64,000 nucleotides of DNA from Nitrospirota bacterium. Its GTDB lineage: Bacteria; Nitrospirota; Thermodesulfovibrionia; Thermodesulfovibrionales; UBA1546. Shown here piece by piece: positions 1-64,000 of this stretch. The notes under the pieces are model-generated. The model worked only from the letters and a program-made list of their open reading frames with translations. It was not told where the DNA came from and made no database searches. How positions within the stretch are numbered: position 1 is the stretch's first letter; each line of letters opens with the position of its first letter. The translations under genes and the position numbers were made by a program. The stretch lies in assembly GCA_016195565.1 (NCBI GenBank), contig JACPZK010000022.1, positions 1 through 64,000 on the forward strand. Reading direction: 5' to 3'.

Positions 1-56
1 AAGCCTGCCAATACCATTTTCTGCTTCTCTTCTGCGCTCCATTTCTTTCTTGCCAT
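1..56 (-). CDS. IS3-type transposase OrfA, N-terminal fragment (runs off window)
   Basis: On the minus strand an ATG at 56-54 follows a strong AGGAGG with six bases between. It opens a frame reading MARKKWSAEEKQKMVLAG before the window ends. That is the usual start of an IS3-family OrfA, the small helix-turn-helix subunit that binds the element's ends. Only 18 codons are visible. It points away from the OrfB at 129-992, whereas OrfA and OrfB of one IS3 element lie on the same strand. The two therefore come from different copies or from a rearranged one. Confidence 0.55.
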   Translation of the reverse strand, partial: MARKKWSAEEKQKMVLAG

Positions 57-128
57 CTGCTTCCTCCTTCCGGAGGACTAACTTACCAGTTGTTCCTAAT
101 TTCGTCAAACCCTACAAAAACACCCCAA

Positions 129-992
129 ATGAAATACTGGTTCATGGACCAGTATCGCTCCTGGCATGGGGTGCAGAGGATGTGCCGGGTCTTGAGAGCA
201 TCAAGGAGCGGATATTACGCATGGAAGAGACAGCCTAAGAGCAAGAGGCAGAAGGAAAATGAGAAAGTACTCATGGAGATAAAAGAATCACATAAAAACA
301 GCCGTATGGCCTATGGAAGTCCCAGGATAACCAAGGACATACAGGCCAGAGGAGCAAAGTGCAGCGAAAACCGTGTAGCCAGGTTAATGAAGATGCATGG
401 CATTACCGGCAAGGCAAAAAAGAAATTCAAGGCTACAACGAACTCAAAGCACAATTTGCCTGTTGCTCCCAATCTCCTGAGTCAGCACTTTGCGGCAGAC
501 AAGCCAAACACCGTATGGGTATCTGATATTACATATATTGCAACCATGGAAGGCTGGCTGTACCTGGCTGTAATATTGGATCTGTATTCCCGACAGGTAG
601 TCGGATGGGCTATGAGTGACCGACTGACAGCCGAGTTTGTTGTCAAAGCCTTGTATCAGGCCATAGGGCGAAGGAAGCCCGGTACAGGTTGTGTATTTCA
701 TTCTGACAGAGGCGTTCAATACGCAAACTCTGATTTCAGGGATGTACTGAAGGCTTATGGCTTTATCCAGAGTATGAGCAGAAAGGGTAATTGTTACGAC
801 AATGCGGTTGCTGAGAGTTTCTTTCATACCTTAAAGACAGAGCATGTCTATGATTACCGGTATGAAACACGGGCAGAGGCTATGCAAAGTATTTTCGAAT
901 ATGTTGAGATGTTCTATAATCGTCAGAGGAGGCATTCAGCTCTGGGATACCGTTCACCGGTATCTTTTGAGCTGGAGGCTATGGCAGCCTAA
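129..992 (+). CDS. IS3-family transposase OrfB (DDE integrase domain)
   Basis: This is a catalytic transposase subunit of about 287 residues, close to the usual OrfB length. It begins with the HTH_21-like segment typical of OrfB (YRSWHGVQRMCRVL... and later SPRITKDI). The rve/DDE core follows with its three acids in VWVSDITYIA, FHSDRGVQYAN and NAVAESFFHTLKTE. The C-terminal YNRQRRHSALGYRSP motif is also intact. The ATG at 129 is the first good Met; the open frame extends back to 90, and no clear ribosome binding site is visible. In IS3 elements OrfB is normally made by -1 frameshifting from OrfA, but no plus-strand OrfA is visible upstream, so this copy may be unable to move alone. Confidence 0.9.
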   Translation: MKYWFMDQYRSWHGVQRMCRVLRASRSGYYAWKRQPKSKRQKENEKVLMEIKESHKNSRMAYGSPRITKDIQARGAKCSENRVARLMKMHGITGKAKKKFKATTNSKHNLPVAPNLLSQHFAADKPNTVWVSDITYIATMEGWLYLAVILDLYSRQVVGWAMSDRLTAEFVVKALYQAIGRRKPGTGCVFHSDRGVQYANSDFRDVLKAYGFIQSMSRKGNCYDNAVAESFFHTLKTEHVYDYRYETRAEAMQSIFEYVEMFYNRQRRHSALGYRSPVSFELEAMAA

Positions 993-999
993 CTTAAAA

Positions 1000-1028
1000 A
1001 GAGTGTCCGTGAAAACGGGGGAAGATCA
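1000..1028 (+). repeat. Probable right terminal end of the IS3 element
   Basis: Just after the OrfB stop the sequence reads GTGTCCGTGAAAACGGGG. Terminal repeats of IS3-family elements often begin with this TGTCC... pattern. The matching left repeat is not inside the window, so this boundary is inferred from position and motif only. Confidence 0.4.
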
Positions 1029-1041
1029 ATGCTTAGATGGT

Positions 1042-1791
1042 TCACTCAATATCAAACACTCCTTGTTCAAGGGCTATTGCAACAGCCTGACTTCTCTTTA
1101 CAGCGCCAAACTTTTGCATAATGTTTTTGATATGGAACTTTGCAGTATCTTGACTTATAGAAAGAATTACGGATATTTCCCATGTGCTTTTACCTTCTTT
1201 CAACCATTTCAACACTTCTTTTTCCTTTGGTGAAAGTGGGGTATTGCATGTTTTGTTCTGACGCAAAATACGAGTTAATGCCTGATGAAGGTGAGGAACA
1301 AGATACTTCAGTATAATCTCCGTCCTTGGACAGCGTTTTATTGAAGTCCCTGCAAAAGAGAATAGGCTCCCTGTGTTACCTTTAAAATTTCTTAATCCGT
1401 CAGTATAGCCTCCTCTCAATCCAAAGTCCTCTGCATGTGAAATAAACACTTTTGAAGTCATGCTTTTTTTATATGTATCAGCCCAGTATTGCAATCTAAA
1501 ATTTAAAAAATTCTCTTTTACAATTGGATCAACCTTATCAAATCTCTGCAAAACATAAAACTCAAGCCAATCTGAAGGATAGCTTATATTTATGATATTG
1601 TAAGAATTTACCGTACAATTAGTGGTTATCTCTCCCAATCCACAGAGAGCAAATTCAAATGGGATTAAAGATTTCAGTTTATTTATAAGTTCTCTTAATT
1701 CCTCTTCCTTGGTACATGAGAGATTTGCAAGTATTAAGTCAAGCAGGTAGATGGCATCGTGTTTGGATAATGAATTTCTTAAATTCCTCAC
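1042..1791 (-). CDS. LuxR-family transcriptional regulator with autoinducer-binding-like N-terminus
   Basis: This is a DNA-binding response regulator. The last 65 residues form a LuxR/GerE helix-turn-helix: LSPKEKEVLKWLKEGKSTWE, then a recognition helix in TAKFHIKNIMQKFGA. The N-terminal ~170 residues resemble the LuxR autoinducer-binding fold (IPFEFALCGLGE, then an aromatic-rich stretch with QYWADTY), but no ligand can be assigned. I chose GTG at 1791, which has GGGAGAGG just upstream. The longer frame to 1872 would run through a terminator-like hairpin (1843-1864). No luxI synthase is nearby, so it may be a LuxR solo. Its 3' end abuts the IS3 end, and a GTCT microsatellite lies about 100 bp upstream of the start. 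Confidence 0.8.
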   Translation of the reverse strand: MRNLRNSLSKHDAIYLLDLILANLSCTKEEELRELINKLKSLIPFEFALCGLGEITTNCTVNSYNIINISYPSDWLEFYVLQRFDKVDPIVKENFLNFRLQYWADTYKKSMTSKVFISHAEDFGLRGGYTDGLRNFKGNTGSLFSFAGTSIKRCPRTEIILKYLVPHLHQALTRILRQNKTCNTPLSPKEKEVLKWLKEGKSTWEISVILSISQDTAKFHIKNIMQKFGAVKRSQAVAIALEQGVFDIE

Positions 1792-1831
1792 AAGTCCTCT
1801 CCCTACACACCCATTTACAGGCAAGTTTGAA

Positions 1832-1864
1832 GAAAAATAAAAAAGGCGTGTTATATCACGCCTT
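1832..1864 (-). terminator. Rho-independent terminator-like hairpin upstream of luxR-type gene
   Basis: Arms 1843-1850 and 1857-1864 pair perfectly over 8 bp (AAGGCGTG/CACGCCTT) around a 6-nt loop. On the minus strand a T-rich run follows. It could end the toxin-antitoxin transcript about 220 bp downstream of that operon, or attenuate transcription into the LuxR gene. Confidence 0.65.
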
Positions 1865-1894
1865 GAATTCAACTTTAAACTTATAAGTTAGAAA

Positions 1895-1928
<34 letters not shown>

Positions 1929-2085
1929 GCATGATTAATGCCAGAGGCTTAGTTATCCCATTTGTCCTCCATAAAAAGAGCATTTGCAACTTAAGATACA
2001 AAAGGGGGATATTCCTGTCAAGGTAATTTTCACATCGTCATTTCATCGGGTGCGGTGATACTGGCTGGAGGGTGAATATATGGGA

Positions 2086-2448
2086 TTAAAAAGGCAGAAT
2101 CTTTACTCGCGCCCTTACTTCGTCAACCGTAATAAATGCTCCACTTTCAAGAGTTATCTTGTATTTTTGAAGTATCTGCACCAGCCTGCTGCCGAGGGTT
2201 TGCGGCATGACATCCTGCGTACGAACCTGAATAACGCTCGGACCATTAGAATGGGTAGCTGCTAAAAGCGCTCCAAAATCCAAATCGTGTGTAAATACAA
2301 TATAACCTCTCTCCTTCGCCCATTCCATAACAACTTTGTCGGTTGCCTTTATATTTCCAGCTTCCGACCAGTGAATAGCTTCCCAATCTTGTTGCTTGAA
2401 TATCTCAACCCACTCAGGAGAAAGATCCATGTCTATAAGGATTTTCAT
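2086..2448 (-). CDS. DUF5615 PIN-like toxin
   Basis: This 120-residue protein matches the DUF5615 PIN-like family. It opens MKILIDMDLSPEW, and the middle has GYIVFTHDLDFG with the paired aspartates expected to hold a metal. The family is regarded as a probable ribonuclease toxin by similarity to PIN nucleases; activity is inferred. Its ATG overlaps the stop of the DUF433 gene by four bases (ATGA), so the pair is translationally coupled in the usual antitoxin-first order. Confidence 0.85.
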   Translation of the reverse strand: MKILIDMDLSPEWVEIFKQQDWEAIHWSEAGNIKATDKVVMEWAKERGYIVFTHDLDFGALLAATHSNGPSVIQVRTQDVMPQTLGSRLVQILQKYKITLESGAFITVDEVRARVKILPF

Positions 2449-2675
2449 GCAGAAACAAGAGGAACGTCGATCTCTTCAGACCTCCATGCGGCATAGGTAA
2501 GCGCTGCCTGAATATCTTCTTCTTCAAGGTATGGATATGCTTTCAGTATTTGGGCGTGAGTGTATCCGGATGCGATAAGTCCTACAATGGTTCCCACGGT
2601 TACACGCATACCTCTGATGCACGGCTTACCGCCCATTACATTCGGATCAAATGTTATGCGTTTCAGTTCCTTCAT
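2445..2675 (-). CDS. DUF433 antitoxin
   Basis: This is a 76-residue DUF433 protein: ITFDPNVMGGKPCIRGMRVT is the family signature, and the rest is helical (HAQILKAYPYLEEEDIQAAL). DUF433 proteins are winged-helix-like partners of DUF5615 PIN toxins. The start at 2675 is preferred over the in-frame ATG at 2702 because AGGAG sits eight bases before it. A TATAAT with extended -10 and an inverted repeat lie just upstream, which suggests autoregulation. Confidence 0.85.
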   Translation of the reverse strand: MKELKRITFDPNVMGGKPCIRGMRVTVGTIVGLIASGYTHAQILKAYPYLEEEDIQAALTYAAWRSEEIDVPLVSA

Positions 2676-2701
2676 TTTCAACTCTCCTATTCGTTTATTC
2701 A

Positions 2702-2731
2702 ATTATAGCACAGGTCCGTCTTAGACCTGTG
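2702..2731 (-). promoter_or_regulatory. Extended -10 promoter with palindromic operator for the toxin-antitoxin pair
   Basis: On the minus strand TGC-TATAAT (2710-2702) is an extended -10 element placed so that transcription starts about 20 bases before the antitoxin ATG. Immediately upstream is an 8-bp inverted repeat (CACAGGTC/GACCTGTG, arms 2709-2716 and 2724-2731) that overlaps the edge of the -10. Such a palindrome is where an autorepressing antitoxin would bind. It lacks a T-run, so it is not a good terminator for moeA. Confidence 0.5.
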
Positions 2732-2795
2732 TTCTTCTATAAAACAAGAGCCCTGCTTCTGAGGAAGCGTCAGGCAGAAGTTCTGGTATCTGGTT

Positions 2796-4766
2796 CTACG
2801 CGCCATCGGCATACATAACCTTGCCCATATCGCTTACGTCATAACCTCCGAGCTTTGCAACCATTTCCCTGAATTCATTATCTTCCCTGATAATGCTTAA
2901 CAAAGCCCTTATCATTTCTGTATCGTAGAATTCAAACGGGATTGCAAGGTCATAGCGCTCCTTTGCAACAGGGATAAAATCAAGACCGAGCGCTTTCGCT
3001 GATGCAAGTATCGCAAGTCCAGTGTCTGCAATGCCTGTAAGCACCGCTGATGCAACACCCATGTGAGTGTATTCCTCTCTTTCATATCCTTTCACATCTT
3101 CAGGTTTTATTCTGAATTCCCGCAGGTGTTTATCTGTCAATAACCTGGTCCCGGCGCCTGCCTGCCGGTTTATAAAAACAACATCTTCCCTTGTCAGGTC
3201 TTCAAATCCTTTTATATTTTTCGGGTTTCCTTTCAGCACAAGAAGCCCCTGCTCCCTGTAAACTAAATTTACGAGAACGATCCTCCTGTCAGAAAGGAGC
3301 CGTTTTACGGAAGAGACATTATACTCTCCTGTCTCCTCGTCAAGCAGATGTGTTCCTGCAATATGCGCCTCTCCTTTTTTTAAAGCCATCAACCCGCCCA
3401 TTGAACCGGCATGGGCTGACGAAAGCGAGAGTCCGGGATATTTCTTTTTCAGTGCATTTGATAGAAGGTCCAGCGCATTATCATGGCTTCCAATACATAC
3501 TATTGTATTTTCTATTTCGTTTTTTGTTCTGAGCAGTTCTACATTCACCGCTGAACCTGAGCCTATTCCCTCAGACATGGCAGGTATTCTCACAAAACCA
3601 TCTGCACGCACAAGCGACATCAAAACTCCTGCCCCGCGCGAAACAGGAGTGGCAATGAATTTATCTCCGACCTTCCCTATCTTGACCCTTAAAAATTCTT
3701 CCTGTCCGAGAGTTGAAGCAGCCTGCCTTGAAAGGACGACCCTCAAAACCTCAGGGGGTTCCATTTCTATACCCTGCCATTTGTAAATCACAGGCTTTGC
3801 GAAAAGATTAAACGTTATGAATGCTGACACTGGATATCCCGGAATGCCAAGCACAGGCTTGTTTTCAACCAGGCCTAATATTACAGGCTTGCCCGGCTTT
3901 ATGCTTACCCCGTGAAGTATCACTTCACCTGTTTCGCTTATCGCTCTTGATGTAAAATCCTTAGAGCCTGAAGATGCGCCTGCATTGATAACAACCATGT
4001 CTCCAACTTTATGAGCCTCTAAAATTGCATCTTTTAACGCGTCAATATTATCAGGGACGATTCTGAATCTAACAGGCTCTCCTCCCCATTCAGAAACAAG
4101 GCCGCCGAGCACCCTTGAATTGTATTCAATAATATCTCCCTTTTTAAAATTGGTTCCGGGCTCTACGATTTCGGTGCCTGTCGGGATAATTACCACCTTC
4201 GGTTTTCTCCTGACGTTAATATCTACATATCCCCCCGCAAGCATTGCGCCTGTATCAACAGGCCTTATTCTGTGATTTTCAGAAAGTATAAGCTCTGTGG
4301 CAACAATATCCTCGCCAATCACCCTTACATTCTGCCATGGAGTTGCAGGCTCGGTGATTTCTATGTATTCATCAGTATCCTGTGAACCGTGAACCGTGAA
4401 CCGTGAACTAATTACATTTACATCTTCTATCATTATCACTGCATTAAAACCATCAGGCATCGGATCTCCTGTGTCAACATAAACTGTCTGTTCAATTAAC
4501 TTAAGTTTTTTGGGGGATGTTTCGGACGCGCCAAAGGTTTCCTGATATTTAACGGCATATCCGTCCATTGCAGATGAATGATAAAAAGGAGATGAGAGCC
4601 TTGCCGTAACAGGTTCTGCTGTTATTCTTCCGAGGGATTCCGAGACCATTACTTTTTCTCCGGGAAAAGCTTTAAGAAAACCCTGTGATTCAAGCCTCCT
4701 GAGCCATTTTTCTATAGCCTCATTCAGCGGGGTTGTCTCAAGATAAAGCTTACGCTTCAATTGCAC
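2796..4766 (-). CDS. moeA: Molybdopterin molybdenumtransferase MoeA fused to a PBP-like (molybdate-binding-type) domain
   Basis: MoeA inserts molybdate into adenylylated molybdopterin in the cytoplasm. Residues 1 to about 415 are MoeA: SSAMDGYAV, DTGDPMPDGFNAVI, the MoCF-binding segment IIPTGTEIVEPG and VINAGASSGSKDFT, and LGIPGYPVSAF. Residues about 420-656 form the PBP-like domain often appended in anaerobes (INRQAGAGTRLL, GIADTGLAI). At 656 residues it is longer than stand-alone MoeA (~400). The start is GTG at 4766; a TTG two codons later has a better-spaced AGAGG. A heptad repeat (4382-4408) is translated within the MoeA part. The gene would serve molybdoenzymes such as the one at 55299-57422; FeMo-co itself does not use this cofactor. 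Confidence 0.93.
   Translation of the reverse strand: MQLKRKLYLETTPLNEAIEKWLRRLESQGFLKAFPGEKVMVSESLGRITAEPVTARLSSPFYHSSAMDGYAVKYQETFGASETSPKKLKLIEQTVYVDTGDPMPDGFNAVIMIEDVNVISSRFTVHGSQDTDEYIEITEPATPWQNVRVIGEDIVATELILSENHRIRPVDTGAMLAGGYVDINVRRKPKVVIIPTGTEIVEPGTNFKKGDIIEYNSRVLGGLVSEWGGEPVRFRIVPDNIDALKDAILEAHKVGDMVVINAGASSGSKDFTSRAISETGEVILHGVSIKPGKPVILGLVENKPVLGIPGYPVSAFITFNLFAKPVIYKWQGIEMEPPEVLRVVLSRQAASTLGQEEFLRVKIGKVGDKFIATPVSRGAGVLMSLVRADGFVRIPAMSEGIGSGSAVNVELLRTKNEIENTIVCIGSHDNALDLLSNALKKKYPGLSLSSAHAGSMGGLMALKKGEAHIAGTHLLDEETGEYNVSSVKRLLSDRRIVLVNLVYREQGLLVLKGNPKNIKGFEDLTREDVVFINRQAGAGTRLLTDKHLREFRIKPEDVKGYEREEYTHMGVASAVLTGIADTGLAILASAKALGLDFIPVAKERYDLAIPFEFYDTEMIRALLSIIREDNEFREMVAKLGGYDVSDMGKVMYADGA
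4382..4408. repeat. Heptad tandem repeat (GTGAACC) inside moeA
   Basis: Nearly four copies of GTGAACC are read in frame within the MoeA domain and add the peptide SRFTVHGSQ. The same type of 7-bp array occurs in the nifN part of nifEN at 61453-61481. Confidence 0.85.
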
Positions 4767-4807
4767 CTCTTGAATGTCTCCGGGTTTTTATTGATTGTAT
4801 AGGTTCC

Positions 4808-4844
4808 AACCCTGTTAGAAAAGGGAAGCTTTTCTAACAGGGTT
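4808..4844. repeat. Perfect 16-bp inverted repeat with 5-nt loop
   Basis: Arms 4808-4823 and 4829-4844 are perfectly complementary (AACCCTGTTAGAAAAG and its complement) around GGAAG. It lies between the eRF1-like gene and moeA, both on the minus strand. No T-run follows on either strand, so it is not a classical terminator. It may be a REP-like palindromic element or an mRNA-stabilising stem. Confidence 0.85.
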
Positions 4845-4852
4845 AACATGCC

Positions 4853-5968
4853 TTAAAATCTCAGAAATGCTCCTATACCGCCTGCATCCAACAGCTCTTT
4901 ATTATCTGCTATCACTTCTATCAGCGAACCTTGTTCCACTGCTCTCTGCGCTGCGAGGTCAATAAGATAATTGACTTCCTCCATCCCTCCCTTGCAATAA
5001 GGGCAGACAGATACTTTCTGCTTTGAAAGATTCCTGCAGTTCCGGCATTCGTAGCCTTCATCTTTAAGATTCTTCAGTAATACGAGCTTCATTATTCTTC
5101 CTTCCTGAAGCGCATTCAGAACATCCTCTATGCCTATTACTGCATTCTGCCCTTTACCGGCTGCTGTAAGCAAATCAGAAACAATCGCTTTCTCCGCCAT
5201 GCTCTCAGACTCGCTTATCACAGGTTTGACTTTTTCAAATACATCATTGACATTCGCAAACATCTCGGCATGAAAAATGCCCACAATTTTTTCACTGACT
5301 GCCCTTGGAAGCATCTCCCTTACCTTTGCAACGGCGTCGTCGGAACCTCCTGTTATTATCCTTTCTATCCGCTCAGCTGCCAGAAATGACTCCAGTTTTT
5401 TTATAACGTCCTTTATATGCAGGCTTACATGATAATCTATATGCCGTTCAAATCTGTGTCCTGACAGAGAAAACCATCCTCCTCTTTTATGCTTCCCCGG
5501 CACATCCGGCGTATGCACCTCACCGTATTCCTCTATCTCGCCAAGATGCACAAGGAACAAACGCGCAGATTCCTTGTCAACAAGAAGCACAGCATACTGT
5601 TTATAATTATCCAGTATATCAAGCAGCGGCTGTATATACGGAGTCTTATCCACTATTATTGTGTTTTTTACAGGGACCGCAAGATGATATTCCTTCCAGA
5701 ATGATTTTTCAGAAGAAGTGATAATTGCCAGCCCTTTTTTGAATTCCCTCTTATTGCCGGTGACAAACGCCTCAAGCTTTTCAATATCGCCTTTAATCTT
5801 TTTAAGTATCGTCTTATCCGTTTCTTCTGAAATATTTTTGAGCATATTCTTAAGATGTATTACATAATTCCCTTTTGTGTTAGGACTTACATTCAGATAA
5901 AGACTCACAAAATAACTGCCATCAGCCTGAAGTGTTGCAATCTCTTTTAGTTCTTCATGGTTAAGCAT
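4853..5968 (-). CDS. Bacterial archaeo-eukaryotic release factor (BaeRF/eRF1-like) protein
   Basis: This 371-residue protein has the layout of the BaeRF family of bacterial eRF1 homologues. An N-terminal domain (FVSLYLNVSPNTKG) is followed by an RNase H-like middle domain (YAVLLVDKESARLFLVHLGE) with basic loop RGGWFSLSGHRFERH, then an L7Ae-like C-terminal domain carrying a zinc-ribbon insert (CRNCRNLSKQKVSVCPYC). The classical eRF1 GGQ is not present; related proteins are proposed to act on stalled ribosomes, but the role is unproven. The start at 5968 is set by AGAAGGAGGGACAA. It overlaps the upstream permease gene by 8 bp. Confidence 0.75.
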   Translation of the reverse strand: MLNHEELKEIATLQADGSYFVSLYLNVSPNTKGNYVIHLKNMLKNISEETDKTILKKIKGDIEKLEAFVTGNKREFKKGLAIITSSEKSFWKEYHLAVPVKNTIIVDKTPYIQPLLDILDNYKQYAVLLVDKESARLFLVHLGEIEEYGEVHTPDVPGKHKRGGWFSLSGHRFERHIDYHVSLHIKDVIKKLESFLAAERIERIITGGSDDAVAKVREMLPRAVSEKIVGIFHAEMFANVNDVFEKVKPVISESESMAEKAIVSDLLTAAGKGQNAVIGIEDVLNALQEGRIMKLVLLKNLKDEGYECRNCRNLSKQKVSVCPYCKGGMEEVNYLIDLAAQRAVEQGSLIEVIADNKELLDAGGIGAFLRF

Positions 5969-7013
5969 TTGTCCCTCCTTCTTCTGTACCTCTGAATATC
6001 TCAAATACTGATACGAACAGCGCCAGAACTAGCGGCCCGATTACAAACCCGATAAAACCGAAAAAGTTTATCCCGCCGATAACACTGAAAAATATCAAAA
6101 GAGTCGGCATCTTTGTCCTTCCGCTTATTATGACAGGCCTCAGAATATTATCCACTATGCTTATTACCAGCGACCCAAAAAGCAAGAGCGCTATGCCCTT
6201 CATATAACTGCCTTTGATAAGCAGATATATCACTGCCGGGCCCCAAATTATAAAAGTGCCAAGCATGGGAAGAAACGACATCACTGCCATTGCAGACCCC
6301 CATAAAACAGGCGCATTAATGCCTAACGCAAAAAAGGCAATGCCGCCGAGCGCTCCCTGAACAATCGCAACCACAACTCCGCCGTAAACTGTTGACACTA
6401 CCATATCCTTCACCTGAAATCTGAGCCTGTCTTTCTGATTTTCAGAAAAAGGAATATAATTCCCTATTTTCTGCAAAATGTCAGGCCCATCCCTCAGGAG
6501 AAAAAATACCGCAAATCCCATAAATATGAAATCTATTATTGCACTGCTGATATTCGCCGCCCAGATGGAAAGATTATCCACCAGCCCCTTGCCAAACTTC
6601 TTAATCCCCCCAAGGATAACATCGCTTATCTCAACGCCTTCAATGCCGAAATAGGATTGAATCTTCTCAGTAAAACGCACAACATGAGGAGAAGTGAAAA
6701 TATTCTTGATAGAATCAATTGTTTCCTTGTCAATCTTTTCAGCAATATCCTTTAGCTCCTCCAGAAGAACAAAGGAGAGATAGATAAAAGGCGCAACAAT
6801 CACAATGAGAATTAAGGCTGTTGTTATAAACGACGTAAAAAATCTGGATCTGCCGTACCTCAATATAAACGTATATGCAGGATAGAAGACTATAGTAAAA
6901 ACTATTGCCCATGCAATGGCATTAAAAAACGGCTTAAGTATCTGGTATGACAGATAGCCAAGCACAAGCAGTATGAATATAGAGGTTACGACATAAAATC
7001 TATTTACCCTCAA
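5961..7013 (-). CDS. AI-2E family transporter (UPF0118 permease)
   Basis: This is a polytopic inner-membrane protein of about 350 residues with roughly seven to eight hydrophobic spans. Two lie near the N-terminus (VTSIFILLVLGYLSYQI, AIVFTIVFYPAY), then a soluble middle (EELKDIAEKIDKETIDSIKN) and a C-terminal bundle. The family includes TqsA-like exporters and Na+/H+ antiporter relatives, so substrate is unknown. I place the start at TTG 7013, which has GGAGG six bases upstream. The longer frame to 7157 would overlap most of the upstream gene's end and gives an unlikely N-terminus. It overlaps the amidotransferase gene by 14 bp, indicating an operon. Confidence 0.85.
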   Translation of the reverse strand: MRVNRFYVVTSIFILLVLGYLSYQILKPFFNAIAWAIVFTIVFYPAYTFILRYGRSRFFTSFITTALILIVIVAPFIYLSFVLLEELKDIAEKIDKETIDSIKNIFTSPHVVRFTEKIQSYFGIEGVEISDVILGGIKKFGKGLVDNLSIWAANISSAIIDFIFMGFAVFFLLRDGPDILQKIGNYIPFSENQKDRLRFQVKDMVVSTVYGGVVVAIVQGALGGIAFFALGINAPVLWGSAMAVMSFLPMLGTFIIWGPAVIYLLIKGSYMKGIALLLFGSLVISIVDNILRPVIISGRTKMPTLLIFFSVIGGINFFGFIGFVIGPLVLALFVSVFEIFRGTEEGGTNA

Positions 7014-7659
7014 TTGCCGCCTCCGCAAAAGCCCTGAAAATTTTTTCTGACAGGCTGTCCTGCAGCCGCTCAGGATGCCACTGCACTCCAAGAAGAAACG
7101 GATAATCCTCGCAGCATACTGCCTCTGCGATGCCGTCAGGAGAAAAGGCAATTGCATTCAATCCCTGCCCAATAGCCTTTACCGCCTGATGATGAGAACT
7201 GTTAACCTTAAACTCGCCTCTATCTATAAGTTTATTATCGTCTATTTTAATTGTATGCCAACCCTCTCTGTGCTCTATTGCCGCCGGAACCTGCTGCCTT
7301 ATATCCTGATAAAGGCTTCCTCCAAAAGCAACATTTATAAGCTGCATCCCATAACATATGCCGAGCGCCGGCTTCTTCAACTTTATTATCTCATGAATTA
7401 TTGCAAATTCAAAGCCGCTTCTGTCCCTTTCAACAATTTTTATCTCATAATTTATATCTTCGTTGTAATAGGAGGGATGGAGGTCGCTTCCTCCGGAGAC
7501 AAGAATTCCGTCAATCCTTAAAGCAATATCCGCGGCATTACGGGAAGGCGCCAGCAATACAGGACAGGCGCCGGCATTCTCAACAGCCGCTGCATAATCC
7601 CTGTTGAGTTTAAAGCGGTTGTCCTCGATGTCTGCTGTTATACCTATAACCGGTCTCAA
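7000..7659 (-). CDS. Class-I glutamine amidotransferase, gamma-glutamyl-GABA hydrolase family (peptidase C26)
   Basis: This 219-residue cytoplasmic hydrolase has the C26 catalytic set: nucleophile Cys in ALGICYGMQLINV, and His-x-Glu in GVQWHPER. DGILVSGGSDLHPSYY is the family oxyanion/loop region. PuuD-like members cleave gamma-glutamyl amides, but no putrescine pathway gene is next to it, so the substrate is open. Translation starts at TTG 7659 behind GAGGG. It lies 7 bp downstream of pheT and overlaps the AI-2E gene. Confidence 0.87.
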   Translation of the reverse strand: MRPVIGITADIEDNRFKLNRDYAAAVENAGACPVLLAPSRNAADIALRIDGILVSGGSDLHPSYYNEDINYEIKIVERDRSGFEFAIIHEIIKLKKPALGICYGMQLINVAFGGSLYQDIRQQVPAAIEHREGWHTIKIDDNKLIDRGEFKVNSSHHQAVKAIGQGLNAIAFSPDGIAEAVCCEDYPFLLGVQWHPERLQDSLSEKIFRAFAEAAIEGK

Positions 7660-7666
7660 CAGGCCC

Positions 7667-9721
7667 TCACACCCTCAACTTTCCGCCTGTCTCTGCTGTG
7701 ATATACTTAACAATATTAAGATGCATTTCTTCCACTTCCGCTTCCGTAAGTGTTCTGTTATCCGACCTGTATCTTACCGTAAATGCAAGGCTTTTCTTTT
7801 CATCAGGAATATTTCTGCCTTTATAAAAATCAAAGATGGAAACATCCTCTATTAGTTCCGAGGGATACGCCCTTATGAGATTCTCAATGTCGAACGCTCT
7901 GAGTGTATCATCCACAATGATTGCTATGTCACGTTCAATACATGGAAACTTCGGTATCGGCGAATACTCCATAGATGCAGGGATCAGGGAAACTAACCTG
8001 TCAAGGTCTATTTCAAACACAACTATCTCGGGTTTCGGCACTTTCAGATCAAGCTTCTCAACCACCATAGGCGAAACAGCTCCGAGAAAGCCAATGCGTG
8101 AACCTGAGATGCGAATCTCACAGGACTGTCCCGGATGAAGGAAAGGCTCGCTTGAAGGAGAAAATGCATAGCCCTTGATATGCAGGTCCCCGAACAAGTC
8201 TTCAATCATCCCCTTGACTATATAGAAACCCTGCGCTTCTTCTTTCCACAAAGATGGTTTTCTTTCTCTGTAATAGACCCCGCCAAGGCACATGATTTCA
8301 AGAGGCAGCGGCCGTCCTATGTCCTCAAATACTCTGGATAACTCAAAAATTCTTATATCTCTTATGCCTCTTGAGAAATTACGCATAAAATTTTCAACCA
8401 GCGATGGGATTAGCGTCGTCCGGAGCAATGAACTTTCCTTTTTTAGCGGGTTTTTTATTGAAACAGCCCTACGCCTTCTGTCTTCCGCTGTGATATCAAA
8501 AATATCAAGGTCTGTTTCAGCCATGAAGCTGTAATTTATTGCCTCGTTGAACCCTGCTTTTCTCACGACATCTTTTATCCTAATAGCGCAAGCTTGTTTC
8601 CTGTCCGGGTTCCCTCCCGAAATAGCGGCCTTTGGAATTGTGGTCCGTATATTCTGATAACCGTAAATCCTTGCAATTTCCTCAATAATATCTGCCTCTG
8701 TCTTAAGGTCAGTCCTGAATGCCGGAGGTTCTACCGTGAAATAGTCCTTATGTAAATCCACGGCAAGGCCCAATCTCTTAATTATATCCACCATTTCTTT
8801 GTCAGGAATCTCTGTTCCCAGAACCTTATTGACCCTGTCATATCTCACATCCACAGTTACAGGGACAAACCTTTTTGGATAAACATCAACTTTTTTATAG
8901 ACCATTCCGCCTGAAACCTGCCGGATTAAGTATGCTGCCCTGTCAAGCGCATTACTCAAAGCCTCAATGTCCGTGCCTCTTTCAAACCTGTAAGATGATT
9001 CGGATTTAAGGCCCAAAGCCCTTGAGGTCCTCCTGACTGATGCTGGTTCAAAATATGCGCTCTCAAGAAACACATCATGAGTAAAATCACTAACCTCTGT
9101 TTCAGCGCCTCCCATGACACCCGCAATTGCTACAGGATTTTTTGCATCCCATATGAGAAGCGCATCCGGCGGCAATTTTCTTTCTATGCCGTCAAGAGTC
9201 ACAATATTGCAGTCTTCCTCTGCAAGCGCCACCTTTATTGATTTCCCCTTCAACGTATTAAGGTCAAACGCATGTAACGGGTGGCCTGATTCCATGAGGA
9301 CATAGTTTGTTATATCCACTATATTATTTATCGTTCGTATGCCGCATTTGGTAATTCTGTTTCTAAGCCAGTCCGGAGAAGGCGCAATCTTTACTCCCTT
9401 TATAACCCTTCCGGCATATCTATGGCATAAGTCTGCATCAAGTATTTCTATCTTAAAACCAGCATCCGAAGCTTCTTCTTTTATGTCATGCTCAGGATGC
9501 TTTAGCGGCAGGTTTATTGCTGTGGCAAGCTCCCGCGCAATGCCGATAATGCTCAGACAGTCAGGCCTGTTCGGAGTAACATTAACCTCAAATACGAAAT
9601 CTCCGTCCAGCTTTTCTACGGCCTCCACCTCAAGTCCGGCCATTGTAAGCATATCCGCTACTTCTTCGGGGCTTTTAGTGATGTCAACAAACTCTTTTAA
9701 CCAATCAAAAGGAACACGCAT
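7667..9721 (-). CDS. pheT: Phenylalanyl-tRNA synthetase beta subunit lacking the tRNA-binding (EMAPII) domain
   Basis: PheT pairs with PheS to charge tRNA-Phe. B3/B4 domain (VDITNYVLMESGHPLHAFDL, LKSESSYRFERGTD), B5, the catalytic-like core (AINYSFMAETD, SSLLRTTLIPSLVENF, HPGQSCEI) and the C-terminal FDX-ACB domain (PKFPCIERDIAIIV... RSDNRTLTEAEVEE) are all present. The ~110-residue EMAPII-like insert normally found after residue ~38 is missing: LTMAGLEVEAVEKLDGDFVF runs straight into EVNVTPNRPDCL. This gives 684 residues against roughly 790 in E. coli. No pheS is adjacent. A promoter (9729-9758) ends seven bases before the ATG, and no ribosome binding site is visible. Confidence 0.95.
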   Translation of the reverse strand: MRVPFDWLKEFVDITKSPEEVADMLTMAGLEVEAVEKLDGDFVFEVNVTPNRPDCLSIIGIARELATAINLPLKHPEHDIKEEASDAGFKIEILDADLCHRYAGRVIKGVKIAPSPDWLRNRITKCGIRTINNIVDITNYVLMESGHPLHAFDLNTLKGKSIKVALAEEDCNIVTLDGIERKLPPDALLIWDAKNPVAIAGVMGGAETEVSDFTHDVFLESAYFEPASVRRTSRALGLKSESSYRFERGTDIEALSNALDRAAYLIRQVSGGMVYKKVDVYPKRFVPVTVDVRYDRVNKVLGTEIPDKEMVDIIKRLGLAVDLHKDYFTVEPPAFRTDLKTEADIIEEIARIYGYQNIRTTIPKAAISGGNPDRKQACAIRIKDVVRKAGFNEAINYSFMAETDLDIFDITAEDRRRRAVSIKNPLKKESSLLRTTLIPSLVENFMRNFSRGIRDIRIFELSRVFEDIGRPLPLEIMCLGGVYYRERKPSLWKEEAQGFYIVKGMIEDLFGDLHIKGYAFSPSSEPFLHPGQSCEIRISGSRIGFLGAVSPMVVEKLDLKVPKPEIVVFEIDLDRLVSLIPASMEYSPIPKFPCIERDIAIIVDDTLRAFDIENLIRAYPSELIEDVSIFDFYKGRNIPDEKKSLAFTVRYRSDNRTLTEAEVEEMHLNIVKYITAETGGKLRV

Positions 9722-9728
9722 AGTATGT

Positions 9729-9758
9729 ATTATATCTATGCAATACGGAGATTGACAA
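9729..9758 (-). promoter_or_regulatory. Sigma-70-type promoter of pheT, probably giving a leaderless transcript
   Basis: On the minus strand TTGTCA (9758-9753) and TATAAT (9734-9729) are separated by 18 bp. The ATG begins only seven bases after the -10, so transcription should start at or next to the first codon. The 53-bp rho-pheT gap contains nothing else. Confidence 0.6.
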
Positions 9759-9774
9759 GGAAAAGTTGGGAGAT

Positions 9775-11034
9775 CTATTTATTCATCATATCAAGAAAGT
9801 CCTTGTTGGCCTTTGTGCCTGTAAGCTTGCCAAGCAAAAACTCCATGCTTTCAACTGTGCTCAGAGGGTTTAAGACCTTCCGCAGTATCCACATCTTATT
9901 CAACACATCTTTATCAACAAGCAGCTCCTCTTTCCTTGTGCCTGATGCGTTTATGTCTATGGTCGGGAATATTCTCTTATCAACGAGCTTCCTGTCTAAG
10001 TGAAGCTCCATATTGCCTGTGCCTTTGAATTCTTCAAAGATAACATCATCCATTCTGCTTCCTGTATCAACCAGCGCGGTGGCAAGGATTGTAAGGCTGC
10101 CGCCGTTTTCAATATTCCGGGCAGCGCCGAAAAATCTCTTAGGTCTTTGAAGGGCATTTGAGTCAAGCCCTCCTGACAAAACCTTCCCGCTTGTGGGCAT
10201 AATTGCATTATAAGCCCTGGCAAGCCTTGTTACACTGTCAAGAAGAATAACTACATCTCTCTTGCACTCCACAAGCCTTTTTGCCCTTTCTATGACCATC
10301 TCGGCGACCTGGCAGTGCCTCTGAGGCGGCTCATCAAATGTTGAACTTATTATCTCTGCTGACGGAACCTGCCTTTTCCAGTCAGTAACCTCTTCAGGCC
10401 TTTCGTCTATCAGGAGGATTATAAGATGTATTTCCCTGTGGTTTTTCTTCGTGGCTTTTGCTATTGACTGAAGCAGCATTGTCTTCCCTGTTCTCGGCGC
10501 GGCAACTATCATCCCCCTTTGCCCTTTGCCAACAGGAGCTACAAGATCCATTACTCTTGTTGAATAATCACTTGCGTCATATTCAAGCTTTATTCTTTCG
10601 GTGGGATAATACGGAGTAAGGTTGTCAAAAAGCGTTCTGTTTATGCTGTCTTCAGGAGATTCATGGTTTACTGCTTCTACCTTGAGGAGCGCAAAATATC
10701 TTTCGCTCTCCTTGGGAGGCCTTATCTGGCCTGAAACGAGGTCGCCTGTCCTCAAAATAAATCTGCGAATCTGGGAAGGCGAAACATAAATATCATCAGG
10801 GCCGGGAAGATAACTGTAATCAGGCGAGCGGAGGAATCCAAAACCGTCAGGCAGTATTTCAAGAACGCCCTCCCCGAATACATTTCCTGTCTTTTCAGCC
10901 TGCGCCTGAAGTATTGCAAATATGATATCCTGCTTCCTCATACCTGATGCGCCGTCAACATTCAGGGTCTTTGCAACGGTGGTAAGTTCGTCAATGGTCT
11001 TTTCTTTTAGCTCTGAAATAGATATGTTATCCAT
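9775..11034 (-). CDS. rho: Transcription termination factor Rho
   Basis: Rho is the hexameric RNA helicase that ends factor-dependent transcription. At 419 residues it has the usual length. The N-terminal Rho_N helices ([20 protein letters not shown]) are followed by the RNA-binding cold-shock-like domain ([33 protein letters not shown]). The ATPase has Walker A in [11 protein letters not shown], Walker B in [17 protein letters not shown], and the Q/R loops ([20 protein letters not shown]). Start ATG 11034 follows GAGGAG. It heads the minus-strand run that includes pheT. Confidence 0.97.
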
Positions 11035-11039
11035 ATTTA

Positions 11040-11186
11040 GCTCCTCTTAGGGATTTTCTCTGGTGGTTTTTTATATTTAATAATTAAACCCGGTAGGCAT
11101 TGCCTATCCTGAGGGGGTTTTTTGCAATACAAGGACTGCTACTGGATAAAGCTTACTAAAATATATTTGCTTTTGTCAATACTTGC
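11040..11186. promoter_or_regulatory. rho/queF divergent intergenic region with a small hairpin
   Basis: This is the 5' region of both rho (minus) and queF (plus). A 7-bp stem (11092-11098 with 11102-11108) sits about 60 bp upstream of the rho ATG. On the plus strand it is followed by GGGGGTTTTTT, and on the minus strand it is preceded by an A-run and C-run. Rho mRNA leaders are known to be autoregulated; whether this hairpin takes part is inference only. Confidence 0.3.
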
Positions 11187-11201
11187 GTGTTAAATTTTTC
11201 T

Positions 11202-11615
11202 ATGCGCTACGGAGAAAAGGCTATAAAAACGGCAAGGTTAGAGTTGTGGGACAATCCCTACTCTGAAAAAGACTATGAAATCAATATAAGTTTTTCTGAA
11301 TTCACATGCCTCTGCCCGCGCTCAGGCTATCCTGACTTTGCAACGATAGCCATAAAATATATCCCTGACACGAAGATTGTGGAATTAAAGTCGCTTAAGC
11401 TGTATTTGAATTCATTCCGCAATATGCGTATCTCGCATGAAGAGTCAACGAACAAGATTTATTCAGAGCTTAAAAAGAAATTGAAACCAAGATTTCTTGA
11501 AGTCACCGGCGATTTTAATCCGAGGGGGAATGTAAAGACAGTGATAAGGGTAAACTCCGAGGAAATTCAAAATTTAAAATTAAAAATAAATGAATTCCAA
11601 ATTTTTAAATTTTAA
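11202..11615 (+). CDS. queF: NADPH-dependent 7-cyano-7-deazaguanine reductase (QueF, short YkvM type)
   Basis: QueF reduces preQ0 to preQ1 in queuosine biosynthesis. The catalytic Cys and active-site motif are in [17 protein letters not shown], and the substrate/NADPH loop is [15 protein letters not shown]. The [12 protein letters not shown] region and FNPRGNVKT complete the single-domain fold of about 137 residues. ATG 11202 is the likely start, although a GTG at 11187 is also in frame; neither has a Shine-Dalgarno. The last ~12 residues ([13 protein letters not shown]) come from an A/T heptad-like repeat, not from the conserved fold. Confidence 0.92.
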
Positions 11616-11627
11616 ATTTTTCAAAGA
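11563..11627. repeat. A/T-rich heptad-like repeat forming an imperfect hairpin between convergent genes
   Basis: Runs of AAAATTTAAAATT on one side are mirrored by ATTTTTAAATTTTAAATTTTT on the other. The array supplies the C-terminal codons of queF and reaches the end of trpF, the two genes being only five bases apart. It may serve as a bidirectional terminator. Confidence 0.6.
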
Positions 11628-12238
11628 ATTCCTTTTGCCCTTTCGATAAAAAGCTTCATTTTAAGGTGGTCTTTTTTGCCTTTCTCTGCCTCAACACCGC
11701 TGCTTACATCAACAGCATAAGGATGAACCAAGCGTACCGCCTTTTCTATGTTTTCAGGAGTTAACCCTCCTGCAAGGATAACCCTGCCGAATTTCTTTGC
11801 CTCTGCTGCAATGTCCCAGTTGAATATCTGACCTGTGCCACCAAATATTTCAGGCGTGTATGTGTCAAGCAGAAAGGCTGAAACTTTATCTCTGTATTTA
11901 GAGATTATTTCAAGATTATCAATGGACTTAACGCGTATTGCTTTTATGGCAGGTTTTGAGAGATTGCACGCCTTGGGATGTTCATCTCCATGAAGCTGGA
12001 TTATATTTATCCCCGTCTGTAAAGCAACTTTTTCTATGGTGTTCTTATCCTCATTTACAAACACACCCACCGTTGAGATGAATGGAGGGAGTTTTTTTAT
12101 TATTTTTTTTGCATTTGCAGGTGAAATGTACCGCGGACTCTTTTTAAAAAATACAAAACCCAGAGCATCAGCGCCAAAATCCGCTGCTGCCATTGCATCA
12201 TCAAGATTTGTTATGCCGCATATTTTAACCTTCACCAT
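11621..12238 (-). CDS. trpF: Phosphoribosylanthranilate isomerase
   Basis: TrpF isomerises N-(5-phosphoribosyl)anthranilate in tryptophan synthesis. This 205-residue single (beta/alpha)8 barrel begins VKICGITNLDDAMAA, where Cys is the conserved catalytic base. The general acid Asp lies in SAFLLDTYTPEIFGGTGQIF. Phosphate is bound by LAGGLTPENI and VDVSSGVEAEKGKKD. No other trp gene is in the window. The ATG at 12238 lies eight bases after an extended -10 element, with no ribosome binding site, so a leaderless mRNA is likely. Confidence 0.95.
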   Translation of the reverse strand: MVKVKICGITNLDDAMAAADFGADALGFVFFKKSPRYISPANAKKIIKKLPPFISTVGVFVNEDKNTIEKVALQTGINIIQLHGDEHPKACNLSKPAIKAIRVKSIDNLEIISKYRDKVSAFLLDTYTPEIFGGTGQIFNWDIAAEAKKFGRVILAGGLTPENIEKAVRLVHPYAVDVSSGVEAEKGKKDHLKMKLFIERAKGIL

Positions 12239-12246
12239 GTATGCAG

Positions 12247-12255
12247 ATTATAGCA
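12247..12255 (-). promoter_or_regulatory. Extended -10 promoter of trpF (leaderless)
   Basis: TGC-TATAAT reads on the minus strand at 12255-12247 and is followed by only eight bases before the trpF ATG. No -35 match is evident, which is usual for extended -10 promoters. Confidence 0.5.
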
Positions 12256-12309
12256 TAACATTACGCTGAGTTTTATTTGAATGGCATTTATTTTTTTCTT
12301 ACTTCATTA

Positions 12310-12487
12310 AGGAGGCTGTGACTGTCTTTCGGCCATATTAAACTACCATTGCAAAACTATAAATGTTAGTACAATATATTCGTCTCATACAAGTTCTCAT
12401 GCGGGGCTATCCGCTCCACCTTGTGGAGACTTCAGCCCCTATTCTGACAGACCCGTGAATCTTGCCTTAATCCAGCCACAGCCTCCT
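12310..12487. other. 178-bp element closed by a 14-bp terminal inverted repeat (MITE or structured RNA)
   Basis: AGGAGGCTGTG at 12310-12320 is perfectly complementary to 12477-12487, and three further pairs (CTG/CAG) follow one mismatch. Inside, on the minus strand, GGGGCT...AGCCCC encloses a second stem CTCCAC/GTGGAG. The outer ends look like transposon terminal repeats, while the nested stems also fit a small RNA. No open frame of note lies inside. No clear target-site duplication was seen. Confidence 0.5.
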
Positions 12488-12499
12488 CCGCTTTTAGTT

Positions 12500-12550
12500 T
12501 CAGAGTTAAGAGTTAAGAAGCTTTTAACTTTTAATTTCTAACTTCTAATT
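12500..12550. repeat. Heptad-type A/T repeat downstream of amt
   Basis: AGAGTTAAGAGTTAAG is followed by AACTTTTAATTTCTAACTTC, a degenerate 7-bp array with local self-complementarity. It lies next to the amt stop codon and may act in 3'-end formation. Confidence 0.6.
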
Positions 12551-12551
12551 T

Positions 12552-13928
12552 TTATAATGTATATCCGCTCTCGCCATGCTGGCTCAGATCAAGGCCGTCG
12601 GCCTCATCTTCTTCGCTTACACGTAAACCAATAGTCCAGTCAATAACCTTTAATATCACGAGCGTCGCCGTAAAGGAATAAATCCATGCAGCGCCAATGC
12701 TTATTATCTGGTTCAGCAAAAGCGATGCATTCCCGTAAAACAGCCCGTCGTTACCTGCGCTGTTTATTAATTTCGATGCGAACAAACCAGTTGCTATCGC
12801 ACCCCATGTGCCGCCTATGCCGTGCACTCCAACTGCATCGAGAGAGTCATCGTAACCAAGCTTGGCCTTGAGATTAACAGCCATATAGCACAAAACTCCA
12901 GCCACAAGTCCTATAACAAGAGCGGGCATAGGGCCGACAAAACCTGATGCAGGTGTTATCGCAACAAGCCCTGCAACAGCTCCTGAAGCCGCGCCGAGAA
13001 CAGTCGGTTTATTCCTGTGAATCCATTCAGCAAACATCCATGAAAGCGCTGCGGCTGCTGTTGCAATATGAGTTACAACAAAGGCTGATGTTGCCAGAGA
13101 ACCGGATGCAACGGCGCTTCCTCCGTTAAAACCGAACCATCCAAACCAGAGCAGAGCAGCTCCGAGAAGCGTCATAGTGAGATTATGAGGCGCCATCTGC
13201 TCAACACCATGTTTCCTTCTCTTACCAACGATAATAGCGGCAGCAAGCGCTGAAACACCGGAGCTTATATGGACAACAAGGCCTCCTGCAAAATCAAGGG
13301 CGCCAAGTTCTCTTATCCATCCGCCGACACCCCATACCCAGTGAGCCAGCGGGAAGTAAACAACTGTTGCCCAGAGTACAAGAAACAAAAGATACGCCTT
13401 GAACTTGAATCTCTCGGCAAACGCGCCTGTTATCAGCGCCGGCGTAATCACGGCAAACATCATCTGAAATATCATGAATGCCTGATGAGGAATGGTTGCC
13501 GCATAATCAGGATTTGGTTCAAGCCCGACCCCTCTAAGCCCGACCCATTCAAGGCCGCCTATTATGTGCCATTTATCGGGTCCGAATGAAAGGCTGTAGC
13601 CATAAAGCACCCATAATATGGTTATAACTCCGAGCGTTATAAAACTCTGCATTATTGTTCCGAGAACATTTTTCCTTCTCACCATACCGCCGTAAAATAG
13701 AGCCAGCCCCGGAGTCATGAGCATAACAAGCGCTGAAGACATCAGAACCCATGCAGTATCGCCGCTATCCACCTTTGGCGGCGCTGGAACCGCTGCCGGT
13801 ACGGGCTGTGCTGTAACAGCCGGTGCAGTCGTTGCAGCGGGGACGTCAGTCTTTACCTCCTCGGCAAATAGAGAACCTGCTAATGCCATAATACATACTA
13901 AAACCAGAATACTCAGTAACCTTTTCAT
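12552..13928 (-). CDS. amt: Ammonium transporter (Amt family), copy 1
   Basis: This trimeric inner-membrane ammonium channel has 458 residues. A signal peptide (MKRLLSILVLVCIMALAGSLF) precedes an Ala/Pro-rich spacer and then about 11 membrane segments. The pore's twin histidines are expected in GGLVVHISSGVSALAA and VGVHGIGGTWGAIATGLF. The C-terminal GLDLSQHGESGY tail is the family PII-contact region. ATG 13928 follows AGGAGGATAAAA; the frame is open to 13991 but without a site. It has its own sigma-54 promoter at 13980-13995 and an upstream TTGT-N8-ACAA site. It closely resembles the copy at 17395-18729. Confidence 0.95.
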   Translation of the reverse strand: MKRLLSILVLVCIMALAGSLFAEEVKTDVPAATTAPAVTAQPVPAAVPAPPKVDSGDTAWVLMSSALVMLMTPGLALFYGGMVRRKNVLGTIMQSFITLGVITILWVLYGYSLSFGPDKWHIIGGLEWVGLRGVGLEPNPDYAATIPHQAFMIFQMMFAVITPALITGAFAERFKFKAYLLFLVLWATVVYFPLAHWVWGVGGWIRELGALDFAGGLVVHISSGVSALAAAIIVGKRRKHGVEQMAPHNLTMTLLGAALLWFGWFGFNGGSAVASGSLATSAFVVTHIATAAAALSWMFAEWIHRNKPTVLGAASGAVAGLVAITPASGFVGPMPALVIGLVAGVLCYMAVNLKAKLGYDDSLDAVGVHGIGGTWGAIATGLFASKLINSAGNDGLFYGNASLLLNQIISIGAAWIYSFTATLVILKVIDWTIGLRVSEEDEADGLDLSQHGESGYTL

Positions 13929-13979
13929 TTTTATCCTCCTGTTTTTCTTTTTCAGGTATAACCTATTGATAACATTTGT

Positions 13980-13995
13980 AGCCAGAACCATGCCA
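13980..13995 (-). promoter_or_regulatory. Sigma-54 (-24/-12) promoter of amt copy 1
   Basis: On the minus strand the sequence is TGGCATGGTTCTGGCT. It has GG at -24 and GC at -12 with the exact spacing of the consensus TGGCAC-N5-TTGCA. The match repeats at 17282-17297 and 20808-20823. Confidence 0.85.
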
Positions 13996-14048
13996 GTGTT
14001 TAACTTGTTGTATTTAAAAGATTTTTACAAAATAAAATAACAACAAAT

Positions 14049-14070
14049 TTGTATCTTGATACAATTTTGT
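14049..14070 (-). promoter_or_regulatory. Candidate enhancer-binding site (TTGT-N8-ACAA) for amt copy 1
   Basis: The inverted repeat TTGTATCTTGATACAA (14049-14064) is followed by TTTTGT. It begins 69 bp from the start of the sigma-54 motif, the same distance as at two other promoters in this window. It is likely the site of the activator that opens the -24/-12 promoter. Confidence 0.7.
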
Positions 14071-14084
14071 ATGGTCTTAGGCGT

Positions 14085-14112
14085 AAAAAAGGGGTAGTCT
14101 CCTACCCCTTTT
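14085..14112 (-). terminator. Rho-independent terminator after glnK
   Basis: An 11-bp stem (AAAAGGGGTAG/CTACCCCTTTT, 14087-14097 with 14102-14112) has a 4-nt loop and is followed on the minus strand by a T-run. It lies 12 bp past the glnK stop and separates this operon from the amt copy 1 promoter. Confidence 0.9.
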
Positions 14113-14124
14113 CCGGGAAACCTC

Positions 14125-16139
<2,015 letters not shown>

Positions 16140-16163
16140 TTTACACCTCCATCATAATTTTTC

Positions 16164-17003
16164 TTAAAAGCTGTATGTCAGGTTAATGCCTGTGACAAGG
16201 GTGTCATCAAGCTTCCCATTTGGGTTATAAGAATTTCCTGCCACTGTCTTCTTTGATTTGCTGGACAGCGGGAACCAGTACTGCGCAACAGGCTGAATAG
16301 TCAAATCCTTTGCGATTGGAATCGTAAAGCCCGCCTTTAACATGCCGTCGTGGAATGCAGAGTATTTCTTCCCAGTATATGCCGCGGTAGATGACTCGTA
16401 TGTCTTCCAGTAATCATCGCTGCCCACAAAATATCCTGCCGAAGCGCCAAGGTCGAGGGTTATTTTTTTATACACGGGAACCGAATGTGAAAGAGAAAAA
16501 TTTACATAGGTTCCAGGATATGATGTTATGTCGCGGTAAACCGCCAGCGTAGGCTTTGTGATAATATCATAACTTGCGCTCAAGAAAACCTCCTCTGTGT
16601 CGCCGGGAGGACTGTTATATTTCATAGCGTAATAGATATACCCTGCTGTAAGGCTGAGTTTCTCTATTGAATATGTATAGCTCAATGTCAAATCGGTTTC
16701 ATTAAAGCTTTTATGCCCCGCCTTATCAGGCACAAAAGACTGTGTCCTATGCTCATTGCCGTCAATATTGCTCCAGAAACCTGCGCTAAACCCCTTATAA
16801 GTCAGCGTAACAGCAGGCTGAACTACAAGGCTGTGGGAGCCAATCTCATAGCCTCTGAAGATATATCTGTTAAATACTCCAACCGATGCACTGCCGGTTA
16901 CTTTTGCCTCTTCGGCTTTTTTCTCCTCTTCCGCATAAAGGCTGGTGATGGAAAATCCAAACACCAAAACCATTGTAAAAACCAAAATCCTTAACCCTTT
17001 CAT
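16164..17003 (-). CDS. TorF-like outer-membrane porin
   Basis: This 279-residue protein has a signal peptide (MKGLRILVFTMVLVFGFSIT, cleavage near SLYA-EEE). Alternating beta-strands follow, ending in an aromatic LTYSF C-terminus, the outer-membrane insertion signal. VGVFNRYIFRGYEIG near the N-terminus is characteristic of TorF/TIGR02001-type putative porins. Such genes commonly stand beside amt and glnK, so it may admit ammonium or other small nitrogen compounds; that role is inferred. ATG 17003 has AGGAGGTG upstream, and the longer frame to 17078 does not. Confidence 0.8.
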   Translation of the reverse strand: MKGLRILVFTMVLVFGFSITSLYAEEEKKAEEAKVTGSASVGVFNRYIFRGYEIGSHSLVVQPAVTLTYKGFSAGFWSNIDGNEHRTQSFVPDKAGHKSFNETDLTLSYTYSIEKLSLTAGYIYYAMKYNSPPGDTEEVFLSASYDIITKPTLAVYRDITSYPGTYVNFSLSHSVPVYKKITLDLGASAGYFVGSDDYWKTYESSTAAYTGKKYSAFHDGMLKAGFTIPIAKDLTIQPVAQYWFPLSSKSKKTVAGNSYNPNGKLDDTLVTGINLTYSF

Positions 17004-17049
17004 CACAACACCTCCTAATTTCTTATTGCAGGAAACCTGCGCTTTTTCT

Positions 17050-17256
17050 TCACCATCTGCTGCTATTGACAAATCCAATCGCCTCTCTCTGTCCCCCCTC
17101 CTTTCTAATACCGTATTTTTTTATCTTGTATCCAATCATCCTTTCGGTTATGCCGAGCTTCCTTGCAGCCCTTGCCATAACCCACTCGCATTCCTTGAGG
17201 GCATTGATTATCTCCTCTCTCTCAATTTCATTGATTCTCTCTTTGAGGGATTCCAT
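17050..17256 (-). CDS. Free-standing Fis/NifA-type helix-turn-helix protein
   Basis: This is a 68-residue protein consisting only of the HTH_8 (Fis) domain that normally ends NtrC/NifA activators. IINALKECEWVMARAARKLG then ITERMIGYKIKKYGI closely follows the NifA C-terminus, where ALEKAGWVQAKAARLLG is typical. There is no AAA+ domain in frame or nearby, so it cannot activate sigma-54 polymerase itself. It is the first gene behind the sigma-54 promoter at 17282-17297. It could bind the TTGT-N8-ACAA sites as a modulator or competitor. Confidence 0.8.
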   Translation of the reverse strand: MESLKERINEIEREEIINALKECEWVMARAARKLGITERMIGYKIKKYGIRKEGGQREAIGFVNSSRW

Positions 17257-17281
17257 ATGCCGTCTCCTTTTATATGTGATT

Positions 17282-17297
17282 TGCCAAAATCATGCCA
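17282..17297 (-). promoter_or_regulatory. Sigma-54 (-24/-12) promoter of the HTH-porin-amt-glnK operon
   Basis: The minus strand reads TGGCATGATTTTGGCA, with -24 GG and -12 GC at correct spacing. It lies 26 bp upstream of the HTH gene's ATG. Confidence 0.85.
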
Positions 17298-17350
17298 ATG
17301 CATAACTAATTGTTTTATAAAGAAATTTGAAGCCTTAAATGCCTACAATT

Positions 17351-17372
17351 TTGTTGTCTGCTACAATTTTGT
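17351..17372 (-). promoter_or_regulatory. Candidate enhancer-binding sites upstream of the HTH-porin-amt-glnK operon
   Basis: TTGTTGTCTGCTACAA (17351-17366) is followed by TTTTGT and is again offset 69 bp from the sigma-54 motif. A second ACAATTTTGT precedes it at 17345-17354. Confidence 0.65.
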
Positions 17373-17394
17373 TGGGAAATGATGCGCCCCAATC

Positions 17395-18729
17395 CTAAAA
17401 TATATACCCGCTCTCTCCATGCTGGGACTGGTCAAGACCGACAAACTCCTGCTCCTCATCAACCCTGAGACCTACCATCCTGTCAACGATTTTGAGAATA
17501 ATCAGTGTGGTCACAAAGACAAATACAAAGGTCGCCACTACAGCAATGGCCTGAATGCCGAGGAGCGGTGGATTGCCATAAAATAAACCATCCTTGCCTG
17601 CAGGGTTTATTGCTGTAGATGCGAAAAGTCCTGTGGCAAGAGCGCCCCATGTCCCTCCAACTCCATGTATGCCGAGAACATCAAGGGAGTCATCATAGCC
17701 GAGTCTCTGCTTTAGGTTTACCGCTATGTAACAGAATATCCCGGCGCCTATTCCGATTATTATTGACGACAGAGGACTCACAAAACCTGCTGCCGGTGTG
17801 ATGGCAACAAGCCCTGCCACTGCTCCGCTGACTACACCGAGGGCTGTTGGTCTCCCCCTCTGTATCCATTCAACAATCAACCAAGTCATTGCCGCAGTAG
17901 CGGTAGCAGTGTTAGTCGTAACAAATGCAACAGAGGCAAGCCCGCCAGATGTCAGGGCGCTGCCTGCATTAAAACCAAACCACCCAAACCACAGAAGTGC
18001 AGCTCCGAGCATGGTCATTGGTAAGTTATGCGGGGGCATTGCCTCCATTCCATAACCCCGTCTCTTTCCTATTACAAATACTGCAGTAATGGCAGCAATT
18101 GCGGAATTGATGTGAACAACCGTCCCACCCGCAAAGTCAAGGGCTCCCAGTGTGCTTCCTATCCACCCGCCTCCCCATACCCAATGGCATAGGGGCGAAT
18201 AGACAAATGTGAGCCAGAGCGCTGAAAAGAGTATCAATGCTGAAAACTTCATCCTCTCAGCAAATGCCCCTGTAATGAGGGCTGGTGTTATTACGGCAAA
18301 CATACCCTGAAACATCATGAAAATAAGGTGCGGGATTGTGGGCGCAAGAGGCGCTGACTCCTGCCCAACACCCTTAAGACCGAGCCAGTCAAGACCGCCT
18401 ATAAGGCCCCATTTATCCGGCCCGAATGCGAGTGTATATCCCCAGAGAACCCATATCACACTCACAATACAGAGTATGACAAAACTGTGCATTATGGTTC
18501 CGAGGACATTCTTCCTTCTGACCATGCCGCCATAAAAGAGTGCCAGTCCGGGTGTCATCAGCATAACAAGGGCTGTAGAAACTAACATCCATGCGGTATC
18601 TCCTGAGTCGATCTTTTGTGGGGCAGGCGCTGTCTGCACATGCACATCTGTCTTAGTTTCTTCCGCAAATGCAATGCCTGCCGTTACCATGAGACCTAAA
18701 AGAATCGCCAAACATAATAGTCTTTTCAT
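17395..18729 (-). CDS. amt: Ammonium transporter (Amt family), copy 3
   Basis: This 444-residue Amt has a signal peptide (MKRLLCLAILLGLMVTAGIAFA), a short linker and the full membrane core (GDTAWMLVSTALVMLMTPGL, GALDFAGGTVVHINSAIAA, GIHGVGGTWGALATGLFA). It ends in GLDQSQHGESGY, as copy 1 does. ATG 18729 follows GGAGGGTATTGGA. It lies 66 bp downstream of nrfA on the same strand, so it is probably read from the nrfHA promoter. That would couple ammonium uptake to nitrite ammonification. Confidence 0.95.
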   Translation of the reverse strand: MKRLLCLAILLGLMVTAGIAFAEETKTDVHVQTAPAPQKIDSGDTAWMLVSTALVMLMTPGLALFYGGMVRRKNVLGTIMHSFVILCIVSVIWVLWGYTLAFGPDKWGLIGGLDWLGLKGVGQESAPLAPTIPHLIFMMFQGMFAVITPALITGAFAERMKFSALILFSALWLTFVYSPLCHWVWGGGWIGSTLGALDFAGGTVVHINSAIAAITAVFVIGKRRGYGMEAMPPHNLPMTMLGAALLWFGWFGFNAGSALTSGGLASVAFVTTNTATATAAMTWLIVEWIQRGRPTALGVVSGAVAGLVAITPAAGFVSPLSSIIIGIGAGIFCYIAVNLKQRLGYDDSLDVLGIHGVGGTWGALATGLFASTAINPAGKDGLFYGNPPLLGIQAIAVVATFVFVFVTTLIILKIVDRMVGLRVDEEQEFVGLDQSQHGESGYIF

Positions 18730-18766
18730 TCCAATACCCTCCACAGCTTTTTTATAAATTAGCAAT

Positions 18767-18780
18767 AAGCAGCGCTGCTT
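18767..18780 (-). other. Perfect palindrome between nrfA and amt copy 3
   Basis: AAGCAGCGCTGCTT is a perfect 14-bp palindrome in the 66-bp intercistronic gap. The plus strand has a T-run after it and the minus strand does not, so it is more likely an mRNA-processing or stability stem than a terminator of nrfA. Confidence 0.5.
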
Positions 18781-18795
18781 GTTCTGTTTTTTTTA

Positions 18796-20223
18796 TTATT
18801 TTTGATTTAATAGCGCAGCCTTTCTCTGGACCTTGGGCTTAAATTTAGTCTTCCCATCCGTAGACTTATACCTCTCCAAAACTATCCGGTCAATTCTTGC
18901 CATATCCAGTTCTGGCGGGGTTCCGCCTGCCTTGAGAATGGCTTCCCTTGCCAGCATCTCTGCCTGTCTGCCCTGGTCAAGGGCATCACCCAATACACGC
19001 ATAGCCTCAGGTGGATTGTGGAAACCCATGCTGTTTTCAGCTCCTATCCATGTATTCCGATAATAGGCCTCCTCATATATTTCCTTTGCCTTTTTGATTA
19101 ATGCCTTATCTGAGCGGGGGTTTTTCTCTGCTGCCTCAATCATCAATGCTGCACGGGCCACTGAATAGCCTGCCTTTGTAAACATATGATTGACCCTGTC
19201 TTGAATGTTCAATACCTGTTCTTTTAACCACTCAGGGCTCTGGTTGTGGCACTGCATACAGGCCTTCATATTCTTTTTAAGAGGGCTTTCCCATCTATGG
19301 GAAGAAATCTTTTCCTTACCAGCCCTTTCATATGGCATGTGGCAGTCAGCGCATGCAACGCCTGCTGCCCAGTGCACACTTCCGGGTGATGAAAACAATT
19401 CAAACTCAGGATGCCTGATATGTCCCATCTTCTGGTCTGTGACCTTGTGCTTCCATTCCCTGAGGTTTTCATCCTTGATCTGTTTTATTACAGCCTCGAT
19501 AGTGATATTCCCCCATTTACCATTCTTCCACGGGAATAAGAGTCCAATGGATTTATTATCCTTGTCCTTAGGAATCTTGTAATCCACATGACATTGGGCA
19601 CAAACAAGGCTTCTCAACTCCTGCCTCGTTAATTTATCCGGGTCTTTACCAATAGACTTCAATGCCTCTATCAGGGTCCAACGGTTTATGCGTAAATCCA
19701 TTGTCTTTGGGTCATGGCAGTCAGCGCAAACAACACCCATTTCCCTGTGTTTTTCTGGGATTTCTTTCCAGACCTCATCATAGGGCTTTCTAAAGTAATC
19801 AACCTTCAATCTTTCTTTCAGTTCAGGAACATAGGGGCTTTTGCAGCTCAGGCAAACACCACCCGCCTTTTTCCGTGAGGCATCAATCCTTAACTGGTCT
19901 TTAAGCATGTCCGTATGGCCATTTGGCTCGTTATACTCCACACCCATTCCCCAACCATCAAGAAGCACAAGCTGAAAGGGCCAGGGGCTTAGTCTGCACT
20001 CCTCATCATTCCTGTATTTGCTGTACCCTTTTGTTCTCTCGCTGTTCTTCAGATAGCTGTCATAATGGAGCGGATATAGCCTGCCCCAGACAGCAGGGTC
20101 CTTCTCTCCTTCAGGTATGGTTATTGGTGTTGCAACTGTCTTTGCCTTTTGTTCACAGCCCAATGCGAGTATGCTTAGAAGCAGTAAACAAAAGACAGTC
20201 ATTAGATAATTTTTCTTCCGCAT
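18796..20223 (-). CDS. nrfA: Ammonia-forming pentahaem cytochrome c nitrite reductase
   Basis: NrfA reduces nitrite to ammonium with six electrons in the periplasm. The signature CXXCK active-site haem is present (GGVCLSCKSP), followed by four CXXCH sites (VVCADCH, LVCAQCH, VACADCH, KACMQCH). A calcium-site-like segment and catalytic His region is seen in CHMPYERAGKEKISSHRWES. Length 475 is typical. The N-terminus is a lipoprotein signal (LLLLSILALGC lipobox), so the enzyme is probably membrane anchored. It follows nrfH by 56 bp. Confidence 0.97.
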   Translation of the reverse strand: MRKKNYLMTVFCLLLLSILALGCEQKAKTVATPITIPEGEKDPAVWGRLYPLHYDSYLKNSERTKGYSKYRNDEECRLSPWPFQLVLLDGWGMGVEYNEPNGHTDMLKDQLRIDASRKKAGGVCLSCKSPYVPELKERLKVDYFRKPYDEVWKEIPEKHREMGVVCADCHDPKTMDLRINRWTLIEALKSIGKDPDKLTRQELRSLVCAQCHVDYKIPKDKDNKSIGLLFPWKNGKWGNITIEAVIKQIKDENLREWKHKVTDQKMGHIRHPEFELFSSPGSVHWAAGVACADCHMPYERAGKEKISSHRWESPLKKNMKACMQCHNQSPEWLKEQVLNIQDRVNHMFTKAGYSVARAALMIEAAEKNPRSDKALIKKAKEIYEEAYYRNTWIGAENSMGFHNPPEAMRVLGDALDQGRQAEMLAREAILKAGGTPPELDMARIDRIVLERYKSTDGKTKFKPKVQRKAALLNQK

Positions 20224-20279
20224 TGAATCCCCCTTTTTATTCTTGAACCTTTAGCTGATAGCTGTCAGCTTTTTTAATA

Positions 20280-20738
20280 TTAATATCCATGTGGAACCCC
20301 TCTATGGCATTCCCAGCACTTCCTGTCATCTTTATGGATAATGCCTGCCACCAACTGCTCGTGACACCTCAAACAATTACCCATAACAGTGTCCTCACCA
20401 TGCCTTGATATCCTGATAGGGTCATGGGCACTGTTAAACATTTGTGCATATCCGTGATAAATACCATCCCTTGTCTTGCCTGCTAATTTTGTAACAATAC
20501 TCTCTTGCGGCACATGACAGTCACTGCATCCTGCCCAGTTTCTGTGGGCCGAGTGAGACCAGTTTTGATACTCACCTTTCATCGCATGACAGGAGACACA
20601 GAACTCTGGCTTATTTGTGTATACCCACGCCTCCTTAGCAGCGAGCGGAATAAGCGGAATAAGTATCACACCTGCAACAACTACTGCCAACAAAACCCTG
20701 TAAGGCATTCCTAATGGCTTCTTTCTTATTACCTTCAT
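20280..20738 (-). CDS. nrfH: Tetrahaem cytochrome c quinol dehydrogenase NrfH
   Basis: NrfH passes electrons from menaquinol to NrfA. One N-terminal membrane helix (VLLAVVVAGVILIPLIPLAA) is followed by four CXXCH haem sites: CVSCHAMKGEY, CSDCH, CLRCH and CWECH. Length is about 152 residues, normal for the family. ATG 20738 has AGGAGGTGAGG upstream and is preferred over 20756. A sigma-54 promoter lies at 20808-20823. Confidence 0.95.
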   Translation of the reverse strand: MKVIRKKPLGMPYRVLLAVVVAGVILIPLIPLAAKEAWVYTNKPEFCVSCHAMKGEYQNWSHSAHRNWAGCSDCHVPQESIVTKLAGKTRDGIYHGYAQMFNSAHDPIRISRHGEDTVMGNCLRCHEQLVAGIIHKDDRKCWECHRGVPHGY

Positions 20739-20807
20739 AACCTCACCTCCTGTCAAATCCAGAAACTGGATGAACCTTATCTTTTATTGCTTTTTGATAA
20801 AAGGTTG

Positions 20808-20823
20808 TGCCAGAATCATGCCA
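20808..20823 (-). promoter_or_regulatory. Sigma-54 (-24/-12) promoter of nrfH-nrfA-amt
   Basis: The minus strand reads TGGCATGATTCTGGCA, nearly identical to the two amt-operon promoters. The expected start is about 55-60 bp upstream of nrfH. Confidence 0.87.
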
Positions 20824-20876
20824 GAATATAACGGCTTGATTTGTAAGTATTTTTAAGAATTGAATATGCTACGCTT

Positions 20877-20898
20877 TTGTACGTTGATACAATTTTGT
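20877..20898 (-). promoter_or_regulatory. Candidate enhancer-binding site (TTGT-N8-ACAA) for nrfHA
   Basis: TTGTACGTTGATACAA (20877-20892) followed by TTTTGT stands exactly 69 bp from the sigma-54 motif, as at the other two promoters. Confidence 0.7.
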
Positions 20899-20908
20899 CG
20901 TATTTGAT

Positions 20909-21019
20909 CGCGTAAGCCGTCTGAAAAATAAAATCACTTTTGACGGAAGGAACCAGTATAATAGAGAAAAACTTAACGAGTTGGGATTTGAATACTTTCA
21001 GATGGGGGTTGGTGAATAA
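20909..21019 (+). pseudogene. C-terminal remnant of a UDP-glucose/nucleotide-sugar dehydrogenase
   Basis: In the frame ending with TAA at 21017-21019 about 36 codons read SRLKNKITFDGRNQYNREKL then [20 protein letters not shown] followed by GFEY is the recognisable end of UDP-glucose 6-dehydrogenases. Upstream the frame loses similarity and runs into the nrf regulatory region. The stop overlaps the ATG of the UDP-xylose synthase gene, so a ugd-uxs operon was probably truncated here. Confidence 0.6.
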
Positions 21020-21957
21020 TGGGAAAAAGGATATTGGTGACAGGCGGTGCGGGCTTTCTCGGTTCGCATCTGTGTGAAAGACTTCTGAATGACGGTTATG
21101 AAGTGCTCTGTTTAGATAATTTTTACACCGGACGGAAGGCGAATGTTGCTCAGCTAATGTCCAATCCGTATTTTGAGGTTATGCGTCATGACATTTGCTT
21201 CCCTCTTTATGTTGAAGTTGACGAAATATACAACCTTGCCTGTCCTGCGTCGCCTATTCATTATCAGTTTGACCCTGTGCAGACTACAAAGACATCGGTT
21301 CACGGCGCCATCAACATGCTCGGACTTGCTAAAAGAGTAAAAGCAAAAATTCTTCAGGCATCAACAAGCGAGGTGTATGGAGACCCACAAATACATCCTC
21401 AAGATGAAATATACTGGGGAAATGTTAATCCAGTCGGCCTGAGGTCCTGCTATGATGAAGGCAAAAGATGTGCTGAAACGTTGTTTTTTGATTATCATCG
21501 CCAACATAAACTAAAAATAAAGGTTGCAAGGATTTTTAATACCTACGGGCCGAGGATGCATCCGAACGATGGAAGGGTTGTAAGTAATTTTATAGTGCAG
21601 GCATTAAAAGGAGAAGATATCACTGTTTACGGCGACGGAAGCCAGACAAGGAGCTTTTGTTATGTGGATGACCTTATAGAAGGCATAGTCGGGCTTATGA
21701 ATAGCCCTGACGATTTTACCGGGCCTATGAATATGGGGAACCCCAATGAATTCACCATAATGGAACTTGCTGAAAAGGTGATTGATATGACGGGCTCAAA
21801 ATCTAAGATTGTTTTTAAACCCCTTCCTCCTGATGACCCAACCCAGCGGCAGCCGGACATAACACTTGCAAAGAATGTAATCAAGTGGGAACCCAAAGTC
21901 TCTCTGTCAGAGGGCTTGAAGAAAACCATAGCGTATTTTGAAGAAACACTGAAGTAA
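21019..21957 (+). CDS. UDP-glucuronate decarboxylase (UDP-xylose synthase), SDR family
   Basis: This enzyme converts UDP-glucuronate to UDP-xylose for surface polysaccharides. The Rossmann GxxGxxG is in [16 protein letters not shown], and the UXS-specific region is [16 protein letters not shown]. The catalytic STSEVYGDP and Y-x3-K ([11 protein letters not shown]) are present, as is [10 protein letters not shown]. Length 312 is normal for bacterial UXS. Its substrate-supplying dehydrogenase appears truncated just upstream, so UDP-glucuronate must come from elsewhere. Confidence 0.92.
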
Positions 21958-22093
21958 GCGATGAAAATGATTCCCATTGTAGCGCCTGTTTTCTGCGAAA
22001 GAAGCAATATCAGAAGATTTTATGAACGTTGTTAATGCTCAGTAATTAGGTAACTCTTTTGGTATAGTAAAAATCAACCAAAGGAGAACTGTT

Positions 22094-22171
22094 ATGCATT
22101 ATGAGTATCAGATTATTCTTAAGAGATGGCTGCCAATCCTATTAGAAAGGGCGAAACTTGTTTGGTTATAA
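22094..22171 (+). CDS. Small hypothetical ORF (25 aa)
   Basis: ATG 22094 has a good AAAGGAG eight bases upstream and encodes a 25-residue peptide rich in Leu/Ile/Trp and basic residues before TAA. Nothing identifies it. It may be a small peptide or the remnant of a longer gene. The rest of the 21958-22208 gap holds no other recognisable feature. Confidence 0.25.
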   Translation: MHYEYQIILKRWLPILLERAKLVWL

Positions 22172-22208
22172 AGAAAATATTTAATAAAAGTGGAGGAAGG
22201 AAGAAAGA

Positions 22209-23036
22209 ATGACTGATATTAATGAGAAAGAAAGGCTGCTGGGTTTACATATTGACGAAAAAGCAGCTCAATCCAAATCTATCATAAAAAAAGCTGTTGA
22301 GAGATTTGGCGTTGAAAATATCGCGATAGCCATTACAGGAGGCAAAGACAGCACAACAAATCTATGGTTATGGAAACAGGCATGTGATGAGATGGGTAAA
22401 AAACTGCCGGTATGCATGTTTATTGATGAGGGAGACGTATTTGACGAGATAAACGAGTTTGTCGGTTATATCAAAAGCAGTTGGGCGCTTGATATTGCTT
22501 GGCTGAAGAATGAGGATGTCAGTTCAAAAGCCCCTGTCATTGGTGACACAATCAGGGTTTCAACCCTGACCGCGGCAAATCAGGCTGCTCTTCAGGAAAT
22601 GGGATTTAATGAAGCCGGGTTCCCTTTTATCCCTGATTCTACTGTTTGTAATCATCTCATGAAAACATTGCCTATGAGGGAATTCATTGCGCAGAATCAT
22701 ATCAAAGCTGTTTCTACAGCTATCAGGTGGGATGAGCAGACCGCAAGGAAAGACGAAGATTATTTCAGTCCGAGGACCAACCCGGAGCACACGAGAATAC
22801 ATTCCATTCTCCATTTCAGGGAACGCGACATCTGGATAGCAATTTTCAAGTATGCTATACCTTATAACAAATTATACAAGCTCGGGTACCGCTCGCTCGG
22901 CGCGCGGTGTGCGACAGGAAAGGCGTCTGATATCCCCGCATGGATGCAGGATCTTGAAAATACTCAGGAAAGGGTCGGCAGGGGGCAGGATAAGGAACAG
23001 GTTATGGATCATCTCAGGGCGTTAGGGTATATGTAA
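22209..23036 (+). CDS. PP-loop ATPase of the PAPS reductase/CysD-like family
   Basis: This cytoplasmic adenine-nucleotide alpha-hydrolase-fold protein has 275 residues. The PP-loop motif is AIAITGGKDSTTN (SGGKDS variant). The central part has AIRWDEQTARKDEDYF and later the CysD/CysH-like ILHFRERDIWIAIFKY and GYRSLGARC. Relatives activate sulfate or sulfur, or are orphan PP-loop enzymes. Neither a CysN partner nor a CysH Cys-tail is present, so the substrate is unknown. Start ATG 22209 has GGAGGAAG upstream. It lies 20 bp before the phosphodiesterase-like gene. Confidence 0.72.
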   Translation: MTDINEKERLLGLHIDEKAAQSKSIIKKAVERFGVENIAIAITGGKDSTTNLWLWKQACDEMGKKLPVCMFIDEGDVFDEINEFVGYIKSSWALDIAWLKNEDVSSKAPVIGDTIRVSTLTAANQAALQEMGFNEAGFPFIPDSTVCNHLMKTLPMREFIAQNHIKAVSTAIRWDEQTARKDEDYFSPRTNPEHTRIHSILHFRERDIWIAIFKYAIPYNKLYKLGYRSLGARCATGKASDIPAWMQDLENTQERVGRGQDKEQVMDHLRALGYM

Positions 23037-23055
23037 ATAATACAGCGGGTGACAA

Positions 23056-24330
23056 ATGTTTAATAGGCTCTTTGGAAAGAAAGAAAAAAAAGTCGTTATA
23101 CTGGGAATAGATGGCGTTCCATATACCCTGCTCTGCGCCTATATGGAAAGAGGGATAATGCCAAGGCTGTCAGGGCTTTGCTCAAGCGGCGGCAGGCTTT
23201 GCAGGATGAAATCCACCCTTCCGGAAATATCTTCGGTCGCCTGGAGCAGTTTTATAACAGGCAAAAATCCGGCTGAGCACGGCATATTCGGTTTTATGGA
23301 GATAGACAGGCAAAGTTATGATTATACATTTCCGAATTTTACGTCACTTAAAGAAATGCCGTTCTGGGAAAAGGAAAATGTAAAGTCTGTTGTGCTGAAT
23401 ATTCCCCAGACGTACCCGGCAAGGCCTATAAACGGCGTCATGGTAAGCGGCTTTGTGGCTCTTGACCTTAAAAAGGCTGTGTATCCGGAAAGGGTCTACG
23501 AATATCTGAACAGCATCGGCTACCGTATTGATGTAAATGCAAGGCTTGCGCAGGAAAATCCAGAAGCCTTCTTTAAAGATATTTTTGATGCTTTTCAGAA
23601 AAGAAAAACTGCGATCAAACATTTATACGAAAATGAGGAATGGCAGTTGTTTATAGGGACTGTTACGGAAACCGACCGTCTGCATCATTTTTTCTTTGAT
23701 TCGGCAATAGATGGAGAATACTACCATGTATTTGAACGATTTTACAGGGAGCTTGATGCTTTCATAGGAGCTATGGCTTATATGGCTGTAAAGGACGGGG
23801 CCTTGTTTTTCACTTGCTCGGATCACGGCTTTACCCCAATAAAAACAGAGGTATATTTGAATAAATGGCTTGTCGAAAACAGATACCTTACATTGAACGG
23901 TTCTCAGGGGCTTAAGGGGATAACTCCAGATTCAAAAGCATTCTGCCTTGATCCCTCAAGAATTTATATTCACCTTGAAGGCAAATATGGCAGAGGATGC
24001 ATCAAACAGTCTGAATATCAACCATTAAGGAATGAATTAAAGGAAAAACTCCTGAAGATTGAGTTTGAGGGGGAAAAAGTTATAAAGGCTGTTTACACGA
24101 AGGAAGAGATCTTTATCGGCATCCATACAGAGAACGGGCCCGACCTTTATCTCCTGCCCCATTACGGTTTTGACCTGAAGGGAGCCGTGAATAAAGAAAG
24201 TGTTTTTGGAGTTACGCACTTCAAAGGGATGCATACTTACGATGACGCCCATTTCTATTCTTCTGTTCCGATTACAGAAGAGGATTTAAAGATTGAAGGC
24301 CTGGCGGCTGTAATTACTGCAAATTTATGA
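23056..24330 (+). CDS. Alkaline-phosphatase superfamily protein (type I phosphodiesterase/nucleotide pyrophosphatase)
   Basis: This 424-residue enzyme has the alkaline-phosphatase fold. The first metal Asp is in VVILGIDGVPYTLL, the nucleophile region is ISSVAWSSFITGKNPAEHG, a metal site is TVTETDRLHHFFF, and the distal metal Asp-His is in FTCSDHGFTPIK. No signal peptide is evident, so it may act in the cytoplasm. It is a paralogue of the 558-residue protein at 41481-43157. The substrate is unknown, but both lie near surface-polysaccharide genes. Confidence 0.8.
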   Translation: MFNRLFGKKEKKVVILGIDGVPYTLLCAYMERGIMPRLSGLCSSGGRLCRMKSTLPEISSVAWSSFITGKNPAEHGIFGFMEIDRQSYDYTFPNFTSLKEMPFWEKENVKSVVLNIPQTYPARPINGVMVSGFVALDLKKAVYPERVYEYLNSIGYRIDVNARLAQENPEAFFKDIFDAFQKRKTAIKHLYENEEWQLFIGTVTETDRLHHFFFDSAIDGEYYHVFERFYRELDAFIGAMAYMAVKDGALFFTCSDHGFTPIKTEVYLNKWLVENRYLTLNGSQGLKGITPDSKAFCLDPSRIYIHLEGKYGRGCIKQSEYQPLRNELKEKLLKIEFEGEKVIKAVYTKEEIFIGIHTENGPDLYLLPHYGFDLKGAVNKESVFGVTHFKGMHTYDDAHFYSSVPITEEDLKIEGLAAVITANL

Positions 24331-24341
24331 GTTTAAGTTAA

Positions 24342-24716
24342 ATGGCAGATAAGGTGAGAATAAAAATAGTTTTGAGTTGGTCCGCTACAATTTCTTATAT
24401 GGTTTTGATATTTTATTTTTCATCTCTTTCAAGACCGATTAAATATGAACTGCCGTATGGCGCTGATAAGATTATACATTTTATAGAGTATGCAGTTTTA
24501 GGTTTCTTGATGGCATACAGCTTAAAGAACTCAGGAGTCAGGCGTTATATTTTGTTTGGATGGGCCTTAGCTTCTATTTATGGAATTACAGACGAGATAC
24601 ATCAGTCCTTTGTGCCTATGAGGGATGCGTCGGTGTATGATATAGTGGCAGATAGTATTGGCTCGTTTGCCGGGGCATATTTCTTAAAAAAATATATAGA
24701 AACACATAATGAATAG
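24342..24716 (+). CDS. VanZ family membrane protein
   Basis: This 124-residue protein has about four membrane segments and the VanZ signature: FYFSSLSRPI, then GADKIIHFIEYAVLGFLMAY, and GITDEIHQSFVPMRDASVYD with the conserved Asp/Glu/His cluster. VanZ proteins give low-level teicoplanin resistance in some Gram-positives; their role in Gram-negative bacteria is unknown. It follows the phosphodiesterase-like gene by 11 bp. Confidence 0.85.
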   Translation: MADKVRIKIVLSWSATISYMVLIFYFSSLSRPIKYELPYGADKIIHFIEYAVLGFLMAYSLKNSGVRRYILFGWALASIYGITDEIHQSFVPMRDASVYDIVADSIGSFAGAYFLKKYIETHNE

Positions 24717-24849
24717 CGTTAATATATCAATTATAGGCGCTGAAGTCTTTGGCCTTTATATGCTCGAAGTAACTGTCTTAAAGATAACCGAACTTTTTGC
24801 CAGGTTTGGGCTGCCTGTATTTAAATATCTATCGAAGCAGTGTGGATAA
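24709..24849 (+). CDS. Small hypothetical ORF overlapping vanZ (46 aa)
   Basis: ATG 24709 lies within the last codons of the VanZ gene and opens a 46-residue frame with a hydrophobic, Leu/Val-rich stretch (VFGLYMLEVTVLKITELFAR). It ends one base before the chemoreceptor stop on the other strand. The ATG-TAG overlap arrangement is typical of coupled genes, but nothing identifies the product. Confidence 0.3.
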   Translation: MNSVNISIIGAEVFGLYMLEVTVLKITELFARFGLPVFKYLSKQCG

Positions 24850-24850
24850 C

Positions 24851-26929
24851 TCAGGTTTTATCATCAGCCTCAATAATAAATTTCTTTACCTCTTCTTTCA
24901 AAAAATTAGCCTGACTTCCGAGGTTATTAATGACGTCATTAACTGCTAAAGAGAGGTCAAGGTTTTGCCTGGCTATATCCTTTATCTTCTCTACTGCACA
25001 GGCTGTCTGGTTGCTGCCTGTCTGCTGCTCCTTGGTGGTTCTGGTTATGGATTCGACCCTGTCTTTGACGGTCTCGACGGCGTTGCTGATTTGTCTGCTG
25101 CCTTTTGTCTGCTCAACGGTTGCCTGCTGAACCTGTCTTGCTACATCCCTCATTGTCTCAACTACGTCCATCATCTGCTCTGAACCCTTTTTCTGTTCCT
25201 GAGTGGACATGGCTATCTCCCTCACCATCTGGGTGGTTGTCTGCACCAGCTCATTGACCTGATGGGCTGCCTTTGTCTGTTCCTTTGCAGCCTTCTTTAT
25301 CTCCAGCGTCATCTGCGAGGACATGGTCGAACCGTCGAGGACCTTATTAAATGCGCCCCTTACCTCTTTAGACAGCCCCATTCCTTCTATGGCAATCATC
25401 GAGGCCTCCTTCATTGATGTGACAGCCTCCTGAACCTCACCCTGGATCGAAGTTATTGTCTGGGCGATCTTCTTTGTGGAGGCAGCGGTTCTGTCAGCAA
25501 GTTTTTTTATCTCATCCGCCACAACAGCAAAACCCTTTCCATGTTCTCCTGCCTGTGCAGCAATAATGGCTGCATTGAGGGAAAGGAGGGTTGTCTGATC
25601 CGTTACCTCAGTTATGACTGTGAGTATCTGTTCGATCTGTTTGGACTTTTCCTCAAGCCTGTTTATTATCTGGCTTGCATTCTCCACTGATCCCATCATC
25701 CTCTCCATACCCACTATCGCCTTCTCTGATGCCTTTGTCCCAAGCTCAGAGGCGTCTCTCTTGACGCTTTCAGATAGCGCTGCCGATTTATCGGCGCTCT
25801 CCTCAATCTCCTTTATGCTATCGGTAAGCCCCTTTATAGTGAGAGAGGTCTTTTCAGCAGCAGTGGAAAGGACGACAGCATTCTCGGCTATCTGTTTTAT
25901 AGATGCTGACATCTCCTCTACAGAAGATGAGGAGGTCTCTACCAGTGAGGAGAGCGACTTGGTGCTGTCCGCAACCTGGCTTATGGATGTAACCATCTCA
26001 AGGATGGAGGAGGAGACCTCATTATAAAGCTGTGATAATACATCCACAGACTCATCTAAACTCTTTATGGAGTAATTCATCTCAGTCATGGAAGAGGATG
26101 TTACCTCTACGGATTCCATCTGGATATTGGCGCCTTCAAAGAGCCTCTTTGATGTGGCTGAGAGCTGGGCAGAGATAGTAGTTATGCTGGTCGAAGAATC
26201 CTTTATCTTCACAATTACACCTTTCAGGTCCTCAACCATCTTATTAAGCGTCTTACCGAGGTTGCCGAGCTCGTCGTCAGTTTTTATATCGAGTCGCTGA
26301 GTCATATCACCGAGGGCTATTGCTTGAGCAAAAGAGACATCTCTATCGAGAGGCCTCACGACTCCTTTTGTCACATACGTTGCAATGGCTCCTATTGCCA
26401 GAGAGATTCCGATGAGGCTTACAATAACCATCGCCAGTATCTGTTCCCTTATCTTCTTTTTTAGCAGGTGCTTGGTTAAACCTATCTTTATGGTCCCCAT
26501 CCTTTCATTCTGGTGTGCTATGGGCTGCTCTATCTCGATCACATCTTTCGCTGAGCTGACCTCTTTTAAGAGTTCCTTGGTCTCACTTCCCTTTCCCATT
26601 CTCAGACCAGCCGTTATACCCTTTTCTTTATCTAAATATGCTGAAAGTAAAATGCCATCCTTATTAAGGATAGCCGCGTAAAGGACCTCTTTATCCGTTG
26701 TCATCTCCTTTACATAGCTCTCCAGCATCGCCACATCATACGTCATGATCGAGACAGGCGCTACCTTTGCCATGAACTTTGCGAGGCTTTCACCCTTATT
26801 CATAAGTTCGTTTGTAAAGACGCGTTTCTCCGAGATTGCAACCCTCGTGGTAACAGCAAGCATCACCATGATGATTATGGCAATAACGATGATTATTATC
26901 TTTGTGCCTATCCTTTTGAGATTAAGCAT
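24851..26929 (-). CDS. Methyl-accepting chemotaxis protein
   Basis: This 692-residue chemoreceptor has a first membrane helix at residues ~10-30 ([20 protein letters not shown]). A periplasmic sensing region resembling a dCACHE/sCACHE-type fold follows ([35 protein letters not shown]), then a second helix ([19 protein letters not shown]) and HAMP ([18 protein letters not shown]). A long signalling coiled coil ends with the CheA/CheW hairpin [19 protein letters not shown]. It starts one base inside the stop of the PhnD-like gene (TAATG), so the two are translated together and the binding protein probably feeds this receptor. Confidence 0.93.
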
Positions 26930-27798
26930 TAATGATAGTCCTCATTTAATGCCTCTTTTACAATCTTGCGGACTATATCATATTCTTTATCTGTAGCCAT
27001 AATGAAATCTGTCACCTCAGCATTTTTTAATAGCTGCTGGCCGTCCTTTTCGTTTTTGAGCCCTATCATCGCCTTCTGAATCTTTTCCGCAAGCCCCTTG
27101 TCCATCTCTTTCTTAACTGCCCAGCAGAGCATGGGAAGTTCATCTCCCCTGGCGAGAACCTTAATCTGGTTCACATCAATCTTCTCCTTCACCGTGGAGA
27201 GGCTTAAGACAACTTCACCGATGCCGCCGGCATCGGCAGTTTTGTTAAAGACAGCGAACACAACGCTCGGAGGGTTTATTGCAAAATCCTCGGTATAATC
27301 ATCCTTTTTAAGTCCATGTTTTTTCAGTATGTGTGTGGCGCCGATATAGGACTGCATTGCCTGTTTTCCGCCTCCGAAGAGTATCTTTTTCCCCTTCAGG
27401 TCTGAAAGGCTGTTAATCCCGCTATCAGTTCTTACTGCGATTGCTGCATGGACCTTGGCTGAGCCGAACTCCTCATTCATGAGTATCACATTGTAGCCGA
27501 GATCTTTATGTGCCTTTATGTACTGGTACTGGTTGAGATGTACGAAGTCGCACTCCTTCTTTTTCATGCTATCCCAGAAGGCGGCAAAGTCCTTATATAC
27601 TACCAGCTCCACCTTTTTGCCTATCTTGGAAGAGAGATATTTTGCCATGGGTTCAAATGCCTTTACAGTCTCGAGGGTAGGTTTCCTCGGGAATACCCCC
27701 ATCTTTACCACATCCTGCGCAAGCGCAGCGCTTGTGCCTGCAAAGAAAAGAACCAATAAAAAGAGTAAGGACTTTTTAAAGGCTGTGATATTTGCCAT
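26929..27798 (-). CDS. PhnD-like periplasmic phosphate/phosphonate-type binding protein
   Basis: This 289-residue periplasmic protein has a signal peptide ([17 protein letters not shown]) and the PhnD/SsuA-like two-lobe fold. [38 protein letters not shown]-like [19 protein letters not shown] and GIGEVVLSL are the recognisable parts. No ABC permease or ATPase genes are adjacent; instead it is translationally coupled to a chemoreceptor. I infer a sensory ligand-binding role, with the ligand unknown. ATG 27798 has TAGGAGGAG upstream. Confidence 0.85.
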
Positions 27799-28054
27799 AG
27801 ACTCCTCCTATAGAGAAAATTATGGGGCGCCCTATCAATCTGATGGACACCAACCTGCCTCCAATATAGCACTCAAGATTAAACATGTCAATCGGGGTTA
27901 AAAGAGGATCAGCCGAAAAAACTGCACCTGCTGTAATAGAAAGGCTTGGAGGCGTGCGTATATCGGGCACTGTGCCGTACTCAAACTTCAACAATCCCCA
28001 TTAATTCTTAAAAGGATTTTTTAGGAAATTGTGAAAAAAATACAAGTCGAAATC
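27799..28054. other. Gene-poor stretch upstream of the PhnD-like gene
   Basis: The stretch holds only short overlapping frames without recognisable domains. The 72-codon minus-strand frame at 27776-27994 overlaps the PhnD start and its own signals and is not convincing. The promoter of the PhnD-chemoreceptor pair presumably lies here, but I see no strong match. Confidence 0.4.
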
Positions 28055-28090
28055 TAAAAGAAAGGGCCGCTGGCTCGGCTGCGAGCCGCA
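28055..28090 (-). terminator. Possible terminator of the PAS-LuxR gene
   Basis: A GGCTCG/CGAGCC stem (28072-28077 with 28082-28087) is followed on the minus strand by CCCTTTCTTTT. It lies about 45 bp past the regulator's stop. The stem is short and the T-run is offset by several bases. Confidence 0.4.
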
Positions 28091-28133
28091 GAGTAGAGAA
28101 AAATGCCGCAACAGTCTTTAACTTATACATTTC

Positions 28134-28673
28134 TTATCTCAGGGAAGCGCTAATCTTACTCCTTGAATCAACTCCCATCTTTTTCATAACATTTTTAATA
28201 TGGTCTTTAACCGTATATTCAGAGACACATATTTTCTCGGAAATCTCCCTGTTTGAAAGTCCCTGATATATCAGGGTTACCACTTCCAGCTCCCTCTTTG
28301 TAAGCCTATAATCTTTTTTCGCCTTTTCAAAATCCACAGTGCGTTTTTCGGTTACTCTTTCAACAAAAATCATGATACGGGTAGCGCTTATATCTCCTCC
28401 ACGTTCATCTATAGGAAAGGCTCTCAAAGAACAGGGATCCCCTGAGATATCATTCAGAACTTTACAATTTAAACTAACCTTCTGGATAGCGTTTGTTGCA
28501 TCTACATTGATTTTTATCTGATCGCATAGCTTGTAGATTTCTTCAAGGATATACTGTTTTTTTGTCTCCCCTGTTTGTTCAACATCCTGAAGTTCAGGAA
28601 TCATCTCCAAGGCCGCCTTATTGGAATATAGCAACCTGTTATTGCTGTCAAAGATAAGCACCCCCGGAGGCAA
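28134..28673 (-). CDS. PAS-LuxR transcriptional regulator, possibly 5'-truncated
   Basis: The C-terminal LuxR HTH is complete (YRLTKRELEVVTLIYQGLSN, REISEKICVSEYTVKDHIKN). Before it is a PAS-like fold (GVLIFDSNNRLLYSNKAALE) that normally senses a small ligand or redox state. The only usable start, TTG 28673, has no ribosome binding site. The same frame continues upstream with plausible coding (SIEQLSEIVKKRLPPG) until a TGA, with no ATG/GTG in between. The gene has therefore probably lost its 5' end, or uses a rare start. Confidence 0.75.
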   Translation of the reverse strand: MPPGVLIFDSNNRLLYSNKAALEMIPELQDVEQTGETKKQYILEEIYKLCDQIKINVDATNAIQKVSLNCKVLNDISGDPCSLRAFPIDERGGDISATRIMIFVERVTEKRTVDFEKAKKDYRLTKRELEVVTLIYQGLSNREISEKICVSEYTVKDHIKNVMKKMGVDSRSKISASLR

Positions 28674-28880
28674 TCTTTTTTTAACTATTTCAGAAAGTTG
28701 TTCAATGCTGCAAAGTATTATATATCAATCGTGAGAATTTATAAAACCGAAATCCTCTAAAGTAATAATTCAACTTAGTTCTCACCAATCATTAAAAGCC
28801 CCACTTTTGAGGGATTGACGAAAATGAAGTTACAGCGTACCTTAACATTAATACCCTGGTTAGTTTGTAACACAAACCGA

Positions 28881-29011
28881 AAAATAGACATAGAACTATA
28901 AACGCTTGAATTACCTGTCATTGCGAGAACCCGAAGGGTTCGTGGCAATCTCATCTCAAAAGGCGAGATTGCTTCGTTGCACTCGCAATGACAACTTTCT
29001 ATGTCTATTTT
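28881..29011. repeat. Nested palindromic element (REP/MITE-like) with TGTCATTGCGAG ends
   Basis: A 15-bp perfect inverted repeat (AAAATAGACATAGAA, 28881-28895 with 28997-29011) encloses an inner one (TGTCATTGCGAG at 28916-28927 with 28982-28993). Inside these are further self-complementary segments. The inner motif recurs within nifEN at 61942-62013. The rest of the 28674-29099 gap holds no gene that I can support. Confidence 0.85.
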
Positions 29012-29099
29012 CCAGCACAAAATTAACAGTGCCATCATAATGACGTAAAAGTCGTCTGTTTAAATAGCCTTATGAGTTTTGCATCTATAAGGGGGAGGT

Positions 29100-29399
29100 A
29101 TGGAACACAAATCAGAAAAAAGGTTTAGTGGGAGACAAAGCTTTAACAGACCAGTCAGCTTTGAAATATGCGCGACAAAAATCAGCCAATCTATGGATAT
29201 TCAGCAGAATGGACTTGGAGTAGATATAAGCTCGGAAGGTATAGGCCTCGCCACAGACTATGACTTGAGGAAGGGTGATATTTTAAAGCTCTATCTTCCA
29301 ATTAATAACGTTGAAACGAGGTTGCCTGCTTATGCGGAGGTAATGTGGTCCAAGCCCGCTGATGAGAACTTCAGGGGGGGATTAAGGTTTTTGGCATGA
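29100..29399 (+). CDS. PilZ domain protein (c-di-GMP receptor candidate)
   Basis: This 99-residue single-domain protein has the PilZ layout: an N-terminal basic region (EKRFSGRQSFNRPVSFEI) and the D-x-S-x-x-G motif in VDISSEGIGLATDYDL. The C-terminal strands end FRGGLRFL. c-di-GMP binding through the RxxxR-like segment is plausible, although its spacing is not perfect. ATG 29100 follows GGGGGAGGT. It opens the plus-strand surface-polysaccharide region, a common place for PilZ control. Confidence 0.75.
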   Translation: MEHKSEKRFSGRQSFNRPVSFEICATKISQSMDIQQNGLGVDISSEGIGLATDYDLRKGDILKLYLPINNVETRLPAYAEVMWSKPADENFRGGLRFLA

Positions 29400-29470
29400 A
29401 GAAAAGTTTGTTTAACCTATAGAAGATTATAACCTATAGGGAGCAATAACAAGAAGGGATAGGTTTGGTT

Positions 29471-30973
29471 ATGACTCTGGTTGAAATGCTTGAAAAAAAT
29501 GCAAGGGAATTTCCCGAAAAGAAAGCAATCGTCTACCATGACTTTATGCTCACTTACAGGGAGTTGAATGAGACTGTAAATAGGCTTACGCATGCATTGC
29601 TGGAGATGGGTTTTAAAAAAGGCGGCAGGGTCGCGTTCATGCTGCCGAGGATTCCTGAACTTGTTATAACTTTTCTGTCTGCTGCAAAGGCGCATGGCAT
29701 TGCAGTGCCAATTAATTTTGAGCTGCCGGACGACATGATAACGGCTGTTCTAAACAATATTACACCCCGATATTTTATCGTTCATAAGCAATTTTTAGAG
29801 CTTGCAAAGAGGGCTGTTCCCAGGGACTCAGAAATTTCAATTATAGTTGCCGGTGAAAATTATGAGGGAGAATATATTTCATTGAAAGAACTGCAGAAAG
29901 ATAAAAACCCTGATAATCCCTGCCCTGCGCCTGACAAGGAGGATATTGTTTATTTGAACTATACCTCCGGCTCTACAGGAAATCCCAAGGGCGCGGTTAC
30001 AACCCATTCAAACATCTACTGGAATACCATTGCTGCGGTAGATGCGTTGAAACTAACACCTGATGACATTCACCTGTGTATATTTGCCCCTTTTGCACAT
30101 CCGCATGAAATTTTTTCACGAGCTCTATATCTTGGCGGTACCATGGTATTGGTTGACAAAATATATCCCAAAGCAATCGCAGAGGCTATAGCTAACCATA
30201 AAGTCACCACTATGATGGGCTTATCGCCCATGTATGAGACCTTGATTGAACTGGTTGAGCACAGGACCTATGACCTTAGTTCGCTCAGGGTTCCTGAAAG
30301 CGGCGGCATGTATACGAGAATAGAACTTATTGAGAGGTTCAGGCAGAAAACCGGCGTGCCTATTATTCCTGTATGGGGAAGTACAGAGACAACCGGCATT
30401 GCCCTTGCCAATCGTCCAAATGAATATATGCCGGCAGGCTCTGTCGGAAAACCATGCGCATCATACGAGGTAAAAATAGTTGACGAAAACGATAATGAGC
30501 TTCCGGACGGAGAAATAGGCGAGATGATTTTCAGGGGTCCTGCGGTTATCCAAAACTATTACGGTAATCCAATAAACGGCAAGATATGTTTCAAAGACGG
30601 CTGGTACTGCAGCGGCGATTTAGGAAGAAGGGACAGAGACGGCAATTTCTACTTTGCGGACAGAAAGACAGGGATGATGAAGGTAGCCGGGCTTAAAGTC
30701 TATCCCCTGGAAATTGAGTTGGTATTAATGAGCCATCCGGATATAAAAGAGGCCGCGGTCATCCCGGCTAAAGACAGGCTGAGAGGAGAGGTTCCGAAGG
30801 CAATAATAGTTACCAATAACGGGACGCTTTTAACAGAAAAAGAAATTCTTGGATTTTGCAAGGAGCGGCTGCCTCATTATAAACTGCCGCGGATAATTGA
30901 AATAAGAGCTTCCCTTCCTAAAATTGGAAGCGGGAAAATAAACAAAAGAGTATTACAGCTGGAGGCAGTATAA
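29471..30973 (+). CDS. AMP-dependent acyl-CoA synthetase/ligase (ANL superfamily)
   Basis: This adenylate-forming enzyme has 500 residues. The P-loop-like A3 motif is YLNYTSGSTGNPKGAVTTHS, A5 is PVWGSTETTG, A7 is WYCSGDLGRRDRDG, and A8 is in YFADRKTGMMKVAGLKVYPL. The catalytic Lys is in KIGSGKINK. The acid substrate cannot be told from sequence. ATG 29471 is preferred over TTG 29465. The stop overlaps the probable start of the dehydrogenase gene, so the two form a unit, perhaps making or using an acyl group for the glycolipid locus. Confidence 0.88.
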   Translation: MTLVEMLEKNAREFPEKKAIVYHDFMLTYRELNETVNRLTHALLEMGFKKGGRVAFMLPRIPELVITFLSAAKAHGIAVPINFELPDDMITAVLNNITPRYFIVHKQFLELAKRAVPRDSEISIIVAGENYEGEYISLKELQKDKNPDNPCPAPDKEDIVYLNYTSGSTGNPKGAVTTHSNIYWNTIAAVDALKLTPDDIHLCIFAPFAHPHEIFSRALYLGGTMVLVDKIYPKAIAEAIANHKVTTMMGLSPMYETLIELVEHRTYDLSSLRVPESGGMYTRIELIERFRQKTGVPIIPVWGSTETTGIALANRPNEYMPAGSVGKPCASYEVKIVDENDNELPDGEIGEMIFRGPAVIQNYYGNPINGKICFKDGWYCSGDLGRRDRDGNFYFADRKTGMMKVAGLKVYPLEIELVLMSHPDIKEAAVIPAKDRLRGEVPKAIIVTNNGTLLTEKEILGFCKERLPHYKLPRIIEIRASLPKIGSGKINKRVLQLEAV

Positions 30974-32121
30974 AAGCGCTAATCGTTAATGCAAAGTGGA
31001 AACCTAAAAAAGATTATGCCCTTACAGAAAATGAACGGGTAGGAAAAAGGGCGCTTATCGGCAGTCAGGTATGGCGCAATCCTCATTTTGAGGTTAAAGA
31101 TATTCCTACACCCGGCCTGAACGATGATGAAGTGCTCGTAAGGGTAAAGTCCTGCGGTATATGCGGCTCTGACACCCATCTTTATGAGACCGATAAAGCT
31201 GGGTACATAATATTTTCAGGCCTGACAAAACTGCCCTGCGTGTTAGGGCATGAGTTTGCAGGCGTGGTTGAAAAAACCGGCAGAAAGGTTACTGCTCTTA
31301 AGGCCGGTGACAAAGTAGCCGTGGAAAGCATTATGTGGTGCGGGACGTGTCAGCCATGTAAAAACGGAGCTCCAAACCAGTGCAGAAATGTAGAGCTTAT
31401 GGGACTGAGCGCTGACGGCGCCTTTGCAGAATATGCAGCCATAAGCGAAAGGTACTGCTGGAAGATTAATGAACTGGAAAAGGTATATTCCGGCGATGAA
31501 ATCTTTGATATAGGCGCCCTTATTGAACCTATCGGCTGCGCCTACAACGGCATCTTTATCGCAGGCGGCGGATTTAATCCGGGCGCTGCTGTAGCCGTTT
31601 ACGGCGCAGGACCTATCGGCCTCGGCGCTATAGCGCTGGCAAAAATAGCAGGGGCCAGCAAAGTTATAGCCTTTGACAGTATTAATGAGAGGCTGGGTAT
31701 AGCAAGGGAAATGGGCGCTGATTTCGCCTTTAACATTGATAAATGTGTGCCCAGCAAAAAGATTATGGAACTTACAGATGGCTGGGGAGCAGAGATTCAG
31801 GTTGAGGCAGCAGGCGCAGCGCCTGTAACAATCCCTGAAATGGAAAAATCAATGTCCGTAAACAGTAAGATTATATACCTCGGGAGGGCAGCTACTAAAA
31901 CCCCCATGTACCTTGACGCCCTTGTCTCCGGCGCCAATAAGATTATAGGTTCAAGGGGGCATTCAGGCCACGGCATCTTTTCTTCAATCATCAAACTTAT
32001 TGCGTCAGGCAGGCTCAATCCCCAGAAAATGATTACAGCAAGGTATCCATTTAAAAAGGTTTTAGAGGCCTTTAGGGCCTCCACTGAAAGAACAGACGGA
32101 AAGATTATAGTGAGGGTGTAA
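30970..32121 (+). CDS. Zinc-dependent medium-chain alcohol/polyol dehydrogenase with apparent AUA start
   Basis: This is an MDR-family dehydrogenase. The catalytic zinc site is in VKSCGICGSDTHLY and LGHEFAGVVEKTG, the structural zinc cysteines are in MWCGTCQPCKNGAPNQC, and the NAD-binding VAVYGAGPIGLGAIALAK is clear. The open frame's first GTG (31132) would cut off about 54 conserved residues. The homologous N-terminus (KALIVNAKWKPKKDYALTE) runs in frame back to ATA at 30970. That ATA stands right after GGAGG and overlaps the ligase stop as ATAA, where ATGA would be expected. I annotate from the ATA; a sequencing error or G-to-A mutation would explain it. Confidence 0.8.
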   Translation: MKALIVNAKWKPKKDYALTENERVGKRALIGSQVWRNPHFEVKDIPTPGLNDDEVLVRVKSCGICGSDTHLYETDKAGYIIFSGLTKLPCVLGHEFAGVVEKTGRKVTALKAGDKVAVESIMWCGTCQPCKNGAPNQCRNVELMGLSADGAFAEYAAISERYCWKINELEKVYSGDEIFDIGALIEPIGCAYNGIFIAGGGFNPGAAVAVYGAGPIGLGAIALAKIAGASKVIAFDSINERLGIAREMGADFAFNIDKCVPSKKIMELTDGWGAEIQVEAAGAAPVTIPEMEKSMSVNSKIIYLGRAATKTPMYLDALVSGANKIIGSRGHSGHGIFSSIIKLIASGRLNPQKMITARYPFKKVLEAFRASTERTDGKIIVRV

Positions 32122-32312
32122 TTATAAGGGCAAACAATCTTTTCAGGTTTTAGATTTGAAATTGTTTTTAGCAGGCTAAGTAACAATTTGTTTATAGATA
32201 GGGGCAGTAAAATTTCAATATTACAGTCGCAATATGTGTATGTGACTGAGAGGTCGGAGATGTGCCCGAATGATTCTTAAAAAACTTAAAATTAATATGA
32301 GAGCTAAACATT

Positions 32313-33740
32313 ATGTTATATTTCCGGCGACAATTACTGCTTAATCTCTTAAAATTTGCAGACATATGCATTTTGTTTGCTGCATTGTTATCCGCATATT
32401 TGCTGACCGAACATCAGGCAGATTATGTCGCTCTAAATAAGCTGCATTCACTGCGCATCAAAGTTGTAGACTTCATCGGTTTTTTGTCAATAACAATTTT
32501 ATGGCACATAACGTTTAAAAATTTAAAACTTTACCGTTCCAGAAGACTTGACAGCGGACGCAATGAATGGAGGGACCTGATCAAAGCCACCACCATAGGA
32601 ACGTCCATCATTACCTTGGTCGGCGTTATCATTAAAAATACCTTTACTACACCGCTTTTCATAATATTTTTCTGGGGATTAAGTACATTATTTATATTAT
32701 TTTTCAGAACAACACTGAGATATCTCCTCAAAAAAGTGCGCATTCACGGCAGGAATCTTCGCTTTGTGCTGATTGTAGGAACTAACCAGAGGGCCTACGA
32801 CTATGCAGGCATGCTTGAGGAAAAAAAGGAAATGGGATACCGCGTCATTGGTTATCTTGACGAGAACATCCACCTGCCTGCAGGAGAGCTAAACCTTATA
32901 GGGACCATTAAGGACCTCCCTTCTATTCTGAAAAGCCATATAGTAGACGAGGTAGTTATTACCCTGCCCGTAAAATCATACTATCAAGAAATTCAAAAAA
33001 TTATTCAACAGGCAGAGGAACAGGGGATAATAATACGTCATTTGTCCGATATTTTTGATACTAAAATGGCCCACCCAAGTACAGAACAGTTTGGAAATTT
33101 CACAGTGCTGACGATGATTCCAAGCGCACAGGAGGGCTGGAGATACATAGCAAAACGGGCCATTGACATAGCTCTGGGGACCGCATTAGTCATAGTAACT
33201 TCGCCTTTGATGGCAATAGCCGCCATTGCAATCAAACTCTCAGCTCCGGGCCCGGTATTATTTACTCAATACCGCGTGGGATATAATAAGCGGATTTTCA
33301 ATCTCTTCAAATTCAGGACAATGCTGGTGGGTGCGGAAGAATTACAGGGAGAACTTGAAGAGCAAAATGAGATGGATGGCCCTGTATTCAAAATCAAAGA
33401 TGATCCGAGGATTTTTAAGGCCGGCCGGTGGCTCAGGAAATGGAGCGTGGATGAACTTCCACAGTTGTTCAATGTCATTAATGGGGATATGAGTTTGGTA
33501 GGTCCAAGGCCCCTCCCGGTGCGGGACTATAACGGATTTCACAAAAACTGGCAGCGCAGGCGTTTCAGCGTAATGCCCGGAATTACCTGCACATGGCAGA
33601 TAAGCGGCAGGAACAATATCTCTTTTGAAAACTGGATGAAAATGGACATGGAATATATTGATAACTGGAAACTCTCCCGTGACTTTAAAATACTCATAAA
33701 GACAATTCCCGCAGTAATCAAGAGAAAAGGGGCTGCATAA
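32313..33740 (+). CDS. Undecaprenyl-phosphate sugar phosphotransferase (exopolysaccharide initiating polyprenyl glycosylphosphotransferase)
   Basis: This enzyme starts repeat-unit assembly by moving a sugar-1-phosphate to undecaprenyl phosphate. Four to five N-terminal membrane helices and a Rossmann-like CoA-binding-type domain (RFVLIVGTNQRAYDYAGMLE) precede the catalytic WbaP-type domain. That domain has KRAIDIALGTALVI, the DxxLPQL motif in VDELPQLFNVINGDMSLVGP and PGITCTWQISGRN. At 475 residues it is full length. It begins the core of the polysaccharide operon. Confidence 0.93.
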   Translation: MLYFRRQLLLNLLKFADICILFAALLSAYLLTEHQADYVALNKLHSLRIKVVDFIGFLSITILWHITFKNLKLYRSRRLDSGRNEWRDLIKATTIGTSIITLVGVIIKNTFTTPLFIIFFWGLSTLFILFFRTTLRYLLKKVRIHGRNLRFVLIVGTNQRAYDYAGMLEEKKEMGYRVIGYLDENIHLPAGELNLIGTIKDLPSILKSHIVDEVVITLPVKSYYQEIQKIIQQAEEQGIIIRHLSDIFDTKMAHPSTEQFGNFTVLTMIPSAQEGWRYIAKRAIDIALGTALVIVTSPLMAIAAIAIKLSAPGPVLFTQYRVGYNKRIFNLFKFRTMLVGAEELQGELEEQNEMDGPVFKIKDDPRIFKAGRWLRKWSVDELPQLFNVINGDMSLVGPRPLPVRDYNGFHKNWQRRRFSVMPGITCTWQISGRNNISFENWMKMDMEYIDNWKLSRDFKILIKTIPAVIKRKGAA

Positions 33741-33811
33741 AAGAGGTTGCTATATATGCAACATATATAGTATAACTATGACGGCAATATAACTATACAG
33801 GAGATTTAATT

Positions 33812-34567
33812 ATGAAAATAACAGTAAAGTATATTCTATCGGGAAGTTTTGCATGTTTGATATGTCTGCTTCTGTTAACCGGATGTGCCTCAACAACAGC
33901 CTCTGATGTCCCTCAGGCGCCTGAGGAAACACCTAAAGATGTAAAGATTACTGAATTCATTCTTGGTCCAAGAGATACTATTGAGATTCTTGTCTATCGG
34001 CAAGACGATTTAAAAAGGACCATACAGATAGACCCCTCAGGCATAATAAGCTATCCATTGATTGGAGACATTCAAGCTGGAGGGTTAAGTATTTTTCAGT
34101 TAAGAGATAAGCTCAAGGATGGGCTCTCTAAGTATTTGGTTAATCCTCAGGTATCAGTTGGTGTCACATCTGTCAAGAGTCAAAAAGTTATAGTCCTCGG
34201 TGAGGTTAAAACTCCTGGATTATTTAGTCTCGAAAGTCCCATGTCTGCCCTTGAGGCAATGTCAAAGGCAGGGGGATTTACCATAGATGCCAAATTAAAA
34301 ACTATTTTACTTATCAGAGGCGGCTTGAAAAATCCTGAATTAGTAACGCTAAATTTAGAAAGTGCTTTAAAGGAAGGTGATTTTGCTCAAAATGCTTATT
34401 TACAAAATGGAGACATAATCTATGTGCCTGCTACAACCATCGCTAACGTAAGCAGATTTTTTGATTACCTGTCAAGGATAATCGCGCCCATTACTTCAAT
34501 GGAATCAGGTTATTTCACAGGCCAGCAGATTGAGGGTTCACGAGGAAGCGCTGCTGTTGGTCGATAG
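33812..34567 (+). CDS. Polysaccharide export outer-membrane lipoprotein (Wza family)
   Basis: This 251-residue lipoprotein has lipobox LLLTGC. The Poly_export domain (EFILGPRDTIEILVYRQDDL, SYPLIGDIQAGGLSIFQLRD) and a SLBB domain (VLGEVKTPGLFSLESPMSAL) follow. It forms the export channel across the outer membrane with the Wzz-type protein encoded next. ATG 33812 has GGAGA upstream. Confidence 0.92.
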   Translation: MKITVKYILSGSFACLICLLLLTGCASTTASDVPQAPEETPKDVKITEFILGPRDTIEILVYRQDDLKRTIQIDPSGIISYPLIGDIQAGGLSIFQLRDKLKDGLSKYLVNPQVSVGVTSVKSQKVIVLGEVKTPGLFSLESPMSALEAMSKAGGFTIDAKLKTILLIRGGLKNPELVTLNLESALKEGDFAQNAYLQNGDIIYVPATTIANVSRFFDYLSRIIAPITSMESGYFTGQQIEGSRGSAAVGR

Positions 34568-34651
34568 TTTTGTGAAGAAAAGATTATGACGCTCGTGGAA
34601 ATACCTGAAAGAAACACTATTGAACTGTCATTATAAATATATGGAGGAAAA

Positions 34652-36748
34652 GTGGAACTAAGAAGATACTGGGAAATCATCCTTAAAAGGAAATGGGTCC
34701 TCGCTCTGGCCGTATTCATCGTGCCGCTTTTCGCCTTCATGTTCATGAAGATTGTATCTCCTGTATATTACAGCTACTCAAAGCTATGGATTAAATTGGA
34801 TACATTTCAGCAGAGCTTCATAAAGGATGTGCCTTCGGGGTTTGGCAAGTTCGATTTCACGGACAAAAGCAATGCCATGGGCACGATAGAGGAGATGCTG
34901 GAAAGCGACGGTGTCATTCTTAAAGTGATAACAGAGCTTGGATTAAAAGACAAAGACGGCGAATTCCTGACAAAGGACCATTTCGTGGACCCAAGCTCAA
35001 TCGGGATTATTCTTGGGAAAAAAGGGGTAAATATAGAGAATGTGGCCGATTCGGACACCTTCAAAATCATAGGGTATTCCGATAATCCAAAAGAGGCCCA
35101 GCAGATAGCTGCAGGTGTCATAAAGAGGTTCGTAGAGAACTTTTCAAAGGTGTACAGGGATACGGCTGAAAAAGCCATTGAAGTATTGAAGAAGAGGGTT
35201 TTGGAAGTGGGGAAAAATCTCTCTATAGCCGATAGGGATATGATAGATTATAAAATAAAGAACAAGATGTATGATTTGTCAAGTCAGAGGACAACGCTTA
35301 TTGCCGAGATATCGAACCTTGAATCAGAGCAGAACAAGACAGACAGAAATCTCGGCGGGAAAAAGGAAAGCCTCAAGTCAATAAAAACAGTCCTTTCCGC
35401 CCAACCCGAGTACAGGGAAGGCTCGACGACACTGGAGAAAAACCCTGTGGTAAGCGAAGCCAAAAAACAATTGCTTATCACGCAGCTCAATATGGCCAAA
35501 CTCAGTTCCGAAGTGACCACGGAGCATCCGGAGGTCAAGGCGTTGCAGCAGCAGGCCGATTCTGCGAAAGAGGTCATCTTAAAGGAGGTTGAGAAGACCT
35601 TCTCCACTCAGATCAAAGAGAGAAATAGCTATTATGATAATCTCATAGAAAAGTATGGTAATGCCGAGATCGACATAGTTACTGATGAAGCTATAAAGCA
35701 GAGATTGGAGTCGCAGATAAAAGAAAGAAAGGAGATGCTTAAATTACTCACCACGAAGGAAGACGAATTGAATCGTCTTTCAAGAGAGGTTGAAATTTTA
35801 AAAAATGCTTATAATTCACTGATGGCCAATCTTGAAACGGCCGTGAGCGCTAAAGAGTTGGATATTGCAAACGCTATAGTTATCCAGCCGCCGGTAGTTT
35901 TGCCGAATCTGTCCAACGTATACTTCCCGCCCGTGAAAAAGACCGTCCCTATGATTCTATCGGTGTTTATTGCAACATTCCTGGGCGTTAGCCTTATATT
36001 TTTGCTGGAGTACCTGGATGAAACCATAGAATCTTCTGAAGAAGTTAAAATGTATCTGGGGCAGGATGTAATAGAGATTTTGCCCGTTGCTAAGAAAAAG
36101 TATCTCGATATTAGCAAGGGAATTCAATCCAATCAGTTCACGGACGCCGTGTATAATTTGCTTTCAAAGATAAACCTTGCAAAAGGGCCAGGTAACTGGA
36201 AGGTTATTTCTATTGTAAGCCCTTCCAAAGGAGAAGGTAAATCGATAATAACCGCATGCATAGGGGCGCTCATGGGGGGGCAGGGTAAAAAGACCCTAAT
36301 GATCGATGGGAATCTTAGGGCGCCAGCTCTGCACAGGATTTTCAAACTCGATATTTCCTCAAGGCTTTCTGACTATATCTCTGGTAAAATTCCCGCCAGG
36401 GAAACGGTAATCCATACCCAGATTGAAAATCTCGACATCATAACCGATACAGCGGTCCATCCGCAGGGCTTTTTGTCTTCGGAGCGTTTCAAAGGGCTTA
36501 TAGACGATCTTTTGCCTGATTATGACGTTATTTTAATAGATACACCGCCCTATGAAATGGGTTCCGATACGCTGACACTTTCCAAATATGCCGATGTAGT
36601 CATCTTCATTGCCGCCAAGGGGAGAACTTCTCAAAAAAAGGCGCGGGAGTTTACGGAGGCGATGAAATTATCAGGAATCAATTCATTTGGCGTCGTCTTG
36701 AATCTACATAGGACCGCGATTTTTAAAAATCAACATAAGGGCGTATGA
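34652..36748 (+). CDS. Wzz/GumC chain-length determinant fused to a CpsD-type tyrosine autokinase
   Basis: This 698-residue inner-membrane polysaccharide co-polymerase has two membrane helices (residues ~15-35 and ~430-450) that bracket a long periplasmic coiled coil. The cytoplasmic BY-kinase domain has Walker A in VSPSKGEGKSIITA, A' in TLMIDGNLRAP and Walker B in YDVILIDTPPYEMG. The C-terminus (TAIFKNQHKGV) has no tyrosine cluster, unlike canonical BY-kinases such as Wzc. GTG 34652 follows GGAGGAAAA. It overlaps the next gene by ATGA. Confidence 0.92.
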   Translation: MELRRYWEIILKRKWVLALAVFIVPLFAFMFMKIVSPVYYSYSKLWIKLDTFQQSFIKDVPSGFGKFDFTDKSNAMGTIEEMLESDGVILKVITELGLKDKDGEFLTKDHFVDPSSIGIILGKKGVNIENVADSDTFKIIGYSDNPKEAQQIAAGVIKRFVENFSKVYRDTAEKAIEVLKKRVLEVGKNLSIADRDMIDYKIKNKMYDLSSQRTTLIAEISNLESEQNKTDRNLGGKKESLKSIKTVLSAQPEYREGSTTLEKNPVVSEAKKQLLITQLNMAKLSSEVTTEHPEVKALQQQADSAKEVILKEVEKTFSTQIKERNSYYDNLIEKYGNAEIDIVTDEAIKQRLESQIKERKEMLKLLTTKEDELNRLSREVEILKNAYNSLMANLETAVSAKELDIANAIVIQPPVVLPNLSNVYFPPVKKTVPMILSVFIATFLGVSLIFLLEYLDETIESSEEVKMYLGQDVIEILPVAKKKYLDISKGIQSNQFTDAVYNLLSKINLAKGPGNWKVISIVSPSKGEGKSIITACIGALMGGQGKKTLMIDGNLRAPALHRIFKLDISSRLSDYISGKIPARETVIHTQIENLDIITDTAVHPQGFLSSERFKGLIDDLLPDYDVILIDTPPYEMGSDTLTLSKYADVVIFIAAKGRTSQKKAREFTEAMKLSGINSFGVVLNLHRTAIFKNQHKGV

Positions 36749-37701
36749 GGTCTCTTAAAACGTTTATTGTCCTGCTGAAATGGTGGACATATTGGTATCC
36801 CTTTAGATTTTTTGTTCAGAAAATGCCGCTCTCGGTCAATTATGCGCTTGCAGACCTCTCTGTTCCGTTCATTTATTTCTTTTCAAAGAGAAAAAGGGTG
36901 ATGATAGAACGCGGACTCACGTCGATGTACAGGAGGGGTGATGGACCCCTTACAAAGGAGATAATCAAAAATACTTTCAGAAATTCGCTTTATTCTACAA
37001 TAGAGGTATTGCTGTATCCGAAAATGACAAAGGATATCAGCGAAAAGATAATAGATATCAAAGGGCTGGAAAATCTTGACAAAGCGTTGAAGTCCGGAAG
37101 GGGGGCTGTTTTGCTTCATGGGCATTTTGGTAATCCCCATATTATTATGCCCGGTATTGGCTACAGGGGATATAAACTGAACCAGCTCGGGAGCAGAAAC
37201 CCTCCGGAAAAAAGGGAAGGGCTGTTTAGCCGCATGTACAATAATCTGCGCACCACCGTGTACGAGAGCAAACTGAAATACAAAGAGAGCCTGCCGGTAA
37301 ATTTTATATATACAGACGCTTTTATTAGGGATGTTTTCAGAAGACTCAAGGATAACGAAATCATTGCTATAGGGATCGATGGCAGAGAGGGGAGCAAATC
37401 CGTGGTTATAGATTTCCTTGGTGGAAAAGCGCTTTTTTATACAGGAGCAATGAAGCTAATACTCAGAGCAAAACCGGTTGTCCTTCCCACATTCCATGTG
37501 AGAAATAAGAGGTCCCATACCATAATAATCGAAAAGCCTATGGATCTGGAGATTACGGGTGATGAAGAAAAAGATACTTGCGCAAATCTAAAAAAAATTT
37601 TAAATATTTTTGAAAATTACATGCATCGTTATCCTGAGCATTACGTTATGATATTCGGCTTAAAACAATCCATATTTGTTTCAGGGGAGAGCGCTTCGTG
37701 A
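36745..37701 (+). CDS. LpxL-like lysophospholipid/lipid A acyltransferase, copy 1 (altered HX4D/E)
   Basis: This 318-residue membrane-associated protein of the LpxL/HtrB family has an N-terminal hydrophobic segment. The motif region is GAVLLHGHFGNPHIIMPGIG, followed by IGIDGREGSKSVVIDFLGGK. In LpxL the pattern is HFGNWE, with a catalytic His and acidic residue five positions later; here that position is His. Two more homologues (39038-39970 and 43154-44107) share this loss. Its job may be to acylate a glycolipid, but the altered motif makes chemistry uncertain. Confidence 0.82.
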   Translation: MRSLKTFIVLLKWWTYWYPFRFFVQKMPLSVNYALADLSVPFIYFFSKRKRVMIERGLTSMYRRGDGPLTKEIIKNTFRNSLYSTIEVLLYPKMTKDISEKIIDIKGLENLDKALKSGRGAVLLHGHFGNPHIIMPGIGYRGYKLNQLGSRNPPEKREGLFSRMYNNLRTTVYESKLKYKESLPVNFIYTDAFIRDVFRRLKDNEIIAIGIDGREGSKSVVIDFLGGKALFYTGAMKLILRAKPVVLPTFHVRNKRSHTIIIEKPMDLEITGDEEKDTCANLKKILNIFENYMHRYPEHYVMIFGLKQSIFVSGESAS

Positions 37702-39041
37702 AAATATTGCTGATACAGGCTTATCTGGGAAGAAAAGAACATACAGGCCATATATTCCCGCTGGGGCTTTGCTATATCGCCACGGCTTTAAATGGGCACG
37801 ATGTCCGCATGATGGACCTTAATCTGTACGATGATCCTTATGGAGAACTTAAAAGGACTATCCTGGATTTCAGGCCGGAAATTGTCGGTATTTCCTTGAG
37901 GAATATAGATACCACGCAAAAAAAAGACATATTTTATTATTTTAAGACCGTGAGTCCTACGGTTAAGTTGGTAAAAGAGACTGATCCAAGTATAAGGGTC
38001 ATGATAGGCGGCGCCGGCTTTTCGATGTTTGCCGAGAAAATTATGGCGCAGATACCTGAACTTGATTTCGGCGTATACATGGAGGGAGACGAAAGCGTTC
38101 CTGATCTTGTGAAAAATATCGACAATCCGCATAAGGTCAAGGGTATTTTTTATCGGGATAAGGACGTTGTCTTATTTACAGGCCCAAGGCCGCTGCCTGA
38201 TGTCAGCCGCCTGCCCATGCCGAGAAGGGACTTTCTCGACATAAAACAATATCTTGATTCCCCCGCTAACAATATTGGAATCCAAACAAAGCGCGGCTGT
38301 CCTTTCAAATGCAGTTATTGTAGTTATCCTTTCTTGAACGGCCAGAGGGTGAGACAGCGCAGCCCGCAGAGCATTGTTGACGAAATTGAGTATCTGGTCA
38401 GGGAGTTTAATGTTAGGAAATTCATGTTTGCCGACAGCGTCTTTAACGTGCCTTCCGGGCACGCGGAGGCTATATGCAAGGAAATAATAAAAAGGGGCAT
38501 TAATGTCAGATGGAACGCATGGTTTGAGATTAAGAATTTCACCGAAGATCTTCTCAATCTCGCCATAGCTGCGGGGTGCAATAATATGGCTTTTTCCCCC
38601 GATGCGGCTTCGGATAAATCCCTAAAGGCCCTGGGGAAGCATATAACAGAGGCTGACATATACAGGACACTGAAAATAGCAAGGAAAGCAAAAGATGGCA
38701 TTTTCTGCTTTAACATCTTCTGCACGCCCCCGCAACAGGACTTTTGGGGATTTCTAAAGACCGTGAAGCTCTACCTTGCGGTAAACCTCTTGTTATTTGG
38801 CAGGGGAAGCGTTGGGGTCGGATGGATACGCATTGAGCCGGAAACTGGCATGCAGAGGATCGCCGTAGAGGAGGGGATGATAGAAGAGAATGACGACCTG
38901 CTTCCCCAGAATGAAAAAGGACTTGAAAGGCTTTTTTACAGTTGCCCTGTAACCAGGAGCTACGCGGATCCGTTTTTTAGCTTCTTAATTAACTTCAAGA
39001 AGTCGCTGAAGAAGTTTGTGATGCCCAATTTAATATTATGA
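37698..39041 (+). CDS. B12-binding-domain radical SAM protein, copy 1
   Basis: This 447-residue protein has an N-terminal cobalamin-binding-like domain (IFPLGLCYIATALNGHDVRM, GGAGFSMFAEKI). The radical SAM core has the [4Fe-4S] motif CPFKCSYCSYP, followed by DSVFNVPSGHAEAI. This class (as in BchE and many methylases) methylates unactivated carbons or builds rings using S-adenosylmethionine. GTG 37698 overlaps the previous stop. Placement between two acyltransferase genes suggests a lipid or acyl-chain substrate. Confidence 0.88.
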   Translation: MKILLIQAYLGRKEHTGHIFPLGLCYIATALNGHDVRMMDLNLYDDPYGELKRTILDFRPEIVGISLRNIDTTQKKDIFYYFKTVSPTVKLVKETDPSIRVMIGGAGFSMFAEKIMAQIPELDFGVYMEGDESVPDLVKNIDNPHKVKGIFYRDKDVVLFTGPRPLPDVSRLPMPRRDFLDIKQYLDSPANNIGIQTKRGCPFKCSYCSYPFLNGQRVRQRSPQSIVDEIEYLVREFNVRKFMFADSVFNVPSGHAEAICKEIIKRGINVRWNAWFEIKNFTEDLLNLAIAAGCNNMAFSPDAASDKSLKALGKHITEADIYRTLKIARKAKDGIFCFNIFCTPPQQDFWGFLKTVKLYLAVNLLLFGRGSVGVGWIRIEPETGMQRIAVEEGMIEENDDLLPQNEKGLERLFYSCPVTRSYADPFFSFLINFKKSLKKFVMPNLIL

Positions 39042-39970
39042 TAGTCCATGAGAGCTTTTACAGGGATGTCCTCAGATTGTTTGTATGGTATCCGCTCAGA
39101 TGGGTGATTACACTCCTTCCGTTAAGGTTAGCATTTATGGTTTTCAACTTGATGGGGGACATGCATTTCATGGTAGCGCGTGGGGAAAAAAGACGCGTTC
39201 TTCAAAATCTTAACTCTGCCTTTCAGGGAAGGATAAGTGACAGGGAGTTGTGGAATGTCGCGAGGAAATATTTCAGAAATCATTATGTAAACCAACTCCA
39301 GATATTTTTATTTCCGGGACTAAACCTGGACAGCATTGGGAAGTTCCATGCTTTTGAGGGTCTGTCAAATCTGAATAATGCGCTGAAAGGAAACAAGGGA
39401 TGCATACTCGTACATCCCCATTTCGGACCTGCCCAACTTCCGCTCTGTAATCTTGGGTTGTTAGGTTACCGGATGATGCAGCTGGGGCTTCCAACGGACG
39501 AGGGGCGTAGTTTTGTCGGAAGGAATGTCGCCTTCAGATTACGCTTAAAATACGAGGCTATGATACCGGCTAAGATAATTTCCGCCGAATCGTTCTTAAG
39601 GCCCGTCATGGAATGGCTCAACAAAAATAAAGTGCTGATGATCACTGGTGACGGGGCGGGCGGTGGAAAGTTCATCGGCAAGTTTATGCCGATGGAATTC
39701 TTGGGTACGAAACTCCTGATGCCGGCAGGCGCAGCGACACTCGCCTTTAAGACAGGGGCGCCTATATTGCCTATGTTTACTGTTATAAACAAGAACGGCT
39801 ATTACAAAACAATTATCTGCGAGCCTTTGAACAGTCAGGAGGAAGACGTTAAGGAAATGACGGTTGAAAAGTACATGGCCTGCTTTGCCAAAGAAATGGA
39901 GAGGTATATTTTAGCTTACCCGTACCTATGGCACTTCTGGGATGAGTGGGACAGCAGGCTTGCTAAATAA
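39038..39970 (+). CDS. LpxL-like acyltransferase, copy 2 (altered HX4D/E)
   Basis: This 310-residue homologue of the LpxL family has GCILVHPHFGPAQLPLCNLG where the HX4D/E motif belongs. The His is kept, but Gln takes the acid's place. Later conserved blocks are GDGAGGGKFIGKFMPMEFLG and LAFKTGAPILPMFT. It starts inside the radical SAM stop (ATGA). Confidence 0.8.
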   Translation: MIVHESFYRDVLRLFVWYPLRWVITLLPLRLAFMVFNLMGDMHFMVARGEKRRVLQNLNSAFQGRISDRELWNVARKYFRNHYVNQLQIFLFPGLNLDSIGKFHAFEGLSNLNNALKGNKGCILVHPHFGPAQLPLCNLGLLGYRMMQLGLPTDEGRSFVGRNVAFRLRLKYEAMIPAKIISAESFLRPVMEWLNKNKVLMITGDGAGGGKFIGKFMPMEFLGTKLLMPAGAATLAFKTGAPILPMFTVINKNGYYKTIICEPLNSQEEDVKEMTVEKYMACFAKEMERYILAYPYLWHFWDEWDSRLAK

Positions 39971-39981
39971 AACTAAAGCAT

Positions 39982-41451
39982 ATGGATCGGTCTAAAACTA
40001 TAGTAAAAAATACAGTATGGGGTATGGCCGCCAGGGCCATAGACGTGGCATCAAATTTCTTGCTCTTGGCCCTCGTTGCGCGTTATTTGGGGGTAGCAGA
40101 GTTCGGCGTTTATTCGTTCCTTATAGCCGTCATATGGACAGTTTTTCCTTTCCTTTTGATGGGCGGGCCAAGGATTTTGGCAAGGGACATCTCCCAGGAT
40201 AAGAAAAATGCCAGCGCTTTGATCGGCAGCGCAATAACACTAATTGGACTGCTGGGCATTCCAGCTATAGTCATAACCGCTGTCTATGTATTACTTTTTA
40301 ATCTTTCGCCGGACAGCGCAATCCTTGCCTTCGTCATTCTCCTGTCCATGCTTGCCATGGGCGCCACCAGAACGCTCAATTCTGTTTTTGTCGCCTTTGA
40401 AAGGATGCATTTTGAAACCATCATGTCAGTTTTTATTTCCCTTTCTTCCCTGTTATTTACCGCCGCCGCAATATATCTTGATTTAGGATTGAGATATATC
40501 TTCATTGGTATGCTTCTTAGCAACATTTCAAGCCTTGGTATAAGTATTTTCTTCTCCATGAGGCATTTCTCTGTAGTTCCCATGCTTGGTATAAAAAAAG
40601 ATATTATTTTGTACCTTTTGAGGGAGTCCGCGCCGATCGCCGTATCGCAGTTCCTTTTACAAATCTACCTTTATTCCGGCGTTTTTGTGCTTAAGCTTTT
40701 AAGCAGCAATTTTGATTTGGGCCTTTTCCAGGCTCCTTACAGGCTGATTACACGATTGCAGGTCATTCCGATGACCTTCGTCTTGGCTATGCTTCCGGTC
40801 ATCTCCCAGTTGGCAGCAAATGAGAGCGCCAGGGAAATCCTGAGGACAAAGGCTCTTTTTGTTTCCAAGATCCTCATTATTGTCAGTCTGCCAATAATGA
40901 TCTTCGGGTTCATCTTCTCAGAAAAAATCATTTACCTGCTGTTCGGTGCGGCATTTTCCAAATCCATAATTGCGCTTCAAATCCAAATACTGGGTCTGGG
41001 TCTGTTTTTTTTAAATACATTCTTTGAAATCCTTTTCATAAGCCTGAAAAAGCAGCGCTATCAGGTGGTGTTGACAGCCCTTGGGCTTTTTGTCAGCCTC
41101 GTTTTAAATTTCATCATGGTCCCGGACTATGGCTATATAGCGGCAAGCGCTGCTGTGCCTATTTCGCAGGCAGTGATATTCTTAGCCGGCCTCTATTACC
41201 TGTCTGACATATTCAATGTGTTCAGCTTTGTAAAGGTCTTATACAAACCAGCGCTCGCGGCGTGTGTTATCGTTCTTTTCCTTATCGCCTTCTCATGGAT
41301 TAATTATGCTATAGCGACCGGCGCGGTACTCTTGATATATCCTGTCATGCTATTTGCTTTCAAGGCGTTTTCTCAGGAGGAGATCGGGTTTTTAAAAAGA
41401 GCCGCAGGGATCAAGACCGGTTTAGGTGACAACAGCATAACCATACGGTAA
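39982..41451 (+). CDS. Polysaccharide flippase (Wzx/MATE-like, oligosaccharide flippase family)
   Basis: This is a 489-residue polytopic inner-membrane protein with about 12-14 helices throughout. It starts with the typical NTVWGMAARAIDVASNFLLL and RYLGVAEFGVYSFLIA. It should flip the lipid-linked repeat unit to the periplasm, where the O-antigen-ligase-like protein (45781-47298) or a polymerase acts. Confidence 0.9.
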   Translation: MDRSKTIVKNTVWGMAARAIDVASNFLLLALVARYLGVAEFGVYSFLIAVIWTVFPFLLMGGPRILARDISQDKKNASALIGSAITLIGLLGIPAIVITAVYVLLFNLSPDSAILAFVILLSMLAMGATRTLNSVFVAFERMHFETIMSVFISLSSLLFTAAAIYLDLGLRYIFIGMLLSNISSLGISIFFSMRHFSVVPMLGIKKDIILYLLRESAPIAVSQFLLQIYLYSGVFVLKLLSSNFDLGLFQAPYRLITRLQVIPMTFVLAMLPVISQLAANESAREILRTKALFVSKILIIVSLPIMIFGFIFSEKIIYLLFGAAFSKSIIALQIQILGLGLFFLNTFFEILFISLKKQRYQVVLTALGLFVSLVLNFIMVPDYGYIAASAAVPISQAVIFLAGLYYLSDIFNVFSFVKVLYKPALAACVIVLFLIAFSWINYAIATGAVLLIYPVMLFAFKAFSQEEIGFLKRAAGIKTGLGDNSITIR

Positions 41452-41480
41452 TGTGCATTCAATTATTACAGGGGGAATAA

Positions 41481-43157
41481 ATGAGAGAAAAGGTAATTGT
41501 CATCGGCCTTGACGGAGCCACATTCAACCTAATAAGACCGTGGGTCAGGGAGGGGAGACTCCCTGCGCTCGCAAGGCTCATGGAAGAGGGGTGTTACGGC
41601 GAGTTAATATCAACTCCTGACATGATGAGTCCATCTGCATGGACATCTTTTGCCACTGGCAAAAATCCGGGCAAGCACGGCCTTTATAATTTTCTCGATT
41701 TTGTGCCGAACACCCTTAAGCTCCACTACTATAGTTCTATAGACAGGGATGGAGAAACTCTTTGGGGACTTTTAAACAAGTCAGGAAAGAAGGCCGGGGT
41801 GCTTAATGTACCCATGACTTACCCAGCCGACACACTTGATGGCTTTATGATATCAGGCTGGAACGCTCCTACTGTCAAAAGCAAGGGGTTTTCACATCCC
41901 CCTGAGATGATAGATGAGATACTGAAAAAATTTGGGGGTTACCCTCTTTTCCCGACGGTTAAAAAGTATATGGTGGAGAATAAACCCTCTCTGGCGATAG
42001 AGGCAATCAAAAACAGTCTTGACGCGCATGCGAAGGTTTCTAAATATCTTATGGAAACCCGTGACTGGGACCTGCTGATAGCTTTTTTTATCGCGACAGA
42101 TCAGGTGCAGCATTATTTCTGGCACTACATGGATCCCCAACACCCTCTTCACGATCCTCATGCCGCTACAGAATGCCGTGACGCTATTTTTAACATTTAC
42201 GAGCGATGCGATCGCATCATATCCGAATTAATCGAAAAAATAGGAGAGGAAACGACGATAATAGTGATGTCCGATCATGGACATGGTCCCAACCACGGTG
42301 CGACCCAATACCTTCCTCTGTGGTTAAAAAAGATGCGCTTTGCCGTAGAGAACGAAAAATCATACTCTGTTAATTTACTGAGAACTATGCAAACCGCAGC
42401 GCTCAAGTCGATATATAATCAGATGAACAAGCATCTAAATATGCGTGTCAAAGGATTTCTCAACAGATTAGTACCGAATCTGAGGGATAAAGTTGAATCT
42501 ACTTGGCGGTTCTCTTCATATGACTGGGCGAGAACTAAAGTTTTCTTCCATTATGAGCCGAGGATAAATCTAAAAGGAAGGGAGCCTTTCGGCATCATTT
42601 CCCATGGTGAAGAATACGAGCAATTGAGAAATAATCTTATTGAGAAACTCTACGAGTGCAGAGATGTAAAAACAGGGCAGAGGGTTATAGAGAAAGTTTT
42701 CAAAGGTGAGGAAGTATATCATGGAAAGCATGTTTCTAATGCCCCTGACATCGTTATATGGTGGAAAGAGGGGGTAGTGCTTTCAGGCTTGGCTTGTCTC
42801 AGAGAGGACGGGGTTGAGGTCAGGGTGACAGAAAAATACGTCGATGATCCGCGAACCGGCAACCATTTTCCACATGGAATTTTCTTAATAAAGGGCAAGC
42901 ATATAAGGAAGGGAAAAGAGATCAAAGGCGCTGAAATCATAGATTTGGCGCCAACTATTCTCCATTTGATGAACTCTCCCGTTCCTAACGACATTGACGG
43001 CAAGGTCCTGACCGAGGTTTTTGACGAGGACTTCCTTAAAAAAAATCCTGTGAAGTTCACCAAAGGGCGTAGCGATAGTGATAAAAAAGACGGCTATTCT
43101 AAGTCAGACGAGGACAATGTCCACGAGAACCTCAAGGCGCTGGGTTACATAGAATGA
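41481..43157 (+). CDS. Alkaline-phosphatase superfamily phosphodiesterase, copy 2
   Basis: This 558-residue enzyme has VIGLDGATFNLIRPW (metal Asp), MSPSAWTSFATGKNPGKHGL (nucleophile region), FIATDQVQHYFWH (metal ligands) and VMSDHGHGPNHGATQYL (distal site). No signal peptide is seen. Similar proteins sit in polysaccharide and glycolipid loci of anaerobes, where they may add or remove phospho-linked groups. A paralogue lies at 23056-24330. Its stop overlaps the following acyltransferase start (ATGA), so the two products are likely made in equal amounts. Confidence 0.85.
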   Translation: MREKVIVIGLDGATFNLIRPWVREGRLPALARLMEEGCYGELISTPDMMSPSAWTSFATGKNPGKHGLYNFLDFVPNTLKLHYYSSIDRDGETLWGLLNKSGKKAGVLNVPMTYPADTLDGFMISGWNAPTVKSKGFSHPPEMIDEILKKFGGYPLFPTVKKYMVENKPSLAIEAIKNSLDAHAKVSKYLMETRDWDLLIAFFIATDQVQHYFWHYMDPQHPLHDPHAATECRDAIFNIYERCDRIISELIEKIGEETTIIVMSDHGHGPNHGATQYLPLWLKKMRFAVENEKSYSVNLLRTMQTAALKSIYNQMNKHLNMRVKGFLNRLVPNLRDKVESTWRFSSYDWARTKVFFHYEPRINLKGREPFGIISHGEEYEQLRNNLIEKLYECRDVKTGQRVIEKVFKGEEVYHGKHVSNAPDIVIWWKEGVVLSGLACLREDGVEVRVTEKYVDDPRTGNHFPHGIFLIKGKHIRKGKEIKGAEIIDLAPTILHLMNSPVPNDIDGKVLTEVFDEDFLKKNPVKFTKGRSDSDKKDGYSKSDEDNVHENLKALGYIE

Positions 43158-44107
43158 AGCGATTTATGAGGGCAGTTAAACACACAATTATATGGTTCGT
43201 ATGGGTTGTCCTTCGCCCCATTCTTAGGTTTATTCCTTTAAAAATCATGTACAGAGCGGCATCCATAAGCGCAACGGTTGCATACCTTTGCGCCACGAAA
43301 AAGAGAAAAACGCTTATTAGCGAGCTTAAGAAAATCTTTAAGGACGGATCTAAAAAACAACTGCAAAGTATGGCGCATAAGAGTTTCATTATTTATTACA
43401 AAAGACAGGTTGAGAATGTAATCTTCGGTGATTTTACCAAAGAAAGGCTTGAACGGGTCGTTTCTATCGAAGGATTGGAATATCTGAATCAGGCAGTCAA
43501 GGAGGGCAAAGGGGCTATAATACTTTTATCCCATTTCGGCTCCCACCTTCTTGTCCCGCTCGCCCTTGCTTATAGAGGGTATCTCGTAAACCAGCTTACA
43601 GGCGGCCCGGGAGTTGTCAAACAATTGGACTCACCAGTATACGAAAGGGTGGTCGAGATAAGAAGAAAGGATTCGAGCAGTTTGCCTATCACATTTTTAA
43701 GCGCGCACCAATCTCTTCATGCTGCCCTTAAAGCTCTTAAAAGGAACGAACTGGTAGCCATAGCGATGGACGGCAGGGTTGGAAAAAAATGGATCAAGGT
43801 CAATATGTTCAATATGGAGACAACACTGTCTCCGGGACCTGTAAGGATAGCATTGAAGACGGGCGCACCTATCATTCCGACCTTTATCATCAGGAACAGG
43901 GATAATACCCATAAGCTGATTCTCGAGTCGCCCATAGAGCTTGATTATTTTAAGGACGAGGAAAAGACGATTGCGGTCAATACTCAGAAGCTCGCAAGAA
44001 GTTTTGAATCATATATCCTCAGATTCCCATGTCATTTTGGGATGATCTTGCAGATAATGAGAGAACGGGTTCAAAATGGAATTCTGGAATCTTCCATACT
44101 GCCTTAA
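43154..44107 (+). CDS. LpxL-like acyltransferase, copy 3 (altered HX4D/E)
   Basis: This 317-residue member of the LpxL family has an N-terminal membrane-proximal helix. The motif region GAIILLSHFGSHLLVPLALA keeps the His but has Leu in place of the acid. AMDGRVGKKWIKV and RIALKTGAPIIPTFIIRNRD match the family's later blocks. It is translationally coupled to the phosphodiesterase gene. Confidence 0.8.
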   Translation: MKRFMRAVKHTIIWFVWVVLRPILRFIPLKIMYRAASISATVAYLCATKKRKTLISELKKIFKDGSKKQLQSMAHKSFIIYYKRQVENVIFGDFTKERLERVVSIEGLEYLNQAVKEGKGAIILLSHFGSHLLVPLALAYRGYLVNQLTGGPGVVKQLDSPVYERVVEIRRKDSSSLPITFLSAHQSLHAALKALKRNELVAIAMDGRVGKKWIKVNMFNMETTLSPGPVRIALKTGAPIIPTFIIRNRDNTHKLILESPIELDYFKDEEKTIAVNTQKLARSFESYILRFPCHFGMILQIMRERVQNGILESSILP

Positions 44108-44402
44108 TCAGGTTTAGGCTCATCGTGGAAGAGTGTGGGAAAAATAGTGATTAATTCTGCATAACATGGCATCAGATAAGTGGAAACGAGGTTGCAGAAG
44201 GGGCAAAAAATCGGTATGATAACAAAACGGAAAAAAGAGGGAACTGCTGAACAAATATCGATTCCATGGATTTCGTCCTAAAGCAGCGATCAAGAGGATA
44301 CTTGGAGACCAAAAGGTACGGGTTATCAGACTTAAGCGCACGCAAAGTTTTTTTCGGGAGAAGCAGGAGGGCTTTACGAAAACAAGCGTTTCAATTATAA
44401 GC
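44108..44402 (+). other. Intergenic stretch containing the likely 5' extension of the glycosidase gene
   Basis: From 44223 the glycosidase frame is open upstream of its ATG and reads a basic segment (NKYRFHGFRPKAAIKRILGD). No ATG/GTG/TTG occurs in it; CTG 44247 stands a few bases after AAGAGGGA and might be used. The part before 44223 shows nothing recognisable. Confidence 0.4.
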
Positions 44403-45773
44403 ATGGTTTTTGTCCTTTTAAGCCTTTTCACATTCTCCGTTGCGCAGGAGCCTGGACAGGTGGAAAAGCATATCCCGTTTATTTATGGCCTTAAAATATC
44501 CGGCCCCGATACTGAAAAGGTCGAAAAGCTCGATGGATATTTCGAAGTCGCCAGAGATATTGGATTCACCCATCTCAAAATATTCGTAACGATGGACTTC
44601 GTCCATCCGGATGATACAAGCTGGTTTTGGCAAAAAAAGATTTCAGGGGACAGAAAGATAGATTACGACAACCTTGCCGGTCTGTCCATGAAATATGGTA
44701 TCTCGATAATCCCCATGTTCATTTCTCCTATCGATATTGAAAGGCAAAAGAACGCAAAAGCCTACGCGGAATTTGTCTATCAGTTCATAAGGAGATACAA
44801 GGAGAGCATGCGTATCGGCTATATTGAATTACAGAACGAACCGAATCAGGAAAATGACGGGAGTGGTACCTGGAGCCGCGCCCCGTGGCGGGCTACAGCA
44901 CTAGATCTGGTACGGGTCGACAATGCCGCGTACGACAGGATCAAGTCAGTATACCCGGATATCGTAATTGGCTCAGCCGGATTTATCAACGAGAGCAGGC
45001 AGCATGTGGAAAGATATACGAAGGCATTCTATAAGGCGTATTTTGAGGCAAGACCGAAATTTGACGTATTCATGTTCCATGATTATCCCAAGAACACGTC
45101 CTACTTGCAGGGAACCAGGCCAGGAGATCTGGCTTCGGAGTATTATTTTTTTGAGACTTACCGCTCTATCCTCATCGAATACGGTTACGGCGACAGGCCA
45201 ATTTTAATATCCGAAGGATTTGTAGACACGCCTTTTTTGCTTAACGGCAAGAAAAACTGGAACTGGCTTGACGAGGATGAAGCCTCTGTTCTATGGGTGG
45301 AAAGTTATATTCACACACTTTCAAACTCGCAGAAATTCAACATCGGCGCGAAGATAATAACAGGCGTCAGGACACAGGGCACTGCAGGATTAATAGACGA
45401 CAAAACCGGCGCCAAAAGGAAACAGTATTATGCAGTGAAGCGCCTCGTCGCGCTGCTAAAAGAATATCCGATATATTCTCGATCCATTTCCGGAAAGGTT
45501 AATTCAAGTAATCCTTGGATCGAGGAATTCAAAAATAAAAAGGGGCACAGGGCATGGATCGCACTAAATCCCTTACTTTACGATACTACGGATGAGATGT
45601 ATATGCCCGCTGTAACGAGTAAGAAGATAGTAGCGCCTCAGCCGGTTACCCTTGAGGTAGGCAAAGCGAAGTCCGTGAAAGTAGAAACTATTTCAGGGAC
45701 TGAGATTAAAAAAGCATCGAATGGAAAGATCACTTTCGAAATTGGAAGGGAGCCTGTTTTCTTAACCGAATAG
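44403..45773 (+). CDS. Clan-A (TIM-barrel) glycoside hydrolase, membrane-anchored or secreted
   Basis: This is a 456-residue (beta/alpha)8 glycosidase. The acid/base is in YIELQNEPNQEND at the end of strand 4, and the nucleophile is in PILISEGFVDTP at strand 7, the usual clan GH-A arrangement (GH39/GH5-like). A hydrophobic segment (MVFVLLSLFTFSVA) forms the N-terminus. With ATG 44403 it lacks a positive n-region, so the true start may be upstream (see 44108-44402) and would give a signal anchor. A small beta domain follows the barrel. It probably trims or edits the polysaccharide in the periplasm. Confidence 0.75.
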   Translation: MVFVLLSLFTFSVAQEPGQVEKHIPFIYGLKISGPDTEKVEKLDGYFEVARDIGFTHLKIFVTMDFVHPDDTSWFWQKKISGDRKIDYDNLAGLSMKYGISIIPMFISPIDIERQKNAKAYAEFVYQFIRRYKESMRIGYIELQNEPNQENDGSGTWSRAPWRATALDLVRVDNAAYDRIKSVYPDIVIGSAGFINESRQHVERYTKAFYKAYFEARPKFDVFMFHDYPKNTSYLQGTRPGDLASEYYFFETYRSILIEYGYGDRPILISEGFVDTPFLLNGKKNWNWLDEDEASVLWVESYIHTLSNSQKFNIGAKIITGVRTQGTAGLIDDKTGAKRKQYYAVKRLVALLKEYPIYSRSISGKVNSSNPWIEEFKNKKGHRAWIALNPLLYDTTDEMYMPAVTSKKIVAPQPVTLEVGKAKSVKVETISGTEIKKASNGKITFEIGREPVFLTE

Positions 45774-45780
45774 AATTAGT

Positions 45781-47298
45781 ATGGCTAACATTATGAATTC
45801 TGTTTATGAAGCTTGCAACTCTATAAAATTCGAGCGTATGGCTGCTGTTCTAAAGTGGTCCGTTTTTGCGCTCGTCCTATTTATAATAGCCGTCTTATCT
45901 ACTTTTATTAAATGGTATATCCTGATACCGATACTACTTGCTTCTCTGGCGGCTTGCATTCTTTTTATAAAATACAAGTGGACTGTTTATCTGTTGGTCT
46001 TTCTCGTTCCTTTCAGCGCCGGAAGCGTTGGTATTATGGTCAAGGATCTGCAGAATATACACTTTTCCATTGCGATGAACGACAGAATACCGATTTTCGC
46101 ACCAATAATTATAATCTCATTCCTTGGAATGATGCTTGCAACGATCTCTGTAATAAAATCAAAGGGCATTAGAAATCCTTTCGCCATAGCGAATATCATT
46201 CTTTTCCTTTATGGAGCCACTACATTGCTATATACCCAAAATCTGGAGCACAGTACTGTTCAACTTTTTATAGTCTTTTTGAACGCGTGTCTGTTCAGCC
46301 TGTTCGTGAATTCCATTGAAGATGAAAAAATGCACAGAAAAGTAATGTGGTGCTGGGTTATATCCGGCGGACTTCAGGCTTTGATTACCATCCTGCTCTA
46401 CTTTGTAGTCTACCCCCCATCTGGTCTTTTCGTGTACCAGCACTCCATTTCAAAGAATTTTGCATTCGTATTAGAGCTTATGACAGGATATGAAACAGAC
46501 GGATACATTAAAAGAGGGAGCGCTTTTACCTATGCTCATGAATCAGCACTTCTTATGAACCTTACACTTGCGGTCGCGATAGGACTTTTTGCCTGGGAAA
46601 ATAAATTATTTAGAAGGCTGATCCTGATTGTTATATCAATCCTGTCTATTGCTGCAAATCTTCTGGCCATGTCACGAGGCGGCACTGGCGTGCTGATTAT
46701 TATGGCCTTTTTCATTTTCCTTTTCACGAGAAAATACAACAGGCACTTTTTCTTAATATGCATAATTTTCCTTTTATCCGTATTTGCTATTTTTGAGGCG
46801 CAGAACACGATATTAAACTCGGTCATGCGCACGAAGGTCTCCCCTCGGCTGTTGGTCAGGGGAGTTGAGACCGTGAGCAGCTCAAAGCAAGTCGCGCCTG
46901 ACAGGGTCCATATGTGGAAGAAGGGATTTAAAAAGCTTAAAAAGACATTGTTTCTCGGCCTTGGGGTGGGAAATTTCAATTATTATCTAAAAAAGGTTCA
47001 TTCTCATAGCCTATATTTTTCGTTCCTTTTTGATTTTGGCGTAATAGGAGTAGGCATTCTGATCAGTTTGATAATGAGCCTCTACAGATGTTTTATAGTT
47101 CCACAGGGAGACCAATCGTCCTACATGCAAATTATGCGTATAGCCATTTTGGGAGGGATTGTAGCCATTGGAGTGCATGGGCTTGTGGATTTTGAGTATA
47201 AAAGAACGCTGATATGGTTCTTTCTAGGCATGGCTATTCCAACCGCAAGTTTAGCAAGGCAGGAACTTCAAACCCATACTGAAGAAGGTTCAGCTTGA
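45781..47298 (+). CDS. O-antigen ligase/polymerase family membrane protein
   Basis: This 505-residue polytopic protein has about 11-12 helices and the Wzy_C-type signature near residue 390: FLGLGVGNFNYYLKKVHSHS, with the conserved Gly and His of periplasmic loop. It either polymerises repeat units or ligates the glycan to a lipid or protein acceptor. It follows the glycosidase by 7 bp. Confidence 0.87.
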   Translation: MANIMNSVYEACNSIKFERMAAVLKWSVFALVLFIIAVLSTFIKWYILIPILLASLAACILFIKYKWTVYLLVFLVPFSAGSVGIMVKDLQNIHFSIAMNDRIPIFAPIIIISFLGMMLATISVIKSKGIRNPFAIANIILFLYGATTLLYTQNLEHSTVQLFIVFLNACLFSLFVNSIEDEKMHRKVMWCWVISGGLQALITILLYFVVYPPSGLFVYQHSISKNFAFVLELMTGYETDGYIKRGSAFTYAHESALLMNLTLAVAIGLFAWENKLFRRLILIVISILSIAANLLAMSRGGTGVLIIMAFFIFLFTRKYNRHFFLICIIFLLSVFAIFEAQNTILNSVMRTKVSPRLLVRGVETVSSSKQVAPDRVHMWKKGFKKLKKTLFLGLGVGNFNYYLKKVHSHSLYFSFLFDFGVIGVGILISLIMSLYRCFIVPQGDQSSYMQIMRIAILGGIVAIGVHGLVDFEYKRTLIWFFLGMAIPTASLARQELQTHTEEGSA

Positions 47299-48053
47299 GA
47301 TACTTTGACGAAATTGAGAAGAGGAAAAAAGAGGCCAGCCTGAGCAGGCACCCGAAGTTCCTGCAGTCTATTTTTAACTCCTTAAGCAGCGTGCATGATT
47401 ATTATGACGAATGTCTTGCCCCGCTCATAAGGAAGGACATTAAGGTGCTCGATGCGGGGTGCGGTAAAAAGGGTATCATGAACAAGTACAGGGGTAAGAC
47501 TGCCTATACCGTGGGCATGGACATGCAGTTGAGCGCTATTAAGCAAAATGCCGCTATGGACTACAAGGTCGTCTCAGGCGTTTACAGCATTCCGTTCAAG
47601 GAGGAGACATTTGATGTGATAGTCTCGCAGTGGGTCGTTGAGCACCTCTCGGAGCCCAAAAAGGCATTCAGCGAATTTAGGAATGTGTTGAAGAATAACG
47701 GGAGCCTGATACTCGTAACGAACAGCGTATATAACCCGCTCATGTTCTTTAATGCGGTGATGCCAGAAGGTATAAGGGACAGGATTAAAAAGAGGGCGCT
47801 TCCGCCGGAGATAGAGGAGGACACGTTCCCGACATACTATAAATGCAATTCGGTCGGCAAGCTCGATAAGGCATTGAGGGAGTTGGGGTTTGAGAAGAAG
47901 TTTACAGGCTATGTAGGGGACCCTTCGTTCTTCGTATTTTCGAAGTTCATCTTCCCTTTGACAGTGGTATATGAGCTTGCAACCTCTTTCAGGATATTGA
48001 GGCCATTGAAGATGCATGTGATTGTCCATTATGTTAAGAGAGACAAAAGTTAA
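47295..48053 (+). CDS. Class-I SAM-dependent methyltransferase
   Basis: This 252-residue Methyltransf_11-type enzyme has motif I in KVLDAGCGKKGIMNKY, motif II/III in FDVIVSQWVVEHLSEPKKAF and the post-motif LKNNGSLILVTNS. The substrate is unknown, probably a sugar or lipid of the locus. TTG 47295 overlaps the ligase stop as TTGA. Confidence 0.88.
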   Translation: MRYFDEIEKRKKEASLSRHPKFLQSIFNSLSSVHDYYDECLAPLIRKDIKVLDAGCGKKGIMNKYRGKTAYTVGMDMQLSAIKQNAAMDYKVVSGVYSIPFKEETFDVIVSQWVVEHLSEPKKAFSEFRNVLKNNGSLILVTNSVYNPLMFFNAVMPEGIRDRIKKRALPPEIEEDTFPTYYKCNSVGKLDKALRELGFEKKFTGYVGDPSFFVFSKFIFPLTVVYELATSFRILRPLKMHVIVHYVKRDKS

Positions 48054-48065
48054 AGAGGCTAATGC

Positions 48066-49577
48066 ATGAAGATAACTTTCATCTCGCCGTATCCGGATAT
48101 AACTGCTTTCGGCATAAGAAATATCTCTTCTTACGTCAAGGAACACGGCCACAAGACACAGATAATCTTTTTGCCTGACCCTTGCGGTGATGATATCGCC
48201 GATACGAAGAGATACAACGATAGTGTCCTTGAGGGGATAATCCCTTTATGCGCTGATGCCGATATAATCGGCGTAACGCTCATGACGAACTTCTATCAGA
48301 GCGCTATCGAGATCACCGAGAAGATAAAGAGGCTTAAAAAGCCTGTCATTTGGGGCGGCGTGCACGCGACTGTAATGCCTGAGCAGTGCCTCATGCACGC
48401 GGATATGGTATGTATCGGTGATGGGGAAGAGGTTATGCTTGAGCTTCTCAACAGGATGGAGAGGAGGGAGGACTATGACGGTGTCAGGGGCCTCTGCGTA
48501 AAGCGGGATGGAAATATCATAAGGAACCCTCTTGAGAGGCTCTCGGATGATCTCGATAAATACCCCATACCCGATTACAGCATGGAGAACCATTTTGTTA
48601 TGCATAACGGCGCTATCACTGCGATGACGACGGATTTAATGAGGACCATGATGGAGGAAAGTTACATTTCGAATTTCATATCAAAGTGCGGTTACCAAAC
48701 CATGTCAGGCAGGGGCTGTCCCCATAAGTGCTCCTACTGTGTAAACGACACGCTTAAGAACATGTACGGAGGCCACGATTACCTCAGGTGGAGGAGTCCG
48801 GAGCATGTTGTGGAGGAGTTACTTTTTGTAAAGAAGACCATGCCGTTTGTGGGGCACATTTGGTTCTCGGACGACTCGTTTTTTTCAAGAAACCTTGAGA
48901 AGACAAAAGAATTCTGCAAGCTTTATAAAGAGAAGATAGGGCTTCCTTTCTTCGCTCTCGGAAGCCCTCTGACAATAAACGAGGAGAAGATGGCCCTTCT
49001 TGTGGACACGGGCTTAAGGGGTGTACAGATGGGTATTCAGACAGGGAGCAGCCATGTGCAGGCGTTATTCAATCGCAAGAATATGTCTAATGAGCGGGTC
49101 TTAAAGGCCATGAACATAATTAACAAATACAAGGACAGGCTCGAACCCCCGCATTATGACTTCATACTCGATACACCATACGAGACAGACAGGGACAAGG
49201 TAGAGACCCTACGCTTTATCTCCAGGATACCGAAGCCTTATAATTTGCAGACATTCTCGCTTGTGCTTTATCCGGGCACACAGATGTACGATATGGCAAA
49301 GAAGGATGGGTTTATAAATGATGAGGAAAAGGAGATACTCAATAGGAGCTACACAAGGCGCAGCTTCGGGTATTTCAATGTGCTCTTCTCGCTCATTAAA
49401 AAGGGATGGCTTCCTGTCTGGACGGTCCGGATACTTATAAGTGGGCCGGTTCTGTTGTTTCTTAATAATAAATTCATGGTGCCTGTGATAAAGGCCGCTG
49501 ATATGTTCGCGGGTGCGCTTTACCGGACACTCAACGGCCTCTGTGCGCCCAAAGTAAAAAGGCTTAAGAAAACATAG
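48066..49577 (+). CDS. B12-binding-domain radical SAM protein, copy 2
   Basis: This is a 503-residue protein. The N-terminal cobalamin-type domain (GHKTQIIFLPDPCGDDIADT, IWGGVHATVMPEQCLMHADM) is followed by the radical SAM core with CPHKCSYCVNDTLKNMYGG. GVQMGIQTGSSHVQALFNRK is the later conserved block. No function-defining residues are known for this subgroup. Confidence 0.88.
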   Translation: MKITFISPYPDITAFGIRNISSYVKEHGHKTQIIFLPDPCGDDIADTKRYNDSVLEGIIPLCADADIIGVTLMTNFYQSAIEITEKIKRLKKPVIWGGVHATVMPEQCLMHADMVCIGDGEEVMLELLNRMERREDYDGVRGLCVKRDGNIIRNPLERLSDDLDKYPIPDYSMENHFVMHNGAITAMTTDLMRTMMEESYISNFISKCGYQTMSGRGCPHKCSYCVNDTLKNMYGGHDYLRWRSPEHVVEELLFVKKTMPFVGHIWFSDDSFFSRNLEKTKEFCKLYKEKIGLPFFALGSPLTINEEKMALLVDTGLRGVQMGIQTGSSHVQALFNRKNMSNERVLKAMNIINKYKDRLEPPHYDFILDTPYETDRDKVETLRFISRIPKPYNLQTFSLVLYPGTQMYDMAKKDGFINDEEKEILNRSYTRRSFGYFNVLFSLIKKGWLPVWTVRILISGPVLLFLNNKFMVPVIKAADMFAGALYRTLNGLCAPKVKRLKKT

Positions 49578-49614
49578 AAGATACCATCACAGGAAAGATA
49601 CCAGGACCGAGAGT

Positions 49615-50802
49615 TTGTTCTACAAAATAATTAACAAAAAGAAACGGGTGGCAACCATGATAGCGGATGTAATCGGTTATGCGCTCTGGACGCCTGCGAG
49701 GATATTGAGGAAAGATTCGCCTCCTCGGAAAGAGGAGGTTAAGGAAATACTCGTTGTGCGCACCGCTTACATAGGCGATGTAATAATGACGCTCCCGATG
49801 CTCAAGCCCTTAAAAGAGTTTTATCAGGGCTCACAGATAACGTTTTTGACCGCAAACGCCGCGAAGGACCTCTTTAAAGGCAACCCGTATGTGGATGATG
49901 TCATTACTTATGACGCTTTCTGGTTTTATGAAAAATCCGAGACGTTCGGGGATTTTTTAAAGAGGTTGAGGAATAGAAGGTTTGATCTGGTAATAGAGGC
50001 GAGGGGCGATATTAGAGACATCCTTCTTATAGCATATCTCTGCAGGGCAAGGCATAGGGTTAGTTATAAAGTAGCAGGAGGAGGGTTTCTTTTAACGGGG
50101 ATTGTCCCTTATGAGAAAATAAAACACAAGGTAGAGTACCATCTTGACATTGTAAGATTTTTAGGAGCCGAAACAGGTAAATTTGCGTGGGATTTGTATT
50201 TAACCGCGGAAGAAAGGAACTTCGGCAAGGCCTTATTAACTGCTCAGGGAATTGCCGATTCAGACACCGTCATAGGCATCCATCCAGGAGGCAGGAAAGG
50301 CCTGAAGTGCTGGTCCGCCCGGAAATACGCAGAGGTTGCTGACTGGATAATATCAAAATATAATGCTAAAGTTATTTTTACGGGTTCAGGGGAAGAAATA
50401 AAATTGATTGAAGACATTATGGGGAAAATGAGCGCCAAAGCAGTCAGTCTTACCGGCAAAACCGACTTGCGGATTCTTGCAAGCCTGCTGAAAAGATTTA
50501 ATCTCTTTATATGCAATGACACCGCTCCCCTTCATATTGCCTCTGCCATGAAGACGCCGACAGTTGCTATTTTTGGTCCATCTAAAAGCAATGAGACAGG
50601 CCCCTATGGCAATATCCACAGGGTAGTTGAAAAAGATTTTCCATGCAGATACACCTGCGATGAAGATGTCTGTAATCATAGGGTGCATAATGAATGTATG
50701 ACGGCTATAACTACTGATGATGTTTGTGAGGCTGTTAAGGATATTATGAATGAAATAGCTGATAAGGGTCTGAAGTTGCCTGAAAAAATATTGAAAGGAT
50801 GA
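49615..50802 (+). CDS. Glycosyltransferase family 9 (heptosyltransferase-like)
   Basis: This 395-residue GT-B enzyme has the N-domain signature LVVRTAYIGDVIMTLPML and the donor-binding blocks GIHPGGRKGLKCWSARKYAE and CNDTAPLHIASAMKTPTVAI. Members transfer heptose or related sugars to LPS core. TTG 49615 is the longest start; ATG 49658 behind GGTGG is an alternative that would remove 14 residues. The stop overlaps the deacetylase-like gene (ATGA). Confidence 0.9.
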   Translation: MFYKIINKKKRVATMIADVIGYALWTPARILRKDSPPRKEEVKEILVVRTAYIGDVIMTLPMLKPLKEFYQGSQITFLTANAAKDLFKGNPYVDDVITYDAFWFYEKSETFGDFLKRLRNRRFDLVIEARGDIRDILLIAYLCRARHRVSYKVAGGGFLLTGIVPYEKIKHKVEYHLDIVRFLGAETGKFAWDLYLTAEERNFGKALLTAQGIADSDTVIGIHPGGRKGLKCWSARKYAEVADWIISKYNAKVIFTGSGEEIKLIEDIMGKMSAKAVSLTGKTDLRILASLLKRFNLFICNDTAPLHIASAMKTPTVAIFGPSKSNETGPYGNIHRVVEKDFPCRYTCDEDVCNHRVHNECMTAITTDDVCEAVKDIMNEIADKGLKLPEKILKG

Positions 50803-51611
50803 AAAGCGCTAAAAAGCATGAAAGTTTCTCAGCCCCCTTCTCCACTTTTTTTGTAATACATTTTGAGGTTGGCGGAGATACAAGACGCCTTGAATATCAA
50901 AATACCTTCTGGCCTGCAACTGTTGATCTTATTAAATTAGCAGACCGGTATGATGCAAAGCTGACCCTGCAATTTACGCCGCAATGGGCTGAATACATAC
51001 TGAATGACAGATACAAATTCAATTTATTCAAGGGATGGCAGAGACATGGGCACGAAGCCGGGCTTCATCACCACGGTTATGATCACCGCGACTGGGACGG
51101 ATATACAAACAGGCGGGGGAAAGAAAATAATTCCTCATATCGCGGAAATGTTACGGACATGATAAATACTGTAAATGAACTTATTCACCCGTATCAGATT
51201 TTGACAGGGACCATAACTGATGAAGCGCATGATTACCCTGACGGCATTAAATACGACACACAAGGAATAAAAATTCGTCATTCGAGGACAAGGCCAAAGA
51301 ACGTTACACTTAACGGCAAAAATGTCATTCAGACGGGAATGTCTATTTTATCTGATGCGAAAAATATTAAAGAGCTTAAGAAGGAATATCATAAATCTGC
51401 TGATAATGAAATCTTTGGGGTCGTTACCCATGAAATAGATTTTGAGAATAGTCCTGAAATCATAAAGGAATGGTTCAGGTTCGTGAAATATAGAGACAAT
51501 CGGATTCAGACCGTGAGCGAAATAATTTCTAACTACCGGAAAGATTATAATATTGAATGCTGTGACAAGCCTTTGACTTTTTCAAAAGATGTCACCGGCA
51601 TTAGGGTATGA
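50799..51611 (+). CDS. Polysaccharide deacetylase-like (NodB-fold) protein
   Basis: This 270-residue protein is predicted to adopt the glycoside hydrolase/deacetylase beta-barrel. TLQFTPQWAEYI is followed by RHGHEAGLHHHGYDHRDW, a His-rich metal site in the place of the NodB H-x3-H motif. FFVIHFEVGGDTRR resembles the first strand but has Glu where NodB proteins have Asp-Asp. It may deacetylate a sugar, but the departure from the canonical motif leaves this tentative. Confidence 0.6.
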   Translation: MKSAKKHESFSAPFSTFFVIHFEVGGDTRRLEYQNTFWPATVDLIKLADRYDAKLTLQFTPQWAEYILNDRYKFNLFKGWQRHGHEAGLHHHGYDHRDWDGYTNRRGKENNSSYRGNVTDMINTVNELIHPYQILTGTITDEAHDYPDGIKYDTQGIKIRHSRTRPKNVTLNGKNVIQTGMSILSDAKNIKELKKEYHKSADNEIFGVVTHEIDFENSPEIIKEWFRFVKYRDNRIQTVSEIISNYRKDYNIECCDKPLTFSKDVTGIRV

Positions 51612-52864
51612 TTTGGCAAATGGCTTTCAAACTGAACATTATAACGGCTTACTCAGCAAAAGAAATTAAGGAGAGGCTCTTTTTGTCTCTTCAAGAATAT
51701 CATGAGCTGCTTCCTGCATCAAAGACATCAAAAATATTGCTTAAGCCAAACCTTAACGCCAACATGAACGCTCTTACAGGAAACACAACTGATTTGAGGC
51801 TTCTTGCAGCGGTCATTGAATACCTCAAAGTTAATGGATATAAAAATATTGCAATAGGGGAAGGCACTAACAGCGGTTATTACAGAAATAATATCAGCGT
51901 CATTTCCCGGCTTAAAATAGATGAACTGGCAAAATATTATGGCGTTAAGGCAATTGATTTTAATTTCGCGGAACCGGTTTATATTGCTTTTGAAAATGGA
52001 GTCAAAGCAGGTATTGCAAAAGATTGCGCAGAGGCGGATTTTATTATCAATATGCCTAAACTCAAAACTCATTTTGAAGTCGGAATGAGTGTGTGCCTTA
52101 AAAACCTGATGGGCTGCCTTGTGGGTCAGGAAAACAAGAAAAAGACACACCAGAGTCTGGCGCGGAATATCTTAAATATAAATGAGCATTTAAAGCCAAA
52201 TTTTCATATAGTTGACGGCCTGATAGCCATGGAAGGACTCGGGCCTACAAGGGGCAAACCTAAAAAAATGGGGATTATTATTTTAGGAGCTAACCCCTAT
52301 CTCATAGACCTGTTATGTGCAAAAATTGCCAATTTTGATTACCGCTTAATCACCACATTAAAACTGGCTGAAGACAAAGGCCTTATAACCAAAGACTATC
52401 ACGAATTCATACAAAGTCAGGACATCAATGACTTAATTAAAGAGTTTGAAAAACCAAAGGCAAATTTCTTCGCCTCTTTTATACACAGTCCTAAAAGGCA
52501 GAAGTATTTTCTGGCTGTCCGCAACACAAAATTTTTTACCTATCTGGCAGCAACCGAGTTATTTGGCAAACTGCTTTTTCTTTCCGGACTTAGGCAGGAT
52601 AATTTTATTAAGGAGGAAATGTCATTTGAAGGTTTTTCTTTTGACAAGGGGCGTTGTACAAAAGGCTGTACAAAATGCAAAGACTACTGCCCTGTGGGAT
52701 TAGAGCTGCCTGAAGGGCTTGCAGAGCACCGTAATAATGGATGCATAGGCTGTCTATATTGTTTCTTAGTTTGCCCTACAAAGGCTATTGAGTTTGGAGG
52801 AAAGCTTGGCTTTCTGACAGAACAGATCAGACAATATGACGATATAACAAGAAAGGTTGCGTAA
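51608..52864 (+). CDS. DUF362 protein with C-terminal 2x[4Fe-4S] ferredoxin domain
   Basis: This is a 418-residue protein. Residues ~40-300 match DUF362 (ILLKPNLNANMNALTGNTTD, FIINMPKLKTHFEVGMSVCL, KNLMGCLVGQENKK). The last 70 carry two cluster-binding sets (CTKGCTKCKDYCPVG and CIGCLYCFLVCPTKAI). DUF362 proteins are redox proteins of unknown reaction. Here it lies between two coupled genes of the polysaccharide locus and could supply electrons to the neighbouring radical SAM enzyme. Confidence 0.85.
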   Translation: MIWQMAFKLNIITAYSAKEIKERLFLSLQEYHELLPASKTSKILLKPNLNANMNALTGNTTDLRLLAAVIEYLKVNGYKNIAIGEGTNSGYYRNNISVISRLKIDELAKYYGVKAIDFNFAEPVYIAFENGVKAGIAKDCAEADFIINMPKLKTHFEVGMSVCLKNLMGCLVGQENKKKTHQSLARNILNINEHLKPNFHIVDGLIAMEGLGPTRGKPKKMGIIILGANPYLIDLLCAKIANFDYRLITTLKLAEDKGLITKDYHEFIQSQDINDLIKEFEKPKANFFASFIHSPKRQKYFLAVRNTKFFTYLAATELFGKLLFLSGLRQDNFIKEEMSFEGFSFDKGRCTKGCTKCKDYCPVGLELPEGLAEHRNNGCIGCLYCFLVCPTKAIEFGGKLGFLTEQIRQYDDITRKVA

Positions 52865-54322
52865 ATGAAAATTCTATTGCTTAATCCGCCGTTTTTGAAA
52901 AAATTTTCAAGGCCCCAGAGGAGTCCTGCGGTTACAAAGAGCGGGACCCTTTACTTTCCCATGTGGCTTGCTTATGCCGCAGGCGTCTTAATGGAAAATG
53001 GATTTGAAGTTGAACTGATTGATGCGCCTGCTGACGATTACAGCATGGAAGATGTTGCTGAGAAAGCTAAAAAACTCCAGCCGGATATTATAGTTATTGA
53101 CACAAGCACTCCCAGCATTTATAACGATACATCTATAGCAGGCAAATTAAAGGAGATATGCCCTTCGTCTTTCATAGCCCTTGTCGGCACACATGTATCC
53201 GCGCTTCCTGAGGAAACACTGAATTTAAATAATAAGATTGATGCAATTGCACGGCATGAGTACGACTATACACTGTTAGACCTTGCCAAAACACTTGAAA
53301 AAGGCGGAGACTTGAATAATGTCAAGGGGATAAGTTTTAGAAGCGGTAAAGGAATAACGCATATTCCTGACAGGTCATATATAGAAAACTTGGATGAACT
53401 GCCGTTTGTAAGCCGGGTCTACAAAAAATTCCTAAAAATAGAAAACTACTTTAATCCGAACGCCCTTTATCCAATGGTAACGATTACAACAAGCAGGGGA
53501 TGTCCTTTTAAATGCACCTTTTGCGTCTACCCTCAAACGCTGATGGGCAGCGGCTTTCGAACGAGGAGCGTTACGAATGTCGTCGACGAAATAGAATATA
53601 TCGTGGAAAATTTCCCCCAAACAAAGGCGATCTTTTTTGAGGATGATACACTTACTGTCAACAAAAATAGATGCATTGAATTGTCGGAGCGGATAATAAA
53701 GAAAAAGATAAAAATATCATGGACTGCTAATGCCAGGGTCGGGCTTGATTTTGAGACAATGAAGATAATGAAAGAGGCGGGATGCAGGTCATTCTGCGTC
53801 GGCTTTGAAAGCGGGAGCCAGATGATCCTCGACAACATGAAAAAGAATATTAAACGTGAGAAAATGTTTGAATTTATGAAAAATGCAAAAAAGGCGGGCA
53901 TCCTTATTCACGGCTGTTTTATGGCCGGTCTGCCAGGCGAGACAAAAGAGACAATGAAACAAACCCTTGACCTTGCCAAACGCCTTAATCCCGATACAAT
54001 GCAGTTTTATCCTGTGATGGTCTATCCCGGAACCGAGGCTTACCATTGGTATAAAGACAGGGGATACCTTATCACGGAAGACTTTTCCAAATGGCTCACC
54101 CCCGGCGGCTTGCATAACACCGTAATTAAAACACAGGAATTGTCACCCGGTGAGATGGTAAAATTCTGCGATGACGCGAGAAGGAAATTTTATCTCAGGC
54201 CCGCGTATCTTTTTTACAAGATAAGGCAGATGGTCTTTTCCCCGAGGGAGATCAGAAGGACCCTCAAGTCCGCAAAGACATTTTTAAAATATCTCTTCAG
54301 AGGCTCCGATATTACGGAGTAA
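52865..54322 (+). CDS. B12-binding-domain radical SAM protein, copy 3
   Basis: This 485-residue protein has cobalamin-type domain elements (YFPMWLAYAAGVLMENGFEV, ALVGTHVSALPEETL) and the radical SAM core with SRGCPFKCTFCVYPQ. IFFEDDTLTVNKNRCIELSE and GIL-HGCFMAGLPGETKET follow. It begins directly after the DUF362 stop. Three such proteins in one locus suggest several methylations or rearrangements of the product. Confidence 0.9.
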   Translation: MKILLLNPPFLKKFSRPQRSPAVTKSGTLYFPMWLAYAAGVLMENGFEVELIDAPADDYSMEDVAEKAKKLQPDIIVIDTSTPSIYNDTSIAGKLKEICPSSFIALVGTHVSALPEETLNLNNKIDAIARHEYDYTLLDLAKTLEKGGDLNNVKGISFRSGKGITHIPDRSYIENLDELPFVSRVYKKFLKIENYFNPNALYPMVTITTSRGCPFKCTFCVYPQTLMGSGFRTRSVTNVVDEIEYIVENFPQTKAIFFEDDTLTVNKNRCIELSERIIKKKIKISWTANARVGLDFETMKIMKEAGCRSFCVGFESGSQMILDNMKKNIKREKMFEFMKNAKKAGILIHGCFMAGLPGETKETMKQTLDLAKRLNPDTMQFYPVMVYPGTEAYHWYKDRGYLITEDFSKWLTPGGLHNTVIKTQELSPGEMVKFCDDARRKFYLRPAYLFYKIRQMVFSPREIRRTLKSAKTFLKYLFRGSDITE

Positions 54323-54324
54323 AA

Positions 54325-55302
54325 ATGATACTGTACTCGGTCATAATTCCAGCTTATAATGCAGATGGTACGATTGGGAAATGTCTTGAATCTTTAATGA
54401 ATCAGTCTGTCCCGAAGGAGGCTTACGAAATAATAGTGCTTGACGACGGGTCAACGGACAGCACCGCTGAAAAAGCAAAAAAGTTTTCCGTAAGATATTT
54501 TTTCCAGACAAATCAGGGTCCTGCTACAGCAAGAAACGCAGGCGCCAAGGAGGCTAAGGGAGAGATAATACTTTTTACGGATTCTGACTGCATCCCGGGA
54601 AAAAACTGGATAGAAAAAATGGCCGTGCCCTTCAATAATCCTGAGGTTATGGCAGTCAAAGGAGCATATAAAACAGAGCAAAAAACACTGACAGCGCGGT
54701 TTGCGCAGATAGAATTTGAAGAACGATTCAATATGCTGAAAAAAACTGAATCTATTGATATGGTAGATACATATTCTGCAGGTTACAGGAAATCGGTTTT
54801 TATTTCATTAGGCGGCTTTGACCCGTCTTTTCCTGTTGCAAATAATGAAGATACGGAACTTTCATACAAAATGTCTCGGTCGGGCTATAAAATGGTTTTC
54901 AATCCTGACGCAATTGTTTATCATTTGAACCACCCCGATTCTGTAAAGAGATATGCCCGTCTTAAATTCTGGAGGGGATACTGGAGAATGGTTGTCTATA
55001 AAAGATATCCAGACAAGATGTTGAAGGATTCATATACTCCTCAGAGCTTAAAATTACAAATACTTTTTTTATTTTTATTCTTAACATGCTTGCCTCTTAC
55101 ATGGTTACTGCCAAATCTGATGTTTTATCCTGTAATCCTCTGTCTGATTTTATTTATTCTGTCAACCCTCCCATTCATCAGGCTGGCGCTTACAAGAGAT
55201 TTAATTGTCGCCCTGCTATCGCCATTTTTTCTATCGGTGAGGGCAGTTTCGCTGGGCACAGGCACTTTCTGGGCGATACTATCACAAAAAAATCTAAAAT
55301 GA
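54325..55302 (+). CDS. Glycosyltransferase family 2, membrane-associated
   Basis: This 325-residue GT-A enzyme has SVIIPAYNADGTIGKCLESL, VLDDGSTDSTAEK and the metal-binding DxD in LFTDSDCIPGKNW. The acceptor/catalytic region is VANNEDTELSYKMSRSGYKM. Two C-terminal membrane helices anchor it. It uses an NDP-sugar donor on the cytoplasmic face. The stop overlaps the molybdoenzyme start (ATGA). Confidence 0.92.
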   Translation: MILYSVIIPAYNADGTIGKCLESLMNQSVPKEAYEIIVLDDGSTDSTAEKAKKFSVRYFFQTNQGPATARNAGAKEAKGEIILFTDSDCIPGKNWIEKMAVPFNNPEVMAVKGAYKTEQKTLTARFAQIEFEERFNMLKKTESIDMVDTYSAGYRKSVFISLGGFDPSFPVANNEDTELSYKMSRSGYKMVFNPDAIVYHLNHPDSVKRYARLKFWRGYWRMVVYKRYPDKMLKDSYTPQSLKLQILFLFLFLTCLPLTWLLPNLMFYPVILCLILFILSTLPFIRLALTRDLIVALLSPFFLSVRAVSLGTGTFWAILSQKNLK

Positions 55303-57422
55303 CAGCTTCACAAAATAACGAACAGATTTTTAAAAGCGTCTGCAGGATATGTCATGGCGGCTGCGGGGCAATTCTCCATGTAAAAGACGACAGGGTGATC
55401 AAGGTAAAAGGCGACCCTGAATCGCCTTTAAGCAAGGGCTGGATGTGCATCAAAGGGCTTAGTACTCCCGAAATTGCCAATCATCCTGACCGACTGAAAG
55501 ACCCGCTGAAACGGAAAGGCGAAAGAGGCGGCGGGGAATGGGAAAAAATTTCATGGGAGCAGGCGCTTGATGAAATAGCCTCAAGGGTTGATGCCATCAG
55601 GAAAGAATCAGGCGCCGAGTCTGTTGCATTAGGACAGGGTACAGGACGCCACCACTATATGCATACCGTACGGTTTGCAAACCAGCTTGGCACCCCGAAC
55701 TGGTATGAGCCGGGGCTTGCACAATGTTTTATCCCGCGTATCACGGTAAGCAACCTTACCTACGGTAACTTTATCGTCGGGGATTATTACGGAGATACCC
55801 AGCCAAAGTGCATACTCTTCTGGGGACATAATCCGCTAATTTCAGGGCCTGACGGGGAATTATCCATTGTTGTAAGAAGGTCTCTGGATAAAGGCGCTAT
55901 CGGCATAGCAATAGACCCGAGGCGTTCAGAAACAGCAAAAAAATGCGCCCTGTGGCTGCCGGTGCGCCCCGGCACTGATGCTGCACTGGCGCTTGCCATG
56001 ATTAATGTGATCATAAAAGAAGAGATTTATGACAAAGAATTTGTAGAAAAATGGACCTTTGGATTTGACAAATTAAAAGGCCATGTAGCCCCATTTACTC
56101 CTGAATGGGCGGAGGCTATTACATGGGTACCGGCGGCGGATATTGTTAAGGCGGCAAAAATGTATGCTGTAAATAAACCCGCAGTGCTTGAATGGGGACT
56201 GGGCCTTGAGCAAAATTCAAATTCACTGCAAACCGTGAGGTCCATAGCCATACTGCGCGCCCTGACAGGAAATATTGACATTCCGGGCGGTGATATCATA
56301 GGGATGAATATAGTTCGCGGCTACCCTACCCTGAAGGACAAACTGCCTGACGGCATGTCAAAAAAACGCCTTGGGGCTGAAAGTTTCAAACTCCTTGGCG
56401 GCTGGCGCGCATTCATGCCCTCTGCACACATCCCAGCGCTGTTTAAGGCAATGCGGACAGGAGAGCCTTACAGGATAAGGGCCTTACTGATTTTCGGAAA
56501 CAATCCGTTGACCACAGTCGCCAATTCCAGAGAAGTCTATGAATCCCTCCAAAAACTGGACCTTCTAATTGTAACAGATCTTTTTATGACGCCCACTGCT
56601 GCTATAGCTGACTATGTACTCCCTGCAGCCTTCTGGCCCGAGGTAGAGCAGGTTATCGGCTATCCGCTTGTCGCTGAAAATATTGTTATGGCACAGCAAA
56701 AGACAACTGAGACAGGGCAATGCCGTCAGGATGAATGGATTATGGATGAACTTTCCGTGAGATTGAACTTGCCCGGCTCGGAGCAGAGTTTTAAAGACAT
56801 CATAAATTATCAGTTGTCTCCTCTGGGCATTAATTTCCATGAGCTTAAAGAACGAGGTTTTGTGTCCCCTCCTCACGTGTATAAAAAATATGAAAAAGAC
56901 GGTTTCCGAACACCTTCTAAGAAGGTTGAGCTTTATTGTAAGGCGCTTGAAAAAATGGGTTATGAGCCGCTGCCGACTTACAAGGAACCTCCTGAAAGTC
57001 CGTTGCAGTCTCCTGAACTTGCAAGGGAATTCCCTTATGTACTTACTACAGGAAGCAGAAGGCTGGAGTTTTTTCACAGCGAACACCGCCAGATAAAATC
57101 CCTGCGGAACCGCAGGCCGTATCCACAGGTGGAAATTCACTCCCATACAGCCATAAAACACGGTATTAAACAGGGTGACTGGGTAATAGTGAGTTCACCG
57201 CGGGGCCGTATACGGTTAAAGGCATTAATCACGGAAGATATTCATCCTGATGTTATCAATGTTGAACACGGATGGTGGTTCCCTGAAAAGCCGGGACCTG
57301 ATTACGGGGTATGGGAATCAAATGCCAATCTGCTGACCAATAATGCCCCTCCCTATGACCCTGCCTTTGGCAGCTATCAGTTAAGAGGGCTTTTGTGCCG
57401 GATTCAAAAAGAGGAGGGATAG
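55299..57422 (+). CDS. Molybdopterin oxidoreductase (DMSO reductase family)
   Basis: This 707-residue enzyme has an N-terminal [4Fe-4S] motif (SVCRICHGGCGAILHVKDDR then GWMCIKGL) and bis-MGD-binding blocks (GQGTGRHHYMH, FWGHNPLISGPDGE, AIDPRRSETAKKC, VLTTGSRRLEFFH). A C-terminal molydop_binding domain (IHSHTAIKHGIKQGDWVIVS) follows. The likely Mo ligand is the Cys of GLAQCFIPR, as in the NarB/PsrA-like or acetylene-hydratase-like branches; this is inferred. No Tat signal is visible, so it is probably cytoplasmic. ATG 55299 is chosen; the frame open to 55086 lies inside the glycosyltransferase gene. No electron-transfer subunit is adjacent. Confidence 0.9.
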   Translation: MTASQNNEQIFKSVCRICHGGCGAILHVKDDRVIKVKGDPESPLSKGWMCIKGLSTPEIANHPDRLKDPLKRKGERGGGEWEKISWEQALDEIASRVDAIRKESGAESVALGQGTGRHHYMHTVRFANQLGTPNWYEPGLAQCFIPRITVSNLTYGNFIVGDYYGDTQPKCILFWGHNPLISGPDGELSIVVRRSLDKGAIGIAIDPRRSETAKKCALWLPVRPGTDAALALAMINVIIKEEIYDKEFVEKWTFGFDKLKGHVAPFTPEWAEAITWVPAADIVKAAKMYAVNKPAVLEWGLGLEQNSNSLQTVRSIAILRALTGNIDIPGGDIIGMNIVRGYPTLKDKLPDGMSKKRLGAESFKLLGGWRAFMPSAHIPALFKAMRTGEPYRIRALLIFGNNPLTTVANSREVYESLQKLDLLIVTDLFMTPTAAIADYVLPAAFWPEVEQVIGYPLVAENIVMAQQKTTETGQCRQDEWIMDELSVRLNLPGSEQSFKDIINYQLSPLGINFHELKERGFVSPPHVYKKYEKDGFRTPSKKVELYCKALEKMGYEPLPTYKEPPESPLQSPELAREFPYVLTTGSRRLEFFHSEHRQIKSLRNRRPYPQVEIHSHTAIKHGIKQGDWVIVSSPRGRIRLKALITEDIHPDVINVEHGWWFPEKPGPDYGVWESNANLLTNNAPPYDPAFGSYQLRGLLCRIQKEEG

Positions 57423-57529
57423 GAAAATCGCATCTTAGTAATTATTTGTTCTGAATCGCTCCGCCTCTTTTCTCAAAGACTCTACTTTGCTTGTGCAGAG
57501 ACGCAAGAAAAACAGAGTTTTCCCTAACA
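57423..57529. other. Convergent gap between the molybdoenzyme and ThiF/HesA-like genes
   Basis: This 107-bp gap separates the end of the plus-strand polysaccharide operon from the end of the minus-strand nif operon. A short GAAAAAC...GTTTTCC complementarity is visible near 57507-57523, but no convincing terminator for either strand. Confidence 0.35.
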
Positions 57530-58312
57530 TTATCCACAATCTCTTTTCCTGTTCCCGCACACATAACAGTGCGCATCTTTATGGAGAGAAAGTTTTTTGA
57601 ATTCCATGTTCAAGGTGTTATACATTAACATTTGTGAAAGCAACGGCTTTCCATAACCTGTAAGCAATTTAATCGTCTCTATTGCCATAAGACATCCGAG
57701 CATTCCTGAAACAGCGCCAAGAACAGGAAAGCCCAGTTCTTCCCACTCAGGGTTATCCTCATGGAATACACAAGCAAGGCACGGTGTTAGTCCGGGAATG
57801 ACATTAAAGAGGTATCCCTCCATACCGTTCATTGCCGCCTCAACCATTGGAATTCCTTTCTTCACACAGGCGCTGTTCAGAATACGCCTTTCTTGAAAAT
57901 TGGGACGCGCTGATAAGGCTATATCCGCATTTTCAAGAAGCCTCTCCGCGTTATCAGGCGTAGTCCTCTCATCAAATATTTCAACTTGCACATCAGGATT
58001 GATTTCTTCTATAGTTTTCATTGCCTGAATGACCCTGCTCTTGCCAATCCATTCATTCTTCATTAATACCTGTCTGTTCATATTTGAAAGTGTGAGATTT
58101 CCATAATGCGCAAAGACCATCCTGCCTATCCCGGCAACTGCGAGATACATCGCGGCAGTCCCGCCAAGACCCCCGATACCGGCAATTAAAGCAGTGGACG
58201 CCTTGAGCACCTCCTGATGCTCTCTATTAAAACCCTGAAGCATCATCTGCCTGCGGTAGCGCTCCATCTCTACCTCTGATAATCTGCTATCTTTCTCAAT
58301 TGACAATATCAC
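57530..58312 (-). CDS. ThiF/MoeB/HesA-like E1 adenylyltransferase
   Basis: This ~260-residue protein adenylates the C-terminus of a ThiS/MoaD-type carrier. It has nucleotide motif ALIAGIGGLGGTAAMYLAVA, Arg-finger region LTLSNMNRQVL, and the zinc ligands CLAC and CYVCG. HesA-like members accompany nif genes and are thought to help cofactor or Fe-S assembly; the precise role is not known. GTG 58312, six bases after GGAGAGG, is the likely start. It overlaps nifB by 17 bp. Confidence 0.87.
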   Translation of the reverse strand: MILSIEKDSRLSEVEMERYRRQMMLQGFNREHQEVLKASTALIAGIGGLGGTAAMYLAVAGIGRMVFAHYGNLTLSNMNRQVLMKNEWIGKSRVIQAMKTIEEINPDVQVEIFDERTTPDNAERLLENADIALSARPNFQERRILNSACVKKGIPMVEAAMNGMEGYLFNVIPGLTPCLACVFHEDNPEWEELGFPVLGAVSGMLGCLMAIETIKLLTGYGKPLLSQMLMYNTLNMEFKKLSLHKDAHCYVCGNRKRDCG

Positions 58313-59177
58313 AGTAATCCTCTCCAATCATTGCATTTAATACCTCAAGCTCCATATCCTTATCCTCTCCGAGAATTCCAAAGGCGTCTGCCCTGCACTG
58401 CCTGCAGTGTGTCATCTGGGGAATATATTTAATACACTCCTCTCTCATGCTGTTAATCATCTCCATTGAAGGCCTCTGTAAATGCTCAAATTCGGCCTGC
58501 GGAATCAGAGGCATGATGTTCATTAAATCAGCTCCTTTTGTGCCAGCAAGCCATGCAATTAAGGGAATCTCTGTATCATTCACGCCAGGAATTAAAACAC
58601 TGTTAACCTTCACAATCAGCCCTGCATCTATGACATTTCTCAATCCCCTTGCCTGATTCTTCACAATGAGTTCGGCAGCATCCCTTCCGAGATATTTCTT
58701 CCCCTTGTAATAAGCCCATGAATAAATCTTTTCTGCCACCTCGGGCATTACTGCATTGATCGTAATTGTAATGCTTCTCACTCCTGCCTTTACCATGTCC
58801 TCAAGCCTGTCCGGCAATAAAAGGCCGTTTGTAGAAATGCAGAGTATAATCTCAGGAAATTCCCTGTGTATCATGTTAAGCGTTTCAAATGTTGCATCAT
58901 TTGCAAGCGGGTCTCCGGGGCCTGCAATACCTATGACGCTGATATTATCGTGCCTGTCAGATAGGACTCTAACCCTGTCCAAAGCCTCTGAAGGAGACAT
59001 AACCTTGCTTGTAATCCCCGGTCTCGACTCATTGGCGCAGTCGTATTTCCTGATGCAATACCTGCACTGGATATTACAGGCAGGAGCAACCGGCAAATGT
59101 ATCCTTGCAAATTTGTGATGCGCCTCCTTTGAAAAACATGGATGACTGCTTATAATGTCCTTTCCTTTCATAACCAT
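58296..59177 (-). CDS. nifB: Nitrogenase cofactor biosynthesis protein NifB
   Basis: NifB is the radical SAM enzyme that builds NifB-co, the [8Fe-9S-C] precursor of FeMo-co. The SAM cluster motif is in PACNIQCRYCIRKYDCANES, with the NifB-specific HPCFS and KFARIHLPV before it. GIAGPGDPLAN, LIPGVNDTEIPLIAWLAGTK and the C-terminal MTHCRQCRADAFG cluster ligands are also present. At 293 residues it is the short form without a NifX domain. ATG 59177 has AGGAGAGG upstream and is preferred over 59219. Confidence 0.96.
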   Translation of the reverse strand: MVMKGKDIISSHPCFSKEAHHKFARIHLPVAPACNIQCRYCIRKYDCANESRPGITSKVMSPSEALDRVRVLSDRHDNISVIGIAGPGDPLANDATFETLNMIHREFPEIILCISTNGLLLPDRLEDMVKAGVRSITITINAVMPEVAEKIYSWAYYKGKKYLGRDAAELIVKNQARGLRNVIDAGLIVKVNSVLIPGVNDTEIPLIAWLAGTKGADLMNIMPLIPQAEFEHLQRPSMEMINSMREECIKYIPQMTHCRQCRADAFGILGEDKDMELEVLNAMIGEDYCDIVN

Positions 59178-59222
59178 CTTGTACCTCTCCTTGCTTTTAT
59201 CTCTATTAGAGCAACTCAACTT

Positions 59223-59498
59223 TCACATATCTACGTGAACATGGCATTTTTTGGTGCAGGCCCTTGAACATGCTTCGCAGCCGATGCAGTTTTCGGGATG
59301 GGCAATTGACATTATCTTGTTGCCCATATCATCTCCGTATTCATCCTCTCCTTCAAAGGGCTTTTCTATAAGCTCAAGAACATCCCTGCTGCAGACTTTA
59401 TAACACCGGCCGCAGCCTATACATTTCTCAATATCAATGGACTCTATAAATTTAGGCGTCCATGTCTGACCGCCGCGTGTATATCCGATAATTGCCAT
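59223..59498 (-). CDS. Nif-type 2x[4Fe-4S] ferredoxin (ferredoxin III-like, FdxB)
   Basis: This 91-residue ferredoxin has two cluster motifs, CIGCGRCYKVCSRDVL and CIGCEACSRACTKKC. The intervening acidic insert (GEDEYGDDMG) is typical of ferredoxins encoded beside nifB. It likely supplies electrons for NifB or nitrogenase cofactor steps. It stands 14 bp after nifI2 and 45 bp before nifB. Confidence 0.9.
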   Translation of the reverse strand: MAIIGYTRGGQTWTPKFIESIDIEKCIGCGRCYKVCSRDVLELIEKPFEGEDEYGDDMGNKIMSIAHPENCIGCEACSRACTKKCHVHVDM

Positions 59499-59512
59499 AA
59501 GTCCTCCTTTCT

Positions 59513-59929
59513 TTATGCTATCGCCTCTCCATCATGCTCTCCTGTCCTTACCCTCACAGCGCCTTCTATCGGCAGAACAAATATCTTACCGTCTCCGTGC
59601 TGGCCTGTCTTGTTGACCTTGATTATAGACTTCACAATCTTGCTCACAACATCGTCAGGCACAACTATTGTAAGCATCCTCTTCGGCACATACAGCGCTA
59701 CCTTAGGCAGCGTATGCTCAAGCGCATATGTCGAAGGAGTAGGCTTCAGTTTCACTGCCGTGCAATAACTGTCAGGCATCTCAGAATCCATCTCCGCGCA
59801 CATAGCGCCTTTCTGTTTCCCTCTGCCATCAACGCTCTGAATCGTTAGTGACGGATAACCCAACTCGTCAAGCGCTGTCTTTGTTTCAGGGAGCTTGTCT
59901 CTCCTTATAATCGCGGAAATCTCTTTCAT
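59513..59929 (-). CDS. nifI2: PII-like nitrogenase regulator NifI2
   Basis: This 138-residue PII homologue is longer than GlnK. With NifI1 it binds NifDK and switches nitrogenase off when ammonium is present, according to the family's known role in methanogens. KEISAIIRRDKLPETKTALD, the unusual T-loop lacking Tyr51, and GQHGDGKIFVLPIEGAVRVR support this. It overlaps nifI1 by ATGA. Its place after nifX, not between nifH and nifD, is unusual. Confidence 0.9.
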   Translation of the reverse strand: MKEISAIIRRDKLPETKTALDELGYPSLTIQSVDGRGKQKGAMCAEMDSEMPDSYCTAVKLKPTPSTYALEHTLPKVALYVPKRMLTIVVPDDVVSKIVKSIIKVNKTGQHGDGKIFVLPIEGAVRVRTGEHDGEAIA

Positions 59930-60249
59930 AACCCCGCCTCTCCTGTCCTGACTGTATAGGCCGCCTCAACAGGACTTACAAATATCTTTCCGTCGCCGAT
60001 AAAGCCTGTCTTTGCCTTATCAGAGATTATGTTCACCACTCTTTCTACTTCGTTGTCATTGACGACCATCATCACAAGTGTCTTGGGGAGTTCGTCGTAG
60101 TGTACAGGGCCGACCTGAAGCCCCTTCTGCTTTCCCCTTCCGAACACAGGCATCTTTGTCAGAGACGGGAAACCCGCTCCTTCCAATGCCAAGACTACCT
60201 CTTGCTCTTTCTCCGGCCTAATGAATGCTCTAATCATCTTCATCTCCAT
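59926..60249 (-). CDS. nifI1: PII-like nitrogenase regulator NifI1
   Basis: This 107-residue short PII homologue carries MIRAFIRPEKEQEVVLALEG, FGRGKQKGLQVGPVHYDELP (T-loop of NifI1 type) and FIGDGKIFVSPVEAAYTVRT. It is partner of NifI2 in post-translational control of nitrogenase. Start is ATG 60249 or the in-frame ATG two codons later; AAAGGAGG precedes both. Confidence 0.9.
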   Translation of the reverse strand: MEMKMIRAFIRPEKEQEVVLALEGAGFPSLTKMPVFGRGKQKGLQVGPVHYDELPKTLVMMVVNDNEVERVVNIISDKAKTGFIGDGKIFVSPVEAAYTVRTGEAGL

Positions 60250-60271
60250 TTCCTCCTTTTCAATTATTAGT

Positions 60272-60310
60272 CTTTTTTTTCTGGATTCCAGCTTTCGTGG
60301 GAATGACAGA
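60272..60310. repeat. Half-copy of a REP-like palindrome between nifX and nifI1
   Basis: CTGGATTCCAGC and GTGGGAATGACAGA resemble one arm of the larger palindrome at 63407-63483 and the common 'GGGAATGAC' repeat type. It lies in the 71-bp gap within the nif operon. Confidence 0.5.
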
Positions 60311-60320
60311 ATATTTTTTA

Positions 60321-60716
60321 CTATTCACTATTTATTGCCTTTTTTAGCCATGGCGGCGGCAATTTTTTTACAGTTTCAAGAAGCATTCTCAATGACTCCT
60401 CAATGGAAACAACCTCCTTCACCTTTATGGGCATAATCCCTTTTCTGGCAAGGCGCGCCGCAGAAGGCCCGCCTATTTCCGTGAGATACACAATCTTGCA
60501 GTCTGCCAGTTTATCCACTTTACTCCGTACCCTGTCGTCATGCACCTGCCCCAGTCCCTTAGTCTCCTCTATTGCCGAATCCCTTCCGTCCGCAAACTTT
60601 CTCATCTCAAGAAATTTATAACCGTCATTTGTTAATTCATACACCGCAAACATTCCCGCCCTTCCGAAATGTTCATCCACATTTACGCCGTCAGTTGTTG
60701 CGAATGCCACCTTCAT
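60321..60716 (-). CDS. nifX: NifX/NifB-C-like FeMo cofactor carrier protein
   Basis: This 131-residue protein of the dinitrogenase iron-molybdenum cofactor biosynthesis family starts MKVAFATTDGVNVDEHFGRA and has FAVYELTNDGYKFLEMRKF and CKIVYLTEIGGPSAARL. It holds NifB-co or the VK cluster on its way to NifEN. Its start overlaps the nifEN stop by ATGA, so carrier and scaffold are coupled. The C-terminal ~25 residues (LPPPWLKKAINSE) extend beyond the core fold. Confidence 0.92.
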   Translation of the reverse strand: MKVAFATTDGVNVDEHFGRAGMFAVYELTNDGYKFLEMRKFADGRDSAIEETKGLGQVHDDRVRSKVDKLADCKIVYLTEIGGPSAARLARKGIMPIKVKEVVSIEESLRMLLETVKKLPPPWLKKAINSE

Positions 60717-63385
60717 TGATGCACCTCCTTAGCTAATAAATTAGCTGCTTCGTTAATCATAGTTAGCGTTCCCCAGTATCCGATAGTAATCCTGTGGTTG
60801 TTTCCCAAAACCTTGTACACAGGGAACCCCATCTGATACAAAGGCGCTCCGAGCCTCTTTGCCGTATCTTCAGCATGGGAATTCGATACGAGAAGATCGA
60901 AGTCTCCTTCTATTGAGAAAAGGGCGCTTTTATTTACATCGACTTCAAAAACCTCAGCGCCCATCTCTTCAAGCCATCTTGATGTCTGTACTGAAAGGTC
61001 AGGCTCAAGTGCAGTGCATATTTTTTTACTGCCATAATAAAAATGAGCATCCCTCATACCATCAATCAAAATCCTTCTCTGCCGCTCGTATTTTTGGGGA
61101 ATCGGCTTGCCGCTCAACATCGAAAGCGTTTCCATAAGCATATCCGTATCCCTTAATCCTGCTATGCTTTCAAGCGCCTTGTATTCTATGTTGAACCTGT
61201 CTTTCAGCTGCTTAGCGGAAGTCTCCATGCTTGCGCCTATGGCAATAGTGAACTCTGATTTCGACATCTCCTTAATTTCATCAATCTTCGTGCCTCCAAG
61301 AGACAAGGCCGACAGGCCCTGCCTGCTTCCGTCGAGCGCTGACAGGTCAGGCAAAATTATAGACCTTAAGCCGAACGACTCGATAATCTCCCTCAGTTCT
61401 GTGAAATCGGCAGGGGTGAGATGCGAGCCGACAATGACATTGATCTGCCTTTCTGTGAACTGTGAACTGTGAACTGTGAACGAATTTTCAGCAATATGCA
61501 AAAGCGCTTCCACTGCTTTTGCATACCCTATTTCCAATCCTCCTTCATAATCAGGCGTTGCAACATTGATAATTTGGCACCTTGAATCTTGAATTTTGAA
61601 TTTTAAATTTTTAATTGCACTTGCCGCATCATCACCCTTTACTTCTGAGAGTCCTGATGTGAGAATGCCGATTAGCTCAGGATTGTTCTTTTCTATAAAT
61701 CCCTTGACCGCTTCCGTTATATTTTCTTCGCTTCCCATAACCACATTCTCTGTAAAGAGCTTTGTGGATGCGAGCGCTATTGGCTCCCTGAAATGCTTTG
61801 TCAGAAGAACCTTTCCGAGAAATGTGCATCCCTGCGCGCCGTGAATAATAGGCAGAGCTTTATGTATCCCCTGAAATGCGATTGCTGCGCCGATGGACTG
61901 TGAGTGTTTGAGGGGATTGATGAGTACATCATTCCCTTGTCTGTCATTGCGAGCAAAGCGAAGCAATCCCTTATCTTTTGAGATTGCTTCAGCACTTCGT
62001 GCCTCGCAAAGACTCTGAGTATGACTGTTGACTGATTGCTGATTGCTATAAAACCTTATGCCGTTGCTTATCTGCTCCGCCAGATTTACCAGCCCGTCAT
62101 ATCCTGCGTACGCGGTATGCCTTTCCTGATTCACGTCAACAAACGGATATCCTTCCTTTATTGCAAGGTACTGGTTCCTTCCTCCCGCAACAAGTATATC
62201 TGCATTATTTTCTTTCAGAAGTCTGAGCAGATTTTTGGGTGTTACATCTTCAATAAGAGGCGCATCCTGCCCCAATATCTCCTTCATCTTCTCCTCATCC
62301 TCAAAGGTACTCTTCTTTGTTCCTACTGCCACTATCTCAATCCCTAAATCAAGGAGTGCAGAGATAAAAGACCAGCTCTTCACGCCTCCGGTATAAAGCA
62401 CAGCCTTTTTGCCTCTTAAATGTTCGTAAGTCTTCAATCTTTCTTGAAGCCGCTTTTCTTCCTTTGCAATGATTGCTTCAATCTTTGAACTTTCAACTTT
62501 CAACTTTGAACTTATAACTTTTAATGCCTTCGACATCTCTGTCTTTCCAAAGAAAGAAACTTCAACATAAGGAATCCCATATTTTCTTTCCATCTCCCTT
62601 GCTATGTTTATCAATGCCCTGCTGCATACGACTACATTCAGCTTTGCCTTGTGAGCGTATGTTATCTCCTCAAAAGCAGCATCGCCTGTTATCCTCGAAA
62701 GAATCCGTATTCCTGCATCTTTTAGCACGGGCTCGACGAGCCATAAATCGCCTGCAATGTTGTATTCGCCTATAAGATTTATTAACCTCTCCTCACTATA
62801 GGGGGCTCTCCCAGATTTACGGGCGCAGTGAAGCGAAGCCGTAGAATCGGGACTGTCCCCTTCAGGCAGATCGCCGGTTCCTATCACATAGTCGAGCAAT
62901 ACCTCTCCTGCTATTCTGTTCCCTAAGTTTTTTGGCCCCACGAACCCCGGGGCATTAACAGGAATGACACGAATACCAAGTTCTGCTTCCGCTTTTTTGC
63001 AGACAGTCTCTATATCCTCTCCAATAAGTCCGCTTACACATGTGGCATAAACAAATATTGCCTTTGGCTTTACCGACTCATATGTTTGCAAGATCGCATT
63101 GTAAAGTTTCTCCTCAGAGCCATAGATAATGTCCATCTCGGTCATATCTGTTGTAAAACCAATCTTGTGAAGGCTGCCCTTTGACGACAGCGTGCCCCTT
63201 CCTTCCCATGAATTACCGCAGCACGCAATGGGGCCGTGGACAAGGTGTGCTGCATTGGCGATAGGCTGGAGGACTATCATAGCGCCGTCAAATGCGCATG
63301 ATTCCCCGCCTCTGGAACGGCAAACTTTATGCTTGCTCTCCGTATCGCAACCGCTTTGCAGCAATTTATCAATGCTGGTTAACAT
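60713..63385 (-). CDS. nifEN: Fused nitrogenase cofactor scaffold NifE-NifN
   Basis: One 890-codon frame holds both subunits of the scaffold on which FeMo-co matures. Residues ~1-445 are NifE (HGPIACCGNSWEGRGTLSSK, FVYATCVSGLIGEDI, VNAPGFVGPKNLGN). Residues ~485-890 are NifN (IGAAIAFQGIHKALPIIHGA, QGCTFLGKVLLTKHFREP, GILTSGLSEVKGDD). Residues ~446-481 between them are translated repeat DNA: a heptad array followed by a palindromic element (SLCEARSAEAISKDKGLLRF). Three further heptad arrays are translated inside the domains. Fused nifEN genes are known, but this junction is unusual. It follows nifK after 125 bp. Confidence 0.95.
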   Translation of the reverse strand: MLTSIDKLLQSGCDTESKHKVCRSRGGESCAFDGAMIVLQPIANAAHLVHGPIACCGNSWEGRGTLSSKGSLHKIGFTTDMTEMDIIYGSEEKLYNAILQTYESVKPKAIFVYATCVSGLIGEDIETVCKKAEAELGIRVIPVNAPGFVGPKNLGNRIAGEVLLDYVIGTGDLPEGDSPDSTASLHCARKSGRAPYSEERLINLIGEYNIAGDLWLVEPVLKDAGIRILSRITGDAAFEEITYAHKAKLNVVVCSRALINIAREMERKYGIPYVEVSFFGKTEMSKALKVISSKLKVESSKIEAIIAKEEKRLQERLKTYEHLRGKKAVLYTGGVKSWSFISALLDLGIEIVAVGTKKSTFEDEEKMKEILGQDAPLIEDVTPKNLLRLLKENNADILVAGGRNQYLAIKEGYPFVDVNQERHTAYAGYDGLVNLAEQISNGIRFYSNQQSVNSHTQSLCEARSAEAISKDKGLLRFARNDRQGNDVLINPLKHSQSIGAAIAFQGIHKALPIIHGAQGCTFLGKVLLTKHFREPIALASTKLFTENVVMGSEENITEAVKGFIEKNNPELIGILTSGLSEVKGDDAASAIKNLKFKIQDSRCQIINVATPDYEGGLEIGYAKAVEALLHIAENSFTVHSSQFTERQINVIVGSHLTPADFTELREIIESFGLRSIILPDLSALDGSRQGLSALSLGGTKIDEIKEMSKSEFTIAIGASMETSAKQLKDRFNIEYKALESIAGLRDTDMLMETLSMLSGKPIPQKYERQRRILIDGMRDAHFYYGSKKICTALEPDLSVQTSRWLEEMGAEVFEVDVNKSALFSIEGDFDLLVSNSHAEDTAKRLGAPLYQMGFPVYKVLGNNHRITIGYWGTLTMINEAANLLAKEVHQ
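61453..61481. repeat. Heptad tandem repeat (CTGTGAA) translated in the NifN part
   Basis: About four copies of CTGTGAA are read in frame as SFTVHSSQFTE, around residues 634-644 of the fusion. It has the same register and type as the array in moeA. Confidence 0.85.
61581..61615. repeat. A/T heptad repeat translated in the NifN part
   Basis: TTGAATCTTGAATTTTGAAT and following degenerate units encode NLKFKIQDSR, around residues 590-601. Confidence 0.7.
61942..62013. repeat. Palindromic TGTCATTGCGAG element forming the NifE-NifN linker
   Basis: The element starts TGTCATTGCGAG and ends with the near-complement CTCGCAAAGAC. Inside are complementary segments GCGAAGCAATC and GATTGCTTC. It is the same family as the intergenic copy at 28881-29011 and is read through in frame. 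Confidence 0.8.
62022..62048. repeat. Heptad repeat (TGATTGC/TGACTGT) at the NifE-NifN junction
   Basis: Tandem units TGACTGT, TGACTGA and TGATTGC adjoin the palindromic element and encode NQQSVNSH. Confidence 0.65.
62482..62520. repeat. Heptad repeat (CTTTGAA/CTTTCAA) translated in the NifE part
   Basis: Five or so units alternate CTTTGAA and CTTTCAA and encode SSKLKVESSK, around residues 288-301. Confidence 0.8.
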
Positions 63386-63406
63386 TCTTTTTCACCTTTT
63401 TATTGC

Positions 63407-63483
63407 TGTCATTCTGGCTTGTCCAGAATCTTTCTTAATGATTCCATGTGCTTCGGAAGGATTCCCGACAAGCGGAAATGACG
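63407..63483. repeat. REP-like palindromic element between nifK and nifEN
   Basis: GTCATTCTGGCTTGTCCAG at the left is an imperfect complement of GACAAGCGGAAATGAC at the right, with inner arms GATTCC/GGATTC. It fills most of the 125-bp gap and could fold in the polycistronic nif mRNA. Confidence 0.8.
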
Positions 63484-63510
63484 TAATATGAGTTTATTCA
63501 TAATTCCCTA

Positions 63511-64000
63511 TCACCGTATCACATCAAAACTCGTAGTATTCATAGTCTTTCTGTCCATTTCATCAAGAACAGTGTTCACAACCCAGTTAACGAGATTTAT
63601 CACTCCCTGATAGCCGATTACCGGATACCTGTGCAGGTGATGCCTGTCAAAAAGCGGGAAGCCTATTCTGACAAGAGGCGTGCCGGTATCTCTCCAGAGG
63701 AACTTTGCATAAGAATTTCCGATTAATAAATCAACCGGCTCTGTGAACAGAAGAGACCTTAGATGCCACATATCCTTGCCTGCATAGACATGGGCATCTG
63801 CTCCGAATGGACTCTCGCTCAAAAGGGCATTCATATCCTCTTCAAACTTTTTATCTCCCATGGTACAGACGATATGCACCGGGATGCCGCCCATCTCCAT
63901 AAGGAAGCTCACCAGCCCCATCAGCATATCAGGGTCTCCGACCAATGAGAACCTCTTTCCATGCACATAAGGGTGAGAATCTATCATTGCGTCCACAGCC
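63511..64000 (-). CDS. nifK: Nitrogenase molybdenum-iron protein beta chain NifK, C-terminal part (runs off window)
   Basis: The frame is open to the window edge, so only the last ~163 residues of NifK are seen. DAMIDSHPYVHGKRFSLVGD and PVDLLIGNSYAKFLWRDTGT are NifK hallmarks. PLVRIGFPLFDRHHLHRYPV and GYQGVINLVNWVVNTVLDEM are the typical C-terminus. NifK pairs with NifD to form the MoFe protein; nifH and nifD should lie beyond the right edge. Confidence 0.96.
   Translation of the reverse strand, partial: AVDAMIDSHPYVHGKRFSLVGDPDMLMGLVSFLMEMGGIPVHIVCTMGDKKFEEDMNALLSESPFGADAHVYAGKDMWHLRSLLFTEPVDLLIGNSYAKFLWRDTGTPLVRIGFPLFDRHHLHRYPVIGYQGVINLVNWVVNTVLDEMDRKTMNTTSFDVIR

Follow-up and report, generated by a model that had tools for sequence, protein, structure and literature searches.

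The window analysed here, 64,000 nucleotides of a Nitrospirota contig (JACPZK010000022.1), contains a plus-strand operon in which two conserved gene modules are combined with a Wzy-dependent exopolysaccharide (EPS) or capsule gene set. Module A consists of a GT9 glycosyltransferase, a DUF362-ferredoxin protein, an HpnJ-like radical SAM protein (rS3), a GT2 glycosyltransferase and a Mo/W enzyme (Mop). Module B consists of two B12 radical SAM proteins (rS1 and rS2), LpxL/PatA-like acyltransferases and a phosphodiesterase-fold protein (PDE). On balance, we lean towards the view that the product of this operon is a surface polysaccharide linked to, or bearing, an acylated glycolipid or glycan unit that is conserved and is built by an oxygen-sensitive pathway. 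We infer the coupling to the polysaccharide from the operon structure and from shared loci.

The operon spans approximately positions 29465 to 57422, and all of its genes are on the plus strand. A sequence-only reading of this DNA had set the limits at 34652 and 55302. The genes it named all lie on the plus strand where it placed them and most of its labels are backed by Pfam or NCBIfam, but these limits proved too narrow, with four additional genes upstream and one downstream. It had also counted at least nine overlapping junctions; within the same interval there are seven 4-base ATGA, GTGA or TTGA overlaps (at 36745, 37698, 39038, 43154, 47295, 50799 and 51608). The DUF362 and rS3 genes abut exactly (52864/52865), and the other intergenic gaps are 2–37 bp, with the exception of 295 bp ahead of 44403. 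A scan for promoters and terminators gave results no better than shuffled sequence. The first gene of the operon, directly downstream of a PilZ-like small ORF (29101–29400, plus strand; sequence reading only), encodes an acyl-CoA ligase of the AMP-binding family (29465–30973; PF00501, 2.5e-84), whose orthologs (66–67%) adjoin Wza/IolM/rS1 in loci L061–L063. It is followed by an IolM-type Zn dehydrogenase (30970–32121; orthologs 71–74%) that scores 460.1 bits against NF041097, above the cut-off of 450. As read from the sequence, the dehydrogenase starts with ATA at 30970, preceded by GGAGG, and overlaps the ligase stop.

The polysaccharide machinery includes a polyprenyl-phosphate sugar-phosphate transferase (PGPT; 32313–33740; TIGR03025, 395 bits, above cut-off), a Wza-type SLBB export protein (33812–34567; PF02563/PF22461), a Wzz chain-length protein with a fused BY-kinase-like domain (34652–36748; PF02706; TIGR01007, 113 bits, above cut-off), a Wzx flippase (39982–41451; PF01943) and a Wzy_C polymerase/ligase (45781–47298; PF04932, 1.7e-10). 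A class I methyltransferase (47295–48053; PF08241) has orthologs of 46–55% in two loci. The secreted glycosidase-like protein (44403–45773) had no Pfam match at E≤0.001; its NEP motif aligns with glycosidase-like genes at the equivalent position in other loci (hhalign 95%).

The most conserved of the three radical SAM proteins is rS3 (52865–54322; PF04055 and PF02310), which has both the radical SAM and B12-binding domains and the CxxxCxxC motif in 26/26 orthologs. It scores 444.7–445.2 bits against the HpnJ model (TIGR03471), below the curated cut-off of 577.6. True HpnJ proteins of the phylum score 612–754 bits and the rS3 group at most 445, with no intermediates; the two types are 37–41% identical, with 71 invariant residues in common and 23 type-specific positions. 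Squalene-hopene cyclase (PF13243) was not found in the 99% complete genome. Given this and the score, we rejected assignment of rS3 to HpnJ and the hopanoid pathway. The HpnI-HpnK-HpnJ module, which acts on a membrane lipid to give bacteriohopanetetrol cyclitol ether (PMC12583986), nevertheless resembles module A in pairing a glycosyltransferase with a B12 radical SAM protein of the HpnJ superfamily. The window's copy also has a possible deacetylase, but this candidate is not conserved: the NodB-like protein (50799–51611) was named on a motif only, has no Pfam family at E≤0.001 (PF01522 was sought), no credible PDB match, a structure model with a pLDDT of only 34.8 and no ortholog in any of the compared loci. 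Module A further differs from HpnI-HpnK-HpnJ in adding the DUF362-ferredoxin protein, GT9 and the Mo/W enzyme, and in that rS3 falls outside HpnJ. Of the carbon methylation or rearrangement suggested in the sequence-only reading, methylation is not supported, as HpnJ, the nearest relative of rS3, rearranges rings rather than methylating.

Both glycosyltransferases of module A have Pfam support: GT9 (49615–50802; PF01075, 1.9e-33; 22 orthologs) matches LPS heptosyltransferase models, and GT2 (54325–55302; 15 orthologs) matches PF00535 (9e-37). The module A marker, a DUF362 protein with two [4Fe-4S] ferredoxin-like clusters (51608–52864; PF04015, 1.5e-43), has eight Cys residues invariant across 21 orthologs. 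Its top 16 fold matches all belong to the superfamily of the LarA nickel-pincer lactate racemase, with TM-scores of only 0.27–0.38, and Pfam places DUF362 in the same clan as LarA, CL0471 (PMC11770544). Unlike LarA, the DUF362 protein carries the two appended clusters. LarC was found in genomes both with and without the module and is thus non-informative on a nickel-pincer requirement. The last gene of the operon (55299–57422), whose start forms an ATGA overlap with the GT2 stop, encodes a Mo/W-bisPGD enzyme with acetylene hydratase as its best PDB match (2e7z; 379 bits, full length). The metal-ligand Cys is also kept. In acetylene hydratase, the Asp beside the [4Fe-4S] cluster (D13) is catalytic. 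This residue, which follows the second cluster Cys, is replaced in the Mo/W enzyme by His19, invariant in seven orthologs, and the enzyme differs further from acetylene hydratase in its glycan-synthesis gene context.

Module B contains acyltransferases AT1 (36745–37701; PF03279, 1.1e-23) and AT2 (39038–39970; PF03279, 4.7e-22; 19 orthologs, median 44%), and a third, AT3 (43154–44107; PF03279, 2.3e-29), has the same invariant His-Asp pair. Profile searches match LpxM and PatA structures; the best scores against LpxL/LpxM models are 52–93 bits, below the cut-off of 248. The pair required in PatA and VexE (PMC9597891), H127 and D212 in AT1, is invariant in the 35 acyltransferases compared. The HX4D/E acid is missing in nearly all of them and is replaced in all three window proteins (by His in AT1). 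The VexE system, which makes the glycolipid anchor of the Vi antigen, likewise places an acyltransferase of the LpxL/PatA superfamily within a polysaccharide locus, and VexE also has a degenerate HX4D/E motif with a kept His and a distant acid (PMC9597891). However, VexE contains a TPR domain and is part of a capsule system of the ABC-transporter type, whereas the window has three single-domain acyltransferases, Wzx/Wzy and radical SAM enzymes. PDE (41481–43157; PF01663, 7e-39) is a cytoplasmic protein of phosphodiesterase/alkaline-phosphatase fold, with no transmembrane segment found. Both rS1 (37698–39041) and rS2 (48066–49577; 18 orthologs) match PF04055 and PF02310, and CxxxCxxC is present in 25/25 rS1 orthologs. 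The best NCBIfam model for rS1 is BzaD (TIGR04385; 298.6 bits, below the cut-off of 450). A role in anaerobic B12 lower-ligand synthesis was rejected on this score and because BzaD-like loci (Eubacterium/Acetobacterium) form a separate 33–37% group without the window's acyltransferase, glycosyltransferase and DUF362 genes.

Comparison across genomes reveals a two-speed locus. Median identities in module A are 49–74% (Mop 74, rS3 66.5, DUF362 62, GT2 61 and GT9 49%), those in module B are mostly intermediate at 33–54% (rS2 54%), and those of Wzx, Wzy and Wzz-kinase are 31, 27 and 24%. PDE and AT1, at about 33%, are no better conserved than Wzx. Raw distance correlations, which include the species phylogeny, reach 0.86 within module A and 0.92 within module B, and are weak between module genes and Wzy or Wzz-kinase; on these sequence distances, the genes within each module co-evolve. 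The gene set is more than a chance association, since it recurs in tens of further genomes. Modules A and B were found in Nitrospirota, Schekmanbacteria, deltaproteobacteria and Nitrospinaceae, and partly in Planctomycetota, and the order GT9-DUF362-rS3-GT2-Mop is repeated in several phyla. What is conserved elsewhere is thus two separable modules; the whole operon as one unit is not.

Within Nitrospirota, the DUF362 marker is present in only 18/396 genomes. Among the first 198 of these, the eight genomes with strong rS1 matches are the same eight that have DUF362, and of 25 genomes selected for rS1, 18 also have the marker. Five of the 18 DUF362-bearing Nitrospirota genomes, some of them incomplete, have no strong rS1 match. 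Marichromatium gracile DSM 203 carries the arrangement PDE-AT1-rS2-rS2-rS1-GT9-AT2 but lacks DUF362. In magnetotactic Nitrospirota, module A forms an operon of its own with four genes, and module B lies elsewhere in the genome; in the Magnetobacteriaceae loci, Mop is missing from module A. Read by eye, the module B locus of Magnetobacteriaceae ends with an MlaA/VacJ-like protein. Because the modules do not adjoin Wzx/Wzy in this family, they may act on another target, e.g. the LPS core. The module A tree departs from species relationships, which suggests spread by horizontal transfer.

In the pathway that we propose, the sugar-phosphate transferase would prime the undecaprenyl carrier and GT2 and GT9 would add sugars. 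A glycosyl residue would then be rearranged by rS3, either by an HpnJ-type contraction of its ring that yields a cyclitol or by a related radical dehydration or cyclisation. The DUF362-ferredoxin protein could supply electrons and/or isomerise an intermediate, the Mo/W enzyme could carry out a further hydration or redox step, and rS1 and rS2 may modify the sugar or acyl part. The PatA/VexE-like acyltransferases would place fatty acyl chains, possibly activated by the acyl-CoA ligase, on sugar hydroxyls. Wzx would flip the product and Wzy polymerise it; Wzz-kinase and Wza would govern length and export, and trimming would fall to the secreted glycosidase-like protein. The lipid-side unit would be the invariant part and the polymer strain-specific. 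A narrower version, which we offer tentatively and think unlikely in full, has modules A and B making a so far undescribed class of anaerobe-specific, non-hopanoid membrane glycolipid, with a cyclitol from HpnJ-sister contraction, PatA/VexE-like acylation and Mo/W finishing, as the common anchor of unrelated surface polysaccharides in several phyla. An inositol lipid as the common product is not supported, as its synthase (PF01658) does not track the modules.

It is possible, though we doubt it, that the target of modules A and B is LPS (lipid A-core) and not a polysaccharide anchor, and that the EPS genes are merely co-located. GT9 is of the heptosyltransferase type, the acyltransferases are PF03279 relatives of LpxL, and lpxC was found in 19 of the 20 genomes searched; the stand-alone module A of Magnetobacteriaceae and the MlaA/VacJ-like end of their module B locus also fit this explanation. 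However, the modules are patchy while lpxC is almost universal, with LPS genes in same-genus genomes without modules, and in many genomes the modules adjoin Wzx, Wzy, Wza and Wzz-kinase. The acyltransferases are also far under the LpxL/LpxM cut-offs, with the HX4D/E acid missing in nearly all. Since lpxC is present, a lipid A replacement was rejected as the module product.

That the operon reflects co-regulation only, with an ordinary EPS as the product of the polysaccharide genes and a small metabolite, soluble or lipid, as that of module A, seems improbable. The modules are separable, some genomes carry them away from EPS genes, and the discordant module A tree is consistent with separate products, but the tight gene overlaps, the repeated Wzx/Wzy/Wza linkage in distant phyla, the two glycosyltransferases inside module A and the acyltransferases interspersed among polysaccharide genes argue for coupling. 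That this is an ordinary EPS locus of the Wzy-dependent kind, whose accessory enzymes are lineage-specific and share no chemistry, is very hard to credit: Wzx, Wzy, Wza, Wzz-kinase and PGPT are indeed a standard set, but across phyla conservation is highest in the accessory enzymes and not in the EPS genes, and the accessory enzymes co-evolve. An unusual acylated, radically modified surface glycolipid, as first read from the sequence, is still the best class of explanation, with radical SAM, acyltransferase and glycosyltransferase genes recurring with polysaccharide genes. A search of openly licensed papers found no description of such a cassette or its product, in line with the earlier statement that such a glycolipid is not described from standard capsule or LPS loci. 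Together, the data suggest that anaerobes, and only they, make a widely shared surface glycolipid that has yet to be described.

Few non-methylating cobalamin radical SAM enzymes have been described (BchE, OxsB, HpnJ, PbsB and ladderane synthase; PMC13142503), and each defines new chemistry. Here, genome context links a distinct sister clade of HpnJ with two glycosyltransferases, a DUF362 protein and an acetylene-hydratase relative, which makes a common pathway testable. The two-speed locus offers a route to a lipid that would be common to magnetotactic Nitrospirota, groundwater deltaproteobacteria, Schekmanbacteria and Nitrospinaceae, and that may have value as a biomarker.

All of the named genes of the plus-strand operon on contig C22 lie where the sequence-only reading had placed them, within 34652-55302. 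That reading had also counted at least nine ATGA, GTGA or TTGA overlaps, but we count seven 4-base overlaps in the span plus one exact abutment. The limits it had drawn proved too narrow, with extra genes at both ends and a 3' limit one gene short. The 5' extension of the unit comprises an acyl-CoA ligase, an IolM-type dehydrogenase, a sugar-phosphate transferase and Wza, and the 3' extension is a 707-residue Mo/W-bisPGD enzyme (Mop) joined by an ATGA overlap at 55299. The IolM-type gene has an apparent rare ATA start at 30970-30973, which overlaps the ligase stop and is preceded by GGAGG; the standard ORF call shortens this gene by 54 codons. By eye, a REP-like inverted repeat is present 5' of the operon at 28920-29000. 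It should also be noted that the minus strand of the window carries three ammonium transporter genes adjoining NrfA/NrfH-type cytochromes (12552-20756) and a nitrogenase-type cluster (57530-63996) with a fused 890-aa Oxidored_nitro protein, a Nitro_FeMo-Co protein, P-II, a radical SAM protein and a ThiF protein.

Alignment of rS1, one of three B12-binding radical SAM proteins of the operon (rS1-rS3), revealed relatives across many phyla, and every window gene was scored against the loci of those relatives. The run PDE-AT1-rS2-rS2-rS1-...-AT2-...-GT9-DUF362-rS3-GT2-Mop, in which PDE is a phosphodiesterase-fold protein and AT1 and AT2 are PF03279 acyltransferases, was found in two deltaproteobacterial groundwater MAGs (L073, L075). 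A Nitrospinaceae MAG (L109) has a similar run without Mop, and a Planctomycetota locus (L079) has part of it. Marichromatium gracile, a purple sulfur bacterium in culture, has rS1, rS2, AT1, AT2 and PDE (module B) together with GT9, without DUF362. The ligase-IolM pair recurs at 66-74% identity in Schekmanbacteria (L061) and in a Hainich MAG (L063). A family assigned by eye as alpha/beta-hydrolase-like (c11) occurs in six loci, L073 (14310-15197) among them, and lies 5' of GT9 in most of these; it is absent from the window, which has a possible deacetylase 3' of GT9.

The genes of the locus are conserved at different rates. Ranked by their median identity to the protein encoded in the window, the Mo/W enzyme (74%), rS3 (66%), DUF362 (62%) and GT2 (61%) come first, followed by rS2 (54%), GT9 (49%), AT2 (44%) and rS1 (42%). 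The median is approximately 33% for PDE and AT1; among the polysaccharide genes, Wzx reaches 31%, Wzy 27% and Wzz-kinase 24%. Pairwise distances are strongly correlated among GT9, DUF362, rS3, GT2 and Mop (module A; mostly 0.65-0.86, with a lower value of 0.47 for GT9-rS3) and among the genes of module B (0.63-0.92). Correlations with Wzy and Wzz-kinase are weak. The modules are also physically separable: in Magnetobacteriaceae, GT9-DUF362-rS3-GT2 forms a free-standing operon amid unrelated genes, and rS2-rS1-GT2-AT2 occupies a separate site (L044, L045, L046). By eye, module B in these three loci ends in a TPR protein and an MlaA/VacJ-like protein, the latter being a possible link to lipid trafficking judging from its sequence.

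The host genome is a 2.3 Mb, 99% complete Nitrospirota assembly, and neither the radical SAM marker nor DUF362 is present in genomes of the same genus. DUF362-ferredoxin is a sharp marker, present in 18 of 396 Nitrospirota genomes spread over five families. Among the first 198 genomes, a strong rS1 match was detected in eight, exactly the eight with DUF362; rS1 was found in five of ten additional DUF362 genomes, and DUF362 in 18 of the 25 genomes picked up by rS1 (identity 46-74%), but the lineages are mostly non-independent and these co-occurrence counts are therefore given without a p-value. In a tree of rS3 and DUF362, the window groups with a deltaproteobacterium (split support 97), apart from members of its own family, suggesting horizontal transfer.

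Against the HpnJ model, rS3 scores 445 bits (cut-off 577.6). True HpnJ is present in 48 Nitrospirota genomes at 612-754 bits, and one of these (G172) has rS3 as well. By these scores, rS3 is assigned to the HpnJ superfamily, outside HpnJ itself. No hopene cyclase was found in the 99% complete host genome. The nearest solved relative of rS3 is AprD4, a radical dehydratase. The nearest paralog of rS3 (49% identity) is on another contig, C31, as one of a dozen or more additional B12-binding radical SAM genes that fall within approximately 105 kb (~46-151 kb; L205-L210) and adjoin GT4, DUF218, GT2, an NTP-transferase/HAD fusion and a GHMP kinase.

Eight cysteines are invariant in the DUF362 protein; every one of the best fold matches to its model (pLDDT 81) is a LarA-type nickel-pincer racemase, at low TM-score, and the DUF362 and LarA families belong to one Pfam clan (PMC11770544). 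The Mo/W enzyme shares the metal-ligand Cys of its closest match, acetylene hydratase, but the nearby Asp of that enzyme is replaced by an invariant His. In 35 acyltransferases, a His and a distant Asp are invariant and the acid of the HX4D/E motif is missing in nearly all, as has also been reported for VexE, which is active (PMC9597891). A profile comparison matches the glycosidase-like gene to analogues that occupy the equivalent place in other loci.

Alongside this demonstrated gene content, linkage, co-evolution and retention of catalytic residues, we propose that the module enzymes act together in one pathway, in which rS3 would rearrange a sugar ring. The main competing explanations are that these enzymes modify LPS or that they make a separate metabolite. 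Our searches of the open-licence literature found no description of this cassette. A Wzy-type locus accompanied by glycolipid enzymes is already known in kind, and it is the enzyme set and its conservation across phyla that are new to us. The product of the proposed pathway would be an acylated unit, either glycolipid or glycan, that is coupled to the polysaccharide.

Follow-up and report, generated by a model that had tools for sequence, protein, structure and literature searches.

Repeat DNA is read in frame at five variable sites of a fused NifEN protein in Thermodesulfovibrionales

In Rickettsia, several families of palindromic elements (RPE) lie in frame within unrelated genes and are apparently translated (PMC10969869). 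REPs tagged with GTAG or CGTC, which are short palindromes that often form inverted dimers, have also been found inside ORFs, where neutral insertion in loops has been suggested, and different REPs occur near the same recB site in two Xanthomonas species (PMC3733652). Organisms of the Nitrospira type are not mentioned in its text. Tandem arrays with a 7-bp unit are over-represented in bacteria, and the G-rich ones are mostly intergenic (PMC4692102). Natural fusions of NifE and NifN are already represented in NCBIfam (NF011047) and by a solved structure in the PDB (9i0g). In our literature searches, repeat insertions in NifEN were not described in any paper, nor was a single enzyme in which several classes of repeat gather at five fixed positions across an order.

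Here we describe repeat DNA in the nifEN gene of a Nitrospirota bacterium (G000; other G and L numbers denote other genomes and DNA stretches) and of its relatives. The window is the whole stretch of 64,000 nucleotides from G000 that was analysed. The gene occupies positions 60713–63385 on the minus strand and encodes the FeMo-cofactor scaffold NifE-NifN as a single ORF of 890 aa. As both the NifE equivalog (TIGR01283, 595.7 bits, cut-off 505.1) and the NifN equivalog (TIGR01285, 433.4 bits, cut-off 326.8) were matched above their cut-offs, the two proteins do share one open frame, as the first-pass annotation of this DNA had stated. The match to the natural fusion model NF011047 reached 956.4 bits, under a cut-off of 1229 that is a criterion of the NCBI model rather than a biochemical one, and we regard the protein as a fusion by content that lies outside this model. 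Around the NifN boundary we found neither an ATG nor a GTG that could serve as an internal start; the only candidate is a TTG within the palindrome described below. Five cysteines (C30, C55, C116, C254 and C520 in G000 numbering) are invariant in the NifEN alignment. They were matched by eye, from PDB alignments, to the cluster ligands, which we take to be Cys37, 62, 124 and 250 of NifE and Cys44 of NifN. The protein is presumably made and working. Its AlphaFold2 model has a moderate mean pLDDT of 72, and the closest fold in the PDB is that of the fused holo-GmNifEN (9i0g).

The linker that leads from the NifE half to the NifN half (61928–62050, minus strand, residues about 446–486) is composed of repeat DNA. 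It contains an inverted repeat of the TGTCATTGCGAG family that resembles a REP dimer (61942–62014) and is translated as CEARSAEAIS...LLRFARND, with a perfect TGTCATTGCGAG arm at 61942–61953 and an arm with two mismatches at 62003–62014. A CTGATTG heptad array (62032–62047, minus strand) contributes to the translated SNQQSVNS. The linker is open in one frame only, with stops in both other frames. Its earlier description as a heptad repeat combined with a TGTCATTGCGAG palindrome was therefore accurate, and so was the report of the same element at 28881–29011, since a second copy of the family, with both arms perfect, lies within that interval at 28916–28993, outside the nif genes. Within the 64-kb window, the 12-mer with up to two mismatches was not found above chance (four seen, 4.56 expected). 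The whole genome contains 215 exact half-sites versus 0 for the reversed control, and 274 versus 11 when one mismatch is allowed. The tag of the half-sites is TGTC in 215 of 228 (94%), and so not CGTC. The same-genus genome G001 has 13 exact copies compared with the 215 in G000, and counts of GTCATTGCGAG are very high in G044 (303) and G013 (191).

NifEN homologues were gathered from the order, the class, the phylum and the genome collection. Among 149 genomes of the order, 48 contained NifEN as one end-to-end alignment, and in 47 of these the frame is free of internal stops. Nearly all relatives have the fusion, their linkers being unrelated, and members of other classes are also fused. The sister species (G001/L065, same genus, 82% identical) has a fused NifEN with a different linker that lacks the palindrome. 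In a tree covering other classes as well as the split genes from families f20, f24, f26, f28 and f31, the 44 fused sequences of this type formed one clade with a support of 100, apart from split nifE and nifN; the trees were quick searches. The deeper members of this clade have linkers without the TGTCATTGCGAG palindrome. Because the fusion is shared by relatives with unrelated linkers and forms a single clade, it is older than the element, and the TGTCATTGCGAG palindrome landed in an existing linker. The first-pass annotation had proposed the reverse, namely that the element replaced the stop and start signals at the nifE/nifN boundary and so made the fusion. The palindrome does fall precisely at the junction of the halves, with an open frame across it, but the tree and the fused relatives, including the sister species, refute such an origin. 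An older fusion with unrelated linkers in relatives is what the annotation itself had named as refuting evidence, and the idea of repeat DNA as the maker of a nitrogen-fixation gene fusion was not upheld by the comparison with relatives. Two further placements in the tree were observed. The divergent fused NifEN of L155, which has the best NF011047 match among the homologues, was placed with split genes in the rooted drawing, and the NifEN of the Actinomycetota MAGs L042 and L054 (one an Aquicultor) are nested within the Nitrospirota fused clade, probably through horizontal transfer or misbinning.

Beyond what had been annotated before, the same gene contains three more heptad arrays and a palindromic insert. 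In an alignment of 56 NifEN proteins, five sites are variable in Thermodesulfovibrionales, the linker and four loops, and at every one of them different genomes hold different repeat sequences, all in frame. In G000, site S1 (residues ~174–197) contains an imperfect inverted repeat, GGGGACAGTCCCGATTCTACGG...CCGTAAATCTGGGAGAGCCCCC (62795–62866, minus strand). The three other sites contain heptad arrays, all on the minus strand: TTCAACT x6.3 at S2 (62477–62521, residues 289–303, translated VISSKLKVESSK), TTGAATT x5 at S4 (61582–61616, residues 590–602, translated KNLKFKIQDSR) and CTGTGAA x4.1 at S5 (61453–61481, residues 634–645, translated NSFTVHSSQFTE). In the AlphaFold2 model, all five sites fall between secondary-structure elements, and the pLDDT is <50 at residues 177–197 in S1, 448–492 around the linker and 636–641 in S5. 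At least four palindrome families occur in NifEN, at S1, S2, the linker and S5. The TGTCATTGCGAG palindrome is found in the linker of G000, L038, L075 and L077 and at S2 in L042, a palindrome CCCCCTTT..AAAGGGGG at S1 and S2, GGGGACAGTCCC at S1 and GTCATTCCCGCTTGTC at S5. L051 has a long heptad array of the FKIQNSR type.

The heptad arrays are concentrated at these positions. In the 56 NifEN genes they were found at S4 in 28, at S2 in 21 and at the linker and S5 in 18 each, whereas any other position had an array in at most one gene. Tandem Repeats Finder detected 73 merged period-7 arrays in the 56 NifEN genes (4.92 per 10 kb), compared with none in 33 NifD genes, three in 60 NifK genes (0.33 per 10 kb) and ten in 149 other long ORFs (0.70 per 10 kb). 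As NifD and NifK are paralogues with the NifEN fold, located in the same gene clusters, their paucity of arrays shows that there is no general neighbourhood effect. Strict perfect inverted repeats agree in direction, with 15 at the five sites (19.1 kb) versus 12 elsewhere (129 kb), although this count is low in power because the palindromes are imperfect; the corresponding count for NifD is most likely inflated by masked N runs.

Most of these sequences have copies elsewhere in the genome. Statistics on the G000 genome were drawn from sampled stretches that total 464 kb, one fifth of the genome, in which the inserts at the linker, S2, S4 and S5 all had further copies, the S2 and S4 arrays matching arrays at other places. 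No further copy of the S1 insert was found in the sample, nor any other copy of six conserved control segments at E <1e-3. The sample contains 30 copies of the TGTCATTGCGAG-family palindrome. As nearly all of them lie between genes although ORFs make up ~90% of the sequence, the NifEN copy is among the few intragenic ones. Three of the 30 are in frame within genes, namely in NifEN, PurL and a methyltransferase, and the domain matches that flank the palindrome in the latter two are intact. PurL (1369 aa, L130:14618–18727; contig C2, ~94618–98727) contains the palindrome and three heptad arrays in frame and is thus, next to NifEN, another enzyme rich in such inserts, and the small methyltransferase (L116:10892–11776; contig C6, ~90892–91776) has one in-frame palindrome just ahead of its NPPF motif. 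Seven matches to Y1 transposases were found in G000, and a half-site lies within ~1 kb of a Y1 gene in two of five stretches. Across 61 genomes, the number of Y1 transposases did not correlate with the number of elements (rho 0.155, p 0.23).

Among tandem repeats in the sample, a period of 7 was the commonest (39 rows, plus 29 at period 14 and six at 21), and the heptad units at one NifEN site differ between genomes. Both observations are consistent with heptad arrays that could arise in place by slippage in unconstrained loops, with only the palindromes being mobile. This possibility, a variant of the explanation that we prefer and compatible with it, is plausible but somewhat less than evenly probable, as 11 units are shared by at least two NifEN sites and both the S2 and the S4 array have counterparts elsewhere in the genome. 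Two other arrays in the window were noted. A heptad array at 4382–4408 is translated within a MoeA-like molybdopterin protein (2796–4766, minus strand), and a perfect (GTCT)8.5 array (1895–1928) lies immediately ahead of the TTG predicted to start a LuxR-like regulator (1042–1872, minus strand), where it is a possible phase-variation tract.

The repeats in NifEN are compatible with translation in the frame in which they are found. Stop triplets occur in 10 of 97 heptad units on the coding strand and in 59 of 97 on the opposite strand. The lengths of the 30 palindrome copies are spread evenly modulo 3 (10/10/10). As element length thus shows no bias towards multiples of three, the frame is kept by filtering rather than by the design of the element. 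On a simple reading, insertion is blind and selection retains the harmless outcomes. Palindrome copies have 2.3 of six frames open versus 1.7 in intergenic DNA, a comparison in which lengths were unmatched. The broken NifEN frames in relatives lie mostly at repeat-bearing sites. The frame breaks at the linker in G055 (L029) and G049 (L031), a stop lies at S4 in G047 (L012), and the frame changes at S5 in G246 (L161); each of these reflects either secondary gene fission or an assembly error. G049 has an additional break at 774–812, and the NifEN of G326 is rearranged over 408–519. Repeats misassemble easily, some breaks fall exactly at these sites, and some may be assembly errors. An assembly artefact was also considered as the source of the linker insert and rejected, as the same insert occurs in independent assemblies. 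As a general account of the repeats it is extremely unlikely, since dozens of independent assemblies preserve the open frame and the palindrome occupies the same linker site in four, with flanking bases common to the three that were compared.

These three linker palindromes, from G000, L038 and L075, have a common left flank and right arm. As the palindrome is absent from the nearest relatives of G000, it must have been repeatedly lost or transferred by recombination. In some species pairs with 70–80% DNA identity, NifEN contains tracts of 120–450 bases at ~93–97% identity, several of which span an insert; the tracts with inserts are almost the same in species that have diverged by about 25–30%. 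One such tract, between L068 and L059, covers S2, and another, between L065 and L038, covers S5 and has an insert that differs at one of 93 bases. The NifEN genes of L034, L068, L038, L065 and L059 are mosaics in which distant species share short tracts that are nearly identical, which we read as a sign of intragenic recombination. The inserts turn over fast, partly via short-tract recombination. Parsimony gave 11–14 changes per site for the heptad arrays, a figure that is rough because of recombination, which blurs the number of independent insertions.

The fusion, then, is old, and very probably interspersed repeats have repeatedly entered five tolerant sites of NifEN and were kept if in frame. 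A single fusion of NifE and NifN before the radiation of the clade would have had a short, unstructured linker of ~20 residues, and this linker and four loops of the protein would accept extra residues. Repeats would enter the five sites many times, as REP-like palindromes and as 7-bp arrays, the latter either by arrival or through growth by slippage. Any copy that breaks the frame or disturbs the protein would be purged, while in-frame copies free of stops would persist, later to be turned over by slippage, replacement and short-tract recombination between species. In G000, the TGTCATTGCGAG family has multiplied, and the linker contains one of its copies. The NifEN inserts are most likely, like RPE and intragenic REPs, a case of neutral, tolerated insertion, but one that is unusually dense.

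Selection on the repeats themselves is an alternative, in which an mRNA hairpin or a longer linker tunes translation, folding or the geometry of NifE:NifN. Many lineages do have repeats at the same sites, as the parsimony counts illustrate, the RNA of the G000 linker folds strongly, at -47 kcal/mol (a raw value without a shuffle control), and the linker of the Geobacter-type fused NifEN L155 contains a low-complexity, repeat-like LTPTLTLPRQGGGR. However, the family, length and sequence of the elements are not conserved, many relatives have short, plain linkers, and the same repeats are found in loops without an obvious role and also in PurL and the methyltransferase. We therefore consider such selection quite unlikely. 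Only slightly less doubtful is a broader form, in which the five sites make up a fast-evolving region composed of repeat DNA, with a role under selection and with renewal by insertion and interspecies recombination; mRNA hairpins might then set the translation of NifE and NifN, and loop length might tune partner docking.

If tolerated insertion is indeed the explanation, repeat DNA extends the protein sequence of a central maturase of nitrogen fixation throughout an order of bacteria, and the five sites provide a natural data set on how genes survive insertions. They also map the NifEN loops that accept foreign sequence, which may be useful for the engineering of nitrogenase assembly with tags, linkers and fusions. 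Such repeat stretches should not be taken as functional domains or included in phylogenies.

Among known systems, the RPE are similar in that the TGTCATTGCGAG family is multi-copy, interspersed and in frame in NifEN, PurL and the methyltransferase, where it is presumably translated. Unlike RPE, several palindrome families and heptad arrays meet at five fixed sites of one protein throughout an order, and whereas RPE hosts are obligate intracellular, the NifEN repeats are found in environmental bacteria. The TGTCATTGCGAG element resembles an inverted dimer, as do intragenic REPs, but its half-sites carry TGTC instead of CGTC, and the density and re-use of sites in NifEN are far higher. Compared with the heptameric repeats described in bacteria, about half of the arrays sampled here (18 of 38) lie in ORFs, with NifEN as a hotspot. 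Like the natural fusions of NF011047 and GmNifEN, the G000 protein is one polypeptide with NifE followed by NifN; unlike them, it belongs to a separate fused clade.
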